A DNA stretch of 64,000 nt from Heliopora coerulea. Lineage: Eukaryota; Cnidaria; Anthozoa; Scleralcyonacea; Helioporidae. Location: positions 310,001-374,000 of the forward strand of contig JASJOG010000249.1 of NCBI GenBank assembly GCA_030142905.1, read 5' to 3'. Under the pieces are notes generated by a model. That model was not told where the DNA came from and ran no database searches. It was given only the letters and a program-made list of their open reading frames with translations. This document shows positions 1 through 64,000 of this stretch, piece after piece (within the stretch, counting starts at the first letter, position 1; each line of letters starts with the position of its first letter). The position numbers and the translations under genes are program-made.

Positions 1-235
1 GAAAGCTTCAGAAGTATTCGCGCTCGCGTTATAATTCAACATGTCCTTTTACCTAGGATTGGGGTTAGCATTAGCTCAAATCCTAAACCTAACCCTAATC
101 CTAAGCCTAACATGAATCTTAGGTGAGAAGACAAGGTGAATTGTAATATAACGCGAGCGCGAATGGTTCTCAGACTTTCACAATAAGTATCCACCATCTT
201 GAAGTCGGCTTAAAAAAAAATCGCCCGGAAAGGGT
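1..235. mobile_element. Foldback MITE-like element, cut by window start
   Basis: The first 40 bases (core cgcgctcgcgttataatt) are the inverted complement of 142-230. The inner part holds degenerate CCTAA-type repeats (about 83-112) that look telomeric but sit inside the element. The complete copy at 37,765-38,036 shows that the arms are about 80 bp. Confidence 0.7.
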
Positions 236-808
236 TTTCGGACTTACTTAATTTCACGAATTTTCACCTGTTGCAAAGGAACACGAGAATCAACGTAAAA
301 CACTCAAAGTTTCAGAGATTTCAGGACAGATCACGCGAATCTGTATTTGGCGATTGTGAGTCAAGTTCTCCTTTCTGATGACGAGCTGTTTTGATGTCAT
401 CATGACGTCATCAAAAAAACAAAAATCCTATACTTTTGCGTGTTATATTTCTAACTTACGTTATTTTTTCTAGGCATGATTTCAAGTTACACCATCTTTA
501 ACTAAAATGGGTTTTAAGAATGTTAAAAAATGCCTGAGACATTGAGCTTTTAATGCTAAAATACGTCTTTGAAAGATCTTTAAAATTTGATCCATGAGTA
601 ATCGCATGTGTCCTTTTTCATAGTGGGTGGTTCTAGTTCAGATGTCTTAACTTTTAAAAATATTGCGCAATGCTGACAAAGGTGAAAGTTATAGTTATTC
701 GGGTTTTTAGATGACAATGTGTGACGTCAACTTGTTACGTTACCACGGGAAAAAACCTTTGCTTACTTTTGCTTTGAAACGTTACTGATTATTTATAATT
801 AACTAGTA
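236..808. other. Gene-free stretch
   Basis: No recognisable coding or structured feature. The unit 2 counterpart (38,037-38,518) lacks about 90 bp around 370-465 of this stretch, a simple indel between the two units. Confidence 0.5.
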
Positions 809-1195
809 CTGCCGTATTTCGATTACTGCAGTGCAGTATGAGGAAACTGCAATAAAGAATTGTCGGACTAGCTTAAAAAGCTGCAAAATAGGGCTGCTAG
901 AGTGGTTACCTTTTCGAACTCTTATAGGCATTCATTAGAATTGTTGGGTGAGCTTATATGGGATAATATATAAACTAGACGATATAAACAATTAGCTGTG
1001 ATAATTTATAAAACCGTTAACAGAAGCACACCAACTTATGCAACTAGAATTTTTGGAAATGTCAATTCGGTACATTCGTATAACCTGCGAGATTCGGATG
1101 TCAATACCATGTACCAAGACCATAATTATACTGAAACTGGTATGAACAGCTTTCATTATCAAGGTGGCGGTCCTCTGGAATGGTCTATCGAATAG
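809..1195 (+). pseudogene. LINE reverse transcriptase C-terminal tail (remnant)
   Basis: Conceptual translation gives the tail that follows the reverse transcriptase domain in CR1/L2/Jockey-type LINEs: a PYFDYC-like block, LQKLQNRAARVVT, then an IMYKTVNRSTPTY-like and a YNLRDS-like block, ending in a stop. In this copy a change in the block before the second half creates an in-frame stop (gggataatatataaac against gggataatataaaaac in unit 2), so only the last 65 codons remain open. There is no 5' part, catalytic motif or endonuclease. A 5'-truncated dead insertion. Confidence 0.7.
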
Positions 1196-1917
1196 TGTAA
1201 AAAGTCAAGTTACTCTGAGATCTTTTAAAGAACTTTCATAGTTAAAGTTTTAGTTAATTTATGTTAAAGAATAAGAAAAGAAACTTTATGTAGTATAGTT
1301 TTGTATATAGTTAATGTAATTATATTTAATTCTAATACACGGCTCACTGGAAGATCTTTTGAAAATGAAGTGAGTCCGTATTTAAATAAAGAGTATCTCT
1401 GGCAGCAGCGAGATCATTACTCTGATTGTTCAAGAAAATCACGCAGTCTTTCCCCGTCGCCAGCTGTCGGCGATTGTCGGCGACGGATGTTTCGATTAAC
1501 AATTGTCGTATGAGCGACTATTGTAATTGTTGTAGAAGTTGAAATAGATTGAAGTTCTACAACAGTCGCCGATCCAATCACAACAATTATAACTCGTGTT
1601 TCCATAAAGTCGCGTATTTCCATTAAGACTCTAGCGGCGTCAGTCGCCGATTGAATTCAGCAATTACAACTATTTGGAAACCAGCCCAAGAACCTGTCAA
1701 GTAAAAGTTTTTGTAAGAAAGGAAGAACGTAATCGCTGAGCGGTTTATTCAAGAAATAAAGAACGTAGTTGGCCGCTGATTGATCTGCAATGACAGTTGC
1801 AAAAACCAAGAAATTGAACAAATCCTTGTTCAGAAGGACTCTCGTATTCTTAGATATCCACTGTTTTGAAGTGCTGCCTCACAATGCAGTGCCATCAAAA
1901 TCTGGCAATTCATTGGC
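1196..1917. other. Gene-free stretch with hairpin-rich sequence
   Basis: Contains a short hairpin built on gttgtagaa / ttctacaac at about 1,518-1,565 and repeated tcggcga motifs, consistent with a decayed MITE. The counterpart 38,906-39,627 is nearly identical. No gene seen. Confidence 0.4.
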
Positions 1918-2018
1918 TTAACTCTTTTTGGTCTGTACACGACTTTTTAATTTTACTCTGCCTCGCACCACACAAATTTATTCCTCAACAGGACACGTCT
2001 CAGACCAGAAAGGGTTAA
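1918..2018. repeat. TTAA-bounded ~100-bp dispersed repeat, copy 1
   Basis: Begins ttaactctttttggtctgta and ends cagaccagaaagggttaa, so its ends are short inverted complements framed by TTAA. Related copies lie at about 2,632-2,731, 32,391-32,476 and 37,668-37,768, with unit 2 counterparts at 39,628-39,729 and 40,343-40,442. Confidence 0.65.
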
Positions 2019-2035
2019 ACAGATACCTCAATTAA

Positions 2036-2632
2036 AGCCTTGTTTACATGAACAGAAGTTGTCCCTGGTGGGAGGGTTACCCTAGCCCCTGAGCGATCCT
2101 GGGCGAGATGACTTTCAACACATTTCTTTGTAAATCGCAGAGACCCGTTTACATCAGAAGTCGCAAAGTTATCTCGGGGGCAATGGTGACCCTGGGGGTA
2201 GGGTGACATTAGAACACGAGACAACTTTTTGCCATGTAAACACTTTGTCCCTCTTTGACTCGCCTGGGAGGGACAACTTGAGACACGATGAGGATGCGCA
2301 AACTTTGTTATTTCCAAATCACAGTCAAAGTCGTCTGCAAAATTGCAAGATAAAAGATGGGCTTTCACTTCTGCGATGATTGAATCCTTAATCGACTGTT
2401 TAAGGCAATACAAGTGTCCATGTGAATTCACTCCAGTCGATTTTAATCCCGATGAAGTACAGCTGTACGAAGAAGTTCGGCAAGAGAAAAGTAACTCTTC
2501 CCACTTCCTTCAAAGTCAAATCAGAGTGAGGCAACTTTGGTTTTCCCCATGTAAAGACTAGCTATAAAAGTTGACTTGGGGGTGTAGGTAACCCTTCCAC
2601 CAGGGGCAACTTCCCTTCATGTAAACAGGGCC
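2036..2632. mobile_element. Harbinger-type MITE with TAA target duplication
   Basis: The ends are inverted repeats of about 45 bp (gccttgtttacatgaa at the left; ttcatgtaaacagggc at the right, both continuing into a ccctggtgg block). It is flanked by TAA at 2,033-2,035 and 2,633-2,635. A 3-bp TWA duplication is the PIF/Harbinger signature. Open frames inside are antisense shadows, with no transposase. Confidence 0.75.
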
Positions 2633-2731
2633 TAACTCTCTTTGGTCCGTATTCGACTTTTTATGTTCGCTCTGGCTAATGCTAGACGATATTCTCGTCA
2701 ATGAGAGACGTGTCCTACCGGATACGTTAAT
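2632..2731. repeat. TTAA-bounded ~100-bp dispersed repeat, copy 2
   Basis: Runs from taactctctttggtccgta to gtcctaccggatacgttaa. It abuts the Harbinger MITE on its left and reaches the 3' end of the open frame of the neighbouring ITFG2 exon. Confidence 0.6.
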
Positions 2732-2804
2732 CTAATTTTAGCTCTGATAATGACTCGTCTTCACTTTCTACCAAGTTCTTCGATTGTAACAATTTTAATC
2801 TAAC

Positions 2805-3026
2805 CTGTGGCATTAATTGTCCCGTCTGTTTTTGAAGATTTTCTTTCAATGATTCCTCAGCACAAACCAAATAAATGTACGCTCCACCTGGCTGAGACAC
2901 AAGGATCGCCGGAGATGTTCCACTGCGTCCATCGACCACGGACAGAGATTCCACTTGTCCTGATAACTTCCATTTTTTAGCACAAACGAACTTCCCTTCG
3001 AAAAGAGTTCGGTTTTCCGAAGTGCC
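2805..3026 (-). CDS. ITFG2: ITFG2 internal exon, copy 1 (FG-GAP protein)
   Basis: ITFG2 is a subunit of the lysosomal KICSTOR complex, which restrains mTORC1 when nutrients are low (family knowledge). This exon encodes the KKW-x3-GQ-VESLSV block followed by ILVSQPGGAY, matching the middle of vertebrate ITFG2. It starts after a strong acceptor (T-rich tract then TTTAG at 3,027-3,028) in phase 0. The 3' end is placed at the phase-0 donor CAG/GTTAGA. The frame stays open to 2,727, so a later donor is possible. With these edges it is 74 codons. The next exon would lie left of the window; the previous one is at 24,266-24,449. Confidence 0.8.
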
Positions 3027-4300
3027 CTAAAGATTATAAAAATAAAAAAGACCCAAAACGTAATTTAAACAAAGTAACTTTTCAGTTGTATTGCATGAAT
3101 GACGGTTCAGTGGTAAGACCCTTTTTTACCGCTCACTTCGAGTTGAACTCCTCAGTCAGCAAAAACCCATACGCCAAGGTCCGTTCTCAATAACGAGTTT
3201 GCTGTAATTTTTATCGCCGACCCAACATTGATTTAAAATCGTATAAACCGTCGAACGTTTCACTGTAATTTGGATGACTGCCGTCACTGGCTGAGATATG
3301 GGCTGACCTTTTACAGCGAGTTTCACAGCAACGTTATCAAGTAAGCTACATACTTCATGGCCTATTTCCTCTTTAGATCTTCCGGTACTACTTTCGGCAT
3401 TTTACTGGACCCACCTAGCCGCTGATATTTTGCCGACGGCTTAGCAAACTGCGATACGAGATTTCGGCGCAAAATTTAAACAGCTTAGCTCAGTGTAACG
3501 GAATCTACAATGCCGTTAGTTTATGGAAATAGCTGCAAATTAAAAAAGAGAAAAGAATACTTTGCGAGGATTTTACTACTCGAAAAAGGCTTACAGTTTG
3601 ACCTACTAGCTAAAATCCTGCCAATATTACTGTTTCTTCATCAACGTCTGGCATTATTTCCTGACCAAACCTGAGCTCTAGCACTATCCTTAACTCTAAT
3701 TAAATGTATGATAATAAGAAAGTAAATAGCTGTATACTCTTTACCATACTCTTTACCTCTTTCGCTCCAAATAATCAAATGAATGCGGTGGCATGCATAA
3801 TCTCCCCGCCAAATGCAGTTTCGCTTGCCCAGTCTAACCGATCTTCCTTTTTCGGTTCTCCGCATACTGTCATTCAGAGAACCTACTGCCTCACCTTTCC
3901 ACTTGTTGATCCACTTCCTGAAACATTTGCAGCAATCGTAGGGTCAGCTTTGCTCTGAGTTTGCTTAAACAGACCTTTTCCCTCTTTTGGAGTTCTGTTT
4001 TTGAATTTTTCCCTCCTTTGAGTTTTGTTTAACGAGAGTTTTTTCACTAGGTGTTACATCTTGAGCTTCTAAAGTTTAAAATAACAGGAACTGCGATTAA
4101 TCATCATGAAAGTGATCACCTTTCAATTTAACTAATTTACTTAACTTCATTAGTTAATCCAATATAAGGGCACGAGAGATTCTCGTGAAAACTTAACTCT
4201 CGATATTCGTGAGAATGTGCAGTGTTCCGACTGTATTTAAGAATCATCCTCAGAATTACATGAACAGAATATTTCATGAATTGACCTACACTGCTAAAGT
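3027..4300. other. Intron start, no further feature
   Basis: Transcript-upstream side of the ITFG2 exon. Nothing recognisable besides short AT-rich runs. Small open frames on both strands are unlike any known family and not supported by splice sites. The counterpart 40,738-42,000 is near-identical. Confidence 0.5.
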
Positions 4301-4310
4301 CAACTGGAAA

Positions 4311-4400
4311 AGTTGACTATAGCGGGATTCGAACTCGCATCTTCGGATTACCAGACCGCTGCTCTGCCCGGCAAGTTCGAATCCCGCTCTTGTCAATTTT
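4311..4400 (-). other. Chimeric tRNA-like sequence with two inverted B boxes
   Basis: On the minus strand, cagcggtctggtaatccgaa followed by gagttcgaatcccgct looks like the 3' two-thirds of a tRNA with its B box. The 5' part carries a second, inverted B-box block (agcgggattcgaacttgc) instead of an A box. Preceded by the hairpin gtcaactggaaaagttgac. It is related to the tRNA-like unit at 23,515-23,587, not a functional tRNA gene. Unit 2 counterpart about 42,010-42,100. Confidence 0.5.
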
Positions 4401-4409
4401 TCTGGCTCA

Positions 4410-5336
4410 CTTTAGCAGTGTAAGTCAATTCAAGAAATATTCTAAGCTATTTATATTCACAATTTTTACAGGGCGCGCCCTACGCTCTGCCTCAAGCCTT
4501 CTTTGGTCGATGATATCTCTTGACGTTTCCTTGGTACACACGAACAATTAACCGTAAAACAACCAAATAGACCAAATGATCCGTTTGAGATATTTACGCG
4601 AGACTTAAAATGAAAACAAGTTTTAAAATATTATGTTTTTACAAGTATTTAATATATTATATCAATGAAAATGATTGTTCTATTTGATTATATTTCGTTG
4701 AATCGTATGAAAAATTAGTAGGGCACAATGTTTTTGGTTTTTTTGTTTGTTTTCTTTTTTGGGGGGGAATTGACCTCACGATTCGAAAAATCTACCAATT
4801 TGTTATAACCGCATAGAAAATTTCAAACAAAAATCTTAAAACTTGAATTTATGGTAACGTTTAAAAATTTCCAGTCAAATGTCTGTGAAAAAAGTTGGCG
4901 ATTTTAGGGTTAATATTGTTATAGAGATCCGTGTACTGTGGGTGAACGCAAAATTTTGAAACGGATCAAGAAAGCCACCTTTCTATGCAAGCGGTTAAGC
5001 GCGCTGGATGGGGCATCAGTGGCAGCACAAAGGACTTCTTGAGAGATTTTTACCCCGTTTCTTCCAAAGTCAAGGAGCCTATGGCGATCTTGATTTGTTC
5101 TCAACGCTTCAGTCCTATTCTGAACAATTTTGGTCCCCTTGAAATCGTTCTGGAGACGAAGAATTCCCAGATTTTCACAAATGAACAACCTGTCCTAGAA
5201 CTTGCGTGGTGTTACTCGTCTACAACAGATCTCCTTTCTTCTAAGTGTACTACTTCAACAACCACCAGTCCGCAAAATCAAAAAGTTATCGCTCAATGAA
5301 CTCTGAGGAACATCATGGCAAAATGACATGCTTACT
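4410..5336. other. Gene-free stretch
   Basis: AT-rich intronic sequence with poly-T and G runs near 4,735-4,770. No feature supported. In unit 2 the matching stretch is interrupted by the hAT insertion at 42,649-42,806. Confidence 0.5.
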
Positions 5337-5632
5337 AAAGGTAAAAGTAAAGGTAAAGTGCCTTTATTTCTACTGAATAACCCTATCAGCTACCTGAGCT
5401 GTTCTCCCTAGAGGCCCAGTAAGGGCCACCCATCATGGGTCCAGTGTTCGGACAGAAGGAAACCGGAGTACCTGGAGAGAGCCTGCGATGCTTGGTAGAG
5501 ACAAACTGGGCAACGCTCTTCTCACATGTGACCAAAGTAACTTTAATCAGATTACTGCAAGGAGCCGGGATCGAACCCTAATCACAGTGGTGAGAGACAC
5601 GTGCACTACCACTGTGCCACCACCACCCATTA
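5337..5632 (-). repeat. tRNA-derived SINE
   Basis: On the minus strand the head carries an A box (tggcacagtggtagtgc) and a B box (agggttcgatcccgg), followed by a conserved body and a tail rich in cttta repeats at the low-coordinate end. The arrangement is a pol III promoter head plus unrelated body, as in SINEs. A plus-strand open frame across it is incidental. Confidence 0.75.
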
Positions 5633-5639
5633 TTCCACA

Positions 5640-6890
5640 TAGTTGTAACAGATGTTGTCCAGCCCCCTATTGGTTAGACTATTTAAACTCAGACCAAGGA
5701 TACTTTAGTCCGTTTAGTGCATCACTTGGCATGAGTACCACTGGAGAGATTCCGCTAGACCGGCATATGCTGGTTTTTACCGGTAAAAAAAACAACTTGT
5801 ACCGGAAAAATCTTAAGTTGACGGTTTCTTGCATCGATAAATTTTGTTTTTGGCGTTAAGATTTCAACGTGCTTTAATACAGATCAGAGTCGTCCACTGC
5901 CAATAAAAACATGATCTAACTTTGACGCCGAGGTTAACCGCTTTCTCTTGAGCTGAAATTGACAACGTGAGATTGGTGAGTATATAAGTATTGACTATAT
6001 GCTGTGCTGCCGAACATACATACAATGGTTATACGATTGAAAAAAAATCCACTGGGAATGTTATACCTATATTACTAACAATCGATACATCTATTTGACA
6101 TAAAATATGTGAATTAAAAAGTTTATGTAAAAGAAGTGTTGTGCTAACGCACAATCGTAACCGTTTGTTTTACACTTTTCTCAAGTCTCGCAATATCCCT
6201 CGTGTTTGGATCACAGTATCCAAACGCGCGGGATAACAGTATCCAAACACAGGAATCAATTTGGTGTTTCTCAAATCTCTGTGACGTTTTTGAACACTCG
6301 TACTCGGCTCGTGTGATCAAATTTTCGCGTGTACTCGAACTCGACCATGTAACACTCGCTCTTTGCAGTTCGTTGGTCATAAACTGATCATAATACAGTA
6401 GAAAATGTGGACTAGGAGCCCAAGTAGTTTCTCCTTCACAAATCACGCCCATATTTTTCTGCACCGACGTCTCTCACAAGGTGTTTCCATGCACGAGAAA
6501 GTGTTAGCCAACCAAACAAATGGAAGCCATCATTAACATGAAAATTCAGTGGAAAATAAATTATGCTGTTAGGAATTAACTCCTAGTTAAAATGTTTTCC
6601 AAGGCAAATAAAACAGCTGCTAAAGGCTGACGAAAATAGGCCTCAGATCTTGCAAAACTCATTGAAGACCTTTCACACATTTGTACATAAAAAGCTGCTT
6701 TAATAACAACGTAACGCAATATTTCTGCCAACCCCATACTCCCTCTCAAAATTCTAAATTTGTACGTTGGGACGTGTTTAACGAAAACAGTTTTTAAATT
6801 ATTCGTAGCCATTACCCCTTTTGCTCCAGACTTTATCATTCTTCCTTTACTAGTGACAATTTCAGCTAAACCACGTGTTTCCACACAATA
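5640..6890. other. Gene-free stretch
   Basis: No gene recognised. Opposed short open frames near 6,144-6,464 lack similarity to known proteins. Counterpart 43,515-44,770. Confidence 0.4.
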
Positions 6891-6897
6891 CCCTTTT

Positions 6898-7190
6898 ATT
6901 AAATTTCACATTTAATTTCACAAGTGAAAAACATATGGAATTGGATCATTTTCATCCATGAAAATTTTATTTCACATATGAAATGGGAACCTACTAACAT
7001 ATGAAATACCCACTTCACATGCGAAATGAACTGGTTAAAAATTTCACATGTGAAATGTTAGTGCTTGAACTATGAATTTCACATGTGAAAACTAAGTTCA
7101 CATATGAAATTTTCCTTTCACATATGAAACTGAAACAATTCACACATGAAATGCTGTTTTAATATGTGAAATTCCATGCGAAATAGTCAC
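6898..7190. repeat. Array of palindromic TTTCACATRTGAAA motifs
   Basis: About a dozen full or half copies of the self-complementary 14-mer tttcacatatgaaa / tttcacatgtgaaa, separated by unrelated spacers of 5-20 bases. The pattern is neither a tandem repeat nor one hairpin. Each motif contains a CANNTG (E-box) core. Origin (transposon end cluster, protein-binding array) unknown. Confidence 0.75.
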
Positions 7191-7296
7191 AGAGGTGCAC
7201 GGCTGTACGAAGCACGGGCGGCGGGCGCCCCTTTATTTTCTTAGGATAAGGGGACTAAGCTCCTCTAAAAAGTCGCTATTAAAGCAGGCGAGTTAA

Positions 7297-8942
7297 GGTG
7301 GTTCTATACATTTGATATTTCAAAAAGTCGATTTTTTGGAATTATCAAAATTTAGCATTATTAAACATTACTTTTTCATTCTTCATTGCTATTTTCTTGA
7401 TTTCGACCACGCAAAAGGATTAAATATTGAAAAGAAATTGCCAATCCTTTTAATTGTGCCTTAGGAACCGTCATAGCAACGAATTGTTATTGTCAAATTG
7501 TCATCACAGCACTGTTTCTACAACGTAGGAAATAGACCCAATGATTCTTAACCACCCCTCCCTCGTTATTGTAAGATTTTAATCCATTTTACTGTGTATT
7601 AACGTGAGGTGATCAGCGGTAGGCTGTGATTTTGACGCGCATTTGATTGTTTTCTTTGCGAGAGACGTTGGTAATGGCAGTCAGTCGCAGGATTTGTGGC
7701 TGGTTCGTCAAATATGAAATTCGGCTCCTGCATAACAGTTGCAACTGGCCTAAGGGACATCATGTAAAGTCCGAGGATGGTCGATCTGCCAGAAGCCTTT
7801 CAAACAATCGAGAGGTGCCTTTATCCGTCGAGAATTTGCTCCCGACGTGGGCGTTCGAGGCAGAGGCACGACTGAGAGTCGTAATAGGTTTAGGGCTGTC
7901 GGTCTGTGAAAAAAATTTTTTGAAAAATTTAGAGTGGCATATCTTTTAGATATGTACTAGAGTCTCTCGCCTAGGATATGTTTGGCTTTGTGGTTTCGAG
8001 CCCGAATTAGACTTGGTATAAGATATATTATATGAAAGGGGGGAAGGTAGGTGCTGTTGAAGATATACAGAATCACCCATAATGCAATAGAAGCATAACA
8101 TGGCTATAGAGTGATAAGGTTATGCCATCCATGAACACAAGGGCGCGTTATGCGTGATCACTGCATGCTATTGTGCACACCCCCACAATAAGCGAATCAG
8201 CGCGTTTGTTTACATGATTGGTAAAGGGCGGGACGAAGGTGGAGCAATCGGTCTGTTCCGAAATTGGCTGAGATGTCGGAACGAATTGAAAGAGAAGAAG
8301 CAAGGAGACAAGAACCAGGAAAGAGAAGGAGAAACCTGTTCAACAGGATCATTTTAACAGCTTTTTGACTTTATTTTGGTCTGTAATGTATCATTGATCC
8401 TCTTAAAAATTTGTTTGAAAACTTTAAACTCAATTTTCTCAGTTTACTGTCTTGCTCGGTGCCAAAAACTCTCCTGCATTTAATATTTGTCCAATTGGTG
8501 TCAAATTTTCAGCATTTGTCAACAACAAATAGGTCTATGATGTGAACCTCAACAATCACCCATATAAGAAATAGTTTTTGAAGAAACCGATCACTATGTC
8601 TGTTGTATCGAACTGTATTTTGAAGCAGTTACAAATACAATAAAATTTCACGATTTAAAGCTTCTAATCACTTCTTTTTTTTAGGCTCATGTCATGGGTA
8701 CATGTATTGAGGCTCTATTAAACTTAGTTTTGTATGTGTCTAGCCTTTACTTTAGTCCCTATAATTTTTGGCATAAGTGCCCTAAATTTCACCCATAGGG
8801 GGAAGTATTTCGGTTACCATGGAAACAACATGCTCATAATTTGCTGATTTTGCATCAGTAACTTATTTCCTATCTGTTGCACCAGAAATATGTTGAAAAA
8901 AACTCAAATTAAGAAATTTTATTTTCAATGTATTGAACCACC
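7297..8942. mobile_element. TTAA-target DNA transposon, ~1.65 kb (Kolobok/piggyBac-like)
   Basis: Ends ggtggttctatacattt and aatgtattgaaccacc are inverted repeats, directly flanked by TTAA on both sides (7,293-7,296 and 8,943-8,946). The paralogous segment at about 16,410 has the uninterrupted sequence gcaggcgagttaagtggttt, an empty site. TTAA duplications occur in piggyBac and Kolobok. Terminal bases GGTGG do not match the usual piggyBac CCC start. Internal open frames (up to 100 codons) resemble no transposase I recognise, so probably non-autonomous. Confidence 0.75.
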
Positions 8943-9576
8943 TTAAGTGGTTTTAAGTCATCTTAACGTATTGCGCCGAGGAATATCCGATCTTTCTTTA
9001 TTCCGGCAGCGCGGCAAGATTCAGCGACTGTAGTTGGTAAGTTATGTTGACTAAGATAATGATGCTTCGGCTTACAGTCACATATGCAAGTGCAAAAGAG
9101 CATTGCAGACATAATAAAGATTGCGTGTCGCCAATGGTCGCTTCTCGGCCATCTGTGTGGGATACTCAATACTAAAGTTATGTTGCTTTTGATCACAATA
9201 TTTTGTGCTAAAATTGCCCTCAAAATGCAGGAAATCGCATTTAAGCGCAAATGAAAATCAAAAATTTTCCAGGGAAGCATGCTCTGGACCCCGCTTGAGG
9301 AATCTAGCGCCTTCAGCGGTCGGCCATTCCATCGACTTTGGACATCTTCCTACGGCGAAACAAAGGTGTATGCCAACAGGGTAGAAAGTGACAATCTATT
9401 CAACCAGAAAGGCTGTGTTTGGGGTTCCATAACTTAAAACAACTCCACTTCGCATTAGCATACCTTTGGCACTCTCAACTCTATCTTGGGTTGTCAGCTA
9501 CAAGATACACAAGAAGTTTTCACACATGCATCTAGTTATAAGCACACAGACGCTAAATCATCACCAATTATACAAT

Positions 9577-9582
9577 TTTATT
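9577..9582 (-). terminator. Poly(A) signal of peptide gene, copy A
   Basis: AATAAA on the minus strand, about 102 bp past the stop codon. Gives a predicted 3' UTR of about 120 nt. Confidence 0.65.
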
Positions 9583-9683
9583 AATTTGAAGACAAGTAAA
9601 GACAAGTGAGCTACTGTTACTTCGGTCCTAGGTTGCTATACATCACGACAGTACAAGAATGCCAGTACAGTAACATGAAGGAG

Positions 9684-9968
9684 TTATCCACTGCAACACT
9701 GTCGACAGGCCTTATAGATATTTGGACAATTTGATGAACATGAGAACTTTTCACAGTCAAAATTGTTCCCGGCGTCGTCAAGTGTAAATGTCGACCCATC
9801 CTTCAATTTATTCTTTGCCATTCGAACGTCGGCAAAGCCTCTGTTGCTTCCGTGAACCATTCTTTCATTCTCCTCGATCTCGATCCATTTTGGCGCCGCC
9901 AAGCATGACAGTGCGGTCGTCAATAGCAGCAAGTTTACAAAGAGCAAATAACTCTTGTAGCTTGCCAT
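9684..9968 (-). CDS. Secreted six-cysteine peptide precursor, copy A
   Basis: A 94-residue precursor in one exon. Residues 1-24 are a classical signal peptide (short charged start, LLFVNLLLLTTALSCLA core). Residues about 25-65 are an acidic/basic propeptide, and the last ~30 residues hold six cysteines with spacing C-x4-C-x3-C-x6-C-x2-C-C. The start is the first ATG after a TATA box 74 bp upstream; AATAAA follows the stop by ~100 bp, so the transcript is about 0.45 kb. It lies in the 20-kb ITFG2 intron on the same strand. The layout is typical of cnidarian venom peptides or antimicrobial peptides. The spacing does not match ShK or the eight-cysteine coral SCRiP type, so the family is not assigned. 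Toxin or host-defence role is inference. Confidence 0.8.
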   Translation of the reverse strand: MASYKSYLLFVNLLLLTTALSCLAAPKWIEIEENERMVHGSNRGFADVRMAKNKLKDGSTFTLDDAGNNFDCEKFSCSSNCPNIYKACRQCCSG

Positions 9969-10041
9969 CCTCTTCAGTGGATTCTCAAACTCTATCAGAC
10001 TTCTGCAAGTCTAAAATGACGTCTTTACCTTTTCCCTCTAG

Positions 10042-10049
10042 CTTTTATA
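10042..10049 (-). promoter_or_regulatory. TATA box of peptide gene, copy A
   Basis: TATAAAAG on the minus strand, 74 bp before the ATG. Places transcription start near 10,015. Retained at the same relative place in all four copies of the locus. Confidence 0.7.
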
Positions 10050-10439
10050 GACTTCTAACTTCCCTAATAGTTTAACAGATGGTTACCATCGAACAACCGT
10101 ATGCCAATTCAGCGACGCAGGAGTCAAGTCAATTACAGTTTCTAACCCGAGCATTTCGCACTAATGACAGCAATTACTGTGCACCATACAGATCCTACTG
10201 CCGCCAAATAAAAAGAGTTTTAAGGGAAACCCGTTTAAGTCTGTTGATAAAAATGTTAAAGAGTTCTGCGAGCTTTATAATCAAGAATGATCCTGGGCAA
10301 AAAAAGCTGCTCGCGTCTGCATAAGTTCGTTTTTATCAATTTACTGCCCCGAAAATGGCCTGGATGGATACTTCAGACAAAAGTTGTTACTGATTGACAA
10401 TATCAAGAAATGAGAAATAAAACGACTACCAACAAAATG

Positions 10440-11463
10440 ACCAACATTTTAACCCAACATGTCAACCAAAAAACAAAGAAAACTTGTATTTAAACCACCT
10501 CTTTAACAAAGCAACCTCCTTTCCTCCGTCAGTCACCTGAGGTGTCATTGATTAGGATCCAAGTCTCCAATCATTCGGTAAACGCTGTACAAGAACGTTG
10601 ATACATACTAGAAATATTACTCCTCCATTTATGTTGAACACTTTCCGACACGTCTCCAGCTGACGTGTAAAATCGACTGACGTTGGCCAGAATAAAATCG
10701 TTCGGCGTCAGCTAGAGTGAAAATAGTGAGTTTAAGCAAGCTAGTACGGCTACGGCATTTCAAAAAGTTGCTTAACTAAATACATTTGAATAGAATAACA
10801 TACTGACGTTGTAGAGAATTGTGAATGTTGTTTACGCCTCTGAAACTCTTCTCAGTAGCTTAGGTCAGATGGTTAACGTTGAAAGGATCCGAAACGTCTT
10901 ACGTATTATGTGCTAACGTAGTCGTGGAAGCGTGGAAATGTGCACGTCGACGAACTGTGTAGAAGTGGGACAGAGTTAAAAATACTGTTGGGACTTCATA
11001 TTATTCATTCCTATTGTTTTGAATGAAAATTCCTATTGTAAGAACACGTTGCCGTAGTGTTTGTTTAAACTCCCTATTAAAAAGTTGAATAAGGATCGAA
11101 AAGAGTAAAAGTCATATTTTCGACGCGGAAAAGGTTACTTTTTGGAATTTTCTTTGTTTCTTCACAGAATGCTTCTTGTCCAACTTCAAGTGTTCGTTTC
11201 CCAAGTGGGTCTTTAATTGTTCATCAAACGTCCGCTTATCATTCCTAAGCCGTATTTTAAACATAAAAACAAACCCAACTTCATTCGCTCTAACCCGAGT
11301 GGCACTTTCGCAGCATAAGGCAAAATTGTTCAGGTTCGGGCTGCCTTAAACTAACCCAGCAACACATATCTCAACTGGGCGCTCAATTAACTAAAACAAA
11401 GGAACGCAGTTTTCAGCAGGGAATCCTGGTATCATATCCGTGTTACTGTGTGTATATAGAGAG
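10440..11463. other. Gene-free stretch upstream of peptide gene
   Basis: The first ~120 bases are shared with 20,370-20,475 and belong to the older duplication that produced the pseudogene. The rest has no recognisable feature. Counterpart 48,310-49,331. Confidence 0.45.
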
Positions 11464-11610
11464 AATAATACATGGGCGCGTGGAGATATGAAATTTATCT
11501 TCTCGTGTTCAGTTTGATCTGCCATAAATTCCATATATACGCTACTCGTGGCAGATCAAACTTAACACGAGAAGATAAATTCCATATCTCCAAACGCCTA
11601 TGTATTATTT
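11464..11610. mobile_element. Foldback MITE, 147 bp
   Basis: Outer arms aataatacatggg... and ...cctatgtattatt fold back. The inner parts share ttatcttctcgtgtt / aacacgagaagataa and agtttgatctgcca / tggcagatcaaact. Near-complete hairpin with a short loop, no coding capacity. Confidence 0.7.
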
Positions 11611-12259
11611 TGTTTATTTCATAAACACAAACGCACAGTCTAAAATGAGGATCAGCCATCTGGAAAGTTTTTTTCTGGTTTTGCTCTCAGAAAAGCTTAC
11701 TTTGTTAGCAAAAAATGAACCGGGCACACAAACTGAAATCAACAAATCGCCACCGAGATACGAATTCTAAAACTCTAAATCTGATTGATCTAACAATATA
11801 TTTTACGCGGATTTTCATTGGATTGTTCAACTAATATCTTTACAAGTAAAAATATCGTATCTTTTACGTGTGATAAAATGCGATTTTCCTCATCGCTCCA
11901 AAGCTTCGTATTACACTGAAGTTTACGAAATAAAACAATGTATATATTGATTGACGATTATGGGACGTTCGTCAAACGCAAACCTCAGAAGAAACAATTT
12001 CTCATTCCCAGAAATCGTTTCTCTGACAATTGAGCTTGATCAACGTCCAACGATAATCCATGAATATCTCAAAGTTCCCACATGCGGGAACATCCGTGTC
12101 GGTTCACATATTAATTTAATGACTTCTGTTTGTGAAAGAAAAATATATCCTGGGGTAGACAACACTTTCTAAAGGTTTTTTAGCTAGCCTTCTCAACGCT
12201 TTCTTAACGAATTTTGACACGTCAAGCGTAATTGTTCCCTGAAAGTTTTGACAAATTCA

Positions 12260-13500
12260 GTTATATATGTGCTGTTTGTTGTTAAGGTTTGCCACTGCGA
12301 TGAATCCTGAAGCAACCGTTAGCTTTTGAGTAAGAAAAAATAGACCAAAAAATATGGGAAAACCAAACAAGCAAGAATAAGATGATGATACAGTGACCTG
12401 TTCGTTCAAGTACAGTTGCTTTACTGTAGTTTTTTCCTCCAAGCTGTCATACATTTTTCACTTGCCTATCACTCAGAAGCTGGTTACAAACATTCGACTA
12501 CCGTTAAAAAAACTTCCTGTTGATTGCAATTTCCAACTTGAGCAAGTGCCTCTAACCACTGGAATAAGCGTGCCTCACGTAGATCCTATTGTCACCAAAC
12601 ACTAAATCGATTTGGATCGCATTAAATCGGTTCAAAAGTGACATACACGCTATTCAAATCATAGAGAAATTTCGCCGTTGAGATGTAATGAAAGTTAACC
12701 TCTCGCCCACTACAGAAACTGGCAACATATTTCTTCCTCTGACTTTACAATATTGTCCTCGTTATCTACCTCTGAATTACTCCACAAAGAAATCCTTCTA
12801 ATCAATAAAATGAAACCCGTTCTTGATAGGAATAATGGTTTTGGGCCACTTTCACCGCTAAGACGCTCTACCACTGAGCTACCAAGACTCAGATGGCGAG
12901 CTAAGGTTCAAGTTCAAGTTCAACATACGTGATGGCTATGCGTCACAAACGATATGCCAACGTGATCGAATGAAGCGAATAGACGCAAAATGCATCGAGG
13001 AGTTTGGTAATATCACGCACGATATGTGGACGTTAGTGAAGCTCTCTGAAAAACTATTTCGGAGCCCCAGAAATCGTCTGCAGCGTCTTACCGCTGAAAG
13101 TTTTGTTTTGATAATTTGTGTCATACGTACTGCTCGTTGTACAGCTTTGCCGTTTGAGATTATTCCTAAAGCAACCATTAGCTTTTAAGTCAGACAAAAC
13201 ATAACAAAAAACCCCGAAAAAATGCTAGTAAACTAAACAAGCCAGGAGATAACGATGTATGCAAGAACCGGTTCGTGCAAATTTACGTGCAATGACATAT
13301 TTAGCTTTTCCCCCCCCAACTTTTTCATACACTTTTAACTTTCCTAATTGCTCAATAGACGGTTAGCATCAGTCGACCATATAGTAACTCGACTGTCCTG
13401 TTGATTACAATTTTAAACTTGAGCAATCCGTACTGACTGGAATATCGCAATTCACGAAGACCCCGTAGATACTAAATACAGGACTTGTGAGAAGCCTGTG
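12260..13500 (-). other. Two decayed copies of the peptide-gene promoter flank
   Basis: About 12,290-12,600 and 13,140-13,490 are diverged duplicates of one another (caaccrttagctttt, then tcatacatttttcact or tcatacacttttaact, then cttcctgttgattgca or gtcctgttgattacaa, then acttgagcaa). The second also resembles the sequence just upstream of the peptide-gene TATA box (cttttaactttcctaat against acttctaacttccctaat). This suggests older relics of the same family. The 65-codon minus-strand frame at 12,257-12,454 has one hydrophobic segment but no cysteine scaffold. Counterpart 50,125-51,370. Confidence 0.35.
12855..12903 (-). repeat. tRNA-like fragment (A box only)
   Basis: Minus-strand tcttggtagctcagtggtag matches a tRNA D-arm/A box. 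No matching B box in the expected place. A SINE or tRNA fragment; the unit 2 copy is near 50,723-50,771. Confidence 0.5.
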
Positions 13501-14661
13501 AATATCAGTTGATGATCACGTTCGAGAGTTTAGCGGGCTTCCCAGTGAGGAATGACCTTTCCTTGCTTGAACAGTTAGTTATGTCTTTTTCAATTTGTAC
13601 TCAACTATAACACACAAAAAGTGACCTGTACACATCTCAGCCGAAAGTCGTCAACGGTCGACAATTTCAAGAATGAATAATGAACTGATTCCCAACAAAA
13701 GAAACAAGCATTTTAAACAAAAAACGTGAATTAAAACACGAGAAAAACGATAAAAAATATCCCTTTATAAAAGTTGCCTCCTTTCTTCCATCGACAATCT
13801 AACATGTCATCGGTTTGGATCGCGGCTTCCTAGCTATCGATGTACGCCTGCAATGACGTTGAAACAGACCCGAAAAATAACTCCTCTGTGTTGCATTTCA
13901 GATCTATTCTTTGTGGTACGAGATGCTAGTTTTTGGAGTTTTCGTAGTGTCTTTTTAGACTGCCGTATTTCCTCGATTTAGCCCTCTGGGTACTTTTTTT
14001 TTCACCGCTTCTGGACTAGGGGCTTATTAGAAGGAGGACCTAAATAGAGGCTGGGGACTTAATAAATTTTCACGTTCTTTAAAAATTTATTACATTACAG
14101 AATCATACTCAGAGAAACATGAAGAGAAAATTTCATAAAATTTTTCTCTGAAAAATTCATAAGTGCATTTTTATTTAGCCTAATCAGTATATTCCACAAG
14201 GAAAATATCACAAAGTTCTGTATATGTCCATGTATTAACTAATGTAAATAATTCTAGAAACTAAACAATCAAAGGTCATAAGAGAAACGCAACATTATAT
14301 CATCTACTGATAATATGGTGGAGGCTTATTTTTTTTCAGCGCTTCAGGACTGGGGGCTTATTAGAAGGGGGGCCTAAACAGAGGAAATACGGTATGCTCG
14401 TAGTGCAACATTAAAAGCTCGGTTTAAGTAGGCCCTTATCCTCATATCAAACTAAAGCTTATCTCCTTAAAACAACCGACCCAACTTCATTAAAAGTCAG
14501 CGCTAACCTGTGCTGCATTTTGCTGTGTAAGTAATGTTTAATTCAGGTTCGGCCAGGGTTAAACTAACCTGCCTTAAACAGCTCAGCCAGACTCTAAATT
14601 AACTTAAGTTCTCGTATCATTTCTAAGTTACCGCGAGTAACAATGTATGCATATATATATA
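13500..14661. other. Gene-free stretch
   Basis: Contains two related blocks about 340 bp apart (ttcaccgcttctggactagg near 14,002 and ttcagcgcttcaggactggg near 14,336, each followed by ggcttattagaagg), which look like the ends of a small decayed element. No gene. Counterpart 51,370-52,533. Confidence 0.4.
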
Positions 14662-16317
14662 CGGTACTTTGCATAAGTTTTAGGAAACCCTTGACTTTTT
14701 TGTTTCAGCCAGGTTCTAGGGACTATAAATATTTCTGTCAGTATGACCGTACATTGTATAAAGATACATTTTTGAAATACAGACACACATGAAAATAAAA
14801 TAAAAGTAAAGAAAGTTTGTATTTGTTCAGGCTGACATTAATATTTGGTATGACCCCTTTTTGCACGTAGAACAGTTTGGATTCTCTTACGCAGACTACC
14901 CTGACGTTTTCTCAAGTAATCGCTTCATATGTTATACCAAACGTCCTTCAGAACTTCCCAGAGCTCTGTTGAGGACTTGGGCTGTCTTTCTTGCCGTTCT
15001 CTGTCAAGGTGATCCCATACTGCTTAACTAATGTTCAAGTCAGGACTTTGTGGAGGGTAGTCCATTACTGTGAGGGCTCTGTCAGTTGTTTTCCTCTCTA
15101 ATAATAATGATTCCATAGCATGAGCAGTGTGCTTTGGATCATTGTCATGCTGAAAAATAAAGTACTTTCCAATCAGACGCTTTCCAGAAGGAATAGCATG
15201 ATGAATGAGAATCTGCCTGTGCTTTTCGGCACTTAGGATTCCATTAATGCGGACAATATGCCCAACACATCTGACTGAAATGCAGCCCCAGACCATTACA
15301 GACCTTCCGCCGTGTTTCACTAAAAGCTTGCAAGAATTCATTATTGTACCTCTCACCAACCCTTCTTTATACATATTACCCACGATTGGACCCTAAAAGT
15401 TCGAACTTTGATTTATCATTCCAAAGCATTTGTTTTCATTGATCTTCATTTCAATCTTTGCGAGTTTTGCATATTTTAGCCTCTTTTCCCTGTTCCCTTT
15501 CCAGATAAATGGTTTCGTGGCTGCTGCATGTCCATTAAGGCCGTTTGTAATCAAGCTTCTTCGAACTGTAGATGGATCTACTTTGGGTCCAGATGAATCT
15601 GCCAGATGCTGAACAAGGTCTTTGCTAGATTTCTTCCTGTCTGCTAAGGAAGTGACTTTGAAGAACTGCTCATCTGATACAGATAGCTTTTTAGGCCTTC
15701 CACGTCTTTTTTTTTTGTCATTGACATGTCCAGATATTTGAAATTTCTCAAAAACAGCTTGAATCTCACATCTTGAGAATCATGCTTGTCGGCTTATTTC
15801 CCTTTGAGAATGGCCTTGTTGATGCAAAATTATAATTTTTTGCCTGTCAAACAGTGTAATGTTTGGCATTTTGCGTGCAATGACTTGATAAGAAACGTTT
15901 TCAGTATTAGCAAGTTAGTAATGATTGTTTAAAGATGTGCTCTTATCGAATTGGTCTGTCAAGTTCAACGGATCATTAGATCAATTCGGACGCATGAAAA
16001 AAACCCATGACAAAAAGTAAACCAAACTCAAACCAAAGCTTTGTAAGCTTTGTGAAGGAAGCCTTGTGTAACATACCAGAATATTAATGCAACAAACTTC
16101 AAAACAGTTTGCTTACAAGAATTCAACCTGTTTTACATGCAAAATGGGCATAACAAATAATGATTTAAGACTGGAGATGTACCGACTTTTTATAATGTTT
16201 GCACTTCATGTCTACATATTTGTTGAGTGTAATATTGGACTAAGCAATATGTACTTATAGTCCCTACAACCTTGCCGCAGCAAAAAAGTTAAGGGTGGCC
16301 TAAGACTTTTGCACAAT

Positions 16318-16321
<4 letters not shown>
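14662..16321 (-). mobile_element. Tc1-like transposon, 1.66 kb, inactive
   Basis: Inverted ends cggtactttgcataag... and ...cttttgcacaatattg sit between TA dinucleotides (14,660-14,661, 16,322-16,323). The size is normal for Tc1. The minus-strand transposase is broken, but clear blocks survive, including WNDKSKF (first catalytic Asp), VKHGGRSVMVWGCIS, FQHDNDPKHTA (second Asp) and PPQSPDLN. Frames are interrupted before and after the open segment. Confidence 0.9.
15024..15383 (-). pseudogene. Tc1 transposase fragment (DDE domain)
   Basis: Open segment of 119 codons covering the middle of the DDE domain. It ends in a stop exactly where Tc1 transposases carry the third catalytic acid: the expected PDLN-x-x-E-x-VWD block reads PDLNIS, stop, AVWD. 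Upstream the frame also has stops after GSNRG. The unit 2 copy shares the same stop, so the element was dead before the large duplication. Confidence 0.85.

Positions 16322-16366
<45 letters not shown>
16322..16366. repeat. (TA)n microsatellite
   Basis: An uninterrupted run of about 22 TA units directly at the Tc1 insertion site. Only a short, interrupted tract exists in unit 2 (54,197-54,221), so the length changed after duplication. Confidence 0.9.
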
Positions 16367-16370
<4 letters not shown>

Positions 16371-16663
16371 CTCTCACACTCAAACATCCTCTATAAACTC
16401 TCACACTAAAAAGCAGGCGAGTTAAGTGGTTTTAAATAATCTTAACGTATTGCGCAGAGAAATATCCGATCTTTCTTTATTCCGGCAGCGCGGCAAGATT
16501 CAGCGACTGTAGTTGGTAAGTTATGTTGACTAAGATAATGATGCTTCGGCTTACAGTCACATATGCAAGTGCAAAAGAGCATTGCAGACATAATAAAGAT
16601 TGCGTGTCGCCAATGTTCGCTTCTCAGCCATCTGTGTGGGATATTCAATACTAAAGTTATGTT

Positions 16664-17418
16664 AGTTAGAAATATAATAGCCCAGCAAACAAGTTTAAAT
16701 AGAGCCATAATGGAACCATATCTTTAAAAGAGTTTTATTGACTAACGTTTCGTTACTTAACCAGTAACATCATCAGAGTAATTATTTACAAGAGTTGAGA
16801 GGCTTAAATAGCTAACTGTTACAAAAATAGTGATGAAAGAATGTCACAAAGGATTAGCGGAACGATTAGCAAGAACAATTAACGGAAGGAGTGCGAGTAA
16901 TAAAGTGATGAAGAATTAGACGTGTGAAGAATTTAATTAGAGGGGAGGGGAAAAAAAAAAAAATGTCAAGAAATAACGTTAAAAAAGTGCTAAAGGAAAG
17001 GATCTGAATGCAACCGTCTCTTAACGCTAATATCAGATCCTTTCCTTTAGCACTTTTTTAACGTTATTTCTTGACATTTTTTTTTTTTTCCCCTCCCCTC
17101 TAATTAAATTCTTCACACGTCTAATTCTTCATCACTTTATTACTCGCACTCCTTCCGTTAATTGTTCTTGCTAATCGTTCCGCTAATCCTTTGTGACATT
17201 CTTTCATCACTATTTTTGTAACAGTTAGCTATTTAAGCCTCTCAACTCTTGTAAATAATTACTCTGATGATGTTACTGGTTAAGTAACGAAACGTTAGTC
17301 GATAAAACTCTTTTAAAGATATGGTTCCATTATGGCTCTATTTAAACTTGTTTGCTGGGCTATTATATTTCTAACTAAACTTCGTTTTCCACCTGGCTGT
17401 TCAATCGCAACGATCTTG
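16664..17418 (+). mobile_element. Giant hairpin retroelement insertion, only in unit 1 (Penelope-like)
   Basis: Two 345-nt arms (16,663-17,007 and 17,033-17,377) are almost perfect inverted complements around a 25-nt loop, followed by a unique 41-nt tail to 17,418. A 14-bp duplication (actaaagttatgtt) flanks it at 16,650-16,663 and 17,419-17,432. Unit 2 has the empty site near 54,513. Each arm carries a hammerhead-like core. Paired inverted arms plus hammerhead motifs are known from Penelope-like elements; placement there is inference because no coding region is present. Confidence 0.7.
17258..17306 (+). ncRNA. Hammerhead-ribozyme-like core, right arm of hairpin
   Basis: CTGATGA at 17,264, a stem II pairing gttac with gtaac, GAAA at 17,289, a two-base stem III (AC/GT) and a GTC cleavage triplet ending at 17,300. 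There is one extra U between CUGAUGA and stem II, and stem I pairing is weak, so activity is uncertain. The complementary copy lies on the minus strand at 16,740-16,776. Confidence 0.45.
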
Positions 17419-17931
17419 ACTAAAGTTATGTTACTTTTGATCACAATATTTTGTGCTAAAAGTGCCCTCAAAATGCAGGAAATCGCATTTAAGCGCAAAT
17501 GAAAATCAAAAATTTTCCAGGGAAGCATGCTCTGGACCCCGCTTGAGAAACCTAGCCCCTTCGGCGCTCGACCATCCCCCCGAATTTGGACATCTTCCTA
17601 CCGCGGAACAGAGGTGCATGCCAACAGGGTAGAAAGTGACAATCTATTCAACCAGGAAGGCTGTGTTTGGGGTTCCATAACTTAAAACAACTCCACTTCG
17701 CATTAGCATACCGTTGGCGCTCTCAACTCTATCTTGGGCTGTCAGCTACAAGATACACAAGAAGTTTTCACACATGCATCTAGTTATAAGCACACAGACG
17801 CTAAATCATCACCAATTATACAATTTTATTAATTTGAAGACAAGTAAAGACAAGTGAGCTACTGTTACTTCGGCCCTAGGTTGCTATACGTCACGACAGT
17901 ACAAGAATAAAAGTACAGTAACATATAGGAG

Positions 17932-18138
17932 CTATCTATCGCAACACTGTCGACGGAACGGAATTGTCGGTGCACAATTTTGTGGACAAACGATATTTTG
18001 ACAGTTAGAAGTCTTCCGGTCGTCGTCAAGTGTAAATATGACATCATGACAAGCATGACAGCACGGTCGTCAATAGCAGCAAGTTTACAAAGAGCAAATC
18101 TTCACTGGATTCTCAAACTCTATCAGACTTCTGCAAGT
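17932..18138 (-). pseudogene. Decayed six-cysteine peptide gene, unit 1
   Basis: The 3' UTR and downstream flank are about 97% like those of the intact gene at 9,684-9,968. The mature region is recognisable from its closing cysteine pair and a normal stop. The fourth scaffold cysteine is replaced by arginine, leaving five. Most of the propeptide is deleted. Another deletion of about 22 bp removes the start codon region, and the remaining signal-peptide stretch is out of frame with a stop. A 725-bp Harbinger element separates it from its TATA box (18,897-18,904). Not expected to make the peptide. Confidence 0.85.
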
Positions 18139-18141
18139 CTA

Positions 18142-18866
18142 GGGCCCCGTCTACAGGTATACGGATTAGTTTGAAAACGCAACGTTTTCTTTGCGAATTC
18201 GCCTTCCGTCCACACGTATCCGGCGAATACGCTGACCGAAAACGCAACCTTTTGAAAACGGTGTTCAGGGTGGAAACTTTTGAAAACGCAACGCTAGCGT
18301 TTTCGTGTGGACGCATTAAAACGGAACCTTTTGAAAACGATGAAGTAATAGTCTCGAATCCAGTCCATCCACGTGCATCGGTGCATTGGTAAATTAAAAA
18401 TGGCGGACAGACAAGCTGTTTTTTTCGATACTAATCGGGCTTATTTCAAGCCTTATTAATAGCATATGTTCATTTAAATAATGCGATGTTAGGTTTTCAG
18501 GCTGATTATGCAAGGAAATGAATGAACATAATCAGGGTTCTTTCATTGCTAGTCGCAAAAATTGGGACCGTGAAACACTTAAACAGAAGGCGTCAAGCAC
18601 GATCTCGACGATTCTGGGTTAGACCTGGACAAACAAGTGTTTGGTGCGCTAATTTTGTCAACGAAATAGTTAACCCAGAGGAGTGGAATATAATAATGTA
18701 TAATAGCGCATACTCAGTAAGTGATTCTAGCGTTTTCGGTCGCTTTAGCGTATTTGTGTGGACGGTCGAAAACGATTTAGATGCGCTACGTGTGGACGCG
18801 AATTTTTTTGAAAACGGAAAAATATGTCTGCGTTTTCAAACGAATCCGTATACGTGTGGACAGGGC
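18142..18866 (+). mobile_element. PIF/Harbinger non-autonomous element, ~725 bp
   Basis: Ends gtatacggattagtttgaaa and its inverted match at the right (tttcaaacgaatccgtatac) form the terminal repeats. The duplication CTA (18,139-18,141, 18,867-18,869) matches the 3-bp target rule. The intact paralogue near 10,010 (gcaagtctaaaatgac) is the empty site. Inside, 18,522-18,700 encodes an N-terminal Harbinger transposase-like block (RRRQARSRRFWVRPGQTS, then NFVNEIV-PEEW). The nuclease core is missing. Confidence 0.8.
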
Positions 18867-19615
18867 CTAGAATGACTTCTTTAGCTTTCCCTCAAGCTTT
18901 TATAGACTTCTAACTCCCCTAATAGTTCAACAGATGGTTACATCTAACCAGAGCATTTCGCACTAATGACAGGAATTACGGTGCATTACTAAGATCCAAC
19001 TACCGTCAAATAAAAAGGGTTTTAAGGGAAACCCGTTTAAGTCTGTTGATAAAAATGTTAAAGAGTTCTGCGAGCTTTACAATCAAGAATGATCCTCGGC
19101 AAAAAAAGTTGGTCGCATCTGCATAAGTTCGTTTTTATCAATTTACTGCCCCGAAAATAGTCTAGATGTATACCTCAGACATAAGTTGTTACTGATCGAC
19201 AATATTAAGAAATGAGAAATAAAACGACTACCAACAAAATGACCAACATTTTAAACCTAATATCACGACCAGGCAACAACTTAAAAAAGTATAAAATAAA
19301 ACATATTGCGAAAAATAGAGACATCTTGGAAAACTCAAGATATGAGTCAAAACAAGACGAGTATATGAGATTGCAATATTTCGACTTTATTACGAAGTCA
19401 TCATCAGACAGAAGGATTTACAAAACAAGCCAAGGTCTATATATACAGTGTGGCGTGGACAACGGCAGTTAGGAATCCTATACCTGAGATATTAACACGA
19501 CAGAACGCATTGCTAATTGCTAATTAACTCGAGAGGAAGCTATTTACTAACGTCTATATAAAAAGCTATTTACAAACGTCTGACAGAACACTCTACTCAA
19601 CTTAACACCAGTGCA

Positions 19616-19882
19616 ATGGCACAACACCTCACTGAATGCGAACACGCACAGTTTCTTGCCAACATACAGGGTCGATACAATCGACTTAATAACCACCCCT
19701 CCTTTTCGAACTCATCTAACTCTATCAAAAATTTAATCTTTAATAACTATAAAATTCTTTACTCGAGTAAATCTACTAACACTAATAAAGTCTTGTTAAT
19801 TGAAGCTCTCCGTATTAAATTTAATAAGCCTGAAATCAGCTCCGGACTGAAAGCTTCAAAAGAACTCACACTTTTCAACTAG
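19616..19882 (+). pseudogene. Penelope-like ORF, C-terminal end
   Basis: 88 codons. The closing blocks KVLLIEALRIKFNKPEI and a LTLF end follow the pattern (KE-A-x-I-x-x-KP-x-LN ... L-x-LF) seen at the C-terminus of Penelope-like proteins, after the GIY-YIG endonuclease. The catalytic parts are absent, so this is a remnant. Confidence 0.6.
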
Positions 19883-20253
19883 GCGGCCTCGCACTTTTAT
19901 ATATATTTCCGACCTTCTACTTTATACGTCTTTCTCACTCCGACTCTTTTCTTTCCTTTCCTTTGTCTTTCTTTCCTTTGTCAAGTTAATGGCTGACGAT
20001 TATTCTACCAGTTTGTCGATCTTATGGCATCTAATACTCACCTGTCTCAGTCATCTTATGTCATCTTACACATCAATATTGTCTGGTCAGTTGTTATTAA
20101 TGACCTTTGCCTTGTAAATAGCTTCTTCTCGAGTTAATTAGTGATCAGCAATGCGTTCTGTCGTGTAAATATCTCAGGTATAGGATTCCTAACTGCCGTT
20201 GTCCACATCACACTGTATATATAGACCTTGGCTTGTTTTGTACATCATTCTGT

Positions 20254-20292
20254 CTGATGATGACTTTGTAATAAAGTCGAAATATTACAGTC
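20254..20292 (+). ncRNA. Hammerhead-like core in Penelope-like right arm
   Basis: CTGATGA (20,254-20,260), stem II gactt/aagtc, GAAA (20,279-20,282), and a GTC ending at 20,292. There is one extra U after CUGAUGA. The left arm has the minus-strand version (19,369-19,407), where the triplet is ATC and stem III pairs AT with AT. Likely a degenerate type I ribozyme. Confidence 0.4.
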
Positions 20293-20529
20293 TCATATAC
20301 TCGTCTTGTTTTGACTAATATCTTGAGTTTTCCAAGATGTCTCTATTTTTCGGAATACGTTTTATTTTAAACCCAATATGTCACCCAAAAAACACAAGAA
20401 AACTTGTAATTAAACCACCACTTTAACAAAAGAACCTCCTTTCCTCCGTCAGTCACCTAAGGTGTCAGTCACGTTTGGCAGAGCAGAGCACTAGATATGT
20501 AGAGTCGCCAGTTTCACTCCCAGCTGGAG

Positions 20530-21460
20530 GCCAAACAGGTGCATTTCTCGCAAATGGTCGCGGTTGGATATTAAAGTCTTATCAACACGAGCACGTTTTC
20601 CGCAGCAAGTTTTTCGGTGAGCATTTTCATTTGCTATTATATATGAGAAAATTTGCCGGAATTTCATGGGATAAATGCATTTGCTGAAAAACTGGCGTGC
20701 CAATTTTTATGTGGCAAAGAAAAAATGTCATATGTGAAAGTTTGTCTGTGTACACGACCCGTCACAGAAAATTTGCCACATACTCAGGCGTTAGCAGTGG
20801 CTTTTTCGGTTTTGTCTCCACTGTTCATAGTCATTTCTGGTGCAGAGGCAAACGAGTTTTCAACATAGCATTTTCTGTCTGTATACACGAACAAATATCT
20901 TTGTCACAGAAAACTTGCCACAGAAAATTTGCTCCTGTGGATTAGGCTTAAAATGGTTGATTCGGACACTCGAAAATTTACTTTCACTTCACGACCTCTG
21001 AAGAATGTGATTAATCCAGTGAAGTCTCAGAACGTAGTGCTGCATTGGTGGGGAAACCGAAAGCAGGAATTTTGCCCAAGAGAAGTAGCCGTATGCGACG
21101 ATCGCTTCGTCTAAACGGGCCCTGATGCTGCTGCAGTAAAAGTTTAAGCCCGCCGCACACAATAAATATCACAGCTTCTTGCAAAGAACTGTACAGTGTG
21201 CCGGAGCTTGCGATGAAACTCCTTTTACATGCAACAAACATCGCATCGATCAAACATGGTTGATTTTTTCGCTTCCATTAGCAACTGTATACATTTACAT
21301 TCTGTCGCAAAGGTGTGCGCATTTGCGGCACTGCGACGATTAAAACCACAATAAGGGAATAGCAGAAATTTCATTAAAAAAAATGGCGTCTATAGTATGG
21401 ACGCCAGAAAAAGAAGAGTTGGTATTAAGAATTGTCGTATGCGCGAGTGGCTTTTGAGCA
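20530..21460. mobile_element. Composite of decayed Harbinger-like elements
   Basis: Internal direct and inverted repeats of cacagaaaatttgcc, with tacacgacccgtcacag and tcgcttcgtctaaacgggcc edges, recall MITE ends. A short frame at 21,383-21,457 begins MASIVWTPEKEELVLRIV, like the start of the Myb/SANT-type DNA-binding protein carried by Harbinger elements, and stops after 24 residues. Counterpart 57,610-58,540. Confidence 0.4.
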
Positions 21461-23500
21461 ACGAAACAGTAACCGCATGTGATCAGGCGACTGCTACTAA
21501 ATAACACTAGTGTCTGGTGGGCTTAAGGGCTTGTGTTTATGAGTCGGCTGTTTCTTTCATCAAGGTCTTATCATGACAGTACAATAAACTGGAGATGACA
21601 TTGAAAAGCTACATTGGTTTAGTTTGGCTGCAAACAAAGTCGAAAGTTAATCTGAATTACCTATGACGAACGTAGAAAGATTCTCGTCGCAAGAGTCACC
21701 TCATATAATCAGCGACTTCCACGAATCAATCGATTTCTTGTCCAATGTGATTTGCATTACGAATATATCGTCGCTAAAAATCATTTAACAACCAACACTA
21801 AAAATACTGCAAATAGCCAAAGGGTACAATAAATAGCCGAACAGTAATATAAATTACCGAACGGTGACCAAGTTAATGACTTTCCCCCTCTGAGATGACC
21901 ACTTTTAAAGCACTTTGAAAACAGTTCGATAACCAGAGGACCCATCGACGAACATATGCTTCATTTATCAATTTTGACATCGAGATATTTCCTTTGTAAA
22001 GATCATCAGCTTTCGCTCAATTCTAGCCTTGTTTAATGGCCTAAATATAGCTCTCTTTGAGATAAGCCATTTTGAGAACCAAGTGTCCAGTTGCGGAACT
22101 TTTGCTTGTTTAATCATCTTCGACATCCCCAAACAACATTTATACAGTTTTAGAACAGCTTTGCAAAGACTTTCAGTTTTATATTAGTCTTACCATAGAT
22201 AGCTGAATTAATGGCTTTAAGTTACATGTATAAATACTTCGTTAACTTAAACAACCTTTTCCATAACCTTAATTATCTTCCTCAACCTCGGTCTAATACT
22301 TCTTATAAATTCAATAACCTTATCTATGATACACGCATTAACTTTAACATACTTCATATAACAAAGGCAATATTCGTAACTTCTTATTGTAACTGGAACC
22401 TTTTATTCAAAGTTCGGTCATTACCCCGCTCAACGCATTGTGTTATCTAGTTCCTAACTCGAACTTTGGATCTACGAAATGTCGCCTTTCCGTAGCGTTT
22501 TTCGGACGACTAGAACTTTCGTAACTGAAGCTGGAAAACAAAAATTTGCAATATCAAAAACATATTTGGTGAACGAAGTATCGACATCACTGTATAAAAT
22601 CATTTCTAAGTTCAAATGGGAAGATTTATATGTTACGATTAACTGTTGAAAGGTATGCATATGATACAACACCATCAGTGTGGGATAAGATGAACTGCAA
22701 ACAAGAGCATTATTATAATGATGAGTATTGTTATGTTGGTGTGAAACGGTACAACTTATAATCACTATTGCCGTGATGGTAAGATTATAAGTGGTCGACA
22801 AGTGGCTGGAAACTTTATTAAAAAAAAACAAAAATAGTTATTTGTTTCGGCTTAAACCAAATATTTGACAAACAAAATTTTCCTTTTCATCGTCACCTTT
22901 GACCAGGAAACATCATTTTACAAGTATTCGGGCAACTTTGGAACGATGTTCACTTTCCTAAAAGCTCTAGCTTTAGATAATTCAGTCAATGGCTTTGAAT
23001 TTCCGAGATAAGCCACTTTGAAGCATTTTGAAGGGATAATATGTGGGCGTTTGTCAACGTTGGCAGACGTCCCGATATTGCCGGATTGCACTTGGTGCGT
23101 AACATCGATCTCTTTCAAGCACATCATCAGCAATGGTGGCTTAACGCATAGCCAGCAGATACGTTGAACTTGAACTTTAGCTCTATACCTTAGTCTCCGT
23201 TGCTTATTGCATGGTTAGAGAATCTCACCGGCCATCTCAATCACATTTTAGAATATCGTGGCTGCCGCATAGGACGCACACGTGTAACATTCGCCTCACT
23301 TTGACAAAAGTTTTAACAAAAAACTACCTATCGATCAACTTTTGCTTGTTTTATCACATTTTACCGAAGAACATCACTTTTAAAACATTAGAATCAAATC
23401 ATCGGGAAGACCCCCACATTGGGAAAACTTTCCAGAGGTCGTTCTGAGTTTATTTCAGAATCATATTCACGGTAAAACGAAGACGAAATTAGACCACTAG
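21461..23500. other. Gene-free stretch
   Basis: No gene recognised. Open frames of 70-120 codons (for example minus strand 22,472-22,831) match no family I know and are frame-disrupted or altered in unit 2. The counterpart 58,541-60,555 lacks about 20 bp near 22,445. Confidence 0.45.
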
Positions 23501-23514
23501 TCAACTAGAAAAGT

Positions 23515-23587
23515 TGACTTGATAGCTCAATTGGTACAGCAGCGGTCTGGATACCCGAACATGCAAGTTCGAATCCTGCCCAAGTCA
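23515..23587 (+). tRNA. tRNA-like gene or SINE head (unassigned, probable pseudogene)
   Basis: 73 nt with a perfect 7-bp acceptor stem (TGACTTG/CAAGTCA), an A box (tagctcaattggtacagc) and a B box (agttcgaatcctg). The anticodon stem pairs poorly, so no anticodon can be assigned with confidence. Preceded by a gtcaactagaaaagttgac hairpin, as at 4,300. Best read as a tRNA-derived repeat. Confidence 0.45.
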
Positions 23588-24265
23588 AATTTTCTTGTTA
23601 ACTATACCAGTGCCGGTTAATCATGAAATTCTTCATTGTTTTGAGTTATCAACCAAAAATACGCAACATACACACTTAGGGAGCCAAAAATAGCTCGGGT
23701 TATAAATGTAAAAAGAGGTGTTCTAGGTACGGAATCGCAATTCCAAATGAACGAGTTGACACTGGACCGTTCAGTCGCTAAGATAAAACCACAGAGATCA
23801 TATATCAACTAGAGAAGACACGATAGCTAAAAAGTAATGAATGAATATGGAAGCATTTTACCACAAATTCAGCCACATACCTTTTCTTTTCATGTGATAT
23901 TTTGCTGAACGGGTAATTGGGTTTGGAATTCCACGTGATTGCTCGCATTACAATGAGAACTTTCCATCTTTTGAACCTAGACTCTTGAGAATGGGGCCCT
24001 GAGCCTTTCTGGACAATTGCCCCAAGTGCCCCTGCATAAATCTGGCACTGATAATGAAACATACTACAGAGTAGTAGAGTACATGGTGATGTGTCGAGTT
24101 TTGTTAATGAAAGTAATGGCAGAATTTTCTTGGTTAGAACTTTCCCGTTCTTGGAAAATAAACGCCTCTACTCAAATGAACACCCCTCTAAAAGTGCAGA
24201 AATCTAATATATACCCATGGTGTTTATCTAGAAAAATACAGGATACAGTATGTACACGTGCATAC

Positions 24266-24449
24266 CTTTTCATTCTTCTTTCATCCATTTGAAAACCCGA
24301 ACAACTCGATCCGTTGAGCCAATAACTAATTCCATTTCCCCATCTCCATCTACGTCTGCCACAAGAGCTGTTTTGCTGTTTGTGGGTAAAGATTGATGGT
24401 AAGTGGCAACATCAAATCCTCCATCTACCACAGTCCATTCTTTGCATTC
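24266..24449 (-). pseudogene. ITFG2: ITFG2 FG-GAP exon, copy 1, with premature stop
   Basis: Encodes the FG-GAP block with TALVADVDGDGEMELVIGST and DRVVRVFKW, matching vertebrate ITFG2 ahead of the exon at 2,805-3,026. The acceptor (CTAATGCTAG) and donor (AAAAG/GTATGC) are intact. The codon that is AGA in unit 2 is TGA here (plus-strand tca at 24,270-24,272), a stop two codons before the donor. A product from this copy would end just after the FG-GAP loop and lack the rest of the protein. It may be a pseudogene, a null allele or a sequencing error. With the predicted splice sites the exon ends with one spare base while the next starts in phase 0, so a small exon or another donor is probably missed. 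Confidence 0.75.
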
Positions 24450-24676
24450 CTAGCATTAGATATTTGAACAAAAAGGAAAGAAATAAATTATCAACAAATT
24501 AAAAGGCAAATGAATGAATTCCTTATAAACTGCCAGGTGAAGTATCTGACATAGTTTGACACTGCTCCTGAGCTTAAATACTTTTGAGATACAGTAACTT
24601 AAAAAAACACAGCTCATGACCATGGATCATAAGCACTTAATCCAACTTTTAAGCTGAAGTAAGGTGACCATACTAT

Positions 24677-25056
24677 CAGTGGTGGTTTCATGGGGGCTGC
24701 AGCTGGAGGGCCTTGGCCCTCAAATTCAAATATTGGCTGTGACCATTGGTCCATGGCAACACTTGTCAACATATACAGTGATTATGTATGGGAAACAAAA
24801 GTTGAATGGAAGGTTAAGACTCATAATCAAAATTAAGGTGAAATAAGTGAATGAAAATGTATTTTGCTATTCTGATTTGAGCAACATCACACAACTGATG
24901 CATTATGTGAACTGTAATCTGAGCCCTTAATAATTTGTTTCCAGCATGAAAAATATAAATATGAACATCCAATTTGTTTCATTTTCAAGTAATGCTTCAC
25001 TATTATGCAAAACCACTACTGCCCCCTACATTTTTCAAATTCTAAAACTGCCACTG
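24677..25056. mobile_element. hAT-type MITE, 380 bp
   Basis: Ends cagtggtggttt / aaaactgccactg are imperfect inverted repeats. Perfect 8-bp duplication CATACTAT at 24,669-24,676 and 25,057-25,064. No coding capacity. Confidence 0.85.
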
Positions 25057-25064
25057 CATACTAT

Positions 25065-27740
25065 GTCAAATTAATGGTTGTAATGGTCCAGAGCAAATCC
25101 GATTGAATCAAAACAGTGAAAACACTGCACTTTATTACAGATATCATGTCAATATAGTCTGAAATAGGTTTTTTATGTATCCAAGAAACACAACTGTCCA
25201 TTCAAATTGAAGATTTTGTTCTTTTTTAGGAGTCCATGGACCATAAAAAGTTGCCCTCTTTTTCATCCAGTTAAAAGTTTAACAAATTTAAAAAGCACTT
25301 TCATTAGTTCTCTTGTTTACCAAATTTTGATCACAAAACTTACTTTTTCATTAAATTAATGATCTCAACCTATAGCAACCCATTTCTTCTGAAGCGAGTG
25401 TTAAGCCATTCTTGTCCCAGACTGCATTTATTATTCTGGTCTGAGTCAAGTCCAAGATATTTGTTTATCAGAGGGAAATGGGCATTTGTGGGCAGTCTGA
25501 TCTGTATGAATGGGTTACAAGCAATTCAATATGCTGGATAACAAACTTACCGTTGTAAAAGCTACAGCAACTGTCAGATGTGATTACAACTACATGTTGA
25601 ACTTTTCATAACATTGTTCAATGCCATGGCATAGGATTAGCAAGCCAAATTAACCCTGATCCTTTTATTAAATTACTATTAATTTTTTTAAACATCTAAA
25701 GTTCAGTGTAACCTTCAACCTACCCATCAACTTCATAAATTAGGCAATTCTCAATATGAATTCTCAAAATTGGCCTGGGTGAGCATAACCAGACCCTGCA
25801 TTCCCTCCAGGATTTATGAAACTTAAGGTACCCTACTTTAGGTAGACAAGATGGCATTTTGGCAAAGTCAGGGACACTTTCTTTCAGTCATAGACACTTT
25901 AATTTATTACTACATACATGCAAAACAATGTTGAGGATTTTTGACAAGCTATTGGCAGCACAACAGCATGCCAGGAGTTTACTGTTATTAGCACAGCAGT
26001 ACACAAACTTTTTCAAAAGCATGCATGGCAGGTCGCTACCCTTAAGTTGCCTAATAGAAACACTGAGACTCCCAACCAGACCACAACACATGCATTTCAG
26101 GACTGTAGCTGATGAGGCAACAAGTAGGGCAGTTGCTCCCAATTTTTTTGCAGATCAAGTTCTTAAAGGTTGCTTTATTTGTGAAGTACAAAATTGGGTA
26201 CACCAAAGTTCCATGCAGTTTTTGGCTTGACAAGATTTCTATGGATTTATGCCTTTCTTTCCTGTCGTGTATATTGAAAGATATTACTTGTTTTCCTGCC
26301 AGTTGTTTGCTGTAGTTTTCTTTTTGGTGTGTTGCACACATTGTCTTAATAGTAATGCAAATAGAATTGTGGCTGTAGGAAGCTTGTAATTGTACACAAT
26401 GTCAAAGCAGGTCCTATTTTATTTTGGTAGCGTGATTTAAATTTGTTCAAACCATTGAGCCTCAGAATAGTGCCAGATTTGTTCCTAATAAATCTGGGGG
26501 CTCATTTGAGAACTAGCAGTCTACAGCTGCCCCACTTCACTTTTTGCTTCCTTGCTACAGCCCTGCATTTCCTTTGGCTTCTTGGATGTTTAATCCAGAC
26601 CTGCTCTGTGGACCATGGAGACAAAATTTTAAGGAATCAAATGGTTAACCTTTTCATCCCTCCTACTGGCCATCTTTGATTAAGGCATTAACACAAATAG
26701 TAACACCCAAATCTTAACAAAAAAATCCTTTCCAACATTAACTGTTGAGAGGCAAGGGAGCACTTTAGGATAGGCACTAGCCCTGGGTATTTAAGAGTTA
26801 ATCACTATCTTCTTAACCCATTAAGGGGCATAGGCCTATTTTACACTGGCTAATGGCAGATGATTTAATTTACTTGTCACAGGGATGAGCCCTGCATGTT
26901 AAAGAGTTAAATTCACCAGTGATGACATTGCATTATTTTTGTCTTGAGGTTTTTAAATTCATTTCAGACAGTATAATAGACAGAAATGATATGGCTGTTG
27001 GAGGCACACGATGTACAAACTTGAGCCATGCTCCCTGCATCCAGGTCAGAAACAGGTTATTGATTAGAAGAGGCAAAACTTTTGATTGTAAGGTTCATTG
27101 ATTGTAAGGGGCAAAATATTAACTTTAATTGTAAGGGACAAAACAGTTGCCAGGAGTGATGTGAATTTTAGAAGTCCTTGGCAACATGGTCAACATAAGT
27201 TTTGCCACCTTCTTGTATCAACATCACTTTACTTTCACTGGTGTGTTGTGCTCAATCATGATATATGTTAGTTTGGGATACAAAGGCTCAAACCTTATTT
27301 TTTTCTATCCTAACCCAAAAATGCCCAGGTAATGTCATTTTCTTTTTTATCTAGAAGGCAAAATATTAGCTTGGCTGTAAATAAACCACTTTCAAACATT
27401 TATTTTCATGTAGAGGACCAACTTATACACAGGAGTTTCAGTTGGTTTGTGTTTCACCATACTCACTGCAGTGCCAAATATTTTTTTTTCCTGCATCTTT
27501 GTGTTATTGTAAAGATGGCTGATCATATTGACCCATGTACATGTATAGGTACTGGTACTAGAACTTCAAATATGTGTCATGAGCCTGTGTGCAAGCTCCA
27601 ACCAAATATTCTGGTGTAGTAAACATGCAGGTTACTAATCTGAAATATGTTTGAAACAAACTGCACATGATGAAATAAATATCAAGTCAACAATGATTTT
27701 AGTGATGAGAACAAAACAGGTTTATATCAGTAACTGGTTG
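25065..27740. other. CpG-poor stretch without recognised exon
   Basis: No exon, RNA or complete element was identified. Unit 2 (62,122-64,000) differs by small indels and one ~65-bp insertion near 63,237-63,300. Confidence 0.4.
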
Positions 27741-28088
27741 CAGGGCTCAAATTTTATCATGGCCATTGTGGTCATGGCCTCTGATAAAGGAAAAATGACC
27801 ATAGATAAACTGTAATTGTACTCAAAATCCAAGGCCACTTTTAGCCCTGATGGATATCTCATGAAAGAACACAGTCACATATCTCACTAACTGGCTAATA
27901 TAGCTAGTAAATAAATAAAATTTAGCAAGGAATTCAGGCAGTTAGGAAGATACAGCACGTCTACTTTCCTGAAATACCTACTAGAGACCAAAAATAGTCT
28001 TGGAATTTCAGTACAATTTTTTTATCCATGGCCATTTTCCTTTTATCACAGGCTTTTGCCATGATGACCAGGGTAAAATTTGAGCCCT
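27741..28088. mobile_element. Inverted-repeat element, possibly hAT MITE
   Basis: The left end cagggctcaaattttatcat is an inverted match of the right end (ggtaaaatttgagccct). The interior carries repeated ccatggcc/ggccatgg blocks. No clear 8-bp duplication, so the superfamily is tentative. Confidence 0.55.
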
Positions 28089-28149
28089 AAATTTATATTA
28101 CATTACATAGCCATAAAGTAGATGAACGATCTTCAAGCTCGATACTCAG

Positions 28150-28420
28150 AAAATGATTTCTGAGCCCAAGACGGGGATCGAACCCACAACCTTCTGATAA
28201 CAGGTGAGACGCTCTAACCATTGAGCTACCAAGACTCAGATGGTCAGCTAAGGTGCAAATTCGATATATATGTGCAACCTAAGTGGAAGCCACTATATAT
28301 TAATAATAACTGAAGCAGTTTTTTAATGTTTGAAGGTTGCGGGTTCAATCCCTGTCTGGGGCTCAGAAATAATTTTCTGAGTATTGAGCTTGAAAATTGT
28401 TCATCTACCTTAATATATCC
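28150..28420. repeat. Inverted pair of tRNA-derived SINE heads
   Basis: The left head (minus strand) has an A box (tggtagctcaatggttagag) and a B box (tgggttcgatccccgt). The right copy (plus strand, from about 28,335) has the B box (cgggttcaatccctgt) and the same tail (ctcagaaataattttctgag). The ~100 bp between them is AT-rich. Confidence 0.65.
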
Positions 28421-28580
28421 AAGCTCTCACGTTTCTCAAACATTAAAAAACTATTACATAGCCATATAAACATATCCCATAGTCTAACTTTGAACTGACT
28501 GAAAATTTTTTTACAAGGTTACCTTGTTGGACTGAAAATTTAAAAATGTTAATTTCTACTGACTCCATAGTATGAAGTAC

Positions 28581-28998
28581 CAGGGGTGTAGTGGAGGGGG
28601 GCTCAGGGGGGGCTGAGCCCCCCTTATTAAAATTCCATGGTAATTTGGGGGTGCTGAGCCCCCCTTTATATTTTTTTGCAGAATGTGTCACTTTAATCAT
28701 GTTTGAATGTTATGTGAAATTTATGTAAAAATATTCAGTCATTTCCAACAAGAATGATTTCAGTAATTTCTAGTCAGCCATAACATGTGCTGCCCATGTA
28801 CTGATTGTGGCAATTGTATTCCTAATATTTTACCTTTTACAAACACAGAAACACTGTTAAATTTTAATTACAGAATTACTGTTAAAAGAAATAAAAAAAT
28901 AGCATTTTTCAAGTTTATCATTTTTTCAAACCTCCCCTTATGTTCATGACACTGTGTTGGTGAGCCCCCCTTGTTAAAGTTCCAGGACTACACCACTG
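28581..28998. mobile_element. hAT-type MITE, 418 bp
   Basis: Ends caggggtgtagtgg / actacaccactg, with an 8-bp duplication TGAAGTAC / TGACGTAC (28,573-28,580; 28,999-29,006; one mismatch). Both ends hold complementary gagcccccctt blocks. Non-coding. Confidence 0.75.
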
Positions 28999-29006
28999 TG
29001 ACGTAC

Positions 29007-31006
29007 TATATATATAATTTTGTTACATACACTGTAAACAACTAAATGCATTTACTACAATATTCAACAAAAACTGCTGGGTAGCTGATGTGAAAAATAT
29101 AATAGGACTTGACTCACATCTGTGGCCAAACAGCTGAGAGTTTAAGGCTTCCAAACTGAAGAAGTTTAACCACAGGTACAGTACAATCTAGAGGATTTAG
29201 TCAATGATCTAATTTTTACAAGAACAGCTAGGGACAATTAACTACTAAATTTAAATTTCGCTGCATAAATTCCTTATGATCATACTAATAGCCCTGTATA
29301 AGAAAATTCCAGCTTTCCTTATAATACTGTATTATTCAAAACTTGTCAATAGCAGAGTTCATCACTAGTAAAAAAATAGTAAAAAGTCTAATATTTTCAA
29401 AATACACTGTACAAAGCTTTAATGACATTTGGCCATCTATCTGCAAAGAACTTTTTAAACACCATGATTGAAAAGTGATATGCAGTTTTCCTTTTCTTAA
29501 TGCAAACGTTGTGTCATTTGCCATATGGCAAGTGAGGTGATGTGAAGGTAATTCGTAATTTCAGTCCATGAATCTGGTACTTGCAAAATTCCCAATAATG
29601 CCAGATTAAGCTAATCATCTCTTGAACAACCTCATCCAGTGCAACATGCAGATACTGAGATTTCTGTCAGAAATTTGTCAAAACCTGGTTATAACAGGCA
29701 GAAGCAGACTTAGGTGGAGGCACACTGGACACATGCCCCCCCCCCATTTTTGATTAGTTGCCATGTGACTTTAATATGCTTCGTTACAAAACACAAGCAT
29801 TAAACATGTTGACTACCAAGAAGATTGATGATTATTTTAGAAGACAAACAGCATATAGCCAAGAAAATAAAGAGTCAATAGAAGAAATTCAAGTTCAAAA
29901 AACACTGTAAGTGAGAGTAGCATAAAAATTCTTCCACTAAAACACCACATTATTGCATGAATTTGAGAAAAAAATTTTTGCAACCCCCCTTTCTCAAAGT
30001 TCTGGATCAGCCCCTGTATAGATGTATGTTACTTTATGACATTAAGTGATTAAGAACTCATGTTTACTATATGAAATTTACCCTCAATACCACAAAGATA
30101 ACAAGGTGTTATTGGAGAACATCAAGCTCTCATTCCTGCTAAAGGTCAAAAGACACATTTTTCCCAACATGTCGTGGTTGGTATCATTTCCCCAAAACTC
30201 AACTTTGCAATCTATCATTTTCACTGGGCAAATTTTATTGTGTCTAGCTTATAATTTAATTAATACATTATTAACTCTAAACCATTTAGAACCATTTTAG
30301 CTAACTTAGTGCACTTAAGAGCTTGAAGAAGTGTCATTTTATTTATATAATCTGGTTTGCAAAGATCTCTACCATATCCTTAATGAAAGATAAATAAAAA
30401 CCTTCACATGATTCTGTGCCTAATTCAAGAGGTACCTTTAACCAATGTAATGTATCACAAATATTAATATTTTTGGCAGCAAACAACTGAGAGATATTAA
30501 TATTTTTGATGGCAAGTTTTTAACACCATTGACTTTGATACACAAAGCTTTTATTAGATACCTTCACACCAACGGTTGGAAGGCGTCCGGTTATCTCTGA
30601 TACCACGCTGGGTGTCATTCATTGACCTCTCTACTAACCATGATGAAAATTGGATTTGATGCAAAACATCTCAAGGTTGACCTCAACATTCATTAGAATG
30701 ACAAATCGACGCCATTAAACGATACGTATTTCATATCTTTTTTCAGTTCATTGTAGCCACTAATGTTCTCAATTTTGTAAGAATGAAAACGATTAATGGA
30801 GATAACCGTTAGATTCGCCAGTTTTCATTCTCTGGGTAAACAGACAGCATGCATGCTGTAATTTAAGCACGCTAACCTCGTTCGGATTAAACTGATTTCC
30901 AAGAGGGGCGTGCGGTATATACATATAATTACATTAAAATAAAAGACAAGTAACAATATATACATGCGAAGAATGATTAAATTGGAAGATTAACTTCGGT
31001 GAAATT
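29007..31006. other. Gene-free stretch spanning the right edge of the CpG-poor block
   Basis: CpG density rises sharply at about 30,560 (aacggttggaaggcgtccgg). That could mark a promoter for the minus-strand gene on the left, but no TATA box or first exon was recognised. About 29,700-30,015 resembles another decayed MITE (gatcagcccctg edge). Confidence 0.35.
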
Positions 31007-31873
31007 TTACCCCAGGCTGATAGAAGAAATACCTTTTGTAAAAGGGCTCAAGGATTGAATACCTTTGGCTTCATCGGGTAGGCTATTCGATAATTTAGCC
31101 GCGCTATAGCTAAAACTGTTTTTTAGGAATTCCGTTTTAAGCATAGGGATAAACAGACCAGTCGATGATCCCCGGAGATTGTAATGCTGGGAAGCGTCAG
31201 TTGACCGAAACACCTCAATAAGCACTCCTGGAGATAAATCATTTACAATTTTAAACATTAATCTTGCAATAAAAAAAAAGCGCGACGCTCCCTCAAGTCC
31301 TCCATCCAAGCTGATATCGAGCTAACTCCAACTGGCCATGTACATTTGGACAGTCAGTGATGATCCTAGTAGCTCTATTCTATAATGTTCTGAACGACAT
31401 GATAATGTAACACCAACAGAATCCCACACTTCACAACAATCGAAGTGTGGTTGGATTAATGCATTATAGACTGACAATAGAGTGATACTATCAATGCACC
31501 ATTTTAGTCGTCTAATTACCTCAGTACCCATGGATATTGGCTTCGATAATTTCTCGATGTGGTCCTCCCATGATAAAGATTGATCTATCAAAACGCCCAA
31601 AGCTTTTGTAACCTTTACTCTCTTCATCGGTATATCACCAACGAAAATGTTGGGCTCTTTCGCTAAATTTCTTAGGTTGAATCGCGAGCCAATCAACAAA
31701 TATTCAGTTTTAACTAAGTTTAGACTTAGCTTGTTAACCAAGAGCCACTCCCTAACGTTTTTAAGGTCATGATTTATAGCTTTTTCGACTTTTTCAATTG
31801 AGTCACCAGATCCGGTCAAAGTAGTGTCATCAGCATACATTCTAATCGTCGTATGTCTCAGACAGACTGGCAA
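31007..31873 (-). pseudogene. LINE reverse transcriptase remnant (CR1/L2-like)
   Basis: 31,322-31,873 contains the catalytic motif MYADDTTL near its start, then an NKLSLNLVKTEYLLIGSR block and a thumb-like LGVLIDQSLSWEDHI block. 31,007-31,309 continues in another frame with LMFKIVNDLSPGVL, a YNLR motif and a SYSAAKLSNSLP block, typical of the LINE C-terminus. A frameshift near 31,310-31,360 separates them. No endonuclease or first ORF. A dead 5'-truncated copy. Confidence 0.85.
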
Positions 31874-32207
31874 ATCATTTTTGTATTACAAAAAGAGAAG
31901 GGGACCCTGTTTACACAAGAGCCGTCGATGGTTTCGATTATTTGGGCATGGCCCAACAGCTATCTGTACAGATAAAAAGTGAACTGAATGATCAGCAATA
32001 TGCCCATCATTTATGATGGGCAGAATGTACTATAACTCCCCCCCGGCTTCCGCGAAATAAACAACGGAATCTTTATACGCTAGTTAAAAAGAGATTTAGT
32101 TATGTAAATACTAGTTGCACGAATGTTCTATCATCTATTTTGGCTGACTTTCAAGGAATGCTTGTTATATCAGAATCACACTAAGGACAAGATATTTTAT
32201 ATTTCAG
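31874..32207. other. Gene-free stretch
   Basis: No recognisable feature apart from possible remnants of the LINE 5' side. Confidence 0.4.
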
Positions 32208-32312
32208 GCTGGTAGTTTGGTTATTTTAGTCCACGCCGATCGTGACTTAAGAGATTCAAATGAAGAAATCCTCGAGAAACAGTTAACATACAAGTCCAAT
32301 TTTGAACTTCAT
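32208..32312 (+). CDS. Possible internal exon, unidentified protein
   Basis: A 105-nt stretch open in one frame (35 codons, including GSLVILVHADRDLRDSNEE). It lies between a strong acceptor (tattttatatttcag at 32,193-32,207) and a strong donor (gtaagag from 32,313). I do not recognise the protein. No partner exon was found nearby, so this could be chance. Confidence 0.25.
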
Positions 32313-32390
32313 GTAAGAGGACTCAGCAGCGGGTATTGCCGAGAAGTTCACGGTCAGGTTCGGTATACAATTACATTATTACATCAATCT

Positions 32391-32476
32391 TTAACTCTTT
32401 TTGTTACGAATCCAACTGTGAGTAACCCCAAACGATTTTGCTCGTCAAGGGGAGACGTCTTAGGCCGGAAAGGGGA
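32391..32476. repeat. TTAA-type ~100-bp dispersed repeat, copy 3
   Basis: ttaactctttttgttacgaa to cttaggccggaaagggg, related to 1,918-2,018, with cgtcaaggggagacgtct in the middle. Confidence 0.6.
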
Positions 32477-32479
32477 AGG

Positions 32480-35400
32480 CGCTAAAGGCCAAAGTTGTGG
32501 TCGAATATACTAATGTCCAGTCCGACTGGCAATCCAAGTCCGAGTTGCATATTGCTTACGAGCGTAAAGGGTCTTCATGTGAGTAAGGTATTCTATGTAA
32601 GATCCAGTTTCTGTAAACGATTCGAAAGTCTTGGCATTGTGATACACGCACGATGTTGTATTATAGAAAGGAAAAATTCTTATAGTTGTCTTGATCACAT
32701 TCTTGGCTGTCTCCCCCAAATTAATCATTTATGGATTTTAAGAATGGCTTTAGTGCATGATATATGGAATTCTGTATGTGAAAATTGCCTTAAAAATACT
32801 TCTAAAATTGCGATAACTTTAAATCATAAATTATTAATTCCACTGCATACTTTTTCATAGATTGTATCTTTGGTTGAAATGACTATCAAAAATACAGCAC
32901 AATATAACTGTTATCAAAAATTGATATTTATCGATGACGTTAATATGACGTCATCATATTACGGCACGAAACCTAAGGACTTTGACTACATATTCCACTC
33001 ATACAATATCTTGGTTATTCCTTAAATCTTTAATCCCTTCCTAAAATATATCAGCTACCAAAATGAATTGTCCTTAGCAACGGAATACGTCCGAAACCCT
33101 TAATAGCTCTTGTACATTTCAAATTATGTGAACAACAATATTTGCCTGTGGCAAGATCACTTGTCGAAACATCACAAAAAGCCAAGACTTTCTTCCTTTA
33201 CGGAAAAGGGATCTGATATTAAATTTCTTACTCGGTTATAGATTCTTTTTACTCGTATGCACAAAGACCAACCTAGGGGACAAAGCAGAAAGAATTTGGA
33301 AAAATCCTTTCTGAACGTCGGAACTTTGCAGTTGTCATTTACTTCGAACGGGTCGATTTACATATGTACAACGGAGTCTGTATAGCATGTCTAAAGACGC
33401 TGTTAGTTACACCGTGCAGCTTGTCTTGCGACTTATGCCGCAACGACTGAATCCGTCACGTTGCAGTTGTACGATAAAAGCAGTGTTTATTCCAGGAATT
33501 GGCCAATGAGAGCCCGGTGGGCCCTTTTCTGAAATTGTAGAGGGCCCTTTTTCTAGAAAGGGGGCCCAAGGTACTTTAACATTTTTATAACGTCTATTCA
33601 CTCAGCGGAGCGCTAGTCTAATAAGCTTCTCTTTGGCTGAGAAGGCCTGGCAATGATGCCACATCTCGTAAGCGACTCGAGCAAGGTGCAGAGCGAGACA
33701 AAAAGAAACAAAGAAGAGAAAGACAACAAGATAAAACCGCGATCACCTGGTGATAGTTTCAAATTCTTCATTTCAGACGTAAAAACTTTAAAGGAATCCT
33801 TGGAGAAATTTTGCGCGCTCCATTTGCCGCACTGACATAAATTTTGTGCGGCAATATTTTTCGAATTGCGGAAATCCCGCAATGCCGTACTCTAGAATAA
33901 ACCCTGAAAAGAGACCGCTACACTAGGCAATTTTATGTGCAACTTGTTCTGGAACGGCGACCGAAAAGGCAAGAGTGATCTGGTCATTCATTTCCCAGGC
34001 TGATCACGATTAACGGTGTGAGAAAAGTAGCAAGAAAGATTTTACACTGTGCAACGCCTCAAAAATTGTTTGAAGCATTGCCGCAATCATTGTGAAAAGT
34101 AGAACTTGCCTTAACTTTGTGCAACGCTTGCAGCAACAAAAATGTTGCGAGACTTAATTGGTGATTGCAGACCATGTTACACGATGTAATTTCTCGCTCA
34201 ACTTGTCTCGCAACAAATTGCGAGATAAGTTGCATTGTGCAACAGGGCTTTAAAGATTTCTGCAACTATTACGTCGTTGAAATGTCGGCAAAGTATGAAG
34301 GACAAACATTTGCATATGTTTATATCATATGTGTATGTCAAGTAACATTTAAAAGTCGAGCAGAAGTTTTTTAATGGATTTAAAACACGAGGAGACAGCC
34401 GAGTGTTTTAGACCTGATGAAGCAGGAACTGCCTGTTTTTTAAATGACTTCAAAAACGAATCCCATAATACACTTACTCGCGAAAAAGTTTTAAGGTGAA
34501 AAGTAAACTTGTTTTTATCACGTTAACACACGACACGGTTATGATTTTCCTGTGTATTTTCCTCATGAAGTATTGAGTCTTAACGCAATAGTAACACTTG
34601 AAGAACATGTGGGCATTACCTTGGGGCTTCAGATAATCTTTGGCTGTTTGTCCGCGAACTCCTTCGGTCTGCAAAGTGCACTGTATGTTGACCATCAAAT
34701 GCACTATTCCACCCTCAGACGGTTATGGCGAAGTTCCGTTCTGCTGATTGTATTATTAAACGTCACCGCTTTCAACAGAATTGACTGTAAATTCCTGTTA
34801 AGAGTTGCTCATTAACTTGTCTTGCAGCTCGATGTTATTGATCATGATATTGCCAGGACGACCGGCTGCCCGTCACAGAAGACTGTACAATACAAGATCA
34901 TGGACAAAACTGTTAAATTTTTTGCTCCCGGAACTTCCTCCTCTGTTCTGTAGATCAAATTCTCAACCTAAAGCTGAAGTGTGAATGTTGGTATCGGTTT
35001 CCGTTTGACTTTTGTATTTGTATTTCATTTTAAAAGTCAACTTGAGCATGGGTCAGTGAGAGCAGCGTTACGTTATTATACTGTCCTTTGAGAATGCATT
35101 ATTGGTAATAAATATGAGTAGCCATCACGAAACACGAAGAGTAGCCATAAAAGAAGTAATGAAGTTTTAATTTGACGTTTCTTTGTCGACTTATTAAGAT
35201 TACAATATATTATTTCTTTACGGCAATTTCTTCTGTTTTGAGCTGGGCACTGAGATTTACTACCAGATTACGTTATCTACCTGGTAAATCCCTTGTCAAT
35301 ATTATTGCTACTTGTTTCTTAATGACAATTTTAATGTTCCTATAATATATTGATTACTTATTAACCAAGTGTGAGGTGATTGCGGGAAGTATTTGCCTGA

Positions 35401-36460
35401 GGTTTTCGCACAAACCGAGCGACGAAGGAGCGAGGTCTTTGACGGGTTAAAGAATTTATTACACGGTTTTTGTTTCCTTTCTTCATCTCTTTTAACGAAC
35501 TTTTCAGTTGGTGAGTGAGCAGCTTAGGTTTACTTGCTTGTGTTTACTTATTACTTCATGGGGTTTTTTTTTGCATCAATTCATCTGTTTTTCTGCTAAA
35601 AATTGTTGACAAGATTTAACTATACTACTTTTAACTTAACTACATTTTTGGTTAGTCATTGTAAATCATTTGTAAAGCGTACCTGAATCTGGTTTATTTG
35701 TCTTCAAACCAGCTCGAAAATTTTCTCGCCAAAACTTGCCGGTCTGTGAGAAAAACTTTTTGCACAGCTGGGCAGCCAATCAGCGTGCGTCATTTTGCGT
35801 ACGAACCGGATAGCGAGCTCAGCCATATAATAAATTTAATTATGGAAAGGTAATGTGAGATTTTGTTCCCCTAGTGACCTCCTTAGTGAAGCAATCCGCG
35901 GGGTCGAAATTTCTCCTAGTTGACAAGTCTGTCAACAGGTATCGACAATCCCGTTTCTTCAATCAGCAACAAGTTTGCGACTAACTTGCAGAGCCATCGC
36001 AAATTGTTGAAACAATTGGAGTAGTATAAGAGAAAACATAAATTGAAAATAAACGTCTCGTGAACAACTCAACATATGAGCTTATTAACAAGACAAGGGT
36101 ATTGTGATAGTATTTGGACTTTTTTCAAAGCCGTCGTAATTATAGGCTCATATCTTGAGTTTTTTACAACATGTTTATCGTCTGTTTATGTTTTCTCTCA
36201 CATTTCGTCAAATTGTCGGCTGACAACGAAGTTTAACCTGCACCAGGCTTGTTACGGCATAAAATCTCACAAAAATTTGCATCAAGCTTGCAGAAAAACC
36301 GTTACAAACTTGCGTTCAACAAAGCGGAGCAAGTCGTGCGAACGCATTCCTATACATGCTTCTTCAACGACTTTTAAACCAATGTACCTAAAAATTTAAA
36401 ACTTAGGCAGATTTTTGTCGTGTAGTCAACGTCTGTATGAAGCTATGATGATTTTGTTAA
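32480..36460. other. Gene-free intergenic stretch with decayed repeats
   Basis: Between the LINE remnant and the ITFG2 3' end. About 34,045-34,255 holds inverted blocks of the type gttgcgagacttaa and gtctcgcaacaaattgcgag, ending tgtgcaacagggc, likely a decayed MITE. About 33,770-33,900 has a similar small inverted structure. Open frames up to 107 codons match nothing known and lack splice or promoter context. Confidence 0.4.
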
Positions 36461-36462
36461 AA

Positions 36463-36468
36463 TTTATT
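36463..36468 (-). terminator. Poly(A) signal, ITFG2
   Basis: AATAAA on the minus strand, about 393 bp past the ITFG2 stop codon. It is the first canonical hexamer noted downstream. Cleavage site not determined. Confidence 0.45.
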
Positions 36469-36860
36469 AAATACACACACATACTTAGTTATAAATAAAA
36501 CAAATACTTAACTGCTGTTTCGAAAATCTAACAAGACATCGTTAAAGCTCTCTGGTTTGATTCAACGTTTTACTGTTTGAAATGTGATTTTGTATGTCCA
36601 ATAGCCATTTCATAAATGAAATGGGTTCTTGAATTCCAGTACCATAGCAATGGAAAAGGCGCATATTATATGTCAAAACTTAATAAAAAATTTTCCACAT
36701 TCCAGTGGCAGATGTATTCCCATCGAAAAACCCTGAAATTCAAAATTTAAATTGCTTAAAAGTTTTCTGCGCGCTTAGAGATTGGTTGTTACAACCTCCA
36801 CAAGTCATGAATGGGCGGTTACTGCAACAGTAACAGGCACACAAATATTTAACTCTCCAA

Positions 36861-37520
36861 CTATCCATCATGTTTAACTTGTCTTCCTCCGTACAGGCAC
36901 CAACTTGTAAGTTGTTTGATTTTTTCATTGTCAATACTACCATCTTCTGACACCATAAATTCACTATATTGTTGATCTAGATTAAAATCGTTCAGCTTCG
37001 CAACTACAGCGTCGCTGAAGTTTCTGGATTCAAGCCCTCGCATTTTGACATTCCAGTATAATCGAATGCGGTTGTGGAATGTCACATAGACCAAACAAGG
37101 AAGCGAGCCTTCTGCATTTACCGCGTACAATCCGGAAGAAAATGCCGAGACAGCCTCTCCGAACTTAAAATTCACCATATTCTCATACTGGTCCATTATA
37201 TAGGTTTCTCCATCCCAAGCACAGAACACAACTTCGTCTGTGCCGTCCCCGGTAATGTCAACTTTCTGTACAGCAAAGAAGTTACGGTTCAAGTCAACGG
37301 ACCAGTTTAGCTTGTCATCTTTGATCACAGCAAGAGTCCCGTTCAGTGTACACATGGCAATGAAATTCGACGGTGTTGAACAACTTCTGGCCGGCTTACA
37401 AACCCAGCTGACCATGTGCGCCGGAATAGAAGACATGTCACTTTTAGGGGTTAGGGGATGGTGGGATTTGCTGCTGCTCTCTGTGGTGGAATGGCAATCC
37501 GCAAAGGAAATGATAGAATC
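36861..37520 (-). CDS. ITFG2: ITFG2 terminal exon (C-terminal FG-GAP/propeller part)
   Basis: This exon encodes 219 residues and a stop. Recognisable blocks, in order, are MCTLNGTLAVIKDDKLNWSV, DITGDGTDEVVFCAWDGETY and a SPCLVYVTFHN-like segment, all collinear with the C-terminal half of vertebrate ITFG2. The DxTGDGxxE loop is the calcium-type loop of an FG-GAP repeat. It begins at a pyrimidine-rich acceptor (ttgttctttactaag) in phase 0, compatible with the exon at 40,516-40,737. A poly(A) signal lies about 390 bp downstream. CpG content is normal, unlike the 24.5-30.5 kb block. Assignment to ITFG2 is firm; the exact 5' edge is predicted. Confidence 0.85.
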   Translation of the reverse strand, partial: DSIISFADCHSTTESSSKSHHPLTPKSDMSSIPAHMVSWVCKPARSCSTPSNFIAMCTLNGTLAVIKDDKLNWSVDLNRNFFAVQKVDITGDGTDEVVFCAWDGETYIMDQYENMVNFKFGEAVSAFSSGLYAVNAEGSLPCLVYVTFHNRIRLYWNVKMRGLESRNFSDAVVAKLNDFNLDQQYSEFMVSEDGSIDNEKIKQLTSWCLYGGRQVKHDG

Positions 37521-37667
37521 CTTAGTAAAGAACAAAAACAAAGTTATCCGGGTTAAAGATTTACGTCGAGGAAAATACAATTTAACCATTTGAACACTAA
37601 CTTCAGAATTTAGTGCTGGCTAACACATGACGGTTTTGTTTACCACAAGAAATTTACCCGTGAAGTC

Positions 37668-37768
37668 TTAGCTCTGTTTTGTCTGTATCCAACGTTTTAA
37701 TTTCACTCTGGTTAACGCCTGACGATTTTACTTGTCAAGGGGAGACATCTCGGACCGGAAAAGGTGAA
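37668..37768. repeat. TTAA-type ~100-bp dispersed repeat, copy 4
   Basis: From ttagctctgttttgtctgta to atctcggaccggaaaaggtg, lying between the ITFG2 terminal exon and the foldback element. Same central block (cttgtcaaggggagacatct) as copies 1 and 3. Confidence 0.6.
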
Positions 37769-38036
37769 TTTTTTTACGTCCACTTCAAGATGGTGGATAC
37801 TTACCGTGAGAGCCTGAGAACTATTCGCGCTCGCGTTATAATTCATTATGTCCATTTAACTAAGATTGGGGTTAGCATTAGCTCAAATCGTAAACCAAAT
37901 CCTAACCCTAATCCTAAGCCTAACATGAATCTTAGGTGAGAGGACATGGTGAATTGTAATATAACGCGAGCGCGAATGGTTCTCAGACTTTCACAATAAG
38001 TATCCACCATCTTGAAGTCGGCGTAAAAAAATCGCC
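37765..38036. mobile_element. Foldback MITE-like element, complete copy
   Basis: Left arm about 37,765-37,843 and right arm about 37,960-38,036 are imperfect inverted complements of each other, including caagatggtggatact and cgcgctcgcgttat. The spacer holds degenerate CCTAA repeats. It marks the start of unit 2 homology. No coding capacity. The superfamily was not determined. Confidence 0.75.
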
Positions 38037-38518
38037 CGGAAAGGGTTTTCGGACTTACTTAATTTCACGGATTTTCACCTGTTGCAAAGGAACATGAGAA
38101 TCAGCGTAAAACACTCAAAGTTTCAGAGATTTCAGGAATGATCACGCGAATCTGTATTTGGCGATTGTTACGTTATTTTTGCTAGGCATGATTTCAAGTT
38201 ACATCATCTTTAACAAAAATGGGTTTTAAGAATGTTAAAAAATGCCTGAGATATTGAGGTTTTGATGCAAAAATACGTCTTTAAAAGATATTTAAAATTT
38301 GATCGATGAGTAATCGCATGTATCCTTTTTCATAGCGAGTGGTTCTAGTTCAGATGTCTTAACTTTTAAAAATATTGCGCAATGCTGATAAGGGTGAAAG
38401 TTATAGTTTTCGGGATTTAGATGAGAATGTGTGACGTCAACTTGTTACGTTACCACAAGAAAAAAGCTTTGCTTACATTTGCTTTGAAACGTTACTGATT
38501 ATTTATAATTCACTAGCA

Positions 38519-38905
38519 CTGCCGTATTTCGATTACTGCATTGCAGTATGGGGAAACTGTAATAAGGAATTGTCGGACTAGCTTCAAAAGCTACAAAATA
38601 GGGCTGCTAGAGTGGTTACCTTTTCGAACTCTTATAGGCATTCATTAGAATTGTTGGGTGAGCTTATATGGGATAATATAAAAACTAGACGATATAAACA
38701 ACTAGCTGTGATAATGTATAAAACCGTTAACAGAAGCACACCAACTTATGCAACTAGAATTTTTGGAAATGTCAATTCGGTTCATTCGTATAACCTGCGA
38801 GATTCGGATGTTAATACCATGTACCAAGACCATAATTATACTGAAACTGGTATGAACAGCTTTCATTATCAAGGTGGCGGTCCTCTGGAATGGTCTTTCG
38901 AATGA
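38519..38905 (+). pseudogene. LINE reverse transcriptase C-terminal tail (remnant), unit 2
   Basis: Counterpart of the 809-1195 remnant. It is open for 97 codons from 38,612 because the stop seen in unit 1 is absent. It still lacks the reverse transcriptase catalytic region. Confidence 0.7.
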
Positions 38906-39748
38906 TGTAAAAAGTCAAGTTACTCTGAGATCTTTTAAAGAACGTTTATAGTTAAAGTTTTAGCTAAATTATATTAAAGAATAAGAAAAGAAACTTTATG
39001 TAGTATAGTTTTGTATATAGTTAATGTAATTATATTTAATTCTAATACACGGCTCACTGGAAGATCTTTTGAAAATGAAGTGAGTCCGTGTTTAAATAAA
39101 GATTATCTCTGGCAGCAGCGAGATCATTACTCTGATTGTTCAAGAAAATCACGCAGTCTTTCCCCGTCGCCAGCTGTCGGCGATTGTCGGCGACGGATGT
39201 TTCGATTAACCATTGTCGTATGAGCGACTATTGTAATTGTTGTAGAAGTTGAAATAGATTGAAGTTCTACAACAGTCGCCGATCCAATCACAACAATTAT
39301 AACTCGTGTTTCCATAAAGTCGCGTATTTCCATTAAGACTCTAGCGGCGTCAGTCGCCGATTGAATTCAGCAATTACAACTATTTGGAAACCAGCCCAAG
39401 AACCTGTCAAGTAAAAGTTTTTGTAAGAAAGGAAGAACGTAATCGCTGAGCAGTTTATTCAAGAAATAAAGAACGTAGTTGGCCGCTGATTGATCTGCAA
39501 TGACAGTTGCAAAAACCAAGAAATTGAACAAATCCTTGTTCAGAAGGACTCTCGTATTCTTAGATATCCACTGTTTTGAAGTGCTGTCTCACAATGCAGT
39601 GCCATCAAAATCTGGCAATTCATTGGCTTAACTCTTTTTGGTCTGTACACGACTTTTTAATTTTACTCTGCCTCGCACCACACAAATTTATTTGTCAACA
39701 GGACACGTCTCAGACCAGAAAGGGTTAAAAATCAGATACCTCAATTAA

Positions 39749-40343
39749 AGCCTTGTTTACATGAACAGAAGTTGTCCCTGGTGGGAGGGTTACCGTAGCC
39801 CCTGAGCGATCCTGGGCGAGATGACTTTCAACACATTTCTTTGTAAATCGCAGAGACCCGTTTACATGAGAAGTCGCAAAGTTATCTCGGGGGCAACGGT
39901 GACCCTGGGGGTAGGGTGACCTCAGAAGACGAGACAACTTTTTGCCATGTAAACACTTTGTCCCTCTGACTCGCCTGGGAGGGACAACTTGAGACACGAT
40001 GAAGATGCGCAAACTTTGTTAATTCCAAATCACAGTCAAAGTCGTCTGCAAAATTGCAAGATAAAAGATGGGCTTTCACTTCTGCGATGATTGAATCCTT
40101 AATCGACTGTTTAAGGCAATACAAGTGTCCATGTGAATTCACTCCAGTCGATTTTAATCCCGATGAAGTACAGCTGTACGAAGAAGTTCGGCAAGAGAAA
40201 AGTAACTCTTCCCACTTCCTTCAAAGTCAAATCAGAGTGAGGCAACTTTGGTTTTCCCCATGTAAAGACTAACTATAAAAGATGACTTGGGGGTGTAAGT
40301 AACCCTTCCACCAGGGGCAACTTCCCTTCATGTAAACAGGGCC
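39749..40343. mobile_element. Harbinger-type MITE, unit 2
   Basis: Same insertion and same TAA flanks (39,746-39,748 and 40,344-40,346) as at 2,036-2,632, so it predates the large duplication. Confidence 0.75.
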
Positions 40344-40515
40344 TAACTCTCTTTGGTCCGTATTCGACTTTTTATGTTCGCTCTGGCTAATGCTAGACGA
40401 TATTCTCGTCAATGAGAGACGTGTCCTACCGGATACGTTAATCTAATTTTAGCTCTGATAATGACTCGTCTTCACTTTCTACCAAGTTCTTCGATTGTAA
40501 CAATTTTAATCTAAC

Positions 40516-40737
40516 CTGTGGCATTAATTGTCCCGTCTGTTTTTGAAGATTTTCTTTCAATGATTCCTCAGCACAAACCAAATAAATGTACGCTCCACCT
40601 GGCTGAGACACAAGGATCGCCGGAGATGTTCCACTGCGTCCATCGATCACGGACAGAGATTCCACTTGTCCTGATAACTTCCATTTTTTAGCACAAACGA
40701 ACTTCCCTTCGAAAAGAGTTCGGTTTTCCGAAGTGCC
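40516..40737 (-). CDS. ITFG2: ITFG2 internal exon, copy 2
   Basis: Same exon as 2,805-3,026, with identical visible protein and the same acceptor and donor. It lies about 3 kb upstream (in transcript sense) of the terminal exon at 36,861-37,520, and both junctions are phase 0, so they join cleanly. About 20.6 kb separates it from the preceding exon at 61,323-61,506. The open frame continues to 40,438 if the predicted donor is skipped. Confidence 0.82.
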
Positions 40738-42648
40738 CTAAAGATTATAAAAATAAAAAAGACCCAAAACGTAATTTAAACAAAGTAACTTTTCAGTTGT
40801 ATTGCATGAATGACGGTTCAGTGGTAAGACCCTTTTTTACTGCTCACTTCGAGTTGAACTCCTCAGTCAGCAAAAACCCATACGCCAAGGTCCGTTCTCA
40901 ATAACGAGTTTGCTGTAATTTTTATCGCCGACCCAACATTGATTTAAAATCGTATAAACCGTCGAACGTTTCACTGTAATTTGGATGATTGCCGTCACTG
41001 GCTGAGATATGGACTGACCTTTTACAGCGAGTTTCACAGGAACGTTATCAAATAAGCTACAAACTTCATGGCCTATTTCCTCTTTAGATCTTCCGGTACT
41101 ACCTACGGCATTTTAGTGGACCCACCTAGCCGCTGATATTTTGCCGACGGCTTAGCAAACTGCGATACGAGATTTCGGCGCGAAATTTAAACAGCTTAGC
41201 TCAGTGTAACGGAATCTAAAATGCCGTTAGTTTATGGAAATAGCTGCAAATTAAAAAAGAGAAAAGAATACTTTGCGAGGATTTTACTACTCGAAAAAGG
41301 CTTACAGTTTGACCTACTAGCTAAAATCCTGCCAATATTACTGTTTCTTCATCAACGTCTGGCATTATTTCCTGACCAAACCTGAGCTCTAGCACTATCC
41401 TTAACTCTAATTAAATGTATGATAATAAGAAAGTAAATAGCTGTATACTCTTTACCATACTCTTCACCTCTTTCGCTCCAAATAATCAAATGAATGCGGT
41501 GGCATGCATAATCTCCCGCCAAATGCAGTTTCGCTTGCCCAGTCTAACCGATCTTCCTTTTTCGGTTCTCCGCATACTGTCATTCAGAGAACCTACTGCC
41601 TCACCTTTCCACTTGTTGATCCACTTCCTGAAACATTTCCAGCAATCGTAGGGTCAGCTTTGCTCTGAGTTTGCTTAAACAGACCTTTTCCCTCTTTTGG
41701 AGTTCTGTTTTTGAATTTTTCCCTCCTTTGAGTTTTGTTTAACGAGAGTTTTTTCACTAGGTGTTACATCTTGAGCTTCTAAAGTTTAAAATAACAGGAA
41801 CTGCGATTAATCATCATGAAAGTGATCACCTCTCAATTTAACTAATTTACTTAACTTCATTAGTTAATCCAATATAAGTGCACGAGAGATTCTCGTGAAA
41901 ACTTAACTCTCGATATTCGTGAGAATGTGCAGTGTTCCGACTGTATTTAAGAATCATCCTCAGAATTACATGAACAGAATATTTCATGAATTGACCTACA
42001 CTGCTAAAGTCAACTGGAAAAGTTGACTACAGCGGGATTCGAACTCGCATCTTCGGTTTACCGGACCGCTGCTCTGCCCAGCAAGTTCGAATCCCGCTCT
42101 TGTCAATTTTTCTGGCTCACTTTAGCAGTGGAAGTCAATTCAAGAAATATTCTAAGCTATTTATATTCACAATTTTTATAGGGCGCGCCCTACGCTCTGC
42201 CTCAAGCCTTCTTTGGTCGATGATATCTCTTGACGTTTCCTTGGTACACACGAACAATTAACCGTAAAACAACCAAATAGACCAAATGATCCGTTTGAGA
42301 TATTTACGCGAGACTTAAAATGAAAACAAGTTTTAAAATATTATGTCTTTACAAGTATTTAATATATTATATCAATGAAAATGATTGTTCTATTTGATTA
42401 TATTTCGTTGAATCGTATGAAAAATTAGTAGGGCACAATGTTTTTGGTTTTTTGTTTGTTTTCTTTTTTGGGGGGGAATTGACCTCACGATTCGAAAAAT
42501 CTACCAATTTGTTATAACCGCATTGAAAATTTCAAGCAAAAATCTTAAAACCTGAATTTATGGTAACGTTTAAAAATTTCCAGTCAAATGTCTGTGAAAA
42601 AAGTTGGCGATTTTAGGGTTAATATTGTTATAGAGATCCGTGTACTGT

Positions 42649-42806
42649 CAGGGCCGCCGAGAGACAAATTGAGGCCCGGGGCATAACGGTCGGGTAGAGG
42701 CCCCCACCCCGGACCATTGGAGCATTGACTACGAGCATTGGGGGCCCCTGAATATCTGAGGCCCTGGGGCAAATTACCCCCTTGCCCCCCCCTCTCGGCG
42801 GCCCTG
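42649..42806. mobile_element. hAT-type MITE, only in unit 2
   Basis: Perfect terminal inverted repeats cagggccgccgagag / ctctcggcggccctg bound a 158-bp GC-rich element. It is flanked by a perfect 8-bp duplication TGTACTGT (42,641-42,648 and 42,807-42,814). Unit 1 at about 4,938-4,945 keeps the empty site with a single TGTACTGT. The 8-bp duplication and CAGGG termini are hAT hallmarks. No coding capacity, so moved in trans. Confidence 0.9.
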
Positions 42807-43211
42807 TGTACTGTGGGTGAACGCAAAATTTTGAAACGGATCAAGAGAGCCACCTTTCTATGCAAGCGGTTAAGCGCGCTGGATGGGGCATCAGTGGCAG
42901 CACAAAGGACTTCTTGAGAGATTTTTACCCCGTTTCTTCCAAAGTCAAGGAGCCTATGGCGATCTTGATTTGTTCTCAACGCTTCAGTCCTATTCTGAAC
43001 AATTTTGGTCCCCTTGAAATCGTTCTGGAGACGAAGAATTCCCAGATTTTCGCAAATGAACAACCTGTCCTAGAACTTGCGTGGTGTTACTCGTCTACAA
43101 CAGATCGCTTTTCTTCTAAATCTATTACTTCAACAACCACCAGTCCGCAAAATCAAAAAGTTATCGCTCAATGAACTCTGAGGAACATCATGGCAAAATG
43201 ACATGCTTACT

Positions 43212-43507
43212 AAAGGTAAAAGTAAAGGTAAAGTGCCTTTATTTCTACTGAATAACCCTATCAGTTACCTGCGCTGTTCTCCCTAGAGGCCCAGTAAGGG
43301 CCACCCATCATGGGTCCAGTGTTCGGACAGAAGGAAACCGGAGTACCTGGAGAGAGCCTGCGATGCTTGGTAGAGACAAACTGGGCAACGCTCTTCTCAC
43401 ATGTGACCAAAGTAACTTTAATCAGATTACTGCAAGGAGCCGGGATCGAACCCTAGTCACAGTGGTGAGAGACACGTGCACTACCACTGTGCCACCACCA
43501 CCCATTA
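43212..43507 (-). repeat. tRNA-derived SINE, unit 2
   Basis: Same insertion as 5,337-5,632, with A and B boxes intact. Confidence 0.75.
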
Positions 43508-44774
43508 TTCCACATAGTTGTAACAGATGTTGTCCAGCCCCCTATTGGTTAGACTATTTAAACTCAGACCAAGGATACTTTAGTCCGTTTAGTGCATCAC
43601 TTGGCATGAGTACCACTGGAGAGATTCCGCTAGACCGGCATATGCTGGTTTTTACCGGTAAAAAAAACAACTTGTACCGGAAAAATCTTAAGTTGACGGT
43701 TTCTTGCATCGATAAATTTTGTTTTTGGCGTTAAGATTTCAACGTGCTTTAATACAGATCAGAGTCGTCCACTGCCAATAAAAACATGATCTAACTTTGA
43801 CGCCGAGGTTAACCGTTTTCTCTTGAGCTGAAATTGATAGCGTGAGATTGGTGAGTATATAAGTATTGACTATATGCTGTGCTGCCGAACATACATACAA
43901 TGGTTATACGATTGAAAAAAAATCCACTGGGATTGTTATACCTATATTACTAACAATCGATACATCTATTTGACATAAAATATGTGAATTAAAAAGTTTA
44001 AGTAAAAGAAGTGTTGTGCTAACGCACAATCTTAACCGTTTGTTTTACACTTTTCTCAAGTCTCGCAATATCCCTCGCGTTTGGATCACAGTATCCAAAC
44101 GCGCGGGATAACAGTATCCAAACACGGGAATCAATTTGGTGTTTCTCAAATCTCTGTGACGTTTTTGAACACTCGTACTCGGCTAGTGTGATCAAATTTT
44201 CGCGTGTACTCGAACTCGACCATGTAACACTCGCTCTTTGCAGTTCGTTGGTCATAAACTGATCATAATACAGTAGAAAATGTGGACTAGGAGCCCAAGT
44301 AGTTTCTCCTTCACAAATCACGCACATATTTTTCTGCACCGACGTCTCTCACAAGGTGTTTCCATGCACGAGAAAGTGTTAGCCAACCAAACAAATGGAA
44401 GCCATCATTAACATGAAAATTCAGTGGAAAATAAATTATGCTGTTGGGAATTCACTCCTAGTTAAAATGTTTTTCAAGGCAAATAAAACAGTTGCTAAAG
44501 GCTGACGAAAATAGTCTTCAGATCTTGTAAAACCCATTGAAGAACTTTCACACGTTTGTACATAAAAAGCTGCTTTAATAACAACGTAACGCAATATTTC
44601 TGCCAACCCCATACTCCCTCTCAAAACTCTAAATTTGTACGTTGGGACGTGTTTAACGAAAACGGTTTTTAAATTATTCGTACCCATTACCCCTTTTGCT
44701 CCAGACTTTATCATTCTTCCTTTACTAGTGACAATTTCAGCTAAACCACGTGTTTCCACGCAATACCTTATATT

Positions 44775-45062
44775 AAATTTCACATGTAATTTCACAAGTG
44801 AAAAACATATGGAATTGGATCATTTTCATCCATGAAAATTTTATTTCACATATGAAATGGGAACTTATTAACATATGAAATACCCACTTCACATGCGAAA
44901 TGAACTGGATAAAAATTTCACATGTAAAATGTTAGTGCTCGAACTATGAATTTCACATGTGAAAATTAAGTTCACATATGAAATTTTCCTTTCACATATG
45001 AAACTGAAACAATTCACACATGAAATACTATTTTAATCTGTGAAATTCCATGCGAAATAGTC
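44775..45062. repeat. Array of palindromic TTTCACATRTGAAA motifs, unit 2
   Basis: Same array as 6,898-7,190 with a few point changes that break individual palindromes (for example tttcacatgtaaaa). Confidence 0.75.
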
Positions 45063-45169
45063 ACAGAGGTGCACGGCAGTACGAAGCACGGGCGGCGGGC
45101 GCCCCTTTATTTCTTAGAATAAGGGGGCTAAGCTCCTCTAAAAAGTCGCTATTAAAGCAGGAGAATTAA

Positions 45170-46810
45170 GGTGGTTCTATACATTTAATATTTCAAAAAG
45201 TCGATTTTTTGGAATTATGAAATTTAGCATTATTAAACATTACTTTTTCATTCCTCGTTGCTATTTTCTTGATTTCGACCACACAAAAAGATTAAATATT
45301 GAAAAGAAATTGCCAATCCTTTTAATTGTGCCTTAGGAACCGTCATAGCAACGAATTGTTATTGTCAAATTGTCATCACAGGACTGTTTCTACAACGTAG
45401 GAAATAGACCCAATGATTCTTAACCACCCCTCCCTCGTTATTGTAAGATTTTAATCCATTTTACTGTGTATTAACGTGAGGTGATCAGCGGTAGGCTGTG
45501 ATTTTGGCGCGCATTTGATTGTTTTCTTTGCGAGAGACGTTGGTAATGGCAGTCAGTTGCAGGATTTGTGGCCGGTTCGTCAAATATGAAATTCGGCTCC
45601 TGCGTAACAGTCGCAGCTGGCCTAAGGGACATCATGTAAAGTCCGAGGATGTTCGATCTGCCAGAAGCCTTTCAAACAATCGAGAGGTGCCTTTATCCGT
45701 CGAGAATTTGCTCCCGACGTGGGCGTTCGAGGCAGAGGCACGACTGAGAGTCGTAATAGGTTTAGGGCTGTAGGTCTGTGAAAAAATTTTTTGAAAAATT
45801 TAGAGTGGCATATCTTTTAGATATGTACTAGAGTCTCTCGCCTAGGATATGTTTGGCTTTGTGGTTTCGAGCCCGAATTAGACTTAGTATAAGATATATT
45901 ATATGAAAGGGGGGAAGGTAGGTGCTGTTGAAGATATACAGAATCGCCCATAGTGCAATAGAAGCATAACATGGCTATAGAGTGATAAGGTTATGCCATC
46001 CATGAACACAAGGGCGCGTTATGCGTGATCACTGCATGCTATTGTGCACACCCCCACAATAAGCGAATCAGTGCGTTTGTTTACATGATTGGTAAAGGGC
46101 GGGACGAAGGCGGAGCAATCGGTCTGTTCCGAAATTGGCTGAGATGTCGGAACGAATCGAAAGAGAAGAAGCAAGGAGACAAGAACCAGGAAAGAGGAGA
46201 AACCTGTTCAACAGGATCATTTTAACAGCTTTTTGACTTTATTTTGGTCTGTAATGTATCATTGATCCTCTTAAAAATTTGTTTGAAAACTTTAAACTCA
46301 ATTTTCTCAGTTTACTGTCTTGCTCGGTGCCAAAAACTCTCCTGCATTTAATATTTGTTTAATTGGTGTCAAATTTTCAGCATTTGTCAACAACAAATAG
46401 GTCTATGATGTGAACCTCAACAATCACCTATATAAGAAATAGTTTTTGAAGAAACCGATCACTATATCTGTTGTATCGAACTGTATTTTGAAGCAGTTAC
46501 AAATACAATAAAATTTCACGATTAAAAGCTTCTAATCACTTCTTTTTTTTAGGTTCATGTCATGGGTACATGTATTGAGGCTCTATTAAACTTAGTTTTG
46601 TATGTGTCTAGCCTTTACTTTAGTCCCTATAATTTTTGGCATAAGTGCCCTAAATTTCACCCATAGGGGGAAGTATTTCGGTTACCATGGAAACAACATG
46701 CTCATAATTTGCTGATTTTGCATCAGTAACTTATTTCCTATCTGTTGCACCAGAAATATGTTGAAAAAAACTCAAATTAAGAAATTTTATTTTCAATGTA
46801 TAGAACCACC
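45170..46810. mobile_element. TTAA-target DNA transposon, unit 2
   Basis: Same element and site as 7,297-8,942, flanked by TTAA at 45,166-45,169 and 46,811-46,814. Confidence 0.75.
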
Positions 46811-47444
46811 TTAAGTGGTTTTAAGTCATCTTAACGTATTGCGCCGAGGAATATCCGATCTTTCTTTATTTCGGCAGCGCGGCAAGATTCAGCGACTGTA
46901 GTTGGTAAGTTATGTTGACTAAGATAATGATGCTTCGGCTTACAGTCACATATGCAAGTGTAAAAGAGCATTGCAGACATAATAAAGATTGCGTGTCGCC
47001 AATGTTCGCTTCTCGGCCATCTGTGTGGGATACTCAATACTAAAGTTATGTTGCTTTTGATCACAATATTTTGTGCTAAAAGTGCCCTCAAAATGCAGGA
47101 AATCGCATTTAAGCGCAAATGAAAATCAAAAATTTTCCAGGGAAGCATGCTCTGGACCCCGCTTGAGGAATCTAGCGCCTTCAGCGGTCGGCCATTCCAT
47201 CGACTTTGGACATCTTCCTACGGCGAAACAAAGGTGTATGCCAACAGGGTAGAAAGTGACAATCTATCCAACCAGAAAGGCTGTGTTTGGGGTTCCATAA
47301 CTTAAAACAACTCCACTTCGCATTAGCATACCGTTGGCGCTCTCAACTCTATCTTGGGCTGTCAGCTACAAGATACACAAGAAGTTTTCACACATGCATC
47401 TAGTTATAAGCACACAGACGCTAAATCATCACCAATTATACAAT

Positions 47445-47450
47445 TTTATT
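47445..47450 (-). terminator. Poly(A) signal of peptide gene, copy B
   Basis: AATAAA on the minus strand, same position relative to the stop as in copy A. Confidence 0.65.
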
Positions 47451-47551
47451 AATTTGAAGACAAGTAAAGACAAGTGAGCTACTGTTACTTCGGTCCTAGG
47501 TTGCTATACGTCACGACAGTACAAGAATGCCAGTACAGTAACATGAAGGAG

Positions 47552-47836
47552 TTATTCACTGCAACACTGTCCACAGGCCCAATAGTTCTTTGGACAATTT
47601 GTTTGACATGAGAACTCTTCACAGTCAAAATTGTTCCGGACGTCGTCAAGTGTAAATGTCGACCCATCCTTTAATTTATTCTTTGCCATTCGAACGTCGG
47701 CAAAGCCTCTGTTGCTTCCGTGAACCATTCTTTCATTCTCCTCGATCTCGATCCATTTTGGCGCCGCCAAGCATGACAGTGCGGTCGTCAATAGCAGCAA
47801 GTTTACAAAGAGCAAATAACTCTTGTAGCTTGCCAT
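47552..47836 (-). CDS. Secreted six-cysteine peptide precursor, copy B
   Basis: A 94-residue precursor with the same signal peptide and propeptide as copy A: the first 65 residues are identical, with one silent base change. All six cysteines and their spacing (C-x4-C-x3-C-x6-C-x2-C-C) are kept. Ten of the remaining residues differ from copy A, through 12 base changes, none silent. Several alter charge or size in the loops between cysteines. TATA box, 5' leader and 3' UTR are nearly identical to copy A. Pattern: a conserved secretion leader with a fast-changing mature peptide, as seen in venom and host-defence peptide families. Specific function unknown. Confidence 0.8.
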   Translation of the reverse strand: MASYKSYLLFVNLLLLTTALSCLAAPKWIEIEENERMVHGSNRGFADVRMAKNKLKDGSTFTLDDVRNNFDCEEFSCQTNCPKNYWACGQCCSE

Positions 47837-47909
47837 CCTCTTCAGTGGATTCTCAAACTTTATCAGACTTCTGCAAGTCTAAAATGACGTCTTTACCTTT
47901 TCCCTCTAG

Positions 47910-47917
47910 CTTTTATA
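47910..47917 (-). promoter_or_regulatory. TATA box of peptide gene, copy B
   Basis: TATAAAAG on the minus strand at the same distance from the ATG as in copy A. Confidence 0.7.
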
Positions 47918-49331
47918 GACTTCTAACTTCCCTAATAGTTTAACAGATGGTTACCATCGAACGACCGTATGCCAATTCAGCGACGCAGGAGTCAAGTCAA
48001 TTACAGTTTCTAACCCGAGCATTTCGCACTAATGACAGCAATTACTGTGCACCATACAGATCCTACTGCCGCCAAATAAAAAGAGTTTTAAGGGAAACCC
48101 GTTTAAGTCTGTTGATAAAAATGTTAAAGAGTTCTGCGAGCTTTATAATCAAGAATGATCCTGGGCAAAAAAAGTTGCTCGCGTCTGCATAAGTTCGTTT
48201 TTATCAATTTACTGCCCCGAAAATGGCCTGGATGGATACCTCAGACAAAAGTTGTTACTGATTGACAATATCAAGAAATGAGAAATAAAACGACTACCAA
48301 CAAAATGACCAACATTTTAACCCAACATGTCAACCAAAAAACAAAGAAAACTTGTATTTAAACCACCTCTTTAACAAAGCAACCTCCTTTCCTCCGTCAG
48401 TCACCTGAGGTGTCATTGATTAGGATCCAAGTCTCCAATCATTCGGTAAACGCTGTACAAGAACGTTGATACATACTAGAAATATTACTCCTCCATTTAT
48501 GTTGAACACTTTCCGACACGTCTCCAGCTGACGTGTAAAATCGACTGACGTTGGCCAGAATAAAATCGTTCGACGTCAGCTAGAGTGAAAATAGTGAGTT
48601 TAAGCAAGCTAGTACGGCTACGGCATTTCACAAAGTTGCTTAACTAAATACATTTGAATAGAATAACATACTGACGTTGTAGAGAATTGTGAATGTTGTT
48701 TACGCCTCTGAAACTCTTCTCAGTAGCTTAGGTCAGATGGTTAACGTTGAAAGGATCCGAAACGTCTTACGTATTATGTGCTAACGTAGTCGTGGAAGCG
48801 TGGAAATGTGCACGTCGACGAACTGTGTAGAAGTGGGACAGAGTTATAAATACTGTTGGGACTTCATATTATTCATTCCTATTGTTTTGAATGAAAATTC
48901 CTATTGTAAGAACACGTTGCCGTAGTGTTTGTTTAAACTCCCTATTAAAAAGTTGAATAAGGATCGAAAAGAGTAAAAGTCATGTTTTCGACGCGGAAAA
49001 GGTTACTTTTTGGAATTTTCTTTGTTTCTTCACAGAATGCTTCTTGTCCAACTTCAAGTGTTCGTTTCCCAAGTGGGTCTTTAATTGTTCATCAAACGTC
49101 CGCTTATCATTCCTAAGCCGTATTTTAAACATAAAAACAAACCCAACTTCATTCGCTCTAACCCGAGTGGCACTTTCGCAGCATAAGGCAAAATTGTTCA
49201 GGTTCGGGCTGCCTTAAACTAACCCAGCAACACATATCTCAACTGGACGCTCAATTAACTAAAACAAGGGAACGCAGTTTTCAGCAGGGAATCCTGGTAT
49301 CATATCCGTGTTACTTTGTGTATATAGAGAG

Positions 49332-49478
49332 AATAATACATGGGCGCGTGGAGATATGAAATATATCTTCTCGTGTTCAGTTTGATCTGCCATAAATTCC
49401 ATATCTACGCTACTCGTGGCAGATCAAACTTAACACGAGAAGATAAATTCCATATCTCCAAACGCCTATGTATTATTT
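49332..49478. mobile_element. Foldback MITE, unit 2
   Basis: Same element as 11,464-11,610 with two or three substitutions. Confidence 0.7.
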
Positions 49479-52400
49479 TGTTTATTTCATAAACACATAC
49501 GCACAGTCTAAAATGAGGATCAGCCATCTGGAAAGTTTTTTTCTGGTTTTGCTCTCAGAAAAGCTTACTTTGTTAGCAAAAAATGAACCGGGCACACAAA
49601 CTGAAATCAACAAATCGCCACCGAGATACGAATTCTAAAACTCTGAATCTGATTGATCTAACAATATATTTTACGCGGATTTTCATTGGATTGTTCAACT
49701 AATATCTTTACAAGTAAAAATATCGTATCTTTTACGTGTGATAAAATGCGATTTTCCTCATCGCTCCAAAGCTTCGTATTACACTGAAGTTTACGAAATA
49801 AAACAATGTATATATTGATTGACGATCATGGGACGTTCGTCAAACGCAAACCTCAGAAGAAACAATTTCTCATTCCCAGAAATCGTTTCTCTGACGATTG
49901 AGCTTGATCAATGTCCAACGATAATCCATGAATATCTCAAAGTTGCCAGATGCGGGAACATCCGTGTCGGTTCACATATTAATTTAATGACTTCTGTTTG
50001 TGAAAGAAAAATATATCCTGGGGTAGACAACACTTTCTAAAGGTTTTTTAGGTAGCCTTCTCAACGCTTTCTTAACGAATTTTGACACGTCAAGCGTAAT
50101 TGTTCCCTGAAAGTTTTGACAACTTCAGTTATATATGTGCTGTTTGTTGTTAAGGTTTGCCACTGCGATGAATCCTGAAGCAACCGTTAGCTTTTGAGTA
50201 AGAAAAAATAGACCAAAAAATATGGGAAAACCAAACAAGCAAGAATAAGATGACGATACAGTGACCTGTTTGTTCAAGTACAGTTGCTTTACTGTAGTTT
50301 TTTCCTCCAAGCTGTCATACATTTTTCACTTGCCTATCACTCAGAAGCTGGTTACAAACATTCGACTACCGTTAAAAAAACTTCCTGTTGATTGCAATTT
50401 CCAACTTGAGCAAGTGCCTCTAACCACTGGAATAAGCGTGCCTCACGTAGATCCTATTGTCACCAAACACTAAATCGATTTGGATCGCATTAAATCGGTT
50501 CAAAAGTGACATACACGCTATTCAAATCATAGAGAAATTTCGCCGTTGAGATGTAATGAAAGTTAACCTCTCGCCCACTACAGAAACTGGCAACATATTT
50601 CTTCCTCTGACTTTACAATATTGTCCTCGTTATCTACCTCTGAATTACTCCACAAAGAAAGCCTTCTAATCAATAAAATGAAACCCGTTCTTGATGGGAA
50701 TAATGGTTTTGGGCCACTTTCACCGCTAAGACGCTCTACCACTGAGCTACCAAGACTCAGATGGCGAGCTAAGGTTCAAGTTCAAGTTCAACATACGTGA
50801 TGGCTATGCGGCACAAACGATGTGCCAACGTGATCGAATGAAGCGAATAGACGCAAAATGCATCGAGGAGTTTGGTAATATCACGCACGATATGTGGACG
50901 TTAGTGAAGCTCTCTGAAAAACTATTTCGGAGCCCCAGAAATCGTCTGCAGCGTCTTACCGCTGAAGGTTTTGTTTTGATAATTTGTGTCATACGTACTG
51001 CTCGTTGTACAGCTTTGCCGTTTGAGATTATTCCTAAAGCAACCATTAGCTTTTAAGTCAGACAAAACATAACAAAAAACCCCGAAAAAATGCTAGTAAA
51101 CTAAACAAGCCAGGAGATAACGATGTATGCAAGAACCGGTTCGTGCAAATTTACGTGCAATGACATATTTAGCTTTCCCCCCCCCCCCTAACTTTTTCAT
51201 ACACTTTTAACTTTCCTAATTGCTCAACAGACGGTTAGCATCAGTCGACCATATAGTAACTCGACTGTCCTGTTGATTACAATTTTAAACTTGAGCAATC
51301 CGTACTGACTGGAATATCGCAATTCACGAAGACCCCGTAGATACTAAATACAGGACTTGTGAGAAGCCTGTGAATATCAGTTGATGATCACGTTCGAGAG
51401 TTTAGCGGGCTTCCCAGTGAGGAATGACCTTTCCTTGCCTGAACAGTTAGTTATGTCTTTTTCAATTTGTCTTCAACTATAACACACAAAAAGTGACCTG
51501 TACACATCTCAGCCGAAAGTCGTCAACGGTCGACAATTTCAAGAATGAATAATGAACTGATTCCCAACAAAAGAAACAAGCATTTTAAACAAAAAACGTG
51601 AATTAAAACACGAGAAAAACGATAAAAAATATCCCTTTATAAAAGTTGCCTCCTTTCTTCCATCGACAATCTAACATGTCATCGGTTTGGATCGCGGCTT
51701 CCTAGCTATCGATGTACGCCTGCAATGACGTTGAAACAGACCCGAAAAATAACTCCTCTGTGTTGCATTTCAGATCTATTCTTTGTGGTACGAGATGCTA
51801 GTTTTTGGAGTTTTCGTAGTGTCTTTTTAGACTGCCGTATTTCCTCGATTTAGCCCTCTGGGTGCTTTTTTTTTCACCGCTTCTGGACTAGGGGCTTATT
51901 CGAAGGAGGACCTAAATAGAGGCTGGGGACTTAATAAATTTTCACGTTCTTTAAAAATTTATTACATTACAGAATCATACTCAGAGAAACATGAAGAGAA
52001 AATTTCATAAAATTTTTCTCTGAAAAATTCATAAGTGCATTTTTATTTAGCCTAATCAGTATATTCCACAAGGAAAATATCACAAAGTTCTGTATATGTC
52101 CATGTATTAACTAATGTAAATAATTCTAGAAACTAAACAACCAAAGGTCATAAGAGAAACGCAACATTATATCATCTACTGATAATATGGTGGAGGCTTA
52201 TTTTTTTTCAGCGCTTCAGGACTGGGGACTTATTAGAAGGGGCGCCTAAATAGAGGAAATACGGTATGCTCGTAGTGCAACATTAAAAGCTCGGTTTAAG
52301 TAGGCCCTTATCCTCATATCAAACTAAAGCTTATCTCCTTAAAACAACCGACCCAACTTCATTAAAAGTCAGCGCTAACCTTAGCTGCATTTTGCTGTGT

Positions 52401-52533
52401 AAGTAATGTTTAATTCAGGTTCGGCCAGGGTTAAACTAACCTGCCTTAAACAGCTCAGCCAGACTCTAAATTAACTTAAGTTCTCGTATCATTTCTAAGT
52501 TACCGCGAGTAACAATGTATGCGTATATATATA

Positions 52534-54196
52534 CGGTACTTTGCATAAGTTTTAGGAAACCCTTGACTTTTTTGTTTCAGCCAGGTTCTAGGGACTATAA
52601 ATATTTCTGTCAGTATGACCGTACATTGTATAAAGATACATTTTTGAAATACAGACACACATGAAAATACAATAAAAGTAAAGAAAATTTGTATTTGTTC
52701 AGGCTGACATTAATATTTGGTATGACCCCTTTTTGCACGTAGAACAGCTTGGATTCTCTTACGCAGACTACCCTGAAGTTTTCTCAAATAATCGCTTCAT
52801 ATGTTATACCAAACTTCCTTCAGAACTTCCCAGAGCTCTGTTGAGGACTTGGGCTGTCTTTCTTGCCGTTCTCTGTCAACGTGATCCCATACTGCTTAAC
52901 TAATGTTCAAGTCAGGACTCTGTGGAGGGTAGTCCATTACTGTGAGGACTCTGTCAGTTGTTTTCCTCTCTAATAATAATGATTTCATAGCATGAGCAGT
53001 GTGCTTTGGATCATTGTCATGCTGAAAAATAAAGTACTTTCCAATCAGACGCTTTCCAGAAGGAATAGCATGATGAATGAGAATCTGCCTGTGCTTTTCG
53101 GCACTTAGGATTACATTAATGCGGACAATATGCCCAACACATCTGGCTGAAATGCAGCCCCAGACCATTACAGACCTTCCGCCGTGTTTCACTAAAAGCT
53201 TGCAAGAATTCATTATTGTACCTCTCACCAACCCTTCTTTATACATATTGCCCACGATTGGACCCTAAAAGTTCGAACTTTGATTCATCATTCCAAAGCA
53301 TTTGTTTTCATTGATCTTCATTTCAATCTTTGCGAGTTTTGCATATTTTAGCCTCTTTTCCCTGTTCCCTTTCCAGATAAATGGTTTCGTGGCTGCTGCA
53401 TGTCCATTAAGGCCGTTTGTAATCAAGCTTCTTCGAACTGTGGATGGATCTACTTTGGGTCCAGATGAATCTGCCAGATGCTGAGCAAGGTCTTTGCTAG
53501 ATTTCTTCCTGTCTGCTAAGGAAGTGACTTTGAAGAACTGCTCATCTGATACAGATAGCTTTTTAGGCCTTCCACGTCTTTTTTTTTTTTTGTCATCGAC
53601 GTGTCCAGATATTTGAAATTTCTCAAAAACAGCTTGAATCTCACATCTTGAGAATCATGCTTGTCGGCTTATTTCCCTTTGAGAATGGCCTTGTTGATGC
53701 AAAATTATAATTTTTTGCCTGTCAAACAGTGTAATGTTTGGCATTTTGCGTGCAATGACTTGATAAGAAACGTTTTTAGTATTAGCAAGTTAGTAATGAT
53801 TGTTTAAAGATGTGCTCTTATCGAATTGGTCTGTCAAGTTCAACGGATCATTAGATCAATTCGGACGCATGAAAAAAACCCATGACAAAAAGTAAACCAA
53901 ACTCAAACCAAAGCTTTGTAAGCTTTGTGAAGGAAGCCTTGTGTAACATACCAGAATATTAATGCAACAAACTTCAAAACAGTTTGCTTACAAGAATTCA
54001 ACCTGTTTTACATGCAAAATGTGCATAACAAATAATGATTTTAGACTGGAGAAGTACCGACTTTTTATAATGTTTGCACTTCATGTCTACATATTTGTTG
54101 AGTGTAATATTGGACTAAGCAATATGTACTTATAGTCCCTACAACCTTGCCGCAGCAAAAAAGTTAAGGGTGGCCTAAGACTTTTGCACAATATTG
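52534..54196 (-). mobile_element. Tc1-like transposon, unit 2, inactive
   Basis: Same element as 14,662-16,321 with the same TA flanks. The transposase fragment is open at 52,896-53,255 and ends at the same stop. Confidence 0.9.
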
Positions 54197-55017
54197 TAGA
54201 TATATATATACATATATATAAAATTCTCTCACACTCAAACGTCCTCTATAAACTCTCACACTCAAAAGCAGGCGAGTTAAGTGGTTTTAAATAATCTTAA
54301 CGTATTGCGCAGAGAAATATGCGATCTTTCTTTATTCCGGCAGCGCGGCAAGATTCAGCGACTGTAGTTGGTAAGTTATGTTGACTAAGATAATGATGCT
54401 TCGGCTTACAGTCACATATGCAAGTGTAAAAGAGCATTGCAGACATAATAAAGATTGCGTGTCGCCAATGTTCGCTTCTCGGCCATCTGTGTGGGATACT
54501 CAATACTAAAGTTATGTTGCTTTTGATCACAATATTTTGTGCTAAAAGTGCCCTCAAAATGCAGGAAATCGCATTTAAGCGCAAATGAAAATCAAAAATT
54601 TTCCAGGGAAGCATGCTCTGGACCCCGCTTGAGGAATCTAGCGCCTTCAGCGCTCGGCCATTCCATCGACTTTGGACATCTTCCTACGGCGAAACAAAGG
54701 TGTATGCCAACAGGGTAGAAAGTGACAATCTATTCAACCAGGAAGGCTGTGTTTGGGGTTCCATAACTTAAAACAACTCCACTTCGCATTAGCATACCGT
54801 TGGCGCTCTCAACTTTATCTTGGGCTGTCAGCTACAAGATACACAAGAAGTTTTCACACATGCATCTAGTTATAAGCACACAGACGCTAAATCATCACCA
54901 ATTATACAATTTTATTAATTTGAAGACAAGTAAAGACAAGTGAGCTACTGTTACTTCGGTCCTAGGTTGCTATACGTCACGACAGTACAAGAATAAAAGT
55001 ACAGTAACATATAGGAG

Positions 55018-55224
55018 CTATCTATCGCAACACTGTCGACGGAACGGAATTGTCGGTGCACAATTTTGTGGACAAACGATATTTTGACAGTTAGAAGTCT
55101 TCCGGTCGTCGTCAAGTGTAAATATGATATCATGACAAGCATGACAGTGCGGTCGTCAATAGCAGCAAGTTTACAAAGAGCAAATCTTCACTGGCTTCTC
55201 AAACTCTATCAGACTTCAGCAAGT
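55018..55224 (-). pseudogene. Decayed six-cysteine peptide gene, unit 2
   Basis: Carries the same lesions as 17,932-18,138. Its mature-region sequence is identical to that copy, with only a few substitutions in the leader remnant. Decay therefore predates the large duplication. TATA box at 55,982-55,989, again split off by the Harbinger insertion. Confidence 0.85.
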
Positions 55225-55227
55225 CTA

Positions 55228-55951
55228 GGGCCCCGTCTACAGGTATACGGATTAGTTTGAAAACGCAACGTTTTCTTTGCGGATTCGCCTTCCGTCCACA
55301 CGAATCCGGCGAATACGCTGACCGAAAACGCAACCTTTTGAAAACGGTGTTCAGAGTGGAAACTTTTGAAAACGCAACGCTAGCGTTTTCGTGTGGACGC
55401 ATTAAAACGGAACCTTTTGAAAACGATGAAGTAATAGTCTCGAATCCAGTCCATCCACGTGCATCGGTGCATTGGTAAATTAAAATGGCGGACAGACAAG
55501 CTGTTTTTTTCGATACTAATCGGGCTTATTTCAAGCCTTATTAATAGCATATGTTCATTTAAATAATGTGATGTTAAGTTTTCAGGCTGATTATGCAGGG
55601 AAATGAATGAACATAATCAGGGTTCTTTCATTGCTAGTCGCAAAAATTGGGACCGTGAAACACTTAAACAGAAGGCGTCAAGCACGATCTCGACGATTCT
55701 GGGTTAGACCTGGACAAACAAGTGCTTGGTGTGCTAATTTTGTCAACGAAATAGTTGGCCCAGAGGAGTGGAATATAATAATGCATAATAGCGCATACTC
55801 AGTAAGTGATTCTAGCGTTTTCGGTCGCTTTAGCGTATTTGTGTGGACGGTCGAAAACGATTTAGATGCGCTACGTGTGGACGCGAATTTTTTTGAAAAC
55901 GGAAAAATATGTCTGCGTTTTCAAACGAATCCGTATACGTGTGGACAGGGC
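55228..55951 (+). mobile_element. PIF/Harbinger non-autonomous element, unit 2
   Basis: Same insertion and CTA flanks as 18,142-18,866. It retains the FWVRPGQTS-type transposase N-terminal remnant (open frame 55,607-55,960). Confidence 0.8.
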
Positions 55952-56342
55952 CTAGAATGACTTCTTTAGCTTTCCCTCAAGCTTTTATAGACTTCTAACT
56001 CCCCTAATAGTTCAACAGATGGTTACATCTAACCAGAGCATTTCGCACTAATGACAGGAATTACGGTGCATTACTAAGATCCAACTACCGTCAAATAAAA
56101 AGGGTTTTAAGGGAAACCCGTTTAAGTCTGTTGATAAAAATGTTAAAGAGTTCTGCGAGCTTTACAATCAAGAATGATCCTCGGCAAAAAAAGTTGGTCG
56201 CATCTGCATAAGTTCGTTTTTATCAATTTACTGCCCCGAAAATGGTCTAGATGTATACCTCAGACATAAGTTGTTACTGATCGACAATATTAAGAAATGA
56301 GAAATAAAACGACTACCAACAAAATGACCAACATTTTAAACC

Positions 56343-57448
56343 TAATATCACGACCAGGCAACAACTTAAAAAAGTATAAAATAAAACATATTGCGAAAAA
56401 TAGAGACATCTTGGAAAACTCAAGATATGAGTCAAAACAAAACGAGTATATGAGATTGCAATATTTCGACTTTATTACGAAGTCATCATCAGACAGAAGG
56501 ATTTACAAAACAAGCCAAGGTCTATATATACAGTGTGGCGTGGACAACGGCAGTTAGGAATCCTATACCTGAGATATTAACACGACAGAACGCATTGTTA
56601 ATTGCTAATTAACTCGAGAGGAAGCTATTTACTAACGTCTATATAAAAAGCTATTTACAAACGTCTGACAGAACACTCTACTCAACTTAACACCAGTGCA
56701 ATGGCACAACACCTCAATGAATGCGAACACGCACAGTTTCTTGCCAACATACAGGGTCGATACAATCGACTTAATAACCTCCCCTCCTTTTCGAACTCAT
56801 CTAACTCTATCAAAAATTTAATCTTTAATAATTATAAAATTCTTTACTCGAGTAAATCTACTAACACTAATAAAGTCTTGTTAATTGAAGCTCTCCGTAT
56901 TAAATTTAATAAGCCTGAAATCAACCCCGGATTTAAAGCTTCAAAAGAGCTCACACTTTTCAACAAGGCAGCCTCGCATTTTTATATATATTTCCTACCT
57001 CCTACTTTATACGTCTTTCTCACTCCGACTCTTTTCTTTCCTTTTCTTTGTCTTTCTTTCCTTTGTCAAGTTAATGGCTGACGATTATTCTACCAGTTTG
57101 TCGACCTTATGGCTTCTGATACTCACCTGTCTCAGTCATCTTACGTCATCTTACACATCAATATTGTCGGGTCAGTTGTTATTAATGACCTTTGCCTTGT
57201 AAATAGCTTCTTCTCGAGTTAATTAGTGATCAGCAATGCGTTCTGCCGTGTTAATATCTCAGGTATAGGATTCCTAACTGCCGTTGTCCACGCGACACTG
57301 TATATATAGACCTTGGCTTGTTTTGTACATCATTCTGTCTGATGATGACTTTGTAATAAAGTCGAAATATTACAGTCTCATATACTCGTCTTGTTTTGAC
57401 TAATATCTTGAGTTTTCCAAGATGTCTCTATTTTTCGGAATACGTTTT
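56343..57448 (+). mobile_element. Penelope-like element remnant, unit 2
   Basis: Same insertion as 19,258-20,363 with the same ATTTTAAACC flanks (56,333-56,342; 57,449-57,458). The ORF remnant is at 56,701-57,081; a stop present in unit 1 is changed here, so it reads on for 38 extra codons. Hammerhead-like core from 57,339. Confidence 0.75.
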
Positions 57449-60400
57449 ATTTTAAACCCAATATGTCACCCAAAAACCACAAGAAAACTTGTAATTAAAC
57501 CACCACTTTAACAAAAGAACCTCCTTTCCTACGTCAATCATCTAAGGTTTCAGTCACGTTTGGCAGAGCAGAGCACTAGATATGTAGAGTCGCCATTTTC
57601 ACTCCCAGCTGGAGGCCAAACAGGTGCATTTCTCGCAAATGGTCCCGGTTGGATATTAAAGTCTTGTCCACACGAGCAGGATTTTCGCAGCAAGTTTTTC
57701 GGTGAGCATTTTCGTTTGCTAGTATATGTGAGAAAATTTGCCGGAATTTCATGGGATAAATGCATTTGCTGAAAAACTGACGCGCCAGTTTTTATGTGGC
57801 AAAGAAAAAATGTCATATGTGAAAGTTTTTTTGTGTACACGACCCGTCACAGAAAATTTGCCACATACTCAGGCGTTGGCAGTGGCTTTTTCGGTTTTGT
57901 CTCCACTGTTCATAGTCATTTCTGGTGCAGAGGCAAACGAGTTTTCAACATAGCATTTTCTGTCTGTATACACGAGAAAATATCTTTGTCACAGAAAACT
58001 TACCAGAGAAAATTTGCTCGTATGGATTACGCTTAACATGGTTGATTCGGACACTCAAAAATTTACTTTCACTTCATGACTTCTGAAGAATATGATTAAT
58101 CCAGTGAAGTCTCAGAACGTAGTGCTGCATTGGTGGGGAAACCGAAAGCAGGAATTTTGCCCAAGAGAAGTAGCCGTATGCGACGATCGCTTCGTCTAAA
58201 CGGGCCCTGATGCTGCTGCAGTAAAAATTTAAGCCCGCCGGACACAAGAAATATCCCAGCTTCTTGCAAAGAACTGTACAGTGTGCGGTAGCTTGCGATG
58301 AAACTCCTTTTACATGCAACAAACATCGCATCGATCAAACATGTTTGATTTTTTCGCTTCCATTAGCAACTGTATACATTTACATCCTGTCGCAAAGGTG
58401 TGCGCATTTGTGGCACTGCGATGATTAAAACCACAATAAGGGAATAAGAGAAATTTCATTAAAAAAAATGGCGTCTATAGTATGGACGCCAGAAAAAGAA
58501 GAGTTGGTATTAAGAATTGTCGTATGCGTGAGTGGCTTTTGAGCAACGAAACAGAAATCGCATGCGATCAGGCGACTGCGACTAAATAACACAGGTGTGT
58601 GGTGGGCTTAAGGGCTTGTGTTTATGAGTCGGCTGTTTCTTTCATCAAGGTCTTATCATGACAGTACAATAAACTCGAGATGACATTGAAAAGCTACATT
58701 GGTTTAGTTTGGATGCAAACAAAGTCGAAAGTTAATCTGAATTACCTATGACGAACGTAGAAAGATTCTCGTCGCAAGAGTCACCTCATATAATCAGCGA
58801 CTTCCACGAATCAATCGATTTCTCGTGCAATGTGATTTGCATTACGAATATATCGTCGCTAAAAATCATTTAACAACCAACACTAAAAATACTGCAAATA
58901 GCCAAAGGGTACAATAAATAGCCGAACAGTAATATAAATTACCGAACGGTGACCAAGTTAATGACTTTCCCCCTCTGAGATGACCACTTTTAAAGCACTT
59001 TGAAAACAGTTCGATAACCAGAGGACCCATCGACGAACATATGCTCCATTTATTAATTTTGACATCGACATATTTCCTTTGTAAAGATCATCAGCTTTCG
59101 CTCAATTCTAGCCTTGTTTAATGGCCTAAATATAGCTCTCTTTGAGATAAGTTGTTTTGAGAACCAAGTGTCCAGTTGCGGAACTTTTGCTTGTTTAATC
59201 ATCTTCGACATCCGCAAACAATATTTATACAGTTTTAGAACAGTTTTGCAAAGACTTTCAGTTTTATATTAGTCTTACCATAGATAGCTGAATTAATGGC
59301 TTTAACGTTACATGTATAAATACTTCGTTAACTTAAACAACCTTTTCCATAACTTTAATTATCTTCCTCAACCTCGGTCTAATACTTCTTATAAATTCAA
59401 TAACCTTATCTATGATACACGCATTAACTTTAACATACTTCATATAACAAAGGCAATATTCGTAACTTCTTATTGTAACTGGAACCTTTTATTCAAAGTT
59501 CGGTCATTACCCTGCTCAACTTTGGATCTACGAAATGTCGCCTTTCCGTGGCGTTTTTCGGACGACTTGAACTTTCGCAACTGAAGCTGGAAAACAAAAA
59601 TTTGCAATATCAAAAACATATTTGGTGAACGAAGTTTCGACATCACCGTATAAAATCATTTCTAAGTTCAAATGGGAAGATTTATATGTTACGATTAACT
59701 GTTGAAAGGTATGCATATGATACAACAATATCGGTGTGGGATAAGATGAACTGCAAACAAGAGCATTATCATAATGATGAGTATTGTTATGTAGGTGTGA
59801 AACGGTACAACTTATAATCACTATTGCCGTGATGGTAAGATTAAAAGTCGTCGGCAAGTTGCTGGAAACTTTATTAAAAAAAAACAAAAATAGTTATTTG
59901 TTTCGGCTTAAACCAAATATTCGACCAACAAAATTTTTCTTTTCATCGTCACCTTTGACCAGGAAACATCATTTTACAAGTATTCGGGCAGCTTTGCAAC
60001 GATTTTCACTTTTCTCAAAGCTCTAGCTTTAGATAATTGAGTCAAAGGCTTTGAATTTCCGAGATAAGCCACTTTGAAGCATTTTGAACGGACAATATGT
60101 GGGCGTTTGTCGACGTTGGCAGACGTTCCGATATTGTCGGATTGTACTTGGTGTGTAACACCGATCTCTTTCAAGCACATTATCAGCAATGGTGGCTTAA
60201 CGCATAGCCAGCAGATACGTTGAACTTCAACTTTAGCTCTCTAACTTAGTCTCGGTTGCTTATTGCATGGTTAGAGAATCTCACCGGCCATCTCAATCAC
60301 ATTGTAGAATATCGTGGCTGCCGCATAGGACGCACACGTGTAACATTCGCCTCACTTTGACAAAAGTTTTAACAAAAAACTACCTATCGATCAACTTTTG

Positions 60401-60570
60401 CTTGTTTTATCACATTTTACCGAAGAACATCACTTTTAAAGCATTAGAATCAAATCGTGGGGAAGACCCCCACATTGGGAAAAGTTTCCAGAGATCGTTC
60501 TGAGTTTATTTCAGAATCATCTTCACGGTAAAACGAAGACGAAATTAGACCACTAGTCAACTAGAAAAGT

Positions 60571-60643
60571 TGACTTGATAGCTCAATTGGTACAGCAGCG
60601 GTCTGGATACCCGAACATGCAAGTTCGAATCCTGCTCAAGTCA
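60571..60643 (+). tRNA. tRNA-like gene or SINE head, unit 2
   Basis: Counterpart of 23,515-23,587 with the same 7-bp acceptor stem, A box and B box. One base differs near the 3' end. Confidence 0.45.
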
Positions 60644-61322
60644 AATTTTCTTGTTAATTATACCAGTGCCGGTTAATCATGAAATTCTTCATTGTTTTGA
60701 GTTATCAACCAAAAATACGCAACATACACACTTAGGGAGCCAAGAATAGTTCGGGTTATAAATGTCAAAAGAGGTGTTCTAGGTACGGAATCGCAAGTCA
60801 AAATGAACTAATTGACACTGGACCGTTCAGTCGCTAAGATAAAACCACAGAGATCATATATCAACTAGAGAAGACACGATAGCTAAAAAGTAATGAATGA
60901 ATATGGAAGCATTTTACCACAAATTCAGCCACATACCTTTTCTTTTCATGAGATATTTTGCTGAACGGCTAATTGGGTTTGGAATTGCACGTGATTGTTC
61001 GCATTATAATGAGAACTTTCCATCTTTTGAAACTAGACTCTTGAGAATGGGGCCCCTGAGCCTTTCTGGACAATTGCCCCAAGTGCCCCTGCATAAATCT
61101 GGCACTGATAATGAAACATACTACAGAGTAGTAGAGTACGTGGTGATGTGTCGAGTTTTGTTAATGAAAGTAATGGCAGAATTTTCTTGGTTAGAACTTT
61201 CCCGTTCTTGGAAAATAAACGCCTCTACTCAAATGAACACCCCTCTAAAAGTGCAGAAATCTAATATATACCCATGGTGTTTATCTAGAAAAATACAGGA
61301 TACAGTATGTACACGTGCATAC

Positions 61323-61506
61323 CTTTTCTTTCTTCTTTTGTCCATTTGAAAACCCGAACAACTCGATCCGTTGAGCCAATAACTAATTCCATTTCCCCAT
61401 CTCCATCTACGTCTGCCACAAGAGCTGTTTTGCTGTTTGTGGGTAAAGATTGATGGTAAGTGGCAACATCAAATCCTCCATCTACCACAGTCCATTCTTT
61501 GCATTC
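61323..61506 (-). CDS. ITFG2: ITFG2 FG-GAP exon, copy 2 (intact)
   Basis: Counterpart of 24,266-24,449 with an uninterrupted frame. It carries the DVDGDGEMELV calcium-binding-type loop and the DRVVRVFKW block. Acceptor at 61,507-61,508 and donor GTATGC at 61,321-61,322 are canonical. It has 61 codons plus one base, which does not match the phase-0 start of the exon at 40,516-40,737. A short exon within the 20.6-kb intron, or an alternative donor, must restore the frame. Upstream exons lie beyond the window. Confidence 0.82.
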
Positions 61507-61733
61507 CTAGCATTAGATATTTAAACAAAAACGAAAGAAATAAATTATCAACAAATTAAAAGGCAAATGAATGAATTCCTTATAAACTGCCAGGTGAAGT
61601 ATCTGACATAGTTTGACACTGCTCCTGAGCTTAAATACTTTTGAGATACAGTAACTTAAAAAAACACAACTCATGACCATGGATCATAAGCACTTAATCC
61701 AACTTTTAAGCTGAAGTAAGGTGACCATACTAT

Positions 61734-62113
61734 CAGTGGTGGTTTCATGGGGGCTGCAGCTGGAGGGCCTTGGCCCTCAAATTCAAACATTGGCTGTGAC
61801 CATTGGTCCATGGCAACACTTGTCAACATATACAGTGATTATGTATGGGAAACTAAAGTTGAATGGAAGGTTAAGACTCATAATCAAAATTAAGGTGAAA
61901 TAAGTGAATGAAAATGTATTTTGCTATTTTGATTTGAGCAACATCACACAACTGATGCATTATGTGAACTGTAATCTGAGCCCTAAATAATTTGTTTCCA
62001 GCATGAAAAATATAAATATGAACATCCAATTTGTTTCATTTTCAAGTAATGCTTCACTATTATGCAAAACCACTACTGCCCCCTACATTTTTCAAATCCT
62101 AAAACTGCCATTG
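61734..62113. mobile_element. hAT-type MITE, unit 2
   Basis: Same insertion with CATACTAT flanks at 61,726-61,733 and 62,114-62,121. Confidence 0.85.
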
Positions 62114-64000
62114 CATACTATGTCAAATTAATGGTTGTAATGGTCCAGAGCAATTCTGATTGAATCAAAACACTGCACTATATTACAGATATCATGTCAA
62201 TATAGTCTGAAATGGGTTTTTTATGCATCCAAGAAACACAACTGTCCATTCAAAATGAAGATTTTGTTCTTTTTTAGGAGTCCATGGACCATAAAAAGTT
62301 GCCCTCTTTTTCATCCAGTTAAAAGTTTAACAAATTTAAAAAGCACTTTCATTAGTTCTCTTGTTTGCCAAATTTTGATCACAAAACTTACTTTTTCATT
62401 AAATTAATGATCTCAACCTATAGCAACCCATTTCTTCTGAAGCAAGTGTTAAGCCATTCTTGTCCCAGACTGCATTTATTATTCTGGTCTGAGTCAAGTC
62501 CAAGAATTTTGTTTATCAGAGGGAAATGGGCATTTGTGGGCAGTCTGATCTGTATGAATGGGTTACAAGCAATTCAATATGCTAGATAACAAACTTACAG
62601 TTGTAAAAGCTACAGCAACTGTCAGATGTGATTACAACTACATGTTGAACTTTTTATAACATTGTACAATGCCATGGCATAGGATTAGCAAGCCAAATTA
62701 ACCCTGATCCTTTTATTAAATTACTATTAATTTTTTTAAACATCTAAAGTTCAGTGTAACTTTCAACCTATCCATCAACTTCATAAATTAGGCAATTCTC
62801 AATATAATTCTCAAAATTGGCCTGGGTGAGCATAACCAGATCCTGCATTCCCTCCAGGAATTATGAAACTTAAGGTACCCTACTTTAGGTAGACAAGATG
62901 GCATTTTGGCAAAGTCAGGGACACTTTCTTTCAGTCATAGACACTTTAATTTATTACTACATACATGCAAAACAATGTTGAGGATTTTTGACAAGTTATT
63001 GGCAGCACAACAGCATGCCAGGAGTTTACTGTTATTAGCACAGCAGTACACAAACTTTTTCAAAAGCAGGCATGGCAGGTTGCTACCCTGAAGTTGCCTA
63101 ACGGAAACACTGAGACTCACAACCAGGCCACAACACATGCTTTTCAGGACTGTAGCTGAGGCAACAAGTAGGGCAGTTGCTCCCAATTTTTTTGCAGATC
63201 AAGTTCTTAAAGGTTGGTTTATTTGTGAGGTACAAAATTGTGTATCTTCAAAAATATTGAATAAATTCAAGTAAATTTTGTTACCAGAAGGGTATACAGT
63301 ACACCAAATTTCTATGCAGTTTTTGGCTTGACAAGATTTCTATGGATTTATGGCTTTCTTTCCTGTCATGTATATTGAAAGATATTACTTGTTTTCCTGC
63401 CAGTTGTTTGCTGTAGTTTTCTTTTTGGTGTGTTGCACACATTGTCTTAATAGTAATGCAAATAGAATTGTGGCTGTAGGAAGCTTGTAATTGTACACAA
63501 TGTCAAAGCAGGTCCTATTTTATTTTGGTAGCATGATTTAAATTTGTTCAAGCCATTGAGCCTCAGAATAGTGCCAGATTTGTTCCTAATAAATCTGGGG
63601 GCTCCTTTGAGAACTAGCAGTCTACAGCTGCCTCACTTCACTTTTTGCTTCCTTGCTACAGCCCTGCATTTCCTTTGGCTTCTTGGATGTTTAATCCAGA
63701 CCTGCTCTGTGGACCATGGAGACAAAATTTTAAGGAGTCAAATGGTTAACCCTTTCATCCCTCCTACTGGCCATCTTTGATTAAGGCATTAACACAAATA
63801 GTAACACCCAAACCTTAACAAAAAAATCCTTTCCAACATTAACCACTGAGAAGCAACGGTGCACTTTAGGATAGGCATTAGCCCTAGGTATTTAAGAGTT
63901 AATCAATATCTTCTTAACCCATTAAGGGGCATAGGCCTATTTTACGCTGGCTAATGGCAGATGATTTAATTTACTTGTCACAGGGATGAGCCCTGCATGT

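Follow-up and report, generated by a model that had tools for sequence, protein, structure and literature searches.

Evidence for diversifying selection on the presumed released part of a family of small secreted cysteine-rich peptides in Heliopora coerulea

Two intact genes and a pseudogene pair in a tandem array

The window, a stretch of 64,000 nucleotides, contains two intact genes, A and B, and two copies of a related pseudogene (Table 1). The initial annotation had placed A and B correctly; both ORFs are read on the minus strand, the plus-strand frame carrying stops, and they have in common the cysteine spacing C-x4-C-x3-C-x6-C-x2-CC. Across 33 family loci examined, TATAAA was found at -76 to -92 in 29 and AATAAA within 250 nt past the stop in 31. 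At one of these 31, L010, which has an early stop, AATAAA lies 10 nt past that stop and hence within the former coding part.

Table 1. Coordinates of the genes, pseudogene copies and other features of the window
Feature	Position	Strand	Remarks
Intact gene A, 94 aa	9684..9968	-	leader 9774-9968, mature region 9687-9773, stop 9684-9686
Intact gene B, 94 aa	47552..47836	-	leader 47642-47836, mature region 47555-47641
TATAAA	10044..10049	-	81 nt 5' of gene A start codon
TATAAA	47912..47917	-	81 nt 5' of gene B start codon
AATAAA, poly(A)-signal-like hexamer	9577..9582	-	102 nt 3' of gene A stop
AATAAA	47445..47450	-	102 nt 3' of gene B stop
Pseudogene copy 1	17932..18100	-	leader remnant without start codon, propeptide mostly deleted, open mature stretch 17935-18021, 5 of 6 Cys
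Pseudogene copy 2	55018..55186	-	mature stretch 55021-55107 identical to copy 1
Gene A 3' flank, +61 to +500	9184..9623	-	2/440 sites split both intact from both pseudogene copies; upstream about 6-7%
Upstream part of duplicated gene unit	10141..10452		partners 18943-19254, 48009-48320, 56028-56339
Noncoding stretch	17546..17644		13 differences from partner 54632-54730, all private to 17546-17644 among four copies
Window part of tandem unit 1 matched by unit 2	1..26899		aligns with 37808-64000, 2.04% mismatch
Matching array part, mainly tandem unit 2	37808..64000		aligned to 1..26899

The tandem array comprises four units, two of them partial, and spans about C167:303,033-420,366. A divergence of 2% falls within the range of heterozygosity in animals, and other contig pairs of the assembly (C344/C350, C297/C614) look like haplotigs; A and B might accordingly be two haplotypes mislaid in tandem, their differences being allelic. 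We regard this as improbable, since the joined 164-kb stretch of C167 contains no N, four unequally diverged units lie in one array on one contig, and further genes occur near 390k and 411k. Assembly error also appears an unlikely cause of the A/B differences, given the four-unit array on one N-free contig stretch and the recurrence of the same pattern at other family loci.

In agreement with the initial annotation, the leaders of A and B (codons 1-65) are separated by a single silent difference in 195 nt, and their mature regions (codons 66-94) by 12 differences in 87 nt, which affect 10 codons, are all nonsynonymous and leave the six cysteines in place. At the protein level, 10 of the 29 mature residues differ. 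Compared with the rate for the whole aligned block (530/25,952, or 2.04%), 12 changes in 87 nt are in clear excess (binomial p = 2e-7). Ranked by divergence among 99-nt windows of the two aligned blocks, the mature stretch comes second, the top window being noncoding. That all 12 changes are nonsynonymous was dropped as sole proof of selection, as this argument is weak (simulation p 0.04-0.15).

The pseudogene pair had been described as identical over the matching stretch. This is true of the mature stretch plus stop (0/90), but not of the leader remnant (3/78) nor of the 3' flank, where a cluster of 13 changes is found. Such a noncoding cluster within the window indicates that clustering by itself proves little. 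The pseudogene differs from the intact genes at 32-33 of 90 mature positions (36%, slightly below the earlier estimate of roughly 40%), and its 3' flank, put earlier at ~97% alike, diverges over 520 nt by 1.7-2.5% in copy 2 and by 5.4-6.2% in the cluster-bearing copy 1. The apparent ~20-fold excess of mature over 3'-flank divergence was rejected as a measure of rate, the flank being homogenised: in the upstream part, intact and pseudogene copies show 19-22 mismatches per 313 columns, or 6-7%. From +61 to +500, the 3' flank reads as homogenised by conversion between intact and pseudogene copies.

One leader superfamily with many cysteine frameworks

At least 39 matching loci, A and B included, were found on seven contigs of the window's own genome, a census that is a lower bound. 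They form one leader superfamily with 11 cysteine spacings and two, four, five or six cysteines in the mature part; among these spacings are CC-x4-C-x(1-3)-C, present in 12 of 35 rows (A and B not among them), and the two-Cys peptide of the leader-related loci L052-L057. Seventeen rows, counted by script with near-duplicates included and with L013/L014 (five Cys) and the pseudogene left out, have the core C-x3-C-x6-C-x2-C; 11 of them possess Cys VI and one further Cys, and 6 possess neither. In L016, L024, L025 and L028, the further Cys sits within the core rather than at position I. A and B probably belong to one multigene superfamily, whose small secreted peptides are rich in disulfides.

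Searches of 5.8 billion proteins returned 3, 3 and 9 relatives, all of them ENA entries without names, and a scan of prokaryote genome contigs and viral contigs yielded no relative. Where the sequences overlap, P0009, P0010 and P0011 read by eye as identical to L019, L027 and L026, respectively. P0004 and P0005, near-orthologues of the genes of unit 4 and unit 3, respectively, are 93% like them, with a per-residue difference that is, by eye, about equal in leader and mature part; the metagenome relative P0003 is about 90% like A. The mature type of the pseudogene is closer to P0004 (50% of 36) than to A (41% of 32).

Selection, mutation and conversion in the mature part

Thirteen pairs sharing no gene, hand-picked after first close-pair comparisons and not established to lie on separate branches, were pooled. 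Mature nonsynonymous change amounted to 156.8/707.5 (22.2%), mature synonymous change to 17.2/255.5 (6.7%), and flank change to 717/14,517 (4.9%). The mature N/S ratio is therefore 3.30 (p = 4e-9), and synonymous and flank change do not differ significantly (p = 0.19); the Fisher tests on pooled pairs treat sites as independent. The ratio becomes 3.06 without the A-B pair, 3.70 without stop-bearing and mosaic genes, and 5.4 among the seven pairs with flanks under 6%. Nonsynonymous change exceeds flank change in the mature part of 12 of 13 pairs, and in the leader of 2 of 13. The pooled leader N/S is 0.93, near neutral, which suggests that leader constraint is weak outside A/B. A mature ratio near or below 1 over more paralogues had been named beforehand as speaking against positive selection; it was not observed.

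For A and B themselves, a codon model with the neutral length fixed at 2.04% gave an omega of 11 for the mature part (95% interval 6-18, p = 4e-9). This length is conservative, since A and B show 1.1% divergence in their flanks up to 2 kb away. With free lengths omega was unbounded, and omega = 1 was rejected at p = 0.009, or p = 1e-5 with the pseudogene added; leader omega was 0, with an upper bound of 0.67. Once the pseudogene is included, 8 of the 10 variable codons are three-state.

Other young pairs behave similarly. L017/L018 differ by 0.5% in the leader, 12.6% in the mature part and 0.7-3% in the flanks, and L015/L016 by 24% in the mature part and 1-1.7% in the flanks. In L052/L054, the core peptide differs at 8/42 positions, the adjoining coding tail at 0/42, the leader at 2/219 and the flanks at 2/280 and 2/300; the excess thus lies between conserved coding stretches, the unchanged tail on one side and the near-unchanged leader on the other. 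These three and A/B make up the 4 of 10 near pairs (flank up to about 3%) that show a burst. The six others, L011/12, L013/14, L022/23, L025/28, L032/33 and L038/39 (one mature residue), are quiet in the mature part, and L054-L056 are likewise identical. Together with the even leader and mature change of P0004 and P0005, the quiet pairs suggest that selection acts in episodes or goes with the birth of paralogues.

Could mutation alone account for the excess? Local hypermutation, or error-prone repair aimed at the mature part, would fit the density of the A/B changes (12 within 85 nt, 7 of 12 being transversions) and the comparable noncoding cluster within the window. It appears highly improbable, however, as the synonymous rate is not significantly raised, purely synonymous codon changes are absent from the A-B, A-pseudogene and B-pseudogene comparisons (p 0.008-0.074), and the two pseudogene mature parts show 0/90 changes over the same interval (p = 3e-4 compared with 12/90).

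Another possibility is that the mature differences are mainly due to ectopic gene conversion, with cassettes of other paralogues pasted into an otherwise homogenised gene. Conversion does occur, at L031 and in the pseudogene 3' flank. L031 has flanks of L029 type (divergence 2-2.7% in the 500 nt upstream and about 1% on the downstream side), but from coding position +100 to +294 it is of L023/L032 type, with 3/66 mature differences against 20/66 to L029, and its initial 100 coding nt are closest to L030. The noncoding cluster of Table 1 could also be imported, and the mature part of A is closer to P0003 (6/29 residues differ) than to that of B (10/29), so that an unseen donor may exist. As the main cause of the differences, conversion is nevertheless unlikely. 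Imported old cassettes should raise synonymous and nonsynonymous change alike, but pooled mature synonymous change does not differ significantly from flank change, and the cassettes must themselves have diversified somewhere. Moreover, among 27 family genes of this assembly none has mature DNA closer to A or B than A and B are to each other (27 rows each, A and B each other's row included; L010, L035, L036, L038, L039 and L052-L057 outside), and at codons 78-79 both depart separately from the proline carried by P0003-P0005.

With a mature N/S of 3.3 and synonymous change not significantly different from that of flanks, the data speak more for selection than for a mutation hotspot or for old paralogues as the source of wholesale imports. 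Amino-acid change is raised, mutation not detectably so, and we are fairly confident that diversifying selection on the presumed released part is the cause. The initial annotation, which had proposed repeated positive selection or conversion, thus finds support on the first count, and conversion is seen as well.

Possible function and likeness to known systems

The following scheme may be proposed. The genes, which are compact and apparently consist of a single exon, have a TATA box and a poly(A) signal and multiply via tandem segmental duplication. From its anatomy, the precursor would enter the secretory pathway via its signal peptide; cleavage at acidic or dibasic positions would remove the propeptide, and the final 20-30 residues would be released, held by two or three disulfides. 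In many paralogue pairs, the sequences show amino-acid change in this final part several-fold over neutral with normal synonymous sites; cysteine spacings shift, one locus bears the coding cassette of another gene, and copies decay to pseudogenes. If the peptide meets changing external targets, such as competitors, microbes or the receptors of prey or predators, new copies may be selected to differ. Venom or defence would be the most likely function of the released peptide.

Alternatively, the family could consist of endogenous signalling molecules, neuropeptides or recognition peptides, diversifying with coevolving receptors rather than serving as weaponry. In L052-L057, a signal for amidation and dibasic cleavage, G-K-R (G-L-K-R in L053), comes after the two-Cys peptide, and 23 of 24 aligned members have an Asp ahead of the variable part; acidic residues flank peptide N termini in cnidarian preprohormones, as described in part of PMC9545775. 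On the other hand, each precursor holds a single peptide copy, and the leader match of L052-L057 to the family is weak (E 3e-5 to 3e-4). It is also unusual for endogenous ligands to reach an omega near 10 within a single young pair. A signalling role for the family thus seems somewhat doubtful. A link between neuropeptides and toxins could be tested in the two-Cys amidated branch; one branch has its fast segment between conserved coding sequences, and with gene pairs this young it becomes possible to test how new disulfide frameworks arise.

The scaffold of A and B, which the initial annotation could not name, found no credible relative in Pfam, NCBIfam or PDB either. Weak matches, among them an APP-binding protein (E = 0.012) and a cytochrome model (E = 0.015), were read as chance. 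AlphaFold gave a mean pLDDT of 56 on five sequences, and a literature search, with subscription journals and sequence content outside its reach, brought up no paper recognised as describing the family. Pfam holds conotoxin models and a ShK model; among 24 members, none was matched by a Pfam family at E <= 0.1. ShK-type connectivity pairs Cys I with Cys VI; besides the absence of a Pfam ShK/SXC match in the 24 members, the best PDB chain found with the family profile (E = 0.14) was a designed protein. The coral prepropeptides damicornin and AmAMP1 have six cysteines in a spacing that apparently differs from the one found here.

SCRiPs of stony corals and sea anemones are likewise small secreted Cys-rich anthozoan precursors, and one subfamily is stated to be under diversifying selection, with a mean omega of 1.30 (a passage of PMC10892658). 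As defined there, they have eight cysteines, three of them together near the C terminus, in contrast to the two, four, five or six found here; with no row of 35 having eight Cys in the mature part, SCRiP membership was rejected. The sea anemone families Nv1 and KTx3 share tandem toxin-gene amplification with the present family; KTx3 is stated to be under diversifying selection, and the other families discussed in that part of PMC9842752 under purifying selection. Of the Nematostella NaTx copies, 14 of 18 share 99% similarity at the mRNA level (same source), whereas in the present family the likeness extends to flanks and leader but not to the mature part. According to parts of PMC10892658 and PMC9842752, purifying selection is widespread among cnidarian toxin families, albeit with exceptions; a family whose released segment changes several times over the neutral rate would, if true, be a strong exception among them.

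In mode, the family resembles venom-type hypervariable superfamilies, with which it shares a similar leader, a mature N/S above 1, mostly kept cysteines and multiple frameworks. Conotoxin superfamilies, as presented in parts of PMC4278219 and PMC3823881, have the same succession of signal peptide, propeptide and single mature peptide, with kept cysteines amid hypervariable loops and several cysteine frameworks per leader. The genes of C297, C344, C350 and C614 have a CC-C-C spacing like conotoxin type I; the type I framework of the conotoxin A superfamily, as defined in part of PMC4278219, is that of the 12 rows noted above, and a four-Cys spacing is easily convergent. The likeness is in mode and is no evidence of membership; no profile matched, and these are not cone snail genes. 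We tentatively suggest that a cnidarian may have independently evolved a conotoxin-style engine, in which one leader superfamily, with an amidated cyclic two-Cys signalling peptide as its ancestor or as a relative by common descent, would yield peptides with six cysteines, with four, and with the alpha-conotoxin spacing by duplication, by selection bursts of about ten times neutral on the released segment alone, and by cassette conversion between loci.

Genes A and B in a tandem array

The two intact genes for small secreted disulfide-rich peptides, A and B, lie in window blocks 1-26899 and 37808-64000, which differ at 530 of 25,952 aligned sites (2.04%). Neighbouring contig sequence shows that a tandem array of four units spans approximately C167:303,033-420,366 (C167 being the window's contig), the two blocks being stretches of its units 1 and 2. 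Units 3 and 4 are incomplete; an intact relative lies in unit 3, whereas the one in unit 4 has its propeptide interrupted by an in-frame stop. Both units 1 and 2 contain Tc1/mariner-like transposase remnants, the first with an HTH_Tnp_Tc3_2 match and the second a copy of it by ORF translation. A match to Pfam PF15907 (E = 4.5e-49) assigns the exon-sized ORF directly ahead of the second block to ITFG2, a subunit of the KICSTOR complex, which points to an animal source; one GFP-family exon elsewhere in this genome (0 in 14 control genomes) fits a cnidarian source without proving it.

Features located in the window
Feature	Position	Strand
Gene A ORF, 94 residues	9684-9968	minus
Transposase remnant, unit 1	15027-15779	minus
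Insertion of ~769 nt	16650-17419	
Most diverged 99-nt window	17546-17644	
Pseudogene copy 1	17932-18100	minus
Two-base difference, copy 1	18062-18063	
ITFG2 exon-sized ORF	36861-37619	minus
Gene B ORF, 94 residues	47552-47836	minus
Transposase remnant, unit 2	52896-53654	minus
Pseudogene copy 2	55018-55186	minus
Two-base difference, copy 2	55148-55149	

The initial annotation held that change between A and B is confined to the mature part, and the counts agree: one silent change in 195 nt of leader, against 12 in 87 nt of mature sequence, all 12 amino-acid changing, with the cysteines kept. Relative to the block rate this gives a binomial P of 2e-7; the real background is overdispersed, about 0.2% of 99-nt windows holding at least 12 differences, which makes the mature stretch less extreme. 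Since the densest such window is noncoding (13 of 13 changes private to one of four copies), clustering alone cannot separate selection from conversion. The insertion, present in unit 1 and absent from unit 2, lies near this cluster, beside the pseudogene 3' flank.

Neutral age of the pseudogene

The annotated contrast between the pseudogene's mature part (36% diverged from the intact genes) and its 3' flank (about 2%, copy 2) stands, but as a measure of rate it was overstated. The flank was probably homogenised, because the upstream part of the duplicated unit (19 to 22 of 313 sites) and the first 60 nt past the stop (5 fixed differences) are far more diverged than positions +61 to +500 (2 fixed differences in 440); the neutral age of the duplicate is nearer 6-7%. 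With a neutral length of 0.065 assumed, a codon model of A, B and the pseudogene gave an omega (nonsynonymous to synonymous ratio) of 11.2; for A-B alone, with neutral length fixed, it was 11.0 (95% 6-18). Assumed lengths of 0.02-0.09 in place of 0.065 gave 21 to 9. When lengths were free omega was unbounded, and omega = 1 was rejected (P = 0.009 for A-B, 1e-5 for the three sequences).

The pseudogene's mature part is closer to the metagenome protein P0004 (50% over 36 residues) than to A (41% over 32). In its leader remnants the two copies show an adjacent two-base difference, where copy 2 equals intact A/B and copy 1, in the old frame, matches the residue of metagenome relatives P0003-P0005; this is possibly a small conversion tract.

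Selection and conversion among paralogues

Leader, mature part and alignable flank were compared in 13 gene-disjoint pairs, hand-picked with divergences already seen; 13 of 39 loci fell outside the pairs (L012, L014, L020, L022, L033, L035, L036, L038, L039, L053, L055, L056 and L057). Pooled mature change was 22.2% at nonsynonymous (N) and 6.7% at synonymous (S) sites, with 4.9% in the flank. With more paralogues the mature ratio did not fall to the value near or below 1 that would have refuted the initial annotation: N/S was 3.30 (Fisher P = 4e-9, sites taken as independent and counts rounded), 3.06 without A-B and 3.70 without stop-bearing and mosaic genes, compared with a leader N/S of 0.93 (N/flank 0.73). 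An earlier variant (12 pairs; whole, partly unalignable flanks) gave 3.33, with 8.6% in the flank. Mature synonymous change is near flank level (P = 0.19), which indicates that most mature variation is young and amino-acid changing. In the seven pairs with flanks below 6%, mature N/S was 5.4 and N/flank 8.5; in the six older ones N/S was 2.5. Contrary to a constant process, the mature part stayed quiet in 6 of the 10 near pairs, those with flanks diverged by up to ~3%; per-residue differences of P0004 from the unit 4 gene, and of P0005 from the unit 3 gene, are by eye similar in leader and mature part. Bursts of mature change seem tied to some new paralogues.

Conversion, the annotated alternative, does move cassettes, as the mosaic L031 (C350:40k) shows: its near flanks resemble L029 (C344:84k), its first 100 coding nt are closest to L030, and from +100 its coding sequence is of L023/L032 type, switching back at the stop codon. 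Contigs C344 and C350 are near-collinear and look like two versions of a single locus, so that L031 versus L029 may be an allelic swap. For A or B no donor was in sight among the compared assembly genes (27 rows each); the mature part of A is closer to P0003 (6/29 residues differ) than to B (10/29).

The leaders of the two-Cys genes L052-L057 match the remaining family weakly (E = 3e-5 to 3e-4). In their precursors a two-Cys peptide is followed by an amidation/dibasic signal, and a conserved coding tail closes the reading frame. L052 and L054 differ at 2/219 leader, 8/42 peptide and 0/42 tail and stop positions (flanks 2/280 and 2/300). With coding sequence conserved on both sides, the peptide excess is here not the effect of a loose C terminus. 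L054, L055 and L056 (C28:240-247k) are identical and ~3.26 kb apart, evidently a very recent tandem amplification, which also runs counter to a constant process.

The family across the genome

In the window's genome, 429.8 Mb in 769 contigs, gene A as query returned 33 matches and L018 returned 39, A and B counted. They lie on C167, C28, C379, C297, C344, C350 and C614, some contig pairs being near-identical. Among 33 loci examined, 29 have TATAAA 76-92 nt upstream of the start and 31 have AATAAA within 250 nt past the stop (L010 is doubtful); given this placement, they look like compact transcription units, possibly with untranslated exons. Mature parts in 35 rows show 11 cysteine spacings, with at least 13 changes on the leader tree, only 6 of whose 26 inner branches are well supported. 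CC-x4-C-x(1-3)-C occurs in 12 rows (10 distinct without duplicates from two near-identical contig pairs). Across 17 rows scored as having the C-x3-C-x6-C-x2-C core (near-duplicates included), Cys VI occurs exactly when one further Cys does (11 with, 6 without), which suggests that the two pair with each other; AlphaFold gave no informative structure. L013 (C28:375k) and L014 (C28:411k), with five mature cysteines and no TATAAA in 200 nt upstream, are perhaps decaying, or encode a dimer-forming peptide.

KR stands close ahead of the first cysteine in L011-L014 and RRKR in L038/L039; A and B have no such site. In the leader alignment of 24 members, the residue before the variable part is Asp in 23 and Glu in one, an N-terminal site of the type described for cnidarian preprohormones (PMC9545775, PMC8638164).
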